Below, piece by piece: positions 1 to 64,000 of a stretch of DNA of 64,000 nucleotides. The position numbers and the translations under genes were made by a program. The stretch is from Apostichopus japonicus (lineage: Eukaryota > Echinodermata > Holothuroidea > Aspidochirotida > Stichopodidae). Under the pieces are notes generated by a model. That model searched no databases and was not told the origin of the DNA. It saw only the letters and a program-made list of their open reading frames with translations. The stretch lies in NCBI RefSeq assembly GCF_037975245.1, contig NC_092578.1, forward strand, positions 17,066,321 to 17,130,320, in the 5' to 3' direction. The number at the start of each line of letters is the position of its first letter. Positions within the stretch are counted from its first letter, which is position 1.

Positions 1-39
1 GGCATTAGACGCTTATTTTTGCGCGAGTCTTCACACCCT
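1..39. mobile_element. Right end of a TTAA-site MITE (cut by window edge)
   Basis: The first 39 bases are the inverted complement of the left end of the element at 1875-2222: its terminal AGGGTGTGAAGACTCGCGC reads here as GCGCGAGTCTTCACACCCT. It is followed at once by TTAA (40-43). The uninterrupted paralogous site upstream of gene B (near 7215) reads ACTTAATCT, so TTAA is the target. TTAA duplication with an AGG terminus fits Kolobok-like or piggyBac-like MITEs; the superfamily is inferred. Confidence 0.75.
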
Positions 40-342
40 TTAATCTACATATGTTTCCTAACCCATGCAGGTAGAACAACCCGTGCTCAATCCTAGATCA
101 AACAAAAGAGCGAAAAGCGGAAAAATGCAATCTCGGCTGTTCAGTGGTTTAGACAAGCGTTTCCCTGGCGACCCCAGGACATGCGCACTACGATTCAAAG
201 TCGTTACCAAAACTTTCAATGGTTTAATTATAAATGTGCGCATTATTATTTCGCAAACTTGACAAAACTAAAACCGAGAGACTGTTTTATATAGCATGTC
301 TTAAATAACTGAACAAAAATGCTCGATTCCCCGGGAGAAGGG

Positions 343-785
343 TATATGGCAAGCCCAATGTGCAATAATTCGATAAACCGAGTTTATCGCCGTTAAACTG
401 AGTTTATCGACTGGATAACCGTGTTTTTCGCGATAAACTCAGTTTATCTAGCGAAAAGCAGAGTTAACGGCGATAAACTCGGTTTATCGAATCATTGCAC
501 ATGTGGCGTGCTATATCCAATTCGATAAACTCGGTTTATCAAGCGATAAACAGAGACTATCGATAAACTTAGTTTATTGAGCGAAAAACATAGTTCCCAT
601 TTATAAACTCGGTTTATCGCCGATAATCTTAGTTTATCGAGGTAACCCTGCTTTTCGCTCGGTAAACTGAGTTTATCGCGAAAAACACGGTTTACCATTC
701 GATAAACTGGGTTTATCGACCGAAAAACAGAGTTTAACGGCGATAAATTCGGTTTATCGAATTATTGCACATATGGCATGCCATA
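343..785. mobile_element. Fold-back MITE built of short palindromes
   Basis: A 443-bp insertion whose two halves are inverted copies of each other over well over 100 bp (TATGGCA.GCC followed by ATGTGCAATAATTCGATAAA at both ends). The interior is packed with palindromes of the type CGATAAACTCAGTTTATCG. GAAGGG occurs on both sides (337-342 and 786-791). The paralogous gene D promoter (near 38935) has one uninterrupted GGAAGGGGG there, which gives a 6-bp target duplication. It lies about 120 bp upstream of the conserved promoter block of gene A. No coding capacity. Confidence 0.8.
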
Positions 786-903
786 GAAGGGGGCCACTTC
801 AGGTTTGATCGAAGAGCACATATGTTATAAGGTGTGATAATATACTGGGATTTCTGCCAAGGTCTAAAAAGTACAATATTTTTAGATTGAGTAAAACTTT
901 TCA

Positions 904-914
904 GGGAATTACCC
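904..914 (+). promoter_or_regulatory. kappaB-like element, gene A promoter
   Basis: GGGAATTACCC, preceded by a conserved ACTTTTCA and about 255 bp upstream of the 5' exon donor. The same block occurs at 8754 (B), 39056 (D), and in altered form at 25829 (C) and 48322 (relic E). It resembles Rel/NF-kappaB or Dorsal-type sites. Binding is inferred only. Confidence 0.45.
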
Positions 915-1059
915 CCGAAAATGTCAATGGCATAGTGAAATGGTCAAACGTCCCGAGATTCTTTTAAACTACTTCCGATAAACAGATTAAGACAAGCCGT
1001 CAAACCACTAAAAAAAAGTTGTTGCTCCGCTCATGGTCCGAGTTAAGAATTTTACTCCT

Positions 1060-1169
1060 TAAAAGCAATAGTCCCGGAGTTAAATCATTCATATCCAATC
1101 GATTCCTCACCAGCTCTGGTCCAGCAATCACTCTCTTCTCCAGTGTCTTTAAAGTCTACAAACGTTTGG
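1060..1169 (+). other. Gene A non-coding 5' exon (5' boundary approximate)
   Basis: The block ends in CAAACGTTTGG followed by GTAAGT (donor at 1170), and the same exon and donor recur in genes B, C and D. No conserved reading frame links it to the next exon, so it is read as 5' UTR. The transcription start is not visible; an AT-rich CTTAAAAG near 1055 could serve as a weak TATA-like element. The intron following it in A is shorter than in B-D and lacks the LINE relic and the 21-bp minisatellite. Confidence 0.55.
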
Positions 1170-1874
1170 GTAAGTTGATTCAGGTTTTTCTTTTTACTTT
1201 CGGTTTTCCTTTGGAGAAATAATCCTAAATATTTAGACTTTAGACTTACCATATAGAAAAGATATACCATTCCCTATTTACCAAGACAATAATAATACTA
1301 CAAACAACAAAGGTCAATTAACCATCTGCTTAAGCTCAGATCAACAAGAATATATATGACTTTACACTTCAATGCATATGTTTCTTCTGTGGAGACAGGT
1401 TTAATGTGTTATATAATGTAGCACGAATTAATGCTGCTCTTATTATTTTGTAGAGAAAAAGCTATAACTTAGTCTTACTCACATTAGCAGAGAACCAAGC
1501 CTAGAATTTTTGACAAATTGTATTTTTCAATACAAATAACATTGTGGCCAGTGAAGAAAAACAACCTAGTTTTTATATCATAAAATGAATGCAATAGTAG
1601 GAACCAATTTGTCAACATATCTTACTTACATTTTTCTCTTTAGTTTATGATTTCTACGTAATATGACAATGCATCCGAACGACGGGGACATTTAAATAAA
1701 TCATTAACAATCATTACGAGCTTTTCTCATAACGTTCATGGGGTTAAAAAAAATCCATCTTAGTATATGTATACGTTAATTTAAATCTGTTGTCAATTTG
1801 CTGATTTTATAGTGAGTTATAGGGTTGGTTTGGTAAAATTTTTCATTAGTTGGCGACGAAAATAATTATGTTAA

Positions 1875-2222
1875 AGGGTGTGAAGACTCGCGCAAAAAGA
1901 AACGTCTAATGCCGGTAATCTGACCTAGTTTCGTATGAGGTGAAGTGTTAGACACCACCATCGATCCCAGAAAATACACGCACACAGCTTGCTACCATCG
2001 GTAATTAGACACTATTGTACAGACAGTACATACAGCTGCGGTCAATACACACAGCACAGTGTACACACAATACAGCTAAAAATAACAAGGTATACTGCCT
2101 CACGTTTCATTACTGTACTGTCTGCATTTTGTAACGACACGAAGAAAACGTCACTTGCAACAACGGAAAGTTAACTATTTTTCAGATGGCCGCACGCGGT
2201 TTGAGGCGAGTCTTCAATGCCT
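1875..2222. mobile_element. TTAA-site MITE in gene A intron 1
   Basis: 348 bp, flanked by TTAA at 1871-1874 and 2223-2226. Its ends are imperfect inverted repeats (AGGGTGTGAAGACTCGC; inverted AGGCATTGAAGACTCGCC). Genes B-D show a single uninterrupted TTAA here (ATGTTAAAATGAT). It belongs to the same family as the fragment at 1-39. Its right end carries an ATG (2186) in frame with the signal-peptide exon, read through the last bases of the intron. Confidence 0.8.
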
Positions 2223-2296
2223 TTAATATGATTCGAAGTTTATTTTTTCTCCGTTTAATTCTCAGCTTTCATTGTTTAGCATATCGGGAATTCAGC

Positions 2297-4948
2297 ATGG
2301 CTCGTATTCTCATCCGTTGTCTGGTCATTTGTCTTGCGGTTGTATTCAGTGAGGCCTGCTCAGGCTCGAGTTCAGGCTCGAGCTCAGGCTCGAGTTCAGG
2401 TTCGAGTTCAGGTTCGAGTAGAGATACTTCCATATATTCGAGTCCAGATTTGACAGAAGATTATATTTTTCAACACGGAATTAACGATGTTATTAATTTT
2501 GCACCACCACCTGAACCAACGGAACCACCCAAAGCACCCAATGCCCTTGGACCCTTGGAGTTCCCCATCGGTGACACCGGTGTTACGGTGACCCCCACGT
2601 ACGACCATGATACTGGTACAGTCGGTGTTCGATTCAGAATACGGTAAGCATATATATCGAATTGCATGTAAAAATGCACGGAGACTTATATCATGTATTA
2701 TTGCTAGCTTTTTATATTCTGACTCCTTCCATGGTTCGAACTTACGGATGGTGGTTAGGATTGTTACCTACAGAACCCAGCTCTCCCGGATGAACCGTTG
2801 ATCTTTCCCATCGGTGATAGTGGTACTACGATATTCCCCTACGCACGACCGTTAAGCTACATGGTGCTGTCGGCATTAAAGTCATGATGCCTTATATACA
2901 TTGGTATCACAAAAACCCAAATATACCGGAATACCGGTTCTTAAAATACCGTAGGCCTCACCTGCCCTGAATTCTGTCGCGAAACTGGTACACACGCTAT
3001 TACCCTTTATGAGTCGTTAACCTGAAAGATTTTGTAGTTTCCAAAGTGTATACTATCTTAATGCTGCCGTCAGAGGAAATGTCCACTGTTTTGACCTGAC
3101 CGGGTCTGAAATTCAGTTGGGCGATTGTTTTATCATCTTGTTTATTAATCTTTCATTAATTAATTTCTATCAGGGAAAAATATATCATTTGAATGTCATA
3201 ATGAAATAATAAAACATTCCGTTGCACTGTTAGAAGTCGACAGACTTGCAAACACTAAAAACGTCACAACTTTTCTAAACGATTTCAGAAGTGTCAAACA
3301 GAAATCTTTAAGCTTAATATACCATGAAGTGAACAGAAACAGTGACGTCATGTCGGAATATATTTCGCATTTCCTTCCCTTTCTTTCCTTTACCACCCAA
3401 ATAAAGGATAGAAAAACTCACTCCGACTTCTCTCATCCGATCACCCGACCACCCGACCACCCGACCACCCGACCACCCGACCACCCGACCACCCGACCAC
3501 CCGACCACCCGACCACCCGACCATTATCTAACTTTTGTCCTCATTTGTTTTGGTATTATATGACTTTGTTTTCTATTGAGACACATTTGTGACGTCACAT
3601 GGTACCTTCAAAAATGTGGTAGCGGTATCGGATACAACACTTTAATTCTATTAAAGTTTCTTGTCTTTTTTAAAACTTATTTTGCAGGTGGCGTCGTGAT
3701 GTTGACAGTCAAAAAGACTCAATCTTTAAGTCGATCGACATGAACGGTAATCAATACATCGAAATCTGTGAATGGGTGAAAGAGGGCGGATCAGCCAAAA
3801 ACTTCGTTGCGTTTCTCTCAGACGATGACACTGATGGTTAGTTTTAAAACATATTTTTATCATTATTTATTATTATTCTTTTTCTTTACTGTATTATTTG
3901 AAAGAGGTAATTACGATACATTCCGGCAACATGAACAAAATTAGGACTGAATGAATTAGGACGCCCTCTTTCTCTTCTTTCCACAAGAGTCTACCGTCAA
4001 AGTGATTTCATAATAACAAATGTTATTGAAAGCTTTAAGTTTTCTATATCTTAATCTGTTATATTGATTTATCGTGTTAAAACCTCGATATTTTTGAAAT
4101 TTTTGGCATATTTATCAAGTTTCTCTGTATTTTGAATTTCATCAAATACAACATGTTTTTGTTCTCCAAAAATATTAAATTCCTCTGTGAAAAAGCATTT
4201 GTCACTGACTTGCCGTAATGAGATCATTCATACTTCTGTTGCCAGATGCAATCACAAAATATCACGAAATTTATCATTTAAAAAAACAATGTCATATCTT
4301 CGGGATACAAAGTGCTACAATGATGACGTTACGACCTATAAAATACAAGAAAATTCCACCACGGGAATATCCTTGAACGAAAGTAAATTAAAAACAAAAC
4401 ACTTTTCTAATTTACCTCTTGGACTGTTCATTTCATTTCATAAAATCTGAGAAACATAGTTCTTATACAAGCCTAAGTATTATTGAATGGTAAATAGTAA
4501 AGGTAGGAACATAAGGGAATGGGAGATGGTGGTGGGGGGGGGCAGGGGATGTGTCGCTGCACCCTACTTTGAATGGACGAAGGCAGGGGTATATTGTTTC
4601 GACAACTGATTCACTCCAAGAAATTTTGAAATCATTCAGCTGGATTCATTTGCATTAGCAAAAGGATTAGCAAGAAACAATTGATCATTTTCTTTTCATC
4701 TCACGTCTGATGTCGAAATTTCGAGGACGTGAAAAAGCAACATGTCGATTAAAATATAAATATTCTTTCGGTTTCGAAAGAGTGACAATTTGGATATCAT
4801 ATTCAATGTCCCATCTGGTCTTTCACTTTGTGATAGATTCGTACGCCACTATGTATATTGATCATTTATTTATTGTTTTGTTTTCATGTGTTCATAACTA
4901 GGTGACGAGAAGATCTCTTGGCAAGAATTCCAAGCTGTGAATGTCTAA
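2297..4948 (+). CDS. Gene A: secreted EF-hand protein with Ser/Gly-rich variable segment
   Basis: Three coding exons, 2297-2643, 3688-3836 and 4902-4948, joined in phases 2 and 1, give 180 aa. Residues 1-20 are a signal peptide (MARILIRCLVICLAVVFSEA, then Cys). The variable segment (about 21-115) opens with a Ser/Gly run made of a 12-bp repeat, then an acidic stretch, a Pro-rich stretch and PLEFPIGDTGVTVTP. The constant end carries two EF-hand loops, DMNGNQYIEICE and DTDGDEKISWQE, the second completed across the intron. The ATG lies in AGCATGG, a good Kozak context, just after a TTTAG acceptor. An in-frame upstream ATG at 2186 comes from a MITE inside the intron and was not used. Likely an extracellular calcium-binding protein; its partner and function are unknown. 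Confidence 0.8.
2781..2889 (+). pseudogene. Relic of a variable-segment exon in gene A intron 2
   Basis: After a CCCAG acceptor-like site, the intron reads PLIFPIGDSGTTIFPYARP in one frame. It aligns with PLEFPIGDTGVTVTPTYDH in gene A's own variable exon (about 2550-2635), and base-level similarity runs on past TACGACC. In the frame set by the upstream phase-2 donor it hits a stop almost at once, so it is not an ordinary exon now. Equivalent sequence is kept in genes B (19915-19924 plus 21008-21105), C (28631-28740) and D (43237-43247 plus flanks of later insertions). Confidence 0.6.
3442..3523. repeat. 8-bp microsatellite (CCCGACCA)n in gene A intron 2
   Basis: About ten near-perfect copies of CCCGACCA. 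Genes B, C and D hold only one to three copies at the same place, so the expansion is private to gene A. It reads as a Pro/Thr/Asp/His repeat in one frame but lies in an intron. Confidence 0.9.
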
Positions 4949-5436
4949 ACAGCTGCTGGCAATGTCTTACTTACTCTTCTTGAACAACATGGATTGAAGT
5001 CTTGGCGTAGCGTACTTTTTATTATTATGTTTCCTTCCGTCGGATGGCACCGAGTCAGTATGTGTGACTCTATAGTCTCTGTTTACTATGAATTGGTATA
5101 AACACAGCCAACACGGATCGGAAACAATTACCCATGCTACTATCATCATAAAATTAGATTATATGGAAGGCGAGGGAGAAGGGAGGGAATGGGGGGGGGG
5201 GTAGGGTTTGGTTTATAGTGAGTCCAAAATGAATACATAACATTGACTACAGCAATAATTACTGAGTTTCAAACAGTTGAACAAAATTGTCACTCATAAT
5301 AGTGACAACGAATTTCCAATAGAAACGGAGGGTGGAGAGGGAAGGGGGTTGGAGGTTGAGGTGGATGGGGTGCCGAGTCACTACAGTATGTTGAATTTCT
5401 TTCATCATTGAAGCGCTCCCTTTATATCATTTTGGG

Positions 5437-5442
5437 AATAAA
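5437..5442 (+). terminator. Poly(A) signal, gene A
   Basis: AATAAA in the block TTGGGAATAAAGTAAGAT, about 490 bp past the stop. The block is conserved after genes A, B and C, and with a slightly changed tail after D. Confidence 0.7.
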
Positions 5443-5469
5443 GTAAGATACAGAAAGAATAATTGCTCT

Positions 5470-6680
5470 TTGTTTTCATTTTTGCATTGTTTTATATAGT
5501 CGCCCATTGTAGATATAGATGGTACCGCAACTTCGTTTCTAGGACAAGGGGTTGGACGGCGAGTCAACAAACTCCCCATTCCACTAACGTGATGACACTT
5601 TTATCACACAATATTGATATCAGTTTCAGTACAATAATATATTTATATTTATGATTATCAATATTACTATAACCGTATCATCTTAACACCTCAGTTGTCA
5701 ATCCGGAGAACATTTACTCTAGTGGAGACCCGAGGCGGTCTGGCTTCATGATTCCTCAGTTGCACTACGTATAGCTCCTATAGTAGGGTTCTTTATGTAT
5801 CTTTGCAACGCTGATCCATCGCACGGACTGTTGCAAGCGCCTAAGCTGTCAATGTTATCTTTATAAAGGAAAATCAAAGTTTCAGCTCAATGATGATATT
5901 ATTCACTCAGGTGATGCTTGCGTGTTACAATTTATCACCACATATACTAAAACCAGAATGCAAAATGCATTGAGGTTTTAATGACTTCAATGCACTAGAC
6001 TTAAAAATAAAACATCTGTAGAAATACCTACGAGGATAGCTTGGCTTCTGTTACATTATGGCTCCTCTACTAGGCATACCCTATACAGAAACTATAGGTG
6101 TGCGGGAGTCATGAGCATCTATACTGTACAGTACCTCACAACTACTTTGAACCGCTGCTCAATCAGAGCGGCGACTTCGTACAATTTCCAATTATCTGTC
6201 TTTCAACTTCATATTGGTGCGCGAATAATATCGTTATTACTCCATTTCATTGCCTAAATCAAAGCGATCTTTTACGCAATGATAATCTGAGGTTGTAAGA
6301 GCATCTCTCTTCCAAAATTCCTAGCAGTAACAACAGCAAACTTGTCTCAAAACTCCTTAAATTGTTCTATACTTTGCGAATTATGACTGATAGCCAGTAG
6401 GAAAATTGCCTTCAGAAATAACGAAGGAGATGTTTTGCCATGTTAAGTGTGTTGGTATTCTGCCTCGTATTCTTCACGCTTTTGTGTTAACGAACCCTAT
6501 TCTACCCAACCGTTGCTGACCTAGACAACATAAAATTGCTCACAGGCCTAGCCAGGTTTGTTCAAGTTGTCCTATAATCAGTAACGTGACGAAAGTCGAA
6601 CGTTACTTTTAAGGCCTAGCTATGCTGACACTGGTGGAAGAGACACACAAATTGAGATCAACAAACTAAGTCCGTTTGAT
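5470..6680. other. Intergenic spacer A-B, no gene seen
   Basis: The first 200 bp (TATATAG, then CGCCCATTGTAGATA and on) follow the poly(A) site of every gene in the family. The rest matches the spacer after gene C (31640-31910) and then the upstream region of gene D (35795-37190), so the spacer was duplicated along with the genes. No credible open frame. Confidence 0.6.
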
Positions 6681-6685
6681 CTTTG

Positions 6686-6765
6686 ACCGGATCGAACCAG
6701 TAATCCTTGGATCACGAGTCCGACGCCTTAGACAATTGGCCACCACGCTCTCACGCTCTCAGGTA
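6686..6765 (-). mobile_element. tRNA-derived SINE head fragment
   Basis: On the minus strand it reads GTGGTGGCCAATTGTCTAAGG and then GGTTCGATCC, which are A-box and B-box-like promoter parts of a tRNA-derived SINE. The core and tail are absent; the full-length relative is at 37913-38237. Confidence 0.55.
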
Positions 6766-6837
6766 ACCTTATTCTTGGTTGTTTTAGGATTGTTCTCATT
6801 TCAATATAAGTGATCAATTGCACTTGAGAACTTTTCA

Positions 6838-6848
6838 GGGAATTACCC
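6838..6848 (+). promoter_or_regulatory. kappaB-like element in a distal copy of the promoter block, gene B
   Basis: GGGAATTACCC inside a block (about 6810-6950) that repeats the proximal promoter, including AACTACTTCCGA.AAACAGATTAA. Gene D has the same distal copy at 38309. No splice donor like that of the 5' exon follows, so it may be only a duplicated promoter remnant. Confidence 0.35.
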
Positions 6849-7451
6849 TCACATATTCCCTAACTTGGTATTTATCATCAACTTTCTTGGCTCTCTTTTA
6901 AAACTACTTCCGAAAAAACAGATTAACATCAAAGCCGCCAAATCACAGGGGAAAAATTGAAAGAAAGAAAACAGTCAAATTGGTTCATATGTACCACCTC
7001 CGAATGTAACCCAGGACACCCTCCACCCATCCACACTTCCCCCTTGATGAAAGTTTCTTTCAAGTACCCATGCAAATTCCAGTTATTTCCATGTAGTAAA
7101 GAGTTAACGTTTCGTATCAATAGTAGTAAACAAGACTAGTGTGACGTAGTAGATACGTAACGCCAAAAAGGTTGTTTTGCTTTCTATAAAATGTTCATTC
7201 AATTTACCACTTAATCTTCATCGGTTTCCCAACCCATGCAGGTAGAATAAAACCGTGCTCAATCCTAGATCAAACCAAAGAGTGAAAAGAGAAAATGAAA
7301 TCTCGGCTGTTCAGTGGTTAAGACAAGCGTTTCCCTGACTACGTTTCGGTTTCATTATAAATGTGCGCATTAATATTTTCCAAACTTGACAAAACTACAA
7401 ATAAGAGGGTGTCTTACATAACTGAAAAAAAAATGTTCGACTCCACTGGAG

Positions 7452-8655
7452 GCGATTTTCCCCCAGCGCGGTAAAGGCCCCTATTTGCATACCTCGCTTC
7501 TCATTGGCTGGGGCTTGCAGTTTTCAATGCTGATTGGGAAGTCTGTTTTCGCTATGTACGCGTGTGTGTATCTAAATTGTCCATACACGTGCGACAGAAG
7601 ACAAATTTTGCTTTTGCGTGGACTTGTTGGTGCACACGTACAGTACAGCCATAAGTTTGTAAAACAATACTGCGACCATGGACTGACTGTACACATCTCA
7701 TTGCAGATGACTGTCCTCAGGGGCGTAGTGAAGGGGTTTTTGTGGAGGGGGTGTGGAGAATTTGATTTGCCGACGGATCTGGAAGTGGTGATTGAAATGA
7801 GGGAGGGGTCTAAGGGGAGGGGGTGTCCCCCTCCCCTTTGGAAAATTTTTAGTTTTGAAACGTCCTTAGATGCAATCTGGTGCATATTTAAGTCAAATTT
7901 GGCACGGAAGAAGCTCCCGTTCTCCTTTTCTCTATTCAGCTTTCCTTCTTTCTTCCCCTTCCGCTCTCTTCACCTTTTCTCCTTTTGCCGACAGACCCAA
8001 AATTTGCCGACAGCGACCAACTTATTGGTCGCTGTCGCTCGCTACGCCCCTGACTGTCCTTCTTTGAAGGTAAGGATTACTTAGGTTGATGATCCAAACC
8101 TGAAAAGCCAATAAATTGAATAAGTTAGTTTTGACAGTTAGTTTTGAATAAGTTTGTTTTGACAGCGTGAAGCGTTGAAGTGATGATAGAACTTGATGTA
8201 CAGATAATTACTGCGATGCAATGTGCGCAGATTAGTACCAGACGTGTTTGCATGCTTCAAAACTGTATAAAAACATTGGACAGCTTGGCAGTTTCTGGTT
8301 TACTATTTACTTGAGATGCTTTTAAACTCTACACTGATAGACTCCTTTTTTTTTAGCATAGTCATGTTTTGGTTTTCAAAATTATGACCCTTTGACACAG
8401 TTACTATTATATTATTACGACCCTTTGGCACGGTTTTCAGATAATATAATACGAAAGATGTAGGCCTAGTATTTAGTCATGTTAGTAGTACCACTGCCAC
8501 TGTGGATAATAGTTATTGAATGCAGAAATTGCCTTACGTTTATATTATATAGTGATATATTGTATCATCTTTAAACTGTTTCGGTTTGATTTAATTTCTT
8601 TAAATTTACAGCAACAGAGTTGCGCGATACATAAACACAGACCCTCTACATCCGT
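7452..8655. mobile_element. Third copy of the GCGATT-ended TIR element, truncated
   Basis: It begins with GCGATTTTCCCCCAGCGCGG and matches, in inverse orientation, the elements at 19925-21007 and 43248-44326. The far end is missing: it stops at CAGACCCTCTACATCC, internal in the other two. A hAT-like MITE (7718-8052) lies inside it. Confidence 0.6.
7718..8052. mobile_element. hAT-like MITE, 8-bp TSD
   Basis: 335 bp with 11-bp ends CAGGGGCGTAG and CTACGCCCCTG, flanked by the 8-bp duplication ACTGTCCT (7710-7717 and 8053-8060). The TIR and TSD length are diagnostic for hAT. The interior is low complexity, with no transposase. The long plus-strand frame through 7485-8084 is a product of this element and is not a gene. 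Confidence 0.9.
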
Positions 8656-8753
8656 TGATCGAAGAGCACATATGGTATAAGGTGTGATAATATACTGGGA
8701 TTTCTGCCAAGGTATAAAAAGCACAATATGTCTAGACTGAGCAAAACTTTTCA

Positions 8754-8764
8754 GGGAATTACCC
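8754..8764 (+). promoter_or_regulatory. kappaB-like element, gene B promoter
   Basis: GGGAATTACCC in the same context as in gene A. A TATAAAA (8713-8719) lies about 40 bp upstream in B but is not conserved in A or D, so its role is doubtful. Confidence 0.45.
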
Positions 8765-8924
8765 CCGCAAAGGTCAATGGCATAGTGAAATTGGTAAACT
8801 GTCCCGAGATTCTTTTTAACTACTTCCGATAAACAGATTAAGACAATCCGTCAAACCACTGCAAAAAAAAAAAAGAAGAAAGAAGGTTGTTGCTCCGTTC
8901 ATGGTCCGAGTTAAGAATTTTACT

Positions 8925-9037
8925 CCTTAAAAGCAATAGTCCCTTAGTAGAATCATTCATATCAAATCGATTCCTCATCAGCTCTGTTCCGACAATCACT
9001 CTCTTCTCCAGTGTCTTTAAAGTTTACAAACGTTTGG
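8925..9037 (+). other. Gene B non-coding 5' exon (5' boundary approximate)
   Basis: Homologous to the 5' exon of gene A. The donor is GTAAGT at 9038 after AAACGTTTGG. If the exon is used, it must splice across more than 10 kb to 19349, because intron 1 received a 7.2-kb transposon and nested hAT elements. Confidence 0.5.
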
Positions 9038-9924
9038 GTAAGTTGATTTATGTCTTTTTTTTACTTTCGATTTATTTTGGAGTAATAATCCTAAATATTT
9101 AGATTTAGAATTACCATAAAGAATATACCATTCCCTAACAAGATCATTATGATGCAATTAAAAAAGTCAATCAAGTAATCATTTGCTTAATCTTAAATCA
9201 ACAAGAATATATAGTGACTGATTACACTTTACACTTCAATGTATACGTTTCTTCTGTGGAGACAGGTTTTATGTGTTATATCATGTAGCACGAATTATCG
9301 ATAATTTCTACCTTTTTTTCAAATATGTATTGTTATGTGTGAGCCAAGGTGATCATTTTGAAATACTGACTGTCATGTTTAAGGTATGTACCAGCCCCAG
9401 TTAGGAGATATCCAGCAAGGGAAGGGATATCCTAGCTCCATGTGGTAACGAAGATATTTAATCGTTTTTCGTCCATAAGCAAATCCGATAGTCATTTCAT
9501 TTATTTTGGTTTTCTCCATAAACATACAATGTAGGTTGGATATGTATGCTTTTATACAATAAATATAATGTTAAATGTACAAAGATATGGGAAGTGGTCT
9601 AAGAAAACCTTAATTGGCTTAGCGAGTAGATCCACACTGCAAAAACTCCGGTGTTAACATTTTGGATTTAGCTTGTCGGTGTTGAATTCAGTGTTGATTT
9701 GACACCAAAGAGAATGCAATCTGACCTTCAACCTCGTTCAGGTAGAAGTTTCAGCCAATCCCTTTCCAAGTTACTCTCCTTAACGCGTAAATACATGATG
9801 TCATAGAAATCGGGACTCCTAATTGGTCCATAGTAGTGGCAGTAATTATCATATCGATATTGTCGGCGAAGCTGTTACAGCCGAAGTTGCGCAAAGCAGA
9901 CGAGGTGCAAACGAAGGGGGCAAT

Positions 9925-12900
9925 ATGTTCGTTTATTTTCGAAATGAAGAAAGGAAAGTTGTGGTGTTCAAGGAATTCAGAGATTTGATTGAAACAGGTA
10001 TGCATTCTTTTGGAGATAAGCTGTGTATAGCCTATAGGTTTTAACTTTCTCGTGAAATGATAGGCAATCCACGGAGGCAAGGGAAGGTTGCCTTTCATAA
10101 CTTCATCATAGGCAGATGCCTAACGGAAGCCTATTGCGTAACTTAGGCCTAGGCTAATTGTTGCCGAAGGCCCTAAAGCCTCTACAGGCCCAAAGCCTAG
10201 GCCTATAGATCATTTGTAACGTTATAAATCATTGCGTAAGCCTATAGAACTGGCAGTTTAATTACTACTTTCCCTTGAACAGGGCTGTGTATCACTATTA
10301 TATGTATCACTTTTAAATTAAGAGTACTTCTTTCCCTTTTACTAATTCAATGTGAAATGGAGAGTGATAGTTATACCATTAGCCTACTCCATACTCCATA
10401 GACTCGAATATAATGCATGTATGATGTAGCCTAGCCCAGTTCAAAGGGTCGTCGACGACTTGACCTAGCCTATATGTATAGTTTACACCCCAGCTAGTTT
10501 AACTTAATAAGGACGTACCCCTACTGTAAGTTGAGGCCTACAGTTCTATTGGCCACCAACAAAACTAGGCTAAGACTAGAGTAAGGCCCTTAAATAGCCT
10601 CACACTCATCATCACACTGATTATAATGCAAGCAATATAATTTTGAGGTGGGTTCTCAATCGTTTCGTGCTGCATTAAGCTGCTGTCGAGAGACATAATA
10701 AATAAGTTGCATTGAATCTCTTGCTGTTGAGCATGTCTAATCATCTCTGTGTTCATGAATAGACTTTTTATTATAAGTAGTTAGTAGGCTTAAATGAAAT
10801 TGTTACACTGGAAAGCCATAGGGCATCAAATTTCATGCCTAGTAGCTTGCATCCCTCAATAATCCACAAGAACATTTGATGCAGATTTAGCCAACACAAA
10901 GACCAAATATGTGATAGGCCTTATATGATTTCCAATATTTCCAATTGATGACAGACTGCATATCTTAGATTAAAAGAAACTATGTAAAGCTTGTTTGTTA
11001 TGTTGGTTTTGGCCAACTTTTGACTGCGAAAGGAAGCATATGTCTAGCGTACATGCTTAGAAAGGCAAAAAAGTAGATAATTTTGAAGCACTTCATTGCA
11101 TATTTACATTGTCAATCTTGATTTTCAAAGTAAAACTTGTACTGCAGGTCTAAGTGATTTCACTGTAGGCTTTTTCTGCAAGGCATGTGTAGGGTGAATG
11201 TATTGCAGTCTATATGGTAGTTTTATTACCATTAAATGTTGGCTAATTGCCTTGTTAGGGCAAATTCATAAAAAATCAGCAGTTTTTACCATTTGAATTA
11301 CAAATTCAGACAAATGAAGCCCCAACTTTTGGTCACTATGTTTCTGTTTGTATACTATCTTGCAAACATGCAATTTGCTGAGAAAAATGACTTTGAGCAT
11401 GAGTTAGACATGACGCTCTCTGTGCAGGCCAACTTAAGGGAGTAAATTTAATGATACAAGGTCAAGGGCTGTTAAATTTAATGCGTACAGTCCTATTTCA
11501 GGGCTTAGTCCTAACAAAATAGACTTAAGTATATATGCATGACTAAATCAAAAGTATGATACTTGCTGGTTTATTCTATTTTCTTTCATATATGATACAG
11601 CAAAGAAGAAATTCAAAATTGCTGAAGATGTGATACTTGTGGATGGAAAAGGATGGAGCAGAGTTTGATGAAGATTCTCTTGTACCTCTCCTTGAAATGG
11701 AGCCAAACACAGCCATCATGGTGTTAAAGAGAGGTGAAAAGTGGGGTTAGTGGCAAATAAGGAGCTACAGACAATGCAAAATACTCTGCTTACATGAATA
11801 ACCAGATGTGTTTCCAATGGGAAAATGAAGGTTAGTGTGATGGGATCTCTGACAACATTTCCTTAATTAGGAATAAGCCTATACCTTTTGTCACAGAAAA
11901 GATCCCAGAGGTTCCTCAAAAATGACATTTGTTGTTGTTTTCGCCTCGTTTGGTGGATAACACCTTAGACTGGCTCCTTGATCCCCAGCATTTCAAATTG
12001 GGAATTTTGTTTACTTTCCATACCACATTGAGAGTAGTGTGTAAGCATAGTTTATACAGTGGCAGTCACAATCATATGGTCAAGATAACAAGGGTTGAAC
12101 GTTGAATTTTGACTGCAGTTTATCAGCGTTGTACTGTTTTTACCATAATTTTGGCAATTCCCAAACGCAAAACACAGAAGATTTGAAGAAATGTCTCATG
12201 TAGTGAGGGTATATGCAAGTACAGCAAAACAGATAAGACTTAATTGCAACTAAGGGGTAACAGCTCTGCGGCAGTTTTAATGTCTGGTTCTTATGGCTAG
12301 TTCTGTGAAGTTTTGAAATCAATGTGTTACATTAATTGCCATTTTTTGTGTGGTTGTAGGATTGATTACTGGTTAACCGATTGAAAAATTTGACCGGTTA
12401 TCAGTTCATGGATTGTTAGAAAATGCACATTCCTATTCATTACAAGAAATGTGTTCACCTATCTCTAGCTATGTGCTTAACAGCAGATTTTCTTTTATTT
12501 AGTATCTCCAGCAGCTGCAAGGGTTAAAATAGACAGCAATTCAGATACTGATGTAATTTCTGAGGAAGATGATACTCAAGATTATGCTAATCTTCCCTCC
12601 ACCAGTTCTGCACCTCCCATGAAAAGATTTAGGGAAACAGAAGCAACAACAGATGAGGCAGCTGAGGTAATCACATTAAAACATTTCTTTTAATGTTGAG
12701 GGCTTTATACCATTCAATGGAAACCTGCAACATGGCAAAACATTTGCTCCAATTAGAAAGTTTTGGTATCCTCCTTAGCATGTAACAATCTTTGTGAAAA
12801 TGTATTGTATTTATTAATAATGCTTGAATCCACTTTGCTCCCAAAGACTTTGGATATAGCATAAAACAACTCAAGAAGCTGCATACATTGGTGTTGGATT

Positions 12901-15420
12901 TGGGGAACAGAAATATTACTTTTGAGATTTTCATATTTGCTATTAATTTGCAAGATTCTGAACAGTCAATAACCTAACAAATTGATGTAGCCTTAAGCAT
13001 TATGGGTTGAGGTGGGTGTCACCAATGTAAAATATGAATGGATTTGGTGGGAAAATAAGTGGGACTGACGTTTTGATGCTGGGAAGATCTCCTGTAGAAG
13101 TCATCTCTGGATTTGGAATGGTCTTTGGGTATCCAATTTAGGATTTCAAAGGACATTAGAAAACAATACTAATATTAAAATAAAAAGAATGAAGGTCTTT
13201 TACTAATTTATGTTACAAAAGCTCTAATTATGAATCTCTAAAGTTCATTACAACTTTCAAGAATCCTTGTATTTTTTTCTACACTTTATTAAAGCTCATA
13301 AGTGCAGTTCTTCAAAAAAAGTGCAAGTGGAGCCACTGTTTTAGCTGAATACAGAGCCCAAAAGTGTCTGAACGAAAAGTCCAGGAGATTGTTGGTAAAC
13401 ATTGTAGTTGCTAACATGATGGAAGTACATGGGTAAGTTTTATTTTTGTAGTTGTAAACATAGAAAATCATGATTGCTGCAATGAAATGTTTAAAACTTT
13501 AACATGTCTATGAACATGGATTAATTGACACATGTAAGTATGTAAGTGCTCCATTGATGAAACATTTAGCTGGTCAACCCATGAAGATAGTTGGGAAATT
13601 GGAGAGTGGCAGTAACAATTTCTGACTGCCACAGTTGTGCCAATTTTTAACCAGGCTAATTGGTATGTTCCTGTTACAGAATGAGTTGTCTGTTGCTTTG
13701 TCAGATCTGATCCTGAGCTGGGGATCCATTGTAAACTTAGCCTTAAAGATCTCCTGCATTGGCCCCAAATTAGCACAATAATAGAAAAAATGTGTTTGCT
13801 TTCAAGGACAGTGATGTGACATGATCAGTATTAACCATTGAACACCAGGTATTGCTTTTCATTTTAAATATTCTCCACAGACAATACCATATGCTGAAAG
13901 ACACATGTTATTGAAATTGTGTACACAAACGTAGTTGGGCTAACCCAGGCAGTTCAATTTCATTATGTTAGAAACTTTCCTAGTTCATAGCATGTTATAT
14001 TTGGGAGCTCTGACCAATACAGCAGATAGCTGAGCGCCTTTAAAGACCCCTTTCTCCTCTGTGCAAGTGAATTTCAAGGCCCAGGTTATTAAATTCAGCA
14101 TTGGTCCATTGTTGTTTTTAAGAATACACAACATTTGAACTGACCAGTATTGCAGGTTTATGGCAGATTTGTGGTGAGAGAAAAGGGCCTTTAAGTAATC
14201 ACTCATTTAGTAAGGCAAACATCTAATACACTAATATCACACTTTATTATGATATAATATACTATTACACCATATTATAATACACTTTATTTCCCCCTAC
14301 ATCTACCATCACAGACGGACGCCACCTACGGTCACAAAAAGAAAAAAAGAAAAATGCAGTCGGTATTGTCAACCTGTTTGAAAACCTTCAAGACCCATAC
14401 ACACCAACAGGTCATGTAAGTAATTAATTTAAATAAACTGCAGGGGGACCCAAGACCCCCACCAAGGGTTTTTGGATTAAACACTCGCTGTCATAGGGAC
14501 ATTATTGTAAATTTTGGAACTATACTTCAAAACAGTTGTTCTGCAGTATCATAGTTTAACATTAAATGCAGGGAAAAGGCACACATGCATAGGAGGGGAA
14601 ATGGTTTGTCTAATGCAGGGCCAGTCAAATTTTACATTATAGGTATCATGATCTTTCCAGGACAAGAGGAGAACTTTTTTTTCTCACTTAAAATGTTGGG
14701 ACATGCATGATTTGGAACTGGGCATTGCCATGGAAAACATTTCATCCCCCCCCCCCCCTTTGCAATTCTTCCTTTAGATGCCCATGACTTCAGTAGAAAC
14801 AGAGGAAGTTGTGGTTAAAGGTCTCTTGTATAAGCGCTGTAGTTTTGCTAGTTCAAACTAAAATTACTGCCACATACTCATAATTTCTGAGAGTGTTTTT
14901 GATGGTAAAGATGTCTTGGAAGCTACTTATGAAAACTCCTAGCAATTTTCAACCTACAGCTTAACTTGGGAAATGCTATTAAGAAATCTCCAACTGGAGA
15001 GTGGTACATAAAATGAACCACAGCTAGTACTAAGTACATTTCATTATTATTTTCAGGAAGCTTTTTATGATGAAAGAACCAAAGGAGGATTCCTTGCAGC
15101 AAGGATAAAAAAACGTCAATAGAGGAGAACATCATTCTGAACAATCAAACATAACTCCAAAGGACCCTGCCTGCAAGCAAGATGGAGACCCCATGCTTAA
15201 AAGGCCATTACCTGCTGTGTCTGATTACCTGCAATCTGAAGATAACACTACAGCAGATGTAAACTTGATGAAACATACCCCTGCTGTATCTACAGATTCT
15301 AATTTGGTCTTTGAGAGGATGAAAAATACTCTATTAGTGAGGAGAAACATGGTCAATGCTATGAATTCAGCAGGGCATATAATAGAGGAATTTCCACAAT
15401 TCAAGATTACTCGATGCCTT
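9925..15420 (+). pseudogene. CIDE-N plus SAMD3-like protein gene carried by the transposon, frame-broken
   Basis: Exons read: 9925-9997, 11601-11745, 12503-12666, 13308-13432, 14315-14415, 15057-15420. The first two give a CIDE-N-like (ubiquitin-fold) sequence: FVYFRNEERKVVVFKEFRDL, then EKDGAEFDEDSLVPLLEMEP and TAIMVLKRGEKW. The third is an acidic linker. The last three match the C-terminal region of the multicopy fish and invertebrate SAMD3-like hypothetical proteins (RRLLVNIVVANMMEVHG, VGIVNLFENLQDPYTPTGH, EAFYDERTKGGFLAARIKK, FERMKNTLLVRR). Reading breaks occur near 11640, in the A-rich run 14334-14355, and at A7 15107-15113. The expected 3' end after 15420 was not found. The family assignment is from memory of motif patterns, so moderate. 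Confidence 0.5.
10100..11580. other. Intron of the transposon-borne gene, no feature
   Basis: AT-rich DNA with many AGGCCTA words and no credible open frame. It lies between the two CIDE-N exons. Confidence 0.4.
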
Positions 15421-16469
15421 GTGAGTATGACACAAAGTATTCTGACTGGTGTCATGTATGCTATTAGACTGTGGATTGCATGCATTTACAAGTGTGCGGG
15501 GGAGATATGTCTGTCATGGGCATGGACGTCGCTAGAGGGGGTGTGGGGGGTTGCGACTGTCGCACTTTAAACTTTCCAACTGTCGCACTCACATTTTCAC
15601 ATATTCTTATAATTTGCGAGTGACCTAACATTTTCGGTCAAAATTGACCTTCAATCAGTCATTTTCACCACGTTTTCTTTGTCAAATTGAGACATTGTAT
15701 CTCGCGATCCTTATACTCCACCATAAAAAACTTTGTTAGAGTTTTGTTTGTAGCACACTGTTTTACAAACCATTGTTTCATGGATTTGCTGTGAAAGAGG
15801 CAGTACCTCAGCAGACTTATGTCAGGAAAACCAGTGAACTTGTTGACTTCAAACCACTGTCATTACTGAGGATTCAATCCAGATGTGATCATACACTTAT
15901 GTCTGTCCAAGGCACATAATTTTTCAATGAGTTAATTTTGTACATTTTTTGGCTGAAGTAACCCAGTCAGTGTTCGTTTCTAACAATTGTTTTTATCTGT
16001 GAACAGTTATTAAATTGTTTCGCCAGCTAGAATATTAGAGAACATGCTACAAATTACCTTTTAATCAGTGTTATGTGATTGCCAATGGTTCAGTTATGTT
16101 CAAACATATAATTATCAAAGTAACACTGTGTTATAGTTCAAGTGTAAAGATATGAATACACAGTGTACATTGTATACATACATCCGGGTATTAAAGTGTG
16201 ATACCATTGGTTTCCATGCATGTGTTTATCAGTTTAAGACAAAAGTATAATATTAACTTTAAGCATTTATAATATGCAAGGATTATGATCTGATTTATCT
16301 TCATTAAAAAATAAGATTCTAATCAGTTTATGGGCCTGCTCATGTTAGACAAGCTTTTGTTCATTCTTGTTTATGCACTTAATAAGGTGTTTTCTGTACA
16401 ACTGATGCTTCTAAGATGAATATAAAAAACGTTTAACACATTTAAAATGGCATCTATGGCTTTTATCTG

Positions 16470-16833
16470 TTGTTTATTGCTTATGCGTATTGTCCAGCCC
16501 AGACTTGGGCGATACCTTGGAAAGGTGTTTTACAAAATACAGAATTAACACGATCTGGATTGGATAAAAAACTTGCAATTCAACATCAGTGGGAAGATCT
16601 AAATAACACCACATTTGGTGTTAAAATCAATTCAGTTAGTGTTAATTTTACACCAACCAGAGTAACAATATCAACACCAAAGATAATGAATTTAACACCC
16701 TTTGTGGTGTAAAGAAAAGGATTCTCAACTTGGTGTTAATTTAACACCCTCTGGTGTTGGCAAATATGCACTCCAAAAAGAATACAAATTTAACACCATG
16801 GGTGTTAAATTTAACACCCGAGTTTTTGCAGTG
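16470..16833. repeat. Subterminal GGTGTTAA/TTAACACC motif cluster
   Basis: About a dozen GTGTTAA or TTAACACC words in both orientations, several forming the palindrome GGTGTTAAATTTAACACC, crowd the right 230 bp; a sparser set follows the left end (9650-9710). Subterminal transposase-binding repeats are a known property of CMC/EnSpm elements. Reading frames through this stretch are by-products. Confidence 0.65.
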
Positions 16834-17359
16834 CACTCCCCAAAAGGAAAAACAAAACAACATCAATCAATTAATACACAAGATAAAATGGTTTTGACAG
16901 TAAAACTCCAATGTAATACAGTAGTATGTATCAATATAGTGTATAAGTGAATATTCAATAGCTATTTGAATAAAAAGTACTATAAGATTCTTTATCAACG
17001 AATGCAGGTGAAGCATGAATTTTATTTGTATTAGGCAAATAATTGTAATAAGTATTAGCTCAATAACGTAAGCTCTGTATACTAATACTAATTCTAGGAC
17101 GTGGTTTGGGCATGTTACCAGCATACCTAGTATTATGATTATGTATATATTTATTGTATGCAAAATAAAATATGAAACAGGAGGATTATGATTATTAATA
17201 GAACGGTAAGCAAAGAGTAGCAATGTGAACATTAATAAGGTCAGCAAATTTAAGGAGATTTAAAGAAGCATATTGTTTAGCTGGTGTGGTCATTGAAGGA
17301 AGCAAAAGAAATTGGTCTATTTTAGAGCTTTTAGAAGTTTCTTGATATTAGAATACATT

Positions 17360-17600
17360 TTACCGGACTTTCACGTAATAACTTTCACGTAATAAGTTAG
17401 ATGGGGATGAACAAGAGTAAATTATAAAGAACGAAGAAATTGTCTTGCTTGAAATAGAGAGACTCCCAACAAATCGTGCAATCTTTGTAGAGATTGAACT
17501 AACATAGTTTTTCCACGTCAAGCCAGAGTCAATAATAACCCCAAGAAACGTTATATAATCTACTCTTTTAAGATATTTTCCGTCCATTCATATGTCAAAT
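17360..17600 (-). mobile_element. LINE reverse-transcriptase relic, gene B intron 1
   Basis: The minus strand reads MDGKYLKRVDYITFLGVIID followed by SGLTWKNYVSSISTKIARFV, the typical thumb-proximal stretch of CR1/jockey-like reverse transcriptases (TKFLGVIID..LTW..H). The same relic lies in C (27618-27925) and D (42100-42350), so it entered before the family duplicated. Gene A has lost it by deletion. Confidence 0.65.
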
Positions 17601-17992
17601 ATCAATTTATTAAAGCTGCACTTATTATTTTGAAGAAAATAAAACAAACAATGTCGCTAGTCTTATTCTCACATTAAGGGAAAGTTTATTAGCAGAGAAC
17701 CAAGCCTAGAATTGTGTACGTTGCTGACAAATTGTGTCTTTCATACAAAACAATACAATAGTGAAGAAACATCCTAGTTTTTATTTCATAAAAGGAAAGC
17801 ATTAGTAGGAAAAAATTTGTGAACATATCTTACTTACATTTTTCTTTAGTTTATGATTTCTACGTAGTATGACAATGCATTCGAATGACGGGGACATTTA
17901 AATAAAACATTAATATTCATTACGAACTTTTCTCATGACGTTCATAGGGTTAAAAAATCCAACTTAGAATATATGTATACGTTAACTTGTTG

Positions 17993-19203
17993 CAGGGGCG
18001 TATCCAGGGGGGCGCAACAGGCGCGCGCCCCCCCTATTGGCCGTCACCAAAAAAAAAAAAAGTTTAGCAAAAAAAAAAAAAAAATTGATGACGACCTTTA
18101 TGTGAGATCGCTCAACCCCCCCCCCCCCCCCTCCCGTATGCTTTATTTTTAGTTTGCCAAAAAAAGGTTCTGGCGAAGTTGGGCGGCATAATAGTTTTAG
18201 AAACATAGATGGTAATTGTGTTTGTATTATCACTATAAACACTAAATGACATGCCAGCCATACTAAATTGTGCATTTTGTGTCCATATTTACTGGAAATG
18301 TTGCTTATTATTAAGGTCGAAAAATGGATCACATATGGCCATGGGCGGCGATCCTGGGTGGAGGGGGGATATATCCCCCCATGAAAATGGGTGGAGGGGA
18401 TGTAATGCACCATATCCCTCCCCCCCCCCACCAAATGCCAGGGATAAGAATTTTTTCATGCCTACATTTATGCATCATCGTGAATGTACGGCTCTTTTTC
18501 ACGGTATTGATATAGTACATATATGCACCCTCATAGTATTCATATAGGCCCTATAGTAGGCCTACACACGTACATGTTCCCTCGAACAGCTGAGAATCTC
18601 ATGTTACCAGGGTAATGCTTAATACACGTTTCACCTGGATGCCCTAGCAATCGGTACCTCGGAATGTAACTATGTGTAATTGTGTATTGCATGTGTATAG
18701 GCATATACTAGCCTGCATGAGGCCATTTTCTTCATCGAATAATATAACAGAGCTCTCGAACATTCTAACGTTGCGCCTGAAACAAGATTGACAGGGGCAA
18801 TTTTCCCAAAATAACACCCGAAATTAAAAAAAAAAGTATTTTGGATCCTGATTATGAGATATTTCGGACATGACATCCCTATTTTAAAGTTGGGTATATG
18901 CCGCTTGGAAACCTCGGGAAGTGCCGTTTCCGGCCATCTAGAGGGTTTGTTAATCCCAAAATTTTATTGTACGCTTCGCGCCAACTCATGGTGGCGCTAC
19001 GCTTAGATAGTCAACAAGGTCATATCCCCCCCCCCACTCGGAAGTACGGATCGCCGCCCATGCATATGACACCATTTTGCATTTCAGCCCTTCTTTGAAA
19101 GCAAAAATTGTACACCCCTCCCCTTAGCCCCATCCCCCAGGACGGCGATCATTCATGCCTGGCGCCCCCCCCCCCCCATTGGAAAATCCTGGATACGCCC
19201 CTG
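17993..19203. mobile_element. hAT-like non-autonomous element, outer
   Basis: 1211 bp, perfect 16-bp TIR CAGGGGCGTATCCAGG, 8-bp duplication ACTTGTTG at 17985-17992 and 19204-19211. The other genes have the unbroken target (TTAATTTGTTGTCAATTTG). No transposase frame; it hosts a second element. Confidence 0.92.
18340..19062. mobile_element. hAT-like element nested inside the outer hAT
   Basis: 15-bp inverted ends CATGGGCGGCGATCC, flanked by CATATGGC (18332-18339) and CATATGAC (19063-19070), an 8-bp duplication with one mismatch. The interior shares GCTCGGGAAGTGCC.TTTCC and neighbouring sequence with the insert in gene D at about 44510-44600. Confidence 0.8.
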
Positions 19204-19365
19204 ACTTGTTGTCAATTTGCTGATTTTATAGTGATAAAAAGGGTTGGTTTGGTTAAATTTGTCATCAGTTGCTGACGAAAATAATTATGTTAAAATGATG
19301 CGAAGTTTTTTTTCCTCTCCGTTTTATTCTCTGCTTTCAATTGTTTAGCATATCGGGAATTCAGC

Positions 19366-22300
19366 ATGGCTCGTATTATCATCTGTTGTCTGGTGATTTG
19401 TCTTGCGGTTTTGTTTAGTGAGGCCTGCCATCCATATGATAGTCATCCACAAGGTGTCCCTGGTCGCTTTGCAGCATACAGATTAAGCCATGATCAGGGA
19501 GTTGATACGGATGTCCCTGATCTCTCGACAGCACACAGATTAGAACATGATCTGGTAGTTGATCTGGATAGTCGTTTGGCAGAATTCAGAGTAGACCATG
19601 ATCTGGGATTTGATACGGATGTATTAGGTCGCTTGGAATCATACAGAGGAGTGCCCAGTCTGGGATTTGGTACGGAAACTCCCCGGCCCAAGTACTACCC
19701 TGAATCTGGTTTAATCGATCTTACCACCGATTTTACCATCACCAGAGGTAGGCCTACACCACCAGCTTCAGGATCATGGTAAGTATATCGAATTGCATGT
19801 AAAAATGCATGGAGACTGATATATCATGAATTATTGCGAGCTTTTCATGTTCTGACTCCTTCCATGGTTCGGACTTACGGATGGCGGTTAGGATTGTTAC
19901 CTACAGAACTCAGCTCTCCCGGATGCGAATTATTTTCCCCAGCGCGGTAAAGGCCAAGATTTGCATACCTCGCTCCCATTGGCTGGGGTCAGTATGCATA
20001 AGATTCATTACAATATCAACTAGCAGCAGCTGCACATAATCATTCATCACATAAAACTTTTCACAGGGCCACTTTGCTACACTCAGAATAGAAAACAGTC
20101 TAGCAGCAGAATGTACTCCTTTGAGTAGAGTTAATATATTTGTCGGTTTGTTATGCCACGGGTGTAGAGGGTCTGTGATCATGCATCGCACAACTCTGAT
20201 GCTGCAAACTTAAAGAAAGAGTTTGAAGATGATACAATATATCACCATATGATATAAACGTAAACCAATTTCTGTGTCCAATAACTATAATCCACAGTGG
20301 CAGTGGTACTACTAACATGACTAAACACTAGGCCTATATCCTTCGTATTATATTATCTGAAAACCGTGCCAAAGGGTCATAATAATATTAACCGTGTCAA
20401 AGGGTCATAATTTTGAAAATCAAATCAATGTCTATGCTCAAAAATAAGAGTCTATAAGTTTAAAATTTAAAAGCAACTCAAGTAAATAGTCAACCAGAAA
20501 CTATCCAGCTGTCCAATGTTTTTATGCAGTTTTGAAGCAAGCAAACGCCTGGTACTAAACTGCGTACATATCCGCACCGCAGTACTCTGTACAGCAAGTT
20601 CCACCATCACTTCGAAGCTTCACCCTTGTCAAAACTAACTAATTCAATTTATTGGCTTTTCAGTTTTGGATCATAAACCTAAGTAATCCTTACTTTCAAA
20701 GAAAGACAGTCATCTTCAATGAGACGTGTACTCAGTCCATGGTCGCAGTTGTGTTTTACGACCTTATGGATGTGCAAGGATGTATACACAAACAAATCCG
20801 CGCAAAATCAAAGAACAAACACTATATGTGTATGTGAGAATCATGATACATTGCGTGCAAGTGTATGTTCATGTACATACAATACACACACGCGTAAATA
20901 GCGTAAGCAAGAACTTCCCAATTCAGCATCAACATTGCAAGCCCTATAGCCAATGAGAAGCGAGGTATGCAAATAGTGGCCTTTATCGCGCTGGAAAAAC
21001 AAATCGCCTCCCGGATACACCGTTGATCTTTCTCACCGGTGATAGTGGGCACTACGATATTCCCCTACGCACGACCGTTAAGCCACATTAAAGTCATGAT
21101 GCCGTATACGTTGGTATCAACGAAAACCCAATTATTGGAATACCAATATCGTAGGCCTATTACCTTGAAGTCTGTCGCAAAACTGGTGCACACGATATTA
21201 TGAGTCGCAAACCTCAAAGCTTTTCATGCAGTTTCCAAAGTGTATAATATGTTATTGCTGCCGTCAGAGGAGATGCATACTGTTTTGACCTGACCGGGTC
21301 TGAAATTCAGTTGGTGGAATGTTTTATCATCTTATTTATTAATCTTTAATTTCTTAATTTCTATCAGGGAAAAAATATATCATTTGAATGTCATAATGAA
21401 ATTATAAAACATTCCGTTGCATTGAGATAAGCCGACAGACTTTCAAACACTAGGACACGTCACATCTTTTCTAAAAGGTTGCAGAAGTGTCAAACAGAAA
21501 TCTTAAAACTGAATAAACCATGAAGTGACCGGAAACAGTGACGTCATATAGGTTTTTTTTTCGCATTTCCGTCTCTTTCTTTGCTTTATCACTCAAATGA
21601 AGGAGAGTAAAAACTCACTCCGACTTCTCTCATCCGACCGCTAGACCACCCGACCACCTGTCCACCCCCAAAAGAATAATAATATTAAGAAAAATTAATA
21701 CATGGGGACATTTCAAGCACATGCATAGAAGCTGTGTCTCACCCTTCAGCCCTAAGAAAATCTTCCCTTTTAGAATAACAACTTTCATTCGATTTACATA
21801 TTCAGTGGAACGTTGAGCAAATACTTCTAGTCAACGTTTCGTCTATTTTTCCCCCATTTGTTTTGGTACGTATTACATGCCTTTGTTTTCTTTTGAGACA
21901 AATTTTTGATGTCACAGGTTACATTCAAAGACGCAGTAGCGGGTAAAATTACCTTAATTTGATTAAAGTTTGGTGTCTTTTTTCAAACTTATTTTGCAGG
22001 TGGTTTCGCGACCGCCGTGACGTTGACAGTCAAAAAGACTCAATCTTTAAGATGATTGACATGAATGGTAATCAATACATCGAAATCTGTGAATGGGTGA
22101 AAGAGGGCGGATCAGCCCTAAACTTCGTTGCGTTTCTCTCAGACGATGACACTGATGGTTAGTTATAAAATGTATTTTTATCATTATTTATTATTATTCC
22201 TTTTCTTTTATATATTATTTGAAAGAGGTAATTACGATACATTCCGGCGACTTGAACAAAATTAGGACTGAATGAATTAGGACGCCCTCTTTCTCTTCTT

Positions 22301-23287
22301 TCCATGAGAGGCTACCGTCAAAGTGATGTCATAATTACAAATGATATTGAAAGCTCTAAATTTTCTATCTTAATCTGTTAAATTGATTTATCTTGTTGAA
22401 ACCTGATAATTTTGAAATTTTTGGCATATATATCAAGTTTCTCTGTAATTTGAATTTCATCAAATACAAAATGTTTTTGTGTTTCAAAAATATTAAATTC
22501 CTCTGTGAAAAAGCATTTGTCACTGACTTGCCGTGATGAGATCATTCATTCTTCTGTTGCCCGATGCAATCACAAAATATCACGAAATTTAATAATTAAA
22601 AAAAAACACAGTCATATCTTCGTGATACAAAGTGCTATAATGATGACGTTACGACCTATAAAATACAAGAAAATTCCACCACGGGAATATCCTTGAACGA
22701 TAGTAAATTAAAAACAAAACATTTTTCTAATTTACCTCTTGGACTGTTCATTTCATTTCATAAAATCTGAGAAACAAAGTTCTTATACAAGCCTAAGTAT
22801 TATTGAATGGTAAATAGTAAAGGTAGGAACAGAAGGGGAGGGGAAGATTGTGTGGGCAGGGGGGGGGGCGTCGCTACACCCATCTTTGAATGGGCTAAGG
22901 CAGGGGTATATTTTTTCGACAACTGATATACTCCACGAAAGTTTTAAATCATTTAGCTGGATTCATTTGCATTAGCAAAAGGATTACCAATAAACAGTAG
23001 ATCATTTTCTTTTCATATTTTTCATCTTACGTCTGATTTCGAAATTTCGAGAACGTGAAAAAGCAACATGTCGATTAAAATATAAATATTCCTGCAGTTT
23101 AGAAAGAGTAGTAATTTGGATATAATAATAAATGTCCCATCTGGCCTGACACGTTTTGATAGCTTCGTATGCCACTGTAGTTTGGTCATTACTACTGGCA
23201 ACATTAATTTATTGTTTTGCTTTCATGTTTTCTCAACTAGGTGACGAGAAGATTTCTTGGCAAGAATTCCAAGCTGTGAATGTCTAA
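19366..23287 (+). CDS. Gene B: secreted EF-hand protein with internally repeated variable segment
   Basis: Exons 19366-19778, 22000-22157 and 23241-23287 (phases 2 and 1) give 205 aa. The signal peptide is MARIIICCLVICLAVLFSEA, then Cys. The variable segment contains four imperfect units of about 17-19 residues, each with an R-L/V-x-x-D/H-D pattern and most ending in D-T-D-V (AYRLSHDQGVDTDV, AHRLEHDLVVDLD, EFRVDHDLGFDTDV, SYRGVPSLGFGTET), so it grew by internal duplication. The constant part has the loops DMNGNQYIEICE and DTDGDEKISWQE. Exon 2 is nine bases longer than in A or D, adding FRDR-like basic residues at the junction. The acceptor TTTAG at 19348 and the Kozak context equal those of gene A. 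Intron 2 holds a 1.08-kb TIR element. Function unknown; extracellular calcium binding is inferred. Confidence 0.8.
19925..21007. mobile_element. TIR element with 9-bp TSD (Mutator-like signature), gene B intron 2
   Basis: Flanked by CTCCCGGAT at 19916-19924 and 21008-21016. The ends are long imperfect inverted repeats running from GCGA.TT.TTTTCC.AGCGCG through GGTATGCAAAT and CCAATG. The same element sits at the identical site in gene D. A 9-bp duplication with long TIRs suggests a MULE; no transposase is present. Confidence 0.75.
21008..21105 (+). pseudogene. Relic variable-exon sequence in gene B intron 2, split by the TIR element
   Basis: Continues the relic described for gene A: CACCGGTGATAGTGG and CCCCTACGCACGACC are retained, with small deletions. 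The insertion at its CTCCCGGAT separates it from its upstream acceptor-like CTCAG. Confidence 0.55.
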
Positions 23288-23813
23288 ACAGCTGCCGACA
23301 ATGTCTAACCTACTCTTCTTGAACAACATGGATTGAAGTCTTGGCGTAGCGTACATTTTATTATTATTTTTCCTTCTGTCGGATGGCACCGAGTCAGTAT
23401 TTGTGACACTATAGTTTCTGTTAACTATGAATTGGTATAAACACAGCCAACACGGATCGGAAACAATTACCCATGCTACTATCATCATAAAATTAGATTA
23501 CATGGAAGGGGAGGGAGAAGGGAGGGAATGGTGGGGGGATTAGGGTTTGGTTTAAAGTGGTTTATAATGAGTTCAAAACGAATACATAACATTGACTACA
23601 GCAATTATTACAGAGTTTCAAACAGTTGAAAAAAATTGTCACTCATAATAGTGACAAACGAAGCCTGTACAAGGATTATCGGACAAAATTTCCTACAGGA
23701 ACGGAGGGTGGAGAGGGAAGGGGTGGAGGTTGAGGTTGATGGGGTGCCGAGTCACTACAGTATGTTGAATTTCTTTTAATCGCATTGAAACGCTCCCTTT
23801 ATATCATTTTGGG

Positions 23814-23819
23814 AATAAA
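23814..23819 (+). terminator. Poly(A) signal, gene B
   Basis: AATAAA in the conserved TTGGGAATAAAGTAAGAT block, about 530 bp after the stop. Confidence 0.7.
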
Positions 23820-24591
23820 GTAAGATACAGAAAGAATAACTGCTCTTTGTTTTCATTTTTGCATTGTTTTATATAGTCGCCCATTGTAGATACATTTGGT
23901 ACCGCAACTTAGTTTCTAGGACAAGGGGTTGGACGGCAACTCAACAAACCCCATTCCACTAACTTGAGGGCAATTTTATGAATAGATAATGATATTCAGG
24001 TTCAGTAATATAATATGTTTATGATTATCAATATTACCATTACAATCTAAATAACTCAGTTGCATAATTCGGAGACCATTTACGCTATTGGCGACATATG
24101 TGGCATGTAATATCATATGACTACATGATTCTTCAGTGGTTCTACGCTAGCTCTTATAGTTTGGTGCTTCACTTATCATTGCAACGCTGATCCATTGCAT
24201 GTTGCAAGCGCTAAGGTGTCAGTGTTATCTTTAAATATTATTATCAAAATTCTAGTCTAGATAGAGGACAATGATCGAAGCTGAGGCAGACTAGAAAATG
24301 AGCAACTGTCGATCGTTTGTGACTCATAAACAGAGTTAATTTTAGGTGGATGGTTGAAGAGAAGTTGGAAGGGGTGTAATGTATTATTGTATGTGAGGAT
24401 CATCCATAGACATATTTACTTTATTTTGGTTAATATCAACGTGACGAAGTGGGTAGGCGTAAGGTAGACGGGTGGGGGGGGGGGGGCGAGAGTGGTGGTT
24501 GTGACTAGAATAAAAGACGGTCTTCATCATTGATGTAGTCATTCTAGTAATGTAACAACGTTTTATGAAGTTATATTATGAACATATAGGC

Positions 24592-24627
24592 TATATATAT
24601 ATATATATATAAATATATATATATATT

Positions 24628-24661
<34 letters not shown>

Positions 24662-24672
24662 GGCTATACATA

Positions 24673-24709
<37 letters not shown>

Positions 24710-24712
24710 TCT
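24592..24712. repeat. (TA)n microsatellite
   Basis: Two AT runs separated by GGCTATACAT-type interruptions. Low complexity only. Confidence 0.9.
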
Positions 24713-24720
24713 CATGATAT

Positions 24721-24985
24721 GTACCTTAGGTCGACAGTTTATGGTAAAAAAGTGTACCTTAGGTCAACAGTGTACCTTAGGTCGACATTTCAGTGTCGAC
24801 CTAATGTTTTCACTACTATTTTAAGACACTTTTTTATTGTCGCAAATAGCTTTATAATGTTCTCCGTTCTCTAAAACGTTCATTTAAAAGTTTTGGTTAG
24901 GGTCGGTTCAGGGTAAGGGTTAGAAAAAAGGGTTAGGGTTAGATTAAATTTAGTGTGTAAGTCAATGTAACTGTCGACCTAAGGT
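24721..24985. mobile_element. Small inverted-repeat element
   Basis: TACCTTAGGTCGACAG at the left and CTGTCGACCTAAGGTA at the right form a 16-bp perfect inverted repeat. Three direct copies of ACCTTAGGTC.ACAG lie inside the left end. No clear target duplication was found, so this may be a decayed MITE. Confidence 0.5.
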
Positions 24986-25040
24986 AGGATCCATATATAT
25001 ATATCCACATGTTAATCATCACCGAAATCGGGATTTGGAA

Positions 25041-25600
25041 TATGGTAATGAGCTAAATCGATGATACGTCGATTTAATTATAGGTATATGTCAATTTTAG
25101 TTGCTAGTCCAAGGAAATTGACTTCTACCGATTTCATTCGACATATCATCGATTTAAACTGGTAGATGTCGATCTAAATTGACATATCCCGATTTATTTT
25201 ACATATTATCGATTAAAATTGGTATATGTAGATTAAATCGGTATATGTCGATTTAAACTGGTATAAGTCGAATTAAATTGGTACATGTCGATTTAAATTG
25301 ACATTTACCGATTTAATTCGACATATCATCGATTGAAACTGGTATATATCGATTTAAAAATGACATTTACCGATTTATTTTACTTATCATTGATTTAAAT
25401 TGGTATATGTCGAGTTAAATCGATGATATGTTGGATTAAACTGGTATATGTCGATTTAAATCGATGATATGTAGAATTATACTGGTATATGTCGATTAAA
25501 ATCGGTAGAAATCAATATAAGCTGCTGGAAACTGGTATATGTCGACGGAAATTGGTATATGTCGATTTAAATCCGTATAAGTCGATTCCCCACCATTTGA
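25041..25600. repeat. Cluster of GTCGATTTAAATCG-type palindromic repeats
   Basis: Some twenty copies, in both orientations, of a 22-24-bp unit of the form GGTATATGTCGATTTAAAT; neighbouring units can form ATCGATTTAAATCGAT palindromes. Absent from the equivalent upstream region of the other genes. Its build resembles the fold-back element at 343-785, with an unrelated core word. Confidence 0.75.
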
Positions 25601-25828
25601 GACTGATGGCCCACCATAGTCCTAACCCCACCCCTCACGAGCGGCTTGATCAAGCTCGGGCTAGCCCCGTTTCCCTCTCAGTAAATTAGTGGAGCAATTT
25701 GCCCTCCCCTCAAATAGGTCGATCAAGGGTGAAGCAAGCCCGCGTTCTTGTGAACTAACGATCATACTTCCCTCTGGCTTCAAGCCAAGGTCGAAAAGTA
25801 CAAACATTTCTATTTTGAGAACTTTTCA

Positions 25829-25839
25829 GGAAATTATCC
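25829..25839 (+). promoter_or_regulatory. Altered kappaB-like element, gene C promoter
   Basis: GGAAATTATCC at the position of GGGAATTACCC in A, B and D. Two changes weaken the outer G and C of the site. Flanking AACTTTTCAG and the downstream AACTACTTCCGATAAACAGA are kept. Confidence 0.35.
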
Positions 25840-25954
25840 ACTAACATTATTTTAAACTACTTCCGATAAACAGACTGATATATTGCCGTCAAACCATTAA
25901 AACAAATGTTTCTCATGGCTCATGCTCATGCATGGTCCGAGTTAAGAATTTTAC

Positions 25955-26063
25955 TCCTTAAAAGCAATATTAGTTAAATCATTCATATCCAATCGATTCC
26001 TGATCAGCTCTGGTACAGCAATCACTCTCTTCTCCAGTGGTTTTAAAGTTTACAAACGTTTGG
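25955..26063 (+). other. Gene C non-coding 5' exon (5' boundary approximate)
   Basis: Homologous to the other 5' exons; donor GTAAGT at 26064 after AAACGTTTGG. Confidence 0.55.
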
Positions 26064-26679
26064 GTAAGTCGATTCATGTCTTTCTCTTTACTTTCGATTT
26101 CTTTTGGAGAAATAATCCTAAATATTTAGACTTTAAACTTACCATACAGAATAGAAATACCTTCCCTAACAAGACGATAATAATGCAAACTATAATTAAG
26201 GATTTGCTTAAGCTCAAATCAACAAGAATATATAGTGATTGATTACACTTTACACTTCAATGTATACGTTTCTTCTGGGGAGTCAGGTTTTATGTGTTAT
26301 ATAATGTAGCACGAATTATCGATAATTTCTACCTTTTTCTCAAATATGTATTGTAAGGTGTAAGTCAAGGTGATTATTTTGAAATAATGATTGTCATGTT
26401 TAAGGAATTAATGTACCAGCCCAAGTTAGGAGATATCCAGCAAGGGAAGGGATATCCTAGCTCCATGGGGTAACGAATAATTTAATCGTTTTTCTTCCAT
26501 AAGCAAATCCGATAGTCATTTCATTTATTTTGGTTTTCTCCATAAACATACAATGTAGGTTGGATATGTATACTTTTATACAATAAATATAATGTTAAAT
26601 GTGGTCTAAGAAAACCATAATTGGCTTAGCGAGTTGATCCACTCCCCCAAAAGAAAAAAAAAAAAAATAACATCAATCG

Positions 26680-27232
26680 ATTAATACACATGATCAATGG
26701 ATTAATACACAAGATCAATGGATTAATACACAAGATCAATGGATTAATACACAAGATCAATGGATTAATACACAAGATCAATATATTAATGCACATGATC
26801 AATCAATTAATACACAAGATCAATGGATTAATACACAAGATCAATGGATTAATACACAAGATCAATGGATTAATACACAAGATCAATGGATTAATACACA
26901 AGATCAATGGATTAATACACAAGATCAATAAATTAATACACAAAATCAATGGATTAATACACAAGATCAATAAATTAATACACATGATCAATGGATTAAT
27001 ACACAAGATCAATGGATTAATACACAAGATCAATATATTAATGCACATGATCAATCGATTAATACACAAGATCAATGGATTAATACACAAGATCAATGGA
27101 TTAATACACAAGATCAATGGATTAATACACAAGATCAATAAATTAATACACAAGATCAATGGATTAATACACAAGATCAATAAATTAATACACAAGATCA
27201 ATGGATTAATACACAAGATCAAATGGATTTGA
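26680..27232. repeat. 21-bp minisatellite, gene C intron 1
   Basis: About 26 copies of ATGGATTAATACACAAGATCA with few variants. Because 21 is a multiple of 3 and the unit lacks stops in some frames, it gives long frames on both strands (INGLIHK and LILCINP repeats) that are not genes. A short trace of the unit survives in gene B at 16860-16885. Confidence 0.95.
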
Positions 27233-27617
27233 TAGCAAAACTCCATGTAATACAGTATTGTGTAACAATATTATGTATAAGTGAATATTCAACAGCTATT
27301 TATAAGATTCTTTTCAACGAATGCTAGTGAAGCATGAATTTTCATTGTATTAGGCAAAGAATTGTACTAAGTAATAGCTCAATAAAGTAAGCTCTGTATA
27401 CTAATATTAGTTCTAGGACGTGGTTTGGGCATGTTACCAGCCTGCCTAGTGTTATAATTATGTATATCTTTATTGTCTGTAAACTAACATGTGAAAACAG
27501 GAGGATTATGATTATTAATAGAACGGTAAGCAAAGAGCTATAGCAATTGTGAACATGAATAAGTTCAGGAAATTTAAGGGTATTGAGAGAAGCAAATTGC
27601 TTGCTGGTGTGATCATT

Positions 27618-27925
27618 TTAAGGAAGCAAAAGTAACATGACGAATTGCTCTCGTTTGGGAGCGTCGAAGCTTATTGATATTATAAGACATTGTACTGGAA
27701 CAAACTGTAATACAATAAGTGAGATGGGGATGGACAAGGGTAAATTATAAAGAACGAAGATCTTACTTGAAAGAGAGAGAATCCCAACATATCGTGCAAT
27801 CTTTGTGGAGATTGAATTAACGTGGTTATTCCACATCAAGCCAGAGTCAATAATAACCCCAAGAAACGTTGTATAATCTATTCTTTTAAGATATTTTCCG
27901 TCCATTGATATGTCAAATATCACTT
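27618..27925 (-). mobile_element. LINE reverse-transcriptase relic, gene C intron 1
   Basis: The minus strand reads DGKYLKRIDYTTFLGVIIDS, then GLMWNNHVNSISTKIARYVG, followed by a frame-shifted LYN...P segment, as in CR1/jockey-like enzymes. It is orthologous to the relics in B and D. Confidence 0.7.
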
Positions 27926-28227
27926 ACATTTTTCGTTAGTTTATGATTTTTACGTAATAAGACAATGCATCCGAACGACGGGATCATTTAAATAAATCAT
28001 TAACAATCATTACGAACTTTTCTCATAACGTTCATGGTGTTAAAAAATCCATCTACCTGTATACGTTAATTGTTGGTCAATTTGTTAATTTTAAAGTGAG
28101 TAATAGGGTTGGTTTGGTAACATTTGTTATTAGTTGGCGATGAAAGTATGTTAAAATGTTTCGAAGTTGTTATGTTTTTCTCCGTTTAATTATCTTCTTT
28201 CATTGTTTAGCATATCGGGAATTCAGC

Positions 28228-30885
28228 ATGGCTCGTATTATCATCTGTTGTCTGGTCATTTGTCTTGCGGTTGTATTTTGTGAGGCCTCCAGGACTCGCC
28301 GTTGCACTTGCCTTTGCCCCGGGGAACCAGGACCATTAACACCAATAACACTAACACCACCAACACCAACACCACGACCCTATTTCCCTCTTCCCCGTCG
28401 GTACGATTGGGATTGGTTTCCGCATTACCACGATGAACCTGTGCACCCTCGTTTTGACCATGAGTATGGTTTACGTGTTGATGATTTCCCAGGACGGTAA
28501 GTATAACGAATATCATGTGAAAATACACGGAGACTGTTAATCATGAATTATTGCTAGCTATTGATGTTCTGACTCCTTCCACGGTTCGGCTTTCGGGATG
28601 GTGGTTAGGATTGTTACCGTACAGAACCCAGCTCTCCCGGATCATACCGTTGATCTTTCCCATCGGTGATAGTGGTATATTCCAATACGTACGACCGTTA
28701 AGCTACATGGTGCTGTCGAAATGAAAGTCATGATTCCGATACGTTGGTATGACGAAAACCCAAATATTGTAATACCGGTTCTTAAAATACCGGAGGCCTA
28801 TTACCATGTACATCACCCACCCCGAAGTCTGTCGCGAAACTGGTACACACACTATTTACCCAAATAAAGGGTCGCAAACCTCAAAGATTTTGTAGTTTCC
28901 AAAGTGTAATATGTTATTGCTGCCGTCAGAGGAGGTACACCGTTTTGACCTGACCGGGTCTGAAATTCAGTTGGGGGATTGTTTTATCATCTTGTTTTAT
29001 TAATCTTTCATTTCTTAATTTCTGTCAGAGAAAAATATATCATTTGAATGTCATAATGAAATAATAAAACATTCCGTTGCATAAAGATAAGTCGACAGAC
29101 TTTCAAACACTATAAAACGTCCAAAATAGTCTAAAAGGTACAGAAGTGCACCATGAAGTGGCCGGGAACACTGACGTCATGTAGGAATATTCTTTTCGCA
29201 TTTCCTTCCCTTTCTTTCCTTTCTATCACTCAAATAAAGGAGAGTAAAAACTCACGCCCACTTCTCTTTTCCGACCGCCAGACCACCCGACCACCCGACC
29301 ATCTGTCCACTCCCAAAAGAATTATAATATTTAGAAAAATTAATACATGGGGACATTTCAAACACATATAAGCTGTGTCTCACTCCTCAGTTCTTATAAA
29401 ATCTACCATTTTCGAATAATAACTTTAGTTCGATTTACATATTCAGTGGAACGCTGTGCAAATATTTCTATATAACGTTTTATCTAACCCTTTTTCCTCA
29501 TTTGTTTCGGTATGTATTACATGCCTTTATATTATTTATTGACACACTTGAATGTGACTGCACAGGTTACATTCAAAGAAGCAGTAGCGGTATCGGATAA
29601 AATTACCTTAATTTGATTAAAGTTTGGTGTCTTTTTTCAAACTTATTTTGCAGGCTGCGTGGCCGCCGTGACGTTGACAGTCTAAAAGAGTCAATCTTTA
29701 AATTGATTGACATGAATGGTAATAAGTACATCGAAATCTGTGAATGGGTGGAAGAGGGCGGATCAGCCATAAACTTCGTTGCGTTTCTCTCAGACGATGA
29801 CACTAATGGTTAGTTTAAAGACATATTTTTATCTTTATTTATTATTATTCTTTTTCTTTAATGTATTATATGAAAGAGGTAATTACGATACATTCCGGCG
29901 ACATGAACAAAATTAGGACTGAATGAATTAGGACGCCCTCTTTATCTTCTTTTCACGAGAGGCTACCTTCAAAGTGATGTCATAATAAAAAATGATATTG
30001 AAAGCTCTAAATTTTCTATCTTAATCTGTTAAATTGATTTATCTTGTTGAAACCTGATACTTTTGAAATTTTTGGCATATTTATCAAGTTTCACTGTATT
30101 TTGAATTTCATAAAATGCAACATGTTTTTTCTTCTTCAAAAATAATAATTTCCTCTGTGGAAAAGCATTTGTCACTGACCTGCCGTGATGAGATCATTCA
30201 TTCTTCTGTTGCCAGATGAAAACACAAAATATCTTCGTGATACAAAGTGCTATAATAATGCGGTTACGACCTATAAAATACAAGAAAATTCCACCACGGA
30301 AATATCCCTTGAACGAAAGTAAATTAAAAACAAAACACTTTTCTAATTTACCTCTTGGACTGTTCATTTCATTTCATAAAATCTGAGAAACATAGTTCTT
30401 ATACAAGCCTAAGTATTATTGAATGGTAAATAGTAAAGGTAGGAACAGAAGGGAAGGGGAAGATGGTGGTTGGGGGCAAGGGGGGCGTCGCTTCACCCTA
30501 CTTTGAATGGGCTAAGGCAGTGGTATATTTTTCGACAACTGGTCACTTCACGAAAGTTTTAAATCATTCAGCTGGACCCCTTTGCATTAACAAAAGGATT
30601 ACCAATAAACAATAGATCATTTTCTGTTCATATTATTCATCTCACGTCTGATGTCGAAATTTCGAGAACGTGAAAAAGCAACATGTCGATTAAAATATAA
30701 ATATTCTTTCAGTTTAGAAAGAGTAGCAATTTGGATATAACATTCAATGTCCCATCTGGTTTTTCACTTTGTGATAGCTTCGTCACTACTGTATATTGAT
30801 CATTACTTTATTGTTTTGTTTTCATGTTTCATAACTAGGTGACGAGAAGATCTCTTGGCAAGAATTCCAAGCTGTGAATGTCTAA
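28228..30885 (+). CDS. Gene C: secreted EF-hand protein with Cys- and Pro-rich variable segment
   Basis: Exons 28228-28496, 29654-29808 and 30839-30885 (phases 2 and 1) give 156 aa. The signal peptide is MARIIICCLVICLAVVFCEA. The usual Cys after cleavage is replaced by Ser, but RRCTCLCPGEPG brings three cysteines a few residues later. There follow a Pro/Thr run (PLTPITLTPPTPTPRP) and an aromatic and His-rich tail (YDWDWFPHYHDEP). The EF loops are DMNGNKYIEICE and DTNGDEKISWQE; position 3 of loop 2 is Asn instead of Asp, still a permitted ligand. Loop 1 has Lys for Gln at position 6. Intron 2 lacks the TIR element of B and D, as in A. Function unknown. Confidence 0.8.
28631..28740 (+). pseudogene. 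Relic variable-exon sequence in gene C intron 2
   Basis: CCCATCGGTGATAGTGG and ACGTACGACCGTTAAGC are kept, as in gene A. There is an internal deletion (TACTACG lost), and the frame is closed. Confidence 0.55.
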
Positions 30886-31432
30886 ACAGCTGCCGGCAAT
30901 GTCTAACCTACTCTTCTTGAACAACATGGATTGAAGTCTTGGCAAAGCGTACATTTTATTATTATTTTTCCTTCTGTCGGATGTTAGCGAGTCAGTATTT
31001 GTGACACTATAATCTCTGTTTACTATGAATTGGTATAAACACAGCCAACACGGATCGGAAACAATTACCCATGCAACTACCATCATAAAATTAGATTTCA
31101 TGGAAGGCGAGGGAGAAGGGAGGGAAGGGACGGGTGTGAGGGATTAGCTTAAAAGTGGTTTAAAGTGAATCCAAAATTAATACATAACATTGACTACAGC
31201 ACTAATAACAGAGTTTCAAACAGATGAACAAATTTGTCACTCATAAAAAGTAACAAACGGAACCTGCACAAGGATTATCGGACAAAATGTGCAATAGGAA
31301 CGGAGGGTGGGGAGAGAAGGGGAGGTGAGGGGTGGATGTTGAGGTGGATGATGTGGATGAGGTGCCGGGTTCTTACAGTATATTGAATTTCGATTATCGA
31401 AGGGGAAAACTCTCCCTTAATATCATTTTGGG

Positions 31433-31438
31433 AATAAA
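31433..31438 (+). terminator. Poly(A) signal, gene C
   Basis: AATAAA in the conserved TTGGGAATAAAGTAAGAT block. Confidence 0.7.
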
Positions 31439-31916
31439 GTAAGATACAGAAAGAATAATTGCTCTTTGTTTTCATTTTTGCATTGTTTCATATAGTCGCC
31501 CATTGTAGATATAGTTGGTACCGCAACTTCGTTTCTGAGACAAGGGGTTGGACGGCGAGTCAAAAAACTCCCCATTCCACTAACGTGATGACACTTTTAT
31601 CAAAAAATATTGATATCAGTTTTAGTAATATAATATATTTAAATTTATGATTATCAATATTACTATTACCGTATCATCTTAACACCTCAGTTGTCAATCC
31701 GGAGAACATTTACTCTAGTGGAGACCCGAGGCGGTCTGGCTTCATGATTCCTCAGTGGCTCTACGTTAGCCCCTATATAAGGGTTCTTTATGTATCTTTG
31801 CAACGCTGATCCTTCGCACGGACTGTTGCAAGCGCCTAAGCTGTCAATGTTATCTTTATAAAGGAAAACCAAAGTTTCAGCTCAATGATGATATTATTCA
31901 CTCAGGTGATGCATGC

Positions 31917-34900
31917 TATGGAACGCGAAAAGGGCAACCGTATTTCGTTGCCTAAACTAAGTTTGTTTCGTTGCCTAAACTAAGTTTGTTGCTGTCTAAA
32001 CTAAAGCTGTTGCTGCTAGTTTACCATGTTGCTGTTGTTCGTTGATGTCTAAACTTACGTTGATGTCTAAAGTCACGTTGACGACTAAACGCGCCTTAAT
32101 GTCTAAACTCACGTTGATTTATAAACCTTACGGTTGATGTCTAAACTCACGTTGATGTCTAAAACTTTCGTTGCTAAGTTAACTTACGGTTGATGTCTAA
32201 ACTCACGTTGATGTCTACACTTTCGTTGCTAAAGTTCCGTTGTGAACACATTGTGAACGAACATCATTCTTTCTTTTCAAACAAGAAAACCAAGAGGTTT
32301 TGAGATTCCTTGGCATCTACAGTAAATATTACTGTAGGTTCATTGTGTACACTTGGTTCCGACCTTTTATGAATATTAATGTAGCATCAACACAAATGTT
32401 GTTCCTTGCTATCAGCTCAAGTTTGATGAACAAATTGATATTTTAAAGAATTTGCTTTAAGCTCTACCACTCATTAATATTCATGCCCCCTCATTAATAG
32501 TATTGGGGTAGAATTCCGACTTGCAGCTGGAAGGTTAGGGGGTTCGACTCCTGGCCGGGTCATACTGAAGATTTGTTGAAAATCACTCTAAGCCCCGCCC
32601 TCTCATTAATATTCATGATATTAGCACCAAAATAAATAGGGATCGTCTACTCATGATGGGTAACCTATGTACCAAGAATGAGATCAATCCACCTTGGGAT
32701 TGCTGAGAAAACCTAATTTCAAGCTTTTTTGCGAAAAACAACACTTAGCCTCGCCCCTCATGAATAATAATGAGATTGGACAAACTGTCACCATATTTAT
32801 ATAGAGGACTTTCCTCTTGTACCACCAAACCAAGTTCCATGAAAATTTAACTTACGGTTGCGAAGATATTGACATTTGTTGAAAATCACTCTAAGCCCCG
32901 CCCACTCATTAATATTCATGATATTAGCACCAAAATAAATAGGGATCGTCTACTCATGATGGGTAACCTATGTACCAAGAATGAGATCAATCCACCTTGG
33001 GATTGCTGAGAAAACCTAATTTCAAGCTTTTTTGCGAAAAACAACACTTAGCCTCGCCCCTCATGAATAATAATGAGATTGGACAAACTGTCACCATATT
33101 CATATAGAGGACTTTCCTCTTGTACCACCAAACCAAGTTCCATGAAAATTTAACTTACGGTTGCGAAGATATTGACATTTGTTGAAAATCACTCTAAGCC
33201 CCGCCCACTCATTAATATTCATGATATTAGCACCAAAATAAATAGGGATCGTCTACTCATGATGGGTAACCTGTGTACCAAGAATGAGATCAATCTACCT
33301 TGGGATTGCTGAGAAAACCTAATTTCAAGCTTGGCGTCACACACACACAGACACACACACACACATACGCACACACACACACACATACACACATACACAC
33401 GCAGTCATGACCGCATAGATTCCTACGGCTACCGCCAAGGAATCAAAAAATTATAACAATCAACCGCAAGTTGCTTCCGTGCAGTGCTAACAACATATCT
33501 ATTACAGAGATTTTCATGCTAAATACAGCCAATGTTTTCTCAAATTTCCCGAGATTTGTTTGGTTAATAGTCCCTTATCCATTGTCTGCAAACATGCTTG
33601 CATCTTCAGTGCTCAATGAACGCAAAGTATGATGGTTTAACTAAGTAACGCGAAAAGGGGGGGGGGGGTAATCGTTAATGTCATGCCGGATTTGTAGCAA
33701 CAGCCATGTAAATATCCTTAACAACATGATTTGTCGAACAAAATCACGTTGTTCACGATATTTACATGATAGTAGATACAACTCCGAGGACGTTATTTAC
33801 ATTTATATTGTTAATGTCATATTTGAATAATTGTTTTATCACAGAAAGTTATGAGTTGAGACAATCTATGAATTTTGCGGGAAGCTACCACAACATCTCT
33901 GATACTGAAAAGGACTTTAAATCTCACAGTATGTTATGTTCTTTCCCTTTTGAGAGTTGATAATGTAAAATGTGCATTTATACCACAGTTATTTCTTCGT
34001 TGCAAACTTGCGTAAAGTTTTGCGGTCCCTTTGACCACGTGCTTCAAGTCATGATTCTGGTGCAACACTAATTCGTGTGCATAAACTACTGCAGTCATAC
34101 ATCGTCAAAAGTAGTCATTGAAGTTTCGACATTGCGTAAAAATGTTATTTAAATACTATAATTTTCGTGGAGTTGGTTGTTTCCAAATACTGAAAAGCAT
34201 CCAGGGTAAATGTTGGATCAGTTGCTCTATGGTTGGATGTAGTCTGCGCTTCGTGAGTAACAAGAGGGGCACAGTATTGAAGTACGTAGGCAATATGACT
34301 CACAGAACTAGTTTACTAAACCCGCCAAGCAAGTTCATTCGTAACACCAATCCAGTTCGGAGTTTCAATTTGCGAAAGGGATTGTGTTGTAAATGGAATA
34401 TACACAAACCTCGCTCAGCATTGTTAAGAATTTTAGACCAAAAAACCCGCTAACATGTTATGAAAGAAACGAATCATCCAAGATACACTCGAGTTTTGAC
34501 TAAGGCTATGTGTTGTAGGTAAGGTGATATGATCTTTTCTCCACAAATTTTCAGGATATGCGCATGTGCAGTTGAAACTCCGAAGTTTGAACAGGCCTAA
34601 TACAAATTGCGTGGAATTTAGCGAGATATGCACACTACATTTGCGGGGATATTTGAAGAGTTGGGGTAGCTGGTGAAATCGCTGCAGGTCAAAGCATCGA
34701 GGTACTATATACGGAGTTGGAGAGGAGGAAAGAGTGGCAGGGCAGGCGAAATGAAGGTCGGACGGCCGCCCTTGTAAAACAGCGAAGCTAAGGCACTGGA
34801 TGGCATCCGCCATATATATATTGTGTAGAGCATTCACAAAGTACAGGCAGTGATAAGATCGCATCTTCTCAACTATAAACACTAGTAAAAGTATAGGTCA

Positions 34901-35788
34901 TATAATAAACGCAATTGGTGTTCGATCGGGACGAAAACATTTGTCTTTAGTAATATTACTGTCATTCGTTTTACTTGATTGCCGACATTCACAACATATC
35001 CAGACATCATGTAATGGTTCAATAATTCAATTTTAAGTACAGTATTTTATGCTGGCATTTTGTCTCGATACTCGTTTTACTTGATTACCGACATTCCCAG
35101 ATTATCTCTACACATTGTTGGAGGGGCTCAATGAAATCAGTTTAAAAGTGCAGTATTTTTATGCTGGTACTTTGTCTAGACACTCGACGTTGTACTTGAT
35201 TTCCGACATTCACAGCGTATATGCATAGCCTATAAGTATAACATTATAACATTTTAAAAGTTGTTTACCGTGCAGCCTCCTATTCGTATGAGTTGTACTA
35301 ACGCACATGTTATCTGATAGGCTGGCTGTGGGAGATACGGTAGCTTATAAAACAAGGTTTCCACAAGTTTGCGTTTGGTGACTCCAAATGGACTTGGACC
35401 TCCAAGACCCCTATTGTTTTTGGTGCAGGTGTGTATAGCCACGTACAGTAGACTGACCTGTGTTTATTTAATGTATCAAAATGGTGGTTCGGGCCATTTC
35501 TATAGTAACAGCTAGTTCTGCTTATACTAACACCTTTCTAGTGTACTGAAGTCATCGAAACCTCAATGCATTTCGCATTCTGGTTTACATTACGCGGTTG
35601 AGCAATTTTGAACAGCGCCGATAGCAACAACGTAAGTTTAGACAACGACGTATGTTTAGACAACGGAAGTTAAAATAACAACGTGAGTTTGAGCAACAAC
35701 GTGGTAAAACAGCAGCAACAACTTTAGTTTAGACTGCAACAAACTTAGTTTAGACAACGAAATATGGTTGCCCTTTTCGCGTTCCATA
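31917..35788. mobile_element. 3.9-kb TIR element with TGTCTAAACT repeats
   Basis: Ends TATGGAACGCGAAAAGGGCA in inverse orientation, continuing as inverted repeats for 100 bp or more of TGTCTAAACTnACGTTG-type units. GCATGC flanks both sides (31911-31916, 35789-35794). The empty site after gene A reads GATGCTTGCGTG (near 5926), supporting a 6-bp duplication. It contains a 303-bp tandem repeat, a SINE-like stretch and unrecognised frames (33766-33960, 34118-34453 plus; 34433-34882 minus). No transposase recognised. A single decayed end of the same family lies at 49848-49912. Confidence 0.75.
32490..33450 (+). repeat. SINE-like unit with 303-bp tandem core and CA-rich tail
   Basis: A tRNA B-box-like GGTTCGACTCC (32549-32559) precedes about 2.5 copies of a 303-bp unit starting GAAAATCACTCTAAGCCCCG (32578, 32881, 33184). 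These end in a (CA)n stretch (33344-33408) and a GACCGCATAGATTCCTACGG block before AATCAAAAA. The copies are nearly identical, so the expansion is recent. Confidence 0.6.
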
Positions 35789-36000
35789 GCATGCGTGTTA
35801 AAATATATCACCACATATACTAAAACCAGAATGCAAAATGCATTGAGTTTTCGATGACTTCAATGCACTAGAGTAGTGCTGGTTAGTATATACCTGACTA
35901 GCTGTTACAATAACACTATGGCATGATAACACAGGTCAGTCTACTGTACGTGGCTATACACACCTCCATCAAAAACAATAGGGGTCTTGTACTCGATGTT
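35400..36000. repeat. Inverted pair of an interspersed repeat across the element boundary
   Basis: CCCCTATTGTTTTTGGTG... to ...GACTGACCTGTG (35400-35465) recurs inverted at 35930-35990, and the CTTCAATGCACT/AGTGCATTGAGG motif is at 35545-35580 and inverted at 35835-35870. One copy lies inside the 3.9-kb element, one outside. Further copies are at 5945-5995 and 58520-58605. Confidence 0.55.
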
Positions 36001-37330
36001 GTTATGAATCCACACACCAAGTATTAGAGGTATCCACGATTTCCATCGTTACATATCATGTAAAAGGTTTTTCAGAGTTTGACCTCTGGTGACCTATAGG
36101 AGATTTTACCTCACAAGCAATAGGATTTTTGTACTCAATTTTGCAAATCCATATACCATGTATGAAAAGTATCCATGATTTCTACCATGAGAAATCATGT
36201 TGTGAAGGTTTTCAGGCCTCGACAAATATTTTTGAAAGTACTCGCTATTTGGCGACCGTGACTAAAAGTCTACTCGCCAAATTCCGCTCGCCACTAGGCC
36301 TATGATTGTTGGTCAAGTCTCCAAAGTATAGATCTGCAACATTAATACTTTCTATGAACAAAGGTTAGGCAGTTAGGCAGATGCATGGTGCTACGTAATT
36401 GCGCGTTAGAGAGTCATCTTTCTTTTCAGTACGAAATGAATTTTTTTCCACCGAAAGTAAGTGTTGAACAAAGTAAAACATGACGCAGAATCATAAATAA
36501 GCAGATATGCCTACTGTAGTGTCTCAAACATTTAAAAATACAACATCTGTCAAAATACCCACGAAGATAGCTTGGCTTCTGTTACATTAGGGCTCCTGTA
36601 CTTTACTAGGCATATACTATACATAAACTAGGTGTGCGGGAGTCATGAGCATATACTGTACAGTACCTCACAGCTACTTTGAACCGCTGCTCAATTAGAG
36701 CGGCGACTTCGTACAATTTCCCAATTAATTATCTGTCATTTAGCTGCATATTGATGTGCGAATAATATCGATATTACTCCATTTCATTGCCTAAATCAAA
36801 GCGATCTTTTACGCAATGATAATCTGAGGTTGTAAGAGCATATCTCTTCCAAAATTCTTAGCAGTAACAACAGCAAACTTGTCTCAAAACTCCTTAAATT
36901 GTTCTATACTTTGCGAATTATGACTGATAGCCAGTAGGAAAATTGCCTTAAGAAATCATGAAGGAGATGTTTTGCCATGTTAAGTGTATTGGTATTCTGC
37001 CTCGTATTCTTCACGTTGTTGTGTTAACGAACCCTATTCTACCCAACCGTTGCTGACCTAGACAACATAAAATTGCTCACAGGCCTACCCAGGTTTGTTC
37101 AAGTTGTCCCATAATCAGTAACGTGACGAAAGTCGAACGTTACTTTTTAGGCCTAGCTATGCTGAAACTGGTGGAAGAGACTACACAAATTGAGATCAAC
37201 AGCCGATCCAGACAAAAGCTCGTGAACTCACTGTCAAACTAAGTCCGTTTGATCTTCGACCTCCACAAACAAGAGCTCAGGGGCGATATGGTTCCTTGCT
37301 TGTAAGGAATATTTACAAGGTTGCAGAACT
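36000..37330. other. Spacer C-D, no gene seen
   Basis: 36030-36240 holds two degenerate copies of a roughly 130-bp repeat (GTATCCACGATTTCCATCG and similar). From 36530 on the sequence matches the A-B spacer (6000-6690). No supported coding region. Confidence 0.5.
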
Positions 37331-37339
37331 GGCCATATT

Positions 37340-37760
37340 TGGGGGCGTCTGGCGGGCCCTTAGCAGCAGAAAATTTGTCTGGCATAGGCCATTCAGTACT
37401 TTGTGGCATTCATGCATTAAGTTGACATTGGTTTCAAGTGGTACCTCGTTCGTTTGATCAGATGCATTTTTTTAGGGGCCCTTCTTGGGCGTCTGGCGGG
37501 CCCTTTGCAGCAGAAAATTTGTCTGGCATGGGCCATTCAGTACTATGTGGCATTCATGCATTAAGTTGACATTGGTTTCAAGTGGTACCTCGTTCGTTTG
37601 ATCAGATGCATTTTTGGGCCCCCTTTAACCGGCCCCAGGGGCCACATGCAGCAGAGCGACCACGGCAGACATCCACTTTTGGATATACTGGGATTTTCCA
37701 CAAATGTTCCAATACTCAGATATTGGTACCTCGTTCGTTTGATCAAAGTGCACTGGGCTG
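37340..37760. repeat. Tandem duplication of a roughly 144-bp unit
   Basis: GGGCGTCTGGCGGGCCCTT through GGTACCTCGTTCGTTTGATCA occurs at about 37344 and again at about 37488 with few differences. A third partial unit ends near 37745. No coding signal. Confidence 0.75.
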
Positions 37761-37912
37761 CCGGTCTAATATGGTTTACATCTAAACATGCCGAGAATTG
37801 TCAGCAATTTTTACTTACCATTCAGCTTCTACCACCAGAAGATTTCGTTTCATCAGTTACTCTCATCTGGAGCATATAGGCAAATTTTATGATGTCCTGC
37901 CGTGCCAGGTAA

Positions 37913-38237
37913 TAATAATAATAATAATATTTGATTTTTATATAGTGCTTTACACCAGTGATAAGCTCAAAGCGCTTTACAGACGTTATATTACCCCAGG
38001 TCAATGATAACCTGTCTCAGAGACAATCCCACCAGTCGGCAGCAGTTATATACTGCGCCCAATGACAAGTTAACTCACATGTACCCATTTGACCCCTGGG
38101 TGGAGAGAGCCAAGTGAGATGAAGCATCTTACCCAAGGACACAACGTAACGAACTAGGCATGAATCGAATCAGCAATCCTTGGATCACGAGTCCGACGCC
38201 TTAGACAATTGGCCACCACGCTCTCACGCTCTCAGGT
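37913..38237 (-). mobile_element. Full-length tRNA-derived SINE
   Basis: On the minus strand: tRNA-like head (GTGGTGGCCAATTGTCTAAGG, then GATTCGATTC as B box), a conserved core, and a tail TATATAAAAATCAAATATT(ATT)n ending at 37913. The tail resembles the 3' end of the LINE in the YbeY gene (51480-51540). Only the head survives upstream of gene B (6686-6765). Confidence 0.75.
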
Positions 38238-39055
38238 AACCTTATTCTTGGTTGTTTTAGGATTATTCTCATTTCCATATGTGTGATCAATTGCACTTGA
38301 GAACTTTTCAGGGAATTACCCTCACATATTCCCTAAACTGGTATTTATCATCAACTTTCTTGGCTCTCTTTGAAAATTACTTCCGATAAACAGATTAATA
38401 CAAAGCCGCCAAATCACAGGGGAAAAATTGAAAGAAAGAAAACAGTCAAATTGGTTCATATATACCACCTCCGAATGTAATCCAGCCCCCTCCCCCCTCT
38501 AATCCACACTTCCCCTTGTTGAAAGTTTCTTTCAAGTACCCATGTAATTCTTCCAGTTATTTCCATGTAGTAAAGTGTTTACGTTTCGTATCAATAGTAG
38601 TAATCTTGCAGTAAACAAGTGCGACGTAGTAGATACGTAACTCCCAAAAAAAGTTGTTTTGCTCCGTATAAAATGTTCATTCAATTTACCACTTAATCTT
38701 CATCGGTTTCCCAACCCATGCAGGTAGAACATGACTGCTCAATCCAAGATCAAACAAAAGAGTGAACAGAGAAAATGCAATCTCGACTGCTCAGTCGTTT
38801 AGACCAGCGTTTCCCTGGCGACCCAATTATAAATGTGCGCATTATTATTTCGCAAACTTGACCAAACAAAAACTGAGAGAGTATTTTATATAGCATGTCT
38901 TAAATAACTGAACAAAAATGTTCGATTCCCGGGACTGGAAGGGGGCCACTTCAGGTTTGATCGAAGAGCACATATGTTATTAGGTGTGATAATATGCTGG
39001 GATCTCTGCCAAGGTCTAAACCGTACAATTTCTCTAGATTGAGTAAAACTTTTCA

Positions 39056-39066
39056 GGGAATTACCC
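39056..39066 (+). promoter_or_regulatory. kappaB-like element, gene D promoter
   Basis: GGGAATTACCC in the same context as in A and B. A second, distal copy lies at 38309-38319. Confidence 0.45.
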
Positions 39067-39204
39067 CCGCAAATGTCAATGGCATTGTGTAATGGTTAAA
39101 CGTCTCGAGATTCTTTTAACTACTTCCGATAAACAGATTAAGATAATCTGTCAAACCACTAAAAAAAAGGTTGTTGCTCCGCTCATGGTCCGAGTTAAGA
39201 ATTT

Positions 39205-39320
39205 TACTCCTTAAAAGCAATAGTCCCGGAGTTAAATCATTCATATCCAATCGATTCCTCACCAGCTCTGGTCCAGCAATCACTTCTTCACCAGTGTCTT
39301 CAAGGTCTACAAACGTTTGG
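39205..39320 (+). other. Gene D non-coding 5' exon (5' boundary approximate)
   Basis: Homologous to the 5' exons of A-C, with donor GTAAGT at 39321 after AAACGTTTGG. Confidence 0.55.
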
Positions 39321-40314
39321 GTAAGTTGATTCATGTCCTTTTCTTTACTTTCGGTTTCCTTTGGAGAAATAATCCTAAATATTTAGACTTACCATATATA
39401 ATATACCATTCCCTAACAAGATGATTAGGATGCAATTACAAAAGTCAATCAAGTAATCATTTGCTTAATCTTAAATCAACAAGAATATAAAGTGATTGAT
39501 TACAGTTACACTTCAATGTATACGTTTCTTCTATGGAGACAGGTTTAATGTGTTATATAATGTAGCACGAATTATCGATAATTTCTACCTTTTTTCAAAT
39601 ATTTATTGTAAGGTGTAAGTCGATGTGATTATTTTGAAATAATGATTGTCATGTTAAAGGAATGTACCAGCCCCAGTTAGGAGATATCCAGCAAGGGAAG
39701 GGATATCCTATAGCTCCTTGGGGGTAACGAAGCAATTTAATCGTCTCGTTCATAAGCAAATCCGATAATCTCATCCTCTGCGCATGTACTTTATCTGCAG
39801 TGAAGCTGGTTTAAAATACTGAAATTGTTTTGCACTTATCTGATTCTTGTTTCGTATACATTATTGATTTGAACTATCCCTACGAAATGCTGGACTCGCC
39901 TGCTACCACCCTGCTTCCATCTACCTCCGTTCCATCATCTAAGGTCTAAACTTGACTGTGACTATGACCACTAATCCCTCGATAATGCATAATTATACTC
40001 GATTCTCACTTTTCGCTGCACCTGCGGGGAGAGGGGTGGGGCGAATGACAGAAGGGAGGACAGGTGTTTCCCAAAATACTCTTTTGGTTGATACTGGTAA
40101 AATTTCGATAATGTTATTCGATTCTAAAACTTTATCACAATGCATACGTAAACCTTTCCTTTTCAATTTTTATTTCATTTCTTTTGGTTTTCTCAATATA
40201 CATAAAATATAGGTAGAAAAAGTATGCTTTTTTCCATAAATATAGTATTAAATGTACAAGGAGAAAGGAAGCGGTCACTCTCCAAAAGGAAAAACAAAAG
40301 AAAGAAAACAAAAT

Positions 40315-41712
40315 AACATCAATCGATAAATACGCAAGACCAATGGATTAATACACAAGATCAATGGATCAATACACAAGATCAATAAATTAATACACAA
40401 GATCAATGGATCAATACACAAGATCAATGGATCAATACACAAGATCAATGGATAAATACACAAGATCAATAAATTAATACACAAGATCAATGGATCAATA
40501 CACAAGATCAATGGATCAATACACAAGATCAATGGATTAATACACAAGATCAATGGATCAATACACAAGATCAATAAATTAATACACAAGATCAATGGAT
40601 CAATACACAAGATCAATGGATCAATACACAAGATCAATGGATAAATACACAAGATCAATAAATTAATACACAAGATCAATGGATCAATACACAAGATCAA
40701 TGGATCAATACACAAGATCAATGGATTAATACACAAGATCAATCAATTAATACAAAAGATCAATCAATTAATACACAAGATCAATCAATTAATACACAAG
40801 ATCAATCAATTAATACACAAGATCAATGGATCAATACACAAGATCAATGGATCAATACACAAGATCAATGGATAAATACACAAGATCAATAAATTAATAC
40901 ACAAGATCAATGGATCAATACACAAGATCAATGGATCAATACACAAGATCAATGGATAAATACACAAGATCAATAAATTAATACACAAGATCAATGGATC
41001 AATACACAAGATCAATGGATCAATACACAAGATCAATGGATTAATACACAAGATCAATGGATCAATACACAAGATCAATGGATTAACACACAAGATCAAT
41101 GGATCAATACACAAGATCAATGGATTAATACACAAGATCAATGGATCAATACACAAGATCAATAAATTAATACACAAGATCAATGGATCAATACACAAGA
41201 TCAATGGATCAATACACAAGATCAATGGATTAATACACAAGATCAATCAATTAATACAAAAGATCAATCAATTAATACACAAGATCAATCAATTAATACA
41301 CAAGATCAATCAATTAATACACAAGATCAATGGATCAATACACAAGATCAATGGATCAATACACAAGATCAATGGATAAATACACAAGATCAATAAATTA
41401 ATACACAAGATCAATGGATCAATACACAAGATCAATGGATCAATACACAAGATCAATGGATAAATACACAAGATCAATAAATTAATACACAAGATCAATG
41501 GATCAATACACAAGATCAATGGATCAATACACAAGATCAATGGATTAATACACAAGATCAATGGATCAATACACAAGATCAATGGATTAACACACAAGAT
41601 CAATGGATCAATACACAAGATCAATGGATTAATACACAAGATCAATGGATCAATACACAAGATCAATGGATTAATACACAAGATCAATGGATCAATACAC
41701 AAGATCAATGGA
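40315..41712. repeat. 21-bp minisatellite with 504-bp higher-order period, gene D intron 1
   Basis: About 66 copies of the same 21-bp unit as in gene C, with variant units (GGATCAA, GGATAAA, AAATTAA, CAATTAA). A marker variant, AATACAAAAGATC, appears at about 40751 and again 504 bp later (24 units), and the variant order around it repeats. Three minus-strand frames of 132-155 codons are products of the array. Confidence 0.95.
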
Positions 41713-42099
41713 TTATATTATGATATTCAATAGCTATTTGAATAATAAGTACTAAGATTCTTTTTAAACGAATGCATGTGAAGCATGAATTTTAATTGTA
41801 ATAAGTATTAGCTCAATAACGTAAGCTCTGTATACTAATACTAGTTCTAGGACGTGGTTTGGCATGTTACCAGTCTGCCTAGTATTATGATTATGTATAT
41901 ATTTATTGTATGTAAAATAACATATGAAACAGGAGGATTATGATTATTAATAGAACGGTAAGCAAAGAGTAGCAATGTGAACATTAATAAGGTCAGCAAA
42001 TTTAAGGAGATTTAAAGAAGCATATTAATTAGCTGGTGTGATCATTGAAGGAAGCAAAAGAAATTGGTCTCTTTTAGAGCTTTTAGAAGTTTCTTGATA

Positions 42100-42350
42100 T
42101 TAGAATACATTGTACCGGACCAAACTTTCACACAATAAGTGAGATGGGGATGAACAAGAGTAAATTATAAAGAACGAAGATCTTGTCTTGCTTGAAATAG
42201 AGAGACTCCCAACAAATCGTGCAATCTTGGTAGAGATTGAAATAATATAGTTATTCCACATCAAGCCAGAGTCAAATAATAACCCCAAGAAACATTATAT
42301 AACCTACTCTTTTAAGATATTTTCCGTCCATTCATATGTCAAATATCACT
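42100..42350 (-). mobile_element. LINE reverse-transcriptase relic, gene D intron 1
   Basis: Minus-strand DSGLMWNNYIISISTKIARF is orthologous to the relics in B and C. Confidence 0.6.
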
Positions 42351-42883
42351 TTATTAAAGCTGCTCTTATTAGTTTGAAGAAAGAAAAACACAATATCGCT
42401 AGTCTTATTCTCACATTAAGGTAAAGTTTATTAGCAGAGAACCAAGCCTAGAATTGTGTACGTTGCTTACAAATTGTGTCTTTCATACAATAACATTATA
42501 GTGAAGAAACATCATAGTTTTTATTTCATAAAAGGAAAGCAATGGTAGGAACCAATTTGTGAACATATCTTACTCACATTTTTCTTTAGTTTATGATTTC
42601 TACGTAATAAGAGAATGCATCCGACCGATGGGGACATTTAACTAAATCATTAACAATCATTACGAGCTTTTCTCATAACGTTCATGGGGTTAAAAAATCC
42701 ATCTGAGTATATGTATACGTTAATTTGTTGTCAATTTGCTGATTTATAGTGAGTAATAGGGTTGGTTTGGTACAATTCGTCATTTGTTAGCGACGAAAAT
42801 AATTATGTTAAAATGATCCGAAGTTTATTTCTTTCTCCGTTTCATTCTCTGCTTTCAATTGTTTAGCATATCGGGAATTCAGC

Positions 42884-45800
42884 ATGGCTCGTATTATCAT
42901 CTGTTGTCTGGTCATTTGTCTTGCGGTTGTATTTAGTGAGGCCTGCCCGGGAACAAGTTCACAGATCTCATATTCGAGACCAGGTTTGAGTCCAGTTCAG
43001 TTTGAAATTTCAGAACAAGGTGGCTCTGATCCCAAGTCATTATATTTCGACATTGAAACTGGTGTACTCGAACTTAGAGATACACCATCAGTTCCAGAAC
43101 GGTAAGTATATCGAATAGCATGTAAAAATGCATGGAGACTGATATATCATGAATTATTGCTAGCTTTTCATGTTCTGACTCCTTCCATGGTTCGGACTTA
43201 CGGATGGTGGTTAGGATTGTTACCTACAAAACCCAGCTCTCCCGGATGCGAATTTTTTCCCCCAGCGCGGTAAAGGCCAAGATTTGCATACCTCGCTCCC
43301 ATTGGCTGGGGTCAGTATGCTTAAGCTTCATTGCAATATCAACTAGCAGCAGTTGCACAGAATCGCTCATCACATACTTCTTTTCACAAGGCCACTTTGC
43401 TTACACTCAGAATAGAAAATAGTCTAGCAGCAGACTGTACTCGTTTGAGTAGAGTTAATATATTTGTCGGTTTGTTATGCCACTGGTGTAGAGGGTCTGT
43501 GATTATGCATCGCACAACTCTGATGCTGCAAATTTAAAGAAGTTTAATCAAACCGAAACAGTTTGAAGATGATACAATATATCACTATATCATGTAATAT
43601 CAACGTAAACCAATTTCTGTGTCCAATAACTATAATCCACAGTGGCAGTGGTACTACTAACATGACTAAACACTAGGCCTATATCTTTCGTATTATATTA
43701 TCTGAAAACCGTGCCAAAGGGTCATAATAATATTAACCGTGTTAAAAGGTCATAATTTTGAAAATCAAATCAATGTCTATGCTCAAAAATAAGAGTCTAT
43801 CAGTTTCAAATTTAAAAGCAACTCAAGTAAATAGTCAACCAGAAACTGTCCAGCTGACCAATGTTTTTATGCAGTTTTGAAGCAAGCAAACGCCTGGTAC
43901 TAAACTGCGTACATTGCCATCACAGTACTCTCACGGTACAGCAAGTTCCACCATCACTTCGAAGCTTCACCCTTGTCAAAACTAACTTATTCAATTTATT
44001 GGCTTTTCAGTTTTGGATCATAAACCTAAGTAACCCTTACTTTCATCTTCAATGAGACGTGTACTCAGTGCATGGTCGCAGTTGTGTTTTACGACCTTAT
44101 GGATGTACACAAACAAATCCGCTCAAAAGCAACGAACAAACACCAAATGTGTATGAGAGAATCATGATACATTGCGTGCACGTGTATGTTCATGTACATA
44201 CAATACACACACGCGTAAATAGCGAAAGCAAGAACTTCCCAATTCAGCATCAACATTGCAAGCCCTAGCCAATGAGAAGCGAGGTATGCAAATAGTGGCC
44301 TTTACCGCGCTGAAAAAAAAAATCGCCTCCCGGATACACCGTTAATCTTTCCAATCTTTAAATGTTCACGGCGCAAAAGAAAAAGAAAAAGAAAAAAAAG
44401 AAGGACTAAGAAAAAAATGGCAAAAAATAAAGAACCAAAATGAATCTGGGTGGTATATTTTTCAATAATTTTCAATAATGATGACGGCAAGTAGGCTAAA
44501 TGGTCTTGTTTTCAAGCTCGGGAAGTGCCATTTCCTGCAATCTGGAAGGCATTTTTCAAAATTTTCCCCAGTACGCTACGCGCCAATCATGGTGGCGCGT
44601 AGCGTTGTTTGACGTACCAGACGTCCCCCGATAGATGGCCACACTCTGATCTGCCGTACCAATCCAAAATAGCTTCCGACGCCCCTGTGATAGTGGTACT
44701 ACGATATTCCCCTACGCACGACCGTTAAGCCACATGGTGCTTTCGAAATTAAAGTCATGATTCCGTATATGTTGGTATCAACGAAAACCAAAATATTGGA
44801 ATACCGGTTCTTAAAATACCGTAGGCTTATTACCTTGAAGTATGTCGCAAAATTGGTACACACGATATAATGAGTCGCAAACCTCAAAGATTTTCATGCA
44901 GTTTCCAAAGTGTATAATATCTTATTGCTGCCGTCAGAGGAGATGCATACTGTTTTGACCTGACCGGGTCTGAAAAATATATCTTTTGAATGTCATAATG
45001 AAATAATAAAACATTCCGTTGCATTGAGATAAGTCGACAGACTTTCAAACACTAAGACACGTCACAACTTTTCTAAAAGGTTTCAGAAGTGTCAAACCGA
45101 AATCTTAAAACTTAATATACCATGAAGTAACCGGAAACAGTGACGTCATGTAGGATTTTTTTTTCGCATTTCCTTCTCTTTCTTTCCTTTATCACGCAAA
45201 TAAAGGAGAGTAAAAACTCACGCCGAGTTCTCTCATCCGACCGCTAGACCACGCGACCACCTGTCCACCCCAAAAGAATAATAATATTAAGAAAAATTAA
45301 TACATGGGGACATTTCAAACTCATAGCAGCTGTGTCTCATCCTTCAGCACTTATAAAAACTACCATTTTCGAATAACAACTTTCATTCGATTTACATATT
45401 CAGTGGATCGTTGTGAAAATACTTCTAGCCAACGATTTAATTTTTTCCTTTTGTTTTGGTATGCATTACATGTCTTTGTTTTCTATTGAGACAAATTTGT
45501 GACGTCACAGGTTACATTCAAAGACTCAGTAGCGGAATCGGATATATTACTTTAATTTTGGTGTCTTTTTTAAATCTTATTTTGCAGGCATGGTCGCGAC
45601 GTTGACAGTCAAAAAAACTCAATCTTTAAGTCGATTGACATGAACGGTAATCAATACATCGAAATCTGTGAATGGGTGGAAGAGGGCGGATCAGCCATAA
45701 ACTTCGTTGCGTTTCTCTCAGACGATGACACTGATGGTTAGTTATAAAATGTATTTCTTTAATTGTTATTATTTAATATTATTTTTATTTTATTTAACAT

Positions 45801-46830
45801 ATTTTTGAAATAGGTAATTACGATAAATTCCGACGACATGAACCAAACCTCGGATATTGGGACGCCCTCTTTCTTTTCTTTCCATCAGAGGCTACCTTCA
45901 AAGTGATGTCGTAAGAACAAATAATATTGAAAGCTTTAATCTTTCTGTACCTTAATCTGTTATATTGATTAATCTTGTTAAAACCTCGATATTTTTGAAA
46001 TTTTTTGCATATTTAGCAAGTTTCTCTGTATATTGAATTTCATCCAATACAACATGTTTTTTCTTCTTCAAAATTATGAATTTCCTCTGGAAAAGCATTT
46101 GTCACTGACTTGCCGTGGATGAGATCATTCATTCTTCTGTTGCCAGATGCAAACACAAAATATCACGAAATTTTATAATTAAAAAAAAAAACAATGTCAT
46201 ATCTTCGTGATACAAAGTGTTATAATGATGCCGTTACGACCAAGGTAATACAGGAGAAAATCCCACCACGGGAATATCCTTGAACGAAAGTAAATTAAAA
46301 ACAAAACACTTTTCTAATTTACCTCTTGGACTGTTCATTTCATTTCATAAAATCTGAGAAACATAGTTCTTATACAAGCCTAAGTATTATTGAATGGTAA
46401 ATAGTAAAGGTAGGAACAGAAGGGAAGGGGAAGATGGTGGTGGGGGGCAAGGGGGCGTCGCTTCACCCTACTTTGAATGGGCTAAGGCCCAATGGGAAAG
46501 TTTTAAATCATTCAGCTGGATCAATTTGCATTAGCAAAAGGATTAGCAAGAAACAATTGATCATTTTCTTTTCATATTTTTCATCTCACGTCTGATGTCG
46601 AAATTTCGAGAACGTGAAAAAGCAACATGTCGATTAAAATATAAATATTCTTTCAGTTTAGAAAGAGTAGCAATTTGGATATAACATTCAATGTCCCATC
46701 TGGTTTTTCACTTTGTGATAGCTTCGTCACCACTGTATATTGATCATTAATTGATTGTTTTGTTTTCATGTTTTCATAACTAGGTGACGAGAAGATCTCT
46801 TGGCAAGAATTCCAAGCTGTGAAGGTCTAA
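42884..46830 (+). CDS. Gene D: secreted EF-hand protein, shortest variable segment
   Basis: Exons 42884-43101, 45588-45736 and 46784-46830 (phases 2 and 1) give 137 aa. Signal peptide MARIIICCLVICLAVVFSEA then Cys. The variable segment of about 52 residues is Ser- and acid-rich (PGTSSQISYSRPGLSPVQFE, then SEQGGSDPKSLYFDIETGVL). EF loops DMNGNQYIEICE and DTDGDEKISWQE are intact. The C-terminus is QAVKV where the other three have QAVNV. Exon 2 begins RHGRDVDS, an indel-type change against RWRRDVDS in A. Intron 2 is lengthened by the 9-bp-TSD element and a second repeat insertion. Function unknown. Confidence 0.8.
43248..44326. mobile_element. TIR element with 9-bp TSD, gene D intron 2
   Basis: CTCCCGGAT at 43239-43247 and 44327-44335. 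Same element, site and orientation as 19925-21007 in gene B, so one insertion was inherited by both through duplication. Confidence 0.75.
44357..44688. mobile_element. Repeat insertion inside the gene D relic exon
   Basis: It interrupts CTTTCC...GATAGTGGTACTACG of the relic. The right end GACGCCCCTG is hAT-like, but no matching left end or duplication was found. An internal GCTCGGGAAGTGCC and the TACGCTACGCGCCAA...CATGGTGGCG area resemble the nested element at 18340-19062. Confidence 0.45.
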
Positions 46831-47359
46831 ATAGCTGCCGGGATGTCTCATGCACTTACTCTTCTAGAGCACCATGGATTGAAGTCTTGGCGTAGCGTAC
46901 TTTTTATATATTTTTTTCCTTCTGTCGGATGTACCGAGTCAGTATTTCTGACACTATAATCTCTGTTTACTATGAATTGGTATAAAAACAGCCAACACGG
47001 ATCGGACACAATTACCCATGCAACTACCATCATAAAATTAGATTTCATGGAAGGCGAGGGAGAAGGGAGGGAAGGAGAGGGGGATCAGTAATTATCTTAG
47101 AAGTGGTTTAAAGGGAGTTCAAAATTAAAACATAACATTGACTACAGTACTTATAACAAAGTTTCTTACAGTTGAACAAAATTTCACTCATAAAAGTGAC
47201 AAACGAAGCCTTCAAAATTTCCAATATAGGAACGGAGGGTGAAGAGGGAATGGGGTGGGGGGGGGGTGTGGTGATTGAGGTGGATGGGATGCCGAGTCCC
47301 TACAGTATGTTTAATTTCTTTTAATCGCATTGAAAACGCTCCCTTTATATCATTTTGGG

Positions 47360-47365
47360 AATAAA
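47360..47365 (+). terminator. Poly(A) signal, gene D
   Basis: AATAAA in TTTTGGGAATAAAGAATG; the tail of the conserved block is altered by a short AGAATA duplication. Confidence 0.65.
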
Positions 47366-47599
47366 GAATGATAGAATATAGAATAAAAGAAAGAATAATT
47401 GCTCTTTGTTTTCATTTTTGCATTGTTTTATATAGTCGCCCATTGTAGATATATTTGGTACCGCATCTTCGTTTTTAGGACAAGGGGTTGGACAGCGAGT
47501 CAACAAACTCCCCATTCCACTAACGTGATGACACTTTTATCACAAAATATTGATATCAGTATTATAATATATTTATGATTATGATTATTAATATTATCA

Positions 47600-48290
47600 T
47601 CTAATTACATGAGAAGACGATTCGGAGAACATTTACGCAAATGGAAACCTGAGGTGGCCTGTAATGATATTATACCGATATGACCTCGATAAATGTATGT
47701 CTTCCGGAAAATACCCATAATCCACCGAAAAATTTCCTCCTTACCCACTCCTACGTTTTGACCCACATTTTCGAGAACAAAGTTTGAGAATCAGTGGTTT
47801 ACAGAGCAATAACTGAGATACATAAAAAAAAAAATACATATATATTTTCGGAAAATAAAGATATTGACTTTTGAACATGAGTGAAAATCATTTGACCAGT
47901 TTTTAGCATATATTTGGTAATTATGTAATTAGTTATTATGTAATTATGACCTTCCAACTGTACCGACTGCCACAGTGATCTAGTTAAATTGATATTTCTA
48001 ACTTAGATGCCTACAGAAAACAGACCACTGCAGCAATGACCATCTTTATATCACTCCCCGTCACCCCACCGCCCACCGTCCCACCAGCCCTACCCAATCG
48101 ACCGATCCTACAAACCCTTGCTCGCCGACAGGCCCATAAACAAAGCCCCAACCACAACTACTCCCTATACATCCCCTCCCCGTCCCCACCACCGAATACC
48201 GTCGCCCAAGGCAAACAGGACTCGATAGACGGCGGAAATCACCTTCAATTATAAAGCCTTACAGCGTTATATGTATTCCATTCCAGGTTA
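47600..48290. other. Spacer downstream of gene D, no gene seen
   Basis: Unique AT-rich sequence, then a C-rich stretch (48040-48240) with a chance Pro-rich frame. No paralogous match was noticed. Confidence 0.4.
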
Positions 48291-48299
48291 CCGTATTTC

Positions 48300-49212
48300 T
48301 TTTCAAAACGAAAACTTTCCAGGGACTTGCCCTCGTATATATCACCCCGAACCATACCCCCATATGTAGAAAGATGGTCTGTCTATGATTAATATGACTT
48401 CCGTTTCACACGTACTCGGATAAACCTGTCAAAATCATCAGTTTTCAAAATGTGTTAGCATTGTTATTATTTTTTTGCTCTTTAGAAATGTTAAATTTAG
48501 AATCGGTTACTGCGCATGCGCTCAGTGCTGATTCGCTTCCGTAAAAGAAGATGGCTGTGCTTTAAAACAAACAGATTCTCTTTATATCATTCGAAATATT
48601 TCGACCATTTTCGTCAATTGACTTTACTCTCGACAAGCCTCTTCCAAGTTCCATCAACTGTTTGGTAAGTTAGTTTTTTTCTTCTTTTTTTCTTGTATGT
48701 TTCTTTGTTTTGAATTAGTTTCACGTCTACGAAGACAGACTAGAAACAGTTCGGGATATATTATATTGCTTTGTATTTAACCACTTGGTATTTACAAATA
48801 ATACTTTGTGACGAGATTCTAGTTTTCATTTAATATTTTTCACATGACGATGTACGAACTTAAAAAACGGTAAATTAATCTCAATTTTTTGCATGTATAT
48901 ATAGGGTAATTATGAACAAAGGTTTTAATATTTTGTACCTAAAAGGCCGTGTGTAAATAATGATTTCCGGGACCCTCCGTTTGTTCTCTGGATTCCGGGG
49001 TTGGGGATCCTAGATGCCCCTCCCGTTGTTTATCTTAGTGCAAAAGGTTCCTGTTTGTTCCTATTTTACAAGTTAGGTCGTAATGTTGGAAGCCGAAAAG
49101 AATCAATCTTTAAACTTTTTGATGTCAACGGAGACCAATTTATCAATAGCTGTGAATGGACAAAAGAGGGCGGTACAACCAAACACTTTGCTCGCTTATG
49201 GTGACATCGACG
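48300..49212 (+). pseudogene. Gene E: decayed fifth family member
   Basis: Upstream block with GGGACTTGCCC (48322-48332, in the kappaB position) and ACTTCCGTTTC...CGGATAAACCTGTC. Then a 5' exon-like stretch ends at 48664 before GTAAGT. An EF exon follows (49077-49212), reading GRNVGSRKESIFKLFDVNGD then QFINSCEWTKEGG, with donor CG/GTTAGT conserved. The signal-peptide exon is missing from the 400-bp gap. The EF exon carries a frame break near 49195: TATGGTGACATCGACG would give YGDIDG in a shifted frame. No third coding exon was found. Much more divergent than A-D, so an old copy. Confidence 0.6.
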
Positions 49213-49327
49213 GTTAGTTTACCTGTGAGAGATAGTTCACCCCATTAATATGAATCGAGTATACAGAACGCCAGGCATACTTATATAATATACGTAGGGC
49301 ATATCATGTCAACATCTGCCTACCCCT

Positions 49328-49694
49328 CAGTGGCGTAAGAAGTTACTTTTGAGTGGGGGGGCTGAAGACTGATGGCCCGCCTGGGGGAGGGGTCTAAGGG
49401 GAGGGGGTGTCCCCCTCCCCTTTGGATTTTTTTGCATTTCCAGGTGGCCTCAGATGCAATTTGGTGCAATATAGCACACTTCAACACCCACTCCATTTTG
49501 TAAACTTAATTTTGTATTTTCACCTGGCCTTAGATGCAATTTGGTGCTCCAAATGAGATTTTTTTTCTCATTTGGAAATGAAAAAGGGGTTTTTTGACTT
49601 GCGAAGTGGGGGGCGGAATGATACTTCCGCCCCTCCACATTTTTCACTGGGGGGGCTGGCGCCCCCCAGCCCCCCCCCGGTTCCTACGCCCTTG
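49328..49694. mobile_element. hAT-like MITE, 8-bp TSD
   Basis: 367 bp between CTACCCCT duplications (49320-49327 and 49695-49702). Ends CAGTGGCGTA and TACGCCCTTG. The interior GGGGTCTAAGGGGAGGGGG is shared with the MITE at 7718-8052. Confidence 0.85.
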
Positions 49695-49847
49695 CTACCC
49701 CTCCCCTTACGTTTGGGACTATGCATGTTACCAGGGTGTTATAACAACTCCCTGATGTTACCATATATCAAATCAAATGCAGTAGTCCTATCACTTGTAA
49801 ACGTTGTTGGCGGACTTCCATGACTGATGATTGCTATGCAGCACAAC

Positions 49848-49912
49848 TATAGTTTAGACAACAACAAACTTAGTTTAGACAACCAAATAAGTTTTCCCTT
49901 TTCGCGTTCCAT
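49848..49912. mobile_element. Single decayed end of the 3.9-kb element family
   Basis: TAGTTTAGACAAC...CCCTTTTCGCGTTCCATA matches the right end of 31917-35788. No partner end was found nearby. Confidence 0.6.
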
Positions 49913-50652
49913 AAGACTTTTGCTTTGAATCCACTCTATGACAGATATGAAATCAAGTTGAATTGTTATTTCCGTGCACCCTCCAACCAGTTGTTTACGT
50001 ATTTGCCTAATTCCCACTTTAGTGCGCAAGTTGGAAAATTTGGGTTTTAGTGATAATAAATAATTAACCTTAGTCAGAAGTGTTTTTTTGTTCAAAACAG
50101 AAAGAGGCAATATTTGACTACCTCTTTCAATTGTAAGAAACTCCGTCCCAGTCAGGTCAAGTCAATTGTTAGCAGGTGATAACCCAGGTACGTACTGGTT
50201 TTAGTACTATTCCATAACAACTCCCTGCTATTACTAGGCTACTTTGATAGGCCTAGTTGTACACAATATTGTCACGGTGACTTTGACAAAGAAGGCAACA
50301 GTGGGTCAGTGTAGTATTGTTTCGCTGTTGATATTCCTGGACGACTGTTGAACTAGAAGTAGAACTTCATTTAAAGCTAGCAGGTAGGAAATTCGTAGAC
50401 AATGCTAACCTATTGTTCTACGGTTGATTCAACATTTATATTGTGTTTGTAAGTTGTAACTCCAAGTTAAAAGTTTAAAAAAAACAATCACTCTTGTGTA
50501 CTATAGCGGCTACTCGCTGTAGACTAGGTTGGTCACACTGTATTCTAGTCCGCACTAACCCAAATATTGAACTTGTATGAGACGGAAATAACATGATTGT
50601 TTTTACATGGTGTATTTTTCTTTGTTGTCAGACACAGCTGTTCCTTTTCATC

Positions 50653-53600
50653 ATGACACTGTTATTGAGGAACCTGCAAAAGGCTGTCTCTGTAAATGTA
50701 CCAAAATTGAAGCAAGATGTACAGTCTTTGAGAAGAATCATGCATGTGCAAAGATTTGACGTTGCCGTACTGTGTGTGGACGATAATAAAATACAGGAAT
50801 TGAATAAAATGTACAGAGGAGTTGACAAAGTGACTGATGTCCTCTCTTTTCCTGCAAATGAGGTATGGAAAATTCATTCAATTTTATTATAAAAAAACAT
50901 ATATTTATAAGTTCATTCCCTTAATTCTTTAAAAGGAAAAGTTAGAAAGAAGAGGTACATTCATGATTTAAGAATTGTAAAAGAGGCATAACAACGTCCA
51001 AGCAACCTGGTGAAAATCAGTCGCATTGGAGTGAAACCTTTAATCCCACAATGTCGAAAGAAACAAAACAATGTAGTTTACACTTAAATATGGTAAATTC
51101 ACCCCATGTTATTGCGATATCCTACGATGCCCATCCATAATATGGTTCCCACTTATCTGATTTTAACTCCAAAACAGGTGGTCATTGAGTTGCTTATTGA
51201 TGTGTTTTTTTTGGTTGTCACAGATTCAAGTGCCTGGAAAATTGCCTGATCCATGGAGTGATCTAGCAGATCTTGGGGATATCTTCCTGGGCATGCCTTA
51301 TATATACAATCAGTGCGTTAAAGATGGGACCACGATAGAGGCAGTTCTTCCAGCCATCATCACTCATGGTTTCTGCCATCTGATGGGGTTTGATCATGAG
51401 AACAAAGAGCAGTGGTTAGAGGTGAGAGAGACGGCTTGCTTTAACTGGCGTTGTACCACAGTTACTCATATAATAATGATAATAATAATACATAATTTTT
51501 ATATAGCGCCAAACAAACTATGAAATAATTCTCGTAGCGCTTAACACAATAATAACAATTATAACATATATGCTTTGGTGAAAAGATACGTTTTGAGAGC
51601 TGATTTGAAACCGTTCACAGTATTGCACAATCTTACATGTTCTGGAAGTGAGTTCCACGGTGCACTGGATGCCAACGTTCTCAAGCCGTAAGTCTGTGAT
51701 TTTACTCTATGGATGAGTAACATCAGCGATGAATTAGAGCGAAGTGAGAGTGTGGATGATGGTCGGAGCTGAAGCAAGTTGGTGAGGTAGCTTGGTCCTA
51801 CATTGTGCATACATTTGAACACCATCAGAATTAGTTTGTAGTTGATTGGTTCACATATCGGGAGCCAGTGGAGTTCGATCTTGGTCGGGGTAATGTGATC
51901 ATACTTCCGGGTTCTAGTAACAAGACGTGCCGCGGTGGTAGCATACTCCGTATAAATACCCCATTGACTTAAAACACAATACATCATCAAAGTAAATGTA
52001 GTCTCTAAGCCCTTGGAGAAGTTCTCACTAGCTAAACACTACCCATCACCGGATAGCTGACAAGTTGGCCTTTCAGCACCATCAATTTTCCGTGCCATGA
52101 CTGTGTAGATTTTTAGCTACATGAGAGCCCAAAGTTTTTCGGCACTTGTAAAACAAACCTTTTCACTCAGTAGTAAACAGTTTTTCGTACTCCGCTTTTG
52201 GAAGGCCTTTAGTGGTCCAAAAATTGCCTCAATTTTCCCAATATTTTGCACTGATCACATATGTACTTCCATTCATGCTTGCGAACATCCAAGCCACAAG
52301 AAAACCAGTTTGTGATTGATGACTTATAAAAAAAGACAGTCTTTTGCGAAGGAAAAACACTCAGGTGGAAGATATAGACTCTATATGGATTATGCCACAT
52401 ATGCATACATGCAATTTGCAAATGCAATATGCATATGCAATATGCATATGCATGGTGAACAAATTTAACCAAACCAACTTAATACTTCTCAATGGACTAG
52501 CACACAGTCTATGTTATGGACCTACACAGGGCATACTTGACATATTGTTGTTGAAATATCCTGTAGCAATTTTGAAAGGTCTGAACTGTGACTCTTATAA
52601 GTATTGTTTCCTGTATAGGTCCTGTGTCCCCCAAAAAACTGCTTCACATCGTTTGCTCTTTTATAGCAACTTGACTGTTTTTGCATAGCCTTTTTGCAAT
52701 GCTATATACCAGATAAATTATTCCCATGTTCCCTCCATTCTGAATTCATGCACTCTCTGAGGTCACCAGAGCATAGATAGAAATGTTAAATTGGCATGTC
52801 CTACCCGCTATATGATATCTGATTACTTGGGACTATTTTATGGCACTTGAAGATTTGACATACTGTAATATAACCATATGGGAATTTGAGCTGGAAGAGA
52901 CTCCACATGAAATGTTATCATCATACTATTCTTCCCAAACTTTGTGCCAGCTATTGTTTGGTGATCTTCGTAATTCACCAATGAACTTTTGTAATGCCTT
53001 AATTAAGGGACAGCACTTCCTTATAAGATGAGCAGCCAAACTGGAGTGAAAGCACTATTGTGTTACATTCATAACATTAGTGGATGATAATTCCTGCACA
53101 GTACCATTGAATATCATTAAAAACACATTTTAAGATATTCAGATGATCAGATCCTGAAGAGACTCTTGTCGGGATTATCGTGTACTGTACACATGATATG
53201 GCCCATGTTTTAATGTGGATGTATGTGAGAGGCACCTTAATATGAGGATTACATTGCCATAGCCTACCCGGAATAATTTACTGATATTAACAAAGGCATT
53301 GGAGGTGTCATCCAGTAATTTTCTTGGTATTTGTAACTTGTGGGTTAACAATGATATGGCTTACCATAGTGGAAGATATGAATCCTAAAAAGGACGGAAA
53401 GATTCCTGTTTTAATAGTAGCCTGTATATTGGTAGAGAAAAAACTATTCAACTTTAAAATATAAAATTCATCTTTGAAAAGACAAGTTATCCATTGTAAA
53501 ATCTGTCAAAATAAAACCAAACCTTGATATTAGTTGATGTCATTCCTTAGGTTTGAAAGCTATAAAACATTTTCAGTAAAATTGCCACAAAAAGTCTAAC

Positions 53601-53936
53601 CTTGTGACATATCGTACAAGCTATTCTCCACCCAAACAAGGAAACCATGTGAATAACAAGCTTTGCTACCATCTACTTTTGTGCTAAGTTTTGTTGATTT
53701 TTTTTACAATACTGTCTGATATTTTTAGCATGACTTGCTTGTAATTAAGTCCCGTAGGAATGCACATAATCCAAATTTTACTCATAAATATGAATGAGCA
53801 AGTAATATATTTGTTTACATTTAAATGTTTTTGTTTTAACCTTTTTCAGATGAGAGCCAAAGAAGTTAGCATTTTAGAAAAGTTCAACAAAATTACTGGA
53901 AATGGAAGTACACCACTGGCAACATCCTGGTCTTGA
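50653..53936 (+). CDS. YBEY: YbeY-type endoribonuclease (rRNA maturation factor)
   Basis: Exons 50653-50862, 51224-51421 and 53850-53936, all joined in phase 0, give 164 aa, close to the vertebrate protein. It has the YbeY N-terminal pattern (MTLLLRNLQKAV; VLCVDDNKIQELNKMYRGVD then KVTDVLSFP), LGDIFLG, and the metal-binding HGFCHLMGFDHE (family form HGxLHLxGYDH), whose three histidines hold the catalytic zinc. In animals the protein is mitochondrial and acts in small-subunit rRNA/ribosome maturation. The ATG starts the conserved MxLxxRNLQ motif right after a CAG acceptor at about 50629, so a non-coding 5' exon upstream is likely. Intron 2 holds a LINE fragment. AATAAA occurs at 54663 and 54804. 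Confidence 0.92.
51455..51990 (-). mobile_element. 5'-truncated CR1/L2-like LINE in YbeY intron 2
   Basis: The minus strand encodes the C-terminal end of a reverse transcriptase polyprotein (ARLVTRTRKYDHITP, IELHWLPI, PSYLTNLL, YGLRTLASSAPWNSLPEHVR, FKSALKTYLF), stopping at 51559. A short 3' UTR follows, with GGCGCTATATAAAAATTATG and a (TATTAT)n-like tail at about 51470. The upstream part is lost near 51950. It opposes the host gene's transcription. Confidence 0.85.
52390..52455. repeat. ATATGCAT-type palindromic repeat
   Basis: Short run of ATGCATAT and ATGCAAAT words in YbeY intron 2. Low complexity. Confidence 0.6.
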
Positions 53937-54069
53937 AAGGAGCCTAGTTGTGGTTGTCATGGTTGGTGATGAGGAACGCAGGAGAGTAGGTTTATGCATA
54001 TGTAGAGTGTGTGCTTTCACATCACCCATTGGAGACAATTGTCTTCCTTCTGTTTACTTTGGTATCCCA

Positions 54070-54147
54070 CTTCATAGCACTCGTACTGACAGTGTGAGCA
54101 GATAAAGGTTAGCAACTGTTCATACTGTCAGTGCGAGTGCTTTGAAG
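54070..54147 (+). ncRNA. Strong hairpin 3' of the YbeY stop (pre-miRNA-like candidate)
   Basis: Arms 54070-54101 and 54116-54147 pair over 32 bp with a 14-nt loop. In the plus-strand RNA the differences are G-U wobbles (three) with only one U-U mismatch near the base, whereas the minus-strand RNA would have A-C mismatches, so a plus-strand transcript is favoured. It lies about 130 bp after the YbeY stop and before the poly(A) signals. It could instead be a tiny MITE remnant; no small-RNA evidence is available. Confidence 0.4.
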
Positions 54148-54699
54148 CATGATATGGGAGGACAGTGTGGAGTCGTATTAGCAATGGAAAATTGTTCCAA
54201 CCAGCTGTGGCACATAAGAAGCTGGTTGTCGTCATAACAGAGTCATTTGAGCAGAAAATAGTTTTGTTTATTTGTATAAAATGTCACTCAAGCTATTGTT
54301 TTTGATGTCTTGGGTTCGCTTTTCAAAACAAACATCAACGCTATTGTGTGTCCCACAAAAATTCATTTTGTGCCCTGTGACAGATATCCTTTTTAAATAG
54401 TGATTATGCTGCTTATCAATCATATCTACACCAGCGGGTAAATTTTCCTTTGTTTTACATTCTTTGAACACTGAAGGCTCAAAGATGATCAATTTGAGCT
54501 CATACGAAGTACCTAAAGCTCTCCAGTCCTTATTTTGTAATTTTTTCTTACCTTTTCTTATAATGTTTTGTATTTATTGTTTTCTACATTAATTAGCATT
54601 GGCAGAGAAAGTAAGATACCTTTACATAAAGTGACCTAGAGGTGTCTCGCTTTGTGAAGTGCAATAAACAATAAATCATTTGCTACAAAAACAAAAAGG

Positions 54700-57600
54700 T
54701 GTTCCTTGTACACTCACACATTCCATTAGCTTGAAATGTTTTTATTAAGTTATGTTGAAAGTTTGTATTTTGTTAGGCTGACAGACCTTAATTGATCAGA
54801 ATTAAATAAAGACAGGAACAAAGGTCAAGGGAACTTTACAACTACTCTGAGGGGGGTAGTGGGGGGGGGGTATGTAAGGGATGTTGAGATGCTTCAGTAA
54901 GGACCACTCTAGCCTGTATGTATCTCGCAAGATAATACTCTGACCAAACCCTGAGGGTTGATCACCTCTGATAGGCAACTGTATTAAAGATAATCAATAA
55001 ATCCGACGATTTCGAAAACAAGGCATCTGGCAAAGTTGTGTAGGAGATAGTTGGAAATAAAAAGAAGCATCATGAGTAGTAAGTGTGCCAGCTGTAATCT
55101 TGCTAGCATGAGAGGAGTGGGATTGGGGGAACTAGGGGGGGGGGGGTTAGGGTGCAGGGGATGGGAGGAGGGTGCAAGGAAGTTAACTACTTCATTTCGG
55201 AAAATGGAGTTCTGTTCATGACAATTTTGTAGCAATTTTGTAGAATTAGACGTTTTACCTTGCTGTGAGGACAGAGGTAGTGGAAGTTCGCGGAGGGGGG
55301 GGGTGGAGGGTGGATGTGGGCGGATGGGGGGTGGTAGGGGTTGAGAGTGGATTCAAGAGAAACTTTTACAGTAGCACAAATACCCATATAAGAAATATGT
55401 TTATCTTCTGCCTTTCATGTTGCCTCAATTGTCTGATCTGAATCATTCGGATTAAGATAGGGTTTTGATTTTGATAAGGGTATCATAACAGTCTTGTCTT
55501 TGGTTTCAATTTTGTATTAAATCTTGTACTTTTTGAAATTCCTAATAACAACTACATCTTGTTGCAAATTAATAGACTGTATTCTTTAAATTATTGGTGC
55601 TATCATCATGCAATTCAAACAATTACAGGGCTTTCTTCCTAATTATCGAATTATGAATAATCTAATCCTGTTATTTATTTCGTTTTCTTATTTTCTGTCA
55701 CGTCCCATAAACTCACAACTTTTTCAATGCACACATATATGTCACATCTTTTCACCACGTGCACGTTGAAGCTGTGACGTTTTTTCGCCTCACCGTGTAG
55801 CCATGCAGTACCCCTCACCTTAAGTCGGTGTAACTGGGTTACATCCAAAGTTAACGGTGTCTAGTGACGTCAGCGTCAGTACAGAAGCCCAAACGTGACA
55901 CGTGGAGACTCATTTTTTCTATTTTTTTTTTTATTTTTAAATTATATTTTTCCAGTTTTTGTTATAATTATGAGATCTCTCCCGATTCTTCATATCACTT
56001 CCGGTTCGTGGTACTGTAAGTAGGTGATTGTTGTCTTAAATATGGTAGATAGGCCTGCACAAACTGGCCTCGGGTCAAAGGTCATAGGTCATGGAGTGAG
56101 ATAAAGGATAAATGTAAATTGCTTATAATACATTTTTTTATGAAACTTTATTTCTAAGATCAAAGTTGTCTCTCCATGTAAACTAATTGACAAATTGAGC
56201 AAAAAATGTATACATTTTTTTTTCTTCTCATATGCACCGAAAATTGATGCAAGTTTTTTATATTTTGCAGTTTATACGCATATATGAATTTTAAGGTATA
56301 TAGAAATTGAAATCGTTTTAATAAATTAGTAATCTTCTTTACGAAGTTTTATGTCTCATCAAAAGTTTTATCTTTGTCAAGCCTTGTAAATGAACTCTCA
56401 TATTTGCATACAGTAATACATATGATGAAAAACACATTTATGAAAAATTTAAAGGAGGTGATGCAAAGTTTTGGGTCGGTGAAACACTGATGTACGCCTA
56501 CTCGCACATGCGCAGATAAAATCAGACTTGTTAGAAGTCGGTACACGTACAGATATTCTGTACAGGCTGACGAAATGGTGCTTCGATTGGGGGAGGGGAG
56601 GGGTAACTAGGGGATGGGGGAGGAGTTATTTAGTGAGTCCGGGGAAATATGAAACAGGTAATAATGTGTACTCTCATTTTCATGGTATACTTACGGACGA
56701 AAATGTGAAGACCATATCAAGGGGCGCCGAGTGACATTATTGTCCCCTGGGACCGACCTGGATCAAAACTGCACCTTGGTCCTATGGTATAGTTACCCGT
56801 AGTCTTTGTCGTGGTGGATTTTTACTCCGTACTCTGACCAGTTTGGGAAATCAAGTATTGATACTAAATTGACAAAGTGAAGTATAGGCGCAATGGTATT
56901 CGCCATTATGACTCTGTACTCGTATACTCGTATCGATTGAGGAGGGGCGGGGGAGGGGAGGGGGGTTGGGGACATAAGAGCCGCAGTATAAACAAGAACA
57001 TATTCTTTATTCAATTGACAGAATTTGTATAAAATAGGTGACAAACTCAAAATTAGGTGAAGTCATTTCAATATGTTACCTGGCAAGAAATCCCATGGAA
57101 GTACTAAAGAGTGGCGGAAGATGATTCTATACGTGTCGTTGTGTGTTTGGAGGGGGGGGGGGAGGGGCACAAAAGTTCTAGGGGTATTATATCACGTTGA
57201 AAGGGAAGGGGGGGGGGGACAGAATGAACTACCACAATGTTCCGCTTTCTGCAACAAGCATCCACTTTTTAATTACACATTTTTTTTCAACTCCAACGCA
57301 CTTTTTCATGTACCAATGTTTAAATTTTTCAACACAAGTCACTTTGTTTTAGAAAAAAAAAATGGATGGTTTCGTAGAAGAGGCTAAATTTTGAACTAAG
57401 CAAATTGAACAGAAACGATGGGGCTACGTTTATAATACGTGACAACCTTTATTCTATCTCTTTTGTCTTATTTATTTTCATAGTAAAGCGCATTGTTACG
57501 TCACTCTATAGATGTATTCAAGTTTGCGCTCTATATTTATATATGATATTTATTAATATTAATAACCTTCAGCTAACGACGTACGTGTTTCATTCTGTAC

Positions 57601-57885
57601 GCAATAAGGTATTACCAAACTGCTGGGGAATTGCAGTTAAAACACTTTCTGTAAAAGTATAGAAAAACACACATTGTGTTTCTGCCACCTGAGGTGACCT
57701 GTGGCGTAAGAACAACTAACCAAGCATATCAGTAGGTTAACGGGATGTATCGCCCTCGAAGGTCGATGGATTTCTCAACAGTGCACTGAAAAATAAAATA
57801 TTTCTTCGAAAGTCTTTTTTTCCCCCAAAAAAATCATAAGTCTTTCAAAGAACATATACGTTAGACGCATCCAGTTCGAAAATTG
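54700..57885. other. Intergenic stretch with G-rich low complexity
   Basis: Several G-runs (54850, 55130, 55290, 56590, 56945, 57155, 57210) and AT-rich DNA. No family motif, splice pattern or conserved frame was found. Confidence 0.4.
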
Positions 57886-57891
57886 TATATT

Positions 57892-63900
<6,009 letters not shown>

Positions 63901-64000
63901 GTAAAAGTTAAATTTTATTTATCTGAACTAGCATTTTGATTACAGCAAATTAAAGATCAGGACCGAAATTCTCGCCAAGAAACGTTAAACTGTCATCGTT

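Follow-up and report, generated by a model that had tools for sequence, protein, structure and literature searches.

Orpin is reportedly, going by the title of Soto-Acaba et al. 2022, a clade specific to the Ambulacraria. It is a secreted calcium-binding protein that has been associated with regeneration of the sea cucumber gut and reported from echinoderms and one hemichordate only, and its homologues resemble each other mainly in the EF-hand domain (PMC9501386). In Apostichopus japonicus, where Orpin has been called double-copied (Su et al. 2022, PMC9501386), the published protein, Aj-Orpin, has a pI of 4.31 and EF loops at 117-128 and 147-158 of its 164 residues, is induced after evisceration and stains the regenerating gut, and osteonectin was named as the cluster closest to Orpin (PMC9501386). 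In the Hessian fly, the SSSGP-1 genes form a tandem cluster in which signal peptide, UTRs and intron are conserved and the mature coding part is highly diversified (PMC2955719), and in the viperid three-finger toxins (ASSET; PMC2474615) introns are likewise highly similar while exon segments switch. In so far as the available parts of these two reports describe them, both show a pattern similar to that of the genes presented here (g1-g4), which share with SSSGP-1 a tandem arrangement, a conserved leader and non-coding sequence and a diversified mature part, and the pattern is therefore of a known kind. The likeness is one of pattern and not of kinship: SSSGP-1 genes encode salivary proteins of a plant parasite, and the available part of that report mentions neither a constant C-terminal calcium module nor a decayed copy of the segment (PMC2955719), while the three-finger toxins have an unrelated fold and a role in venom (PMC2474615).

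The window, the 64,000-nucleotide stretch of A. japonicus DNA analysed here, contains four intact three-exon genes, each encoding a near-constant signal peptide, a variable segment of 52-117 residues and a constant EF-hand pair (Table 1). The exon plan is the same in all four: exon 1 encodes the leader and variable segment and ends in phase 2, exon 2 encodes EF-hand 1 and a 47-nt exon 3 completes EF-hand 2, with GT-AG introns throughout. These models confirm, in four of four genes, the layout proposed in an earlier sequence-only reading, a tandem family whose fast-changing middle part lies between a fixed leader and a fixed EF-hand pair, and they reproduce the approximate segment lengths given there (95, 117, 69 and 52 residues). 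Two further genes of the same array, O1 and O2, lie directly to the left of the window (C18:17048368 and 17059704), so that the cluster comprises six intact genes. A genome search with the leader DNA returned at least four places, namely g1-g4; this count is a lower bound, because the query also failed on the diverged leaders of O1 and O2. A genome scan with PF13499, in which 150 of 194 candidates were scored, gave at least 55 places, and none of the places listed lies inside the window.

Table 1. Positions of genes, exons, intron relics and associated features in the window.
Feature	Position	Strand	Remarks
g1, whole gene	2297..4948		180 aa
g1 exon 1	2297..2643	+	leader (20 codons) and 95-aa variable segment, Ser/Gly repeats then Orpin-like distal part
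g1 relic	2718..2891	+	127/159 = 80% to O2, z 47; frames broken, stops in all three
g1 exon 2	3688..3836	+	EF-hand 1
g1 exon 3	4902..4948	+	rest of EF-hand 2 and stop
g2, whole gene	19366..23287		205 aa
g2 exon 1	19366..19778	+	leader and 117-aa variable segment, of which four copies of a 57-nt repeat make up more than half
g2 relic	19846..19924	+	67/87 = 77% to O2, z 13; split by insertion; place computed from match offsets
Transposon-like insertion in g2 relic	19925..21007	.	common to g4; inverted ends, CTCCCGGAT on both sides
g2 exon 2	22000..22157	+	EF-hand 1
g2 exon 3	23241..23287	+	
Fragment like 3' untranslated region of O1/O2	24265..24375	+	91-93% identical
g3, whole gene	28228..30885		156 aa
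g3 exon 1	28228..28496	+	leader and 69-aa Cys/Pro-rich variable segment
g3 relic	28564..28737	+	117/162 = 72% to O2, z 31
g3 exon 2	29654..29808	+	EF-hand 1
g3 exon 3	30839..30885	+	
g4, whole gene	42884..46830		137 aa
g4 exon 1	42884..43101	+	leader and 52-aa acidic variable segment
g4 relic	43169..43247	+	71/91 = 78% to O2, z 17; split by insertion common to g2
Transposon-like insertion in g4 relic	43248..44326	.	common to g2
g4 exon 2	45588..45736	+	EF-hand 1
g4 exon 3	46784..46830	+	
Fifth EF-hand-1 exon, broken	49051..49222	+	resembles exon 2 of O1/O2, 72% over 180 nt

The published Aj-Orpin primers F1, R1 and RT-R have exact matches in both O1 and O2, F2 is exact in O2 with three mismatches in O1, R2 has one mismatch in O1 and two in O2, and RT-F has three in both; g1-g4 contain no exact match to F1 or R1. 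The EF loops of O1 and O2 start at 94 and 124, which with 23 residues added are the published 117 and 147, and 141 of 164 residues (86%) compares with the 85% coverage reported for PIK49419.1. In all six genes the two loops of the single EF-hand pair are spaced 30 residues apart and the second is followed by six residues; all six proteins are acidic like Aj-Orpin (pI 4.11-5.05). Sequence comparison locates the published cleavage site SEA-CS in O2 and g1 (two of six genes), with SEA kept in four of six and variants in g2 (SEA-CH), g4 (SEA-CP), g3 (CEA-S) and O1 (SQA-CS), and the leaders of O1 and O2 were retrieved with the g1 leader as query (E 2e-3 and 2e-4). In a Pfam scan of the four window proteins, EF-hand_7 reached 26.6-27.2 bits against a cut-off of 30 and EF-hand_1 exceeded its own cut-off in all four. 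Judged on these sequence features, O1 and O2 are ordinary Orpin genes and g1-g4 are extra Orpin copies, diverged paralogues that form a sister branch to O1/O2 within one array. As such, the earlier statement that no family with this layout had been described does not hold, since primers, EF-loop positions and cleavage site indicate that Orpin already has it. The cluster is like Aj-Orpin in its signal peptide with an SEA-type cleavage site, its acidity, its C-terminal EF-hand pair and the array itself, but it differs from the published account in having six intact genes and not two, four of them with strongly diverged segments. The literature searched yielded no report that Orpin occurs in tandem copies or has variable segments.

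Across the six pairs of g1-g4, DNA identity is 90-98% over the 60 nt of the leader, 92-97% in the last 135 nt of exon 2, 91-93% in intron 2, 88-96% and 81-92% in the first 140 and last 120 nt of intron 1, and 87-93% in the 300 nt 3' of the stop codon. The mature coding part is less conserved than introns, UTR and leader, with exceptions in g1: in a wider alignment this gene differs from the other three by 39-41% in the 350 nt that end intron 1, and by 48-50% in the 300 nt 5' of the ATG, where similarity is confined to roughly the 75 nt closest to the start codon. Between the variable segments there is no significant protein local alignment in any of the six pairs (shuffle p 0.053-0.67), and DNA similarity is low in four pairs (z 0.0-3.1). 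This is in agreement with the sequence-only reading, which recognised no similarity; at the DNA level that view is overstated for the pairs g1-g4 (z 7.0) and g2-g4 (z 5.1). Its description of the segments as unrelated does not hold for g1, whose coding segment is clearly matched by the O2 segment as query (z 37), the distal part agreeing at 93 of 118 nt (79%); the match is not clear for g2, g3 and g4 (z 3.3, 3.4 and 0.2). By this measure the g1 segment is clearly homologous to the ordinary Orpin segment, while g2, g3 and g4 appear to keep at most a faint shared motif, which is weak (p 0.08, 0.24 and 0.02, combined 0.016) and was picked after being seen. The O1 and O2 segments hardly differ, with one synonymous and one other change in 165 nt, which counts against diversification. 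Capture of unrelated segments from elsewhere was rejected, as the window and the 100 kb flanking it on each side yielded no source (blastn to E 0.01, tblastn); blastn returned the segments themselves, repeats internal to g2 and matches between g1 and O1/O2, and tblastn additionally returned Ser-rich low-complexity matches for g1 and one marginal match for g3 (E 0.010).

Intron 1 of all four genes holds, about 70 nt downstream of the coding segment, a degraded copy of the variable segment found in ordinary Orpin, and the O2 segment matches this copy in each gene (Table 1). This relic is 89-96% identical in all six gene pairs over about 85 nt, and in one comparison of g1-g4 its pairwise z was 37-56, against 0.8-6.0 for the coding segment. 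Relaxed constraint alone is insufficient, because the relic stays similar while the adjacent coding segment is scrambled. When random change was simulated at 16% substitution, scores as low as those observed arose in 0 of 150 simulations in each of 12 runs; at 30% they arose in two of the 12 runs (5/150 for g1-g4 and 1/150 for g2-g4). From the contrast between relic and coding segment, and not from a codon model, we infer that the segment has probably been under positive selection; the EF part is under purifying selection (omega 0.21-0.53 in six of six pairs). The insertion that interrupts the relic in g2 and g4 lies within a longer match between the two genes (19755-21032 in g2) of 91% identity. 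Next to the fast coding segment the relic serves as an internal reference, which would allow selection to be tested against drift directly in population data.

Informative sites are clustered (45 sites, 18 runs, p 0.0005), which supports gene conversion as the probable source of the signal. Synonymous differences between g1 and O2 amount to 6.5/24.5 in the distal variable segment versus 22.3/35.5 in the EF part (p about 0.01), and the relics differ from O2 at 20-28% of all sites, below the EF synonymous figure in all four genes (p 1.5e-6 to 1.4e-4). Such low levels of difference from O2 in the g1 segment and the relics support what may be exchange of segments. The g1-O2 leader dS plays no part in this argument: one leader is a codon longer than the other, and the comparison was ungapped. 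A mosaic history of the cluster is supported, and the gene models, the Orpin identity and the contrast with the intron relic are likewise supported by the analysis.

In this Orpin cluster, we consider it probable that the stretch running from signal-peptide cleavage to the EF-hand pair diversifies by substitution, growth of short coding repeats and exchange between paralogues, and that fairly recent duplication and gene conversion have kept the leaders, the EF exons and a large part of the introns alike. Being small and acidic, with a signal peptide and a single EF-hand pair, the proteins of g1-g4, O1 and O2 are expected to be secreted calcium binders. The EF-hand pair would be the constant working module, and the segment may set which extracellular partner receives this calcium-stabilised module in tissue repair; in five of the six genes the mature protein has an N-terminal Cys, which may pair with the only Cys of the EF-hands and so close the segment as a loop. 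More tentatively, a regeneration family of a free-living animal may here be evolving in the manner of toxins or effectors, with copying of segments among paralogues, a relic in intron 1, a positively selected segment and a repertoire of partners on a calcium-binding scaffold. Given the link of Orpin to organ regeneration, diversifying selection on its paralogues, if real, could mean that repair or wound-surface biology is drawn into a conflict or matching process, a role for which no paper was found in the literature searched.

It could instead be that the segments are old and have changed at an ordinary pace, with recurrent gene conversion homogenising leader, introns and EF exons but blocked at the non-homologous segments, and with no positive selection. 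Conversion of flanks around old segments would yield much of the observed pattern; the mosaic signal in the flanks, the split counts by segment and the mixture of O-type and g-type pieces within one gene are consistent with it, and in the available part of their report the authors of the Hessian fly study name concerted homogenisation among two forces (PMC2955719). We nevertheless regard this as somewhat unlikely: conversion would have had to take in the relic, at its short distance from the coding segment, in each of the four genes, and g2 and g4 have the relic insertion in common but dissimilar segments of 117 and 52 residues (protein p 0.23), although neither point is decisive. With respect to function, the tandem array, signal peptide and hypervariable segment on a fixed scaffold would suit an immune or other recognition repertoire like that of the sea urchin 185/333 genes in place of a regeneration factor. 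The induction and gut staining of Aj-Orpin (PMC9501386) argue against this, and we think it unlikely; it concerns function only, and its probability overlaps those of the other alternatives. It is quite improbable that the segment is an unconstrained disordered spacer shaped by slippage and drift and without function: Gly, Pro, Ser and Thr make up 35-52% of the four segments, and short direct repeats or repeat growth occur in three of four, but drift should not outpace the adjacent conserved relic unless the relic was homogenised, and all four frames are open and in phase. The chance of four open variable frames jointly is about 4e-8 by base shuffling (0.0086, 0.0018, 0.073 and 0.036 for g1 to g4), and the other two frames contain stops in all four genes. 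An annotation artefact, with the variable stretches non-coding, is scarcely credible given these open frames and the conserved phase, the fit of the published Aj-Orpin cDNA to the O1/O2 exon plan (F1 falls within the variable exon and R1 within the EF exon) and the agreement of the published EF loop positions with O1/O2.

SPARC/osteonectin is secreted, with an acidic variable N-terminal part and a C-terminal EF-hand pair, as in the window proteins. No follistatin or SPARC Pfam domain was found in any of these four proteins up to E 1, and SPARC membership was rejected on the absence of the follistatin-like and SPARC calcium-binding domains. A toxin family was rejected for want of domain support in the Pfam scan. 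The likeness to toxins and immune effectors drawn in the sequence-only reading stands as regards fast-evolving secreted families but not as regards toxin function, of which no sign was found, published Aj-Orpin expression indicating regeneration (PMC9501386). Beside the EF-hands, g1 gave sub-threshold low-complexity Pfam matches (New_glue, 16 bits versus 31; Serglycin, 13 versus 30), and a solved-structure search with g4 only gave 17 weak matches, EF-hand-type and other, up to E 1 (best E 0.021). Ten of the 47 ORFs of the window were scanned with Pfam: nine had no match at E 0.001, and the tenth, on a 21-nt satellite, matched 18 families, some above their cut-offs (DUF948, 69.5 bits versus 37.2), which we judge to be artefacts because of its seven-residue period. 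The broken fifth EF-hand-1 exon has a stop codon after its EF loop, and sequence searches of the area gave no leader or exon-3 match near it. The fragment beside g2 that resembles the 3' untranslated region of O1/O2 holds an exact match to the published RACE primer F2, which may matter for assays employing F2.

The four intact three-exon genes of the window (g1 to g4) share one plan: exon 1 encodes the leader and the variable segment, exon 2 carries EF-hand 1, and exon 3 completes EF-hand 2; every intron is GT-AG, and exon 1 ends in phase 2 in all four. The layout proposed in the sequence-only reading, leader plus variable segment followed by an EF-hand pair, was borne out. Usual residues are expected at EF-loop positions 1, 3, 5 and 12, and in the gene models these are present in both loops of each gene. 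A scan of 100 kb on either side of the window found two more genes of this plan, O1 and O2, ~18 and ~7 kb to its left. In the right-hand 100 kb, no leader or EF match had an E value below 0.06. Three published primers (F1, R1, RT-R) for Aj-Orpin, a known secreted EF-hand protein of sea cucumbers (PMC9501386), match both O1 and O2 exactly, and the O1/O2 splice models reproduce the published EF-loop positions with a 23-residue upstream extension, as implied by the published second methionine of Aj-Orpin. The published cDNA also fits the O1/O2 exon plan: the variable exon contains F1, and the EF exon contains R1. From these primer matches and loop positions g1 to g4 are read as Orpin paralogues, and the claim that no described family has such a layout does not hold. 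We note that, of the 24 positions of the published qPCR primer RT-F, 3 do not match the O1/O2 variable segment, which alters two residues, while F1, R1 and RT-R match the assembly exactly; this hints that the ordinary Orpin segment varies between individuals or between copies.

Among g1 to g4, pairwise identity is 90-98% in the leader, 92-97% in exon 2 and 91-93% in intron 2, and the EF part has dS of 0.09-0.16 and omega of 0.21-0.53. As proteins, the variable segments align no better than shuffles in all six pairs (lowest p 0.053). In 12 runs that simulated random change with 16% substitution plus indels, none of the 150 scores per run fell to the observed level; at 30% substitution, 10 of 12 runs gave the same result and the other two had 5/150 (g1 with g4) and 1/150 (g2 with g4). 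An in-frame motif, Y/F-D/Y-x-D/E/G-x-G, near the end of all segments is weak, its formal test marginal. The earlier statement that the segments lack recognisable similarity stands at protein level but is overstated at DNA level, and g1 retains the distal part of the 55-residue ordinary Orpin segment (79% DNA identity); in g2, g3 and g4 the coding segment gave no clear match to it (z 3.3, 3.4, 0.2). A decayed copy of that segment, the relic, lies in intron 1 of all four genes, starting ~67-74 nt past the donor site (z 47, 13, 31 and 17 for g1 to g4; 72-80% identity over the matched part). Its copies are 89-96% identical over ~85 nt, with broken reading frames in g1 and g3, the two translated over the relic length. 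The same transposon-like insertion splits the relic in g2 (1083 nt) and g4 (1079 nt), which marks these genes as close kin or the insertion as shared through conversion; no protein similarity was found between their coding segments.

Between g1 and O2, 63% of synonymous sites differ in the EF part and 27% in the distal variable segment, and the relic differs from O2 at 20% of all sites in g1 (20-28% across g1 to g4); other parts of the introns did not align (z 0-3.3). Segment and relic are closer to O2 than the EF part is, suggesting that the segment was transferred between O-type and g-type genes once the two types had split. Informative sites from exon 2 to the 3' flank of the g genes are clustered (45 sites, 18 runs, p 0.0005), a sign of gene conversion among these genes. 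Repeat growth is seen in the segments of g1 (a 12-nt unit), g2 (four 57-nt units) and g3 (three short overlapping repeats), and no repeats were found in that of g4. The strongest remaining rival is that old segments lie inside homogenised flanks. Similarity in the flanks is uneven. Over the 300 nt upstream of the ATG, g1 differs from the other genes by 48-50%, and g2 differs from g3 and g4 by 29-34%; over the final 350 nt of intron 1, the divergence of g1 is 39-41%. Parallels in working, not in kinship, are the Hessian-fly SSSGP genes, described as conserved in non-coding DNA and diversified in secreted coding parts (PMC2955719), and snake three-finger toxins, for which segment switching beside similar introns is described (PMC2474615). 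By kinship, the genes belong with Orpin.

Regenerating gut is described as showing induction of Aj-Orpin and as staining for it (PMC9501386). Calcium of sea water and coelomic fluid would hold the EF pair folded, and the variable segment would project from this scaffold and set the binding partner. In five of the six mature proteins the segment contains a single Cys, located at the mature N-terminus, and EF-hand 1 contains one more; the corresponding counts for g3 are three and one. A putative disulfide might close the segment into a loop.

Positions of the genes and surrounding features
Feature	Position	Strand	Location	Detail
g1	window 2297-4948	+		
g2	window 19366-23287	+		
g3	window 28228-30885	+		
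g4	window 42884-46830	+		
O1	NC_092578.1:17048368			
O2	NC_092578.1:17059704			
RT-F site	NC_092578.1:17048566-17048589		O1	
RT-F site	NC_092578.1:17059902-17059925		O2	
21-nt satellite	window 26672-27229		~1 kb upstream of g3	26.5 copies; consensus ATCAATGGATTAATACACAAG
21-nt satellite	window 40318-41713		~1 kb upstream of g4	66.5 copies; one base off ATCAATGGATTAATACACAAG
O1/O2 3'-UTR-like piece	window 24265-24375		~1 kb past g2	91-93% identity; exact match to published primer F2
L021, inverted g-type exon 3 + flanks	NC_092578.1:17053624-17053668	-		78-86% identity (range for both copies)
L022, inverted g-type exon 3 + flanks	NC_092578.1:17064790-17064834	-		78-86% identity (range for both copies)
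Direct-repeat cluster	window 373-785			words such as GATAAACTCGGTTTATCG
Direct repeat, 303-nt unit	window 32571-33332			2.5 copies; 99% matches

ORFs over the satellite look like by-products, since its unit length is a multiple of three. The 3'-UTR-like piece may be left over from a lost Orpin gene or may cause cross-amplification. The two inverted exon 3 copies, for which neither a leader nor an EF-1 exon turned up in the same orientation, are read as further array remnants. The 303-nt repeat looks very recent.
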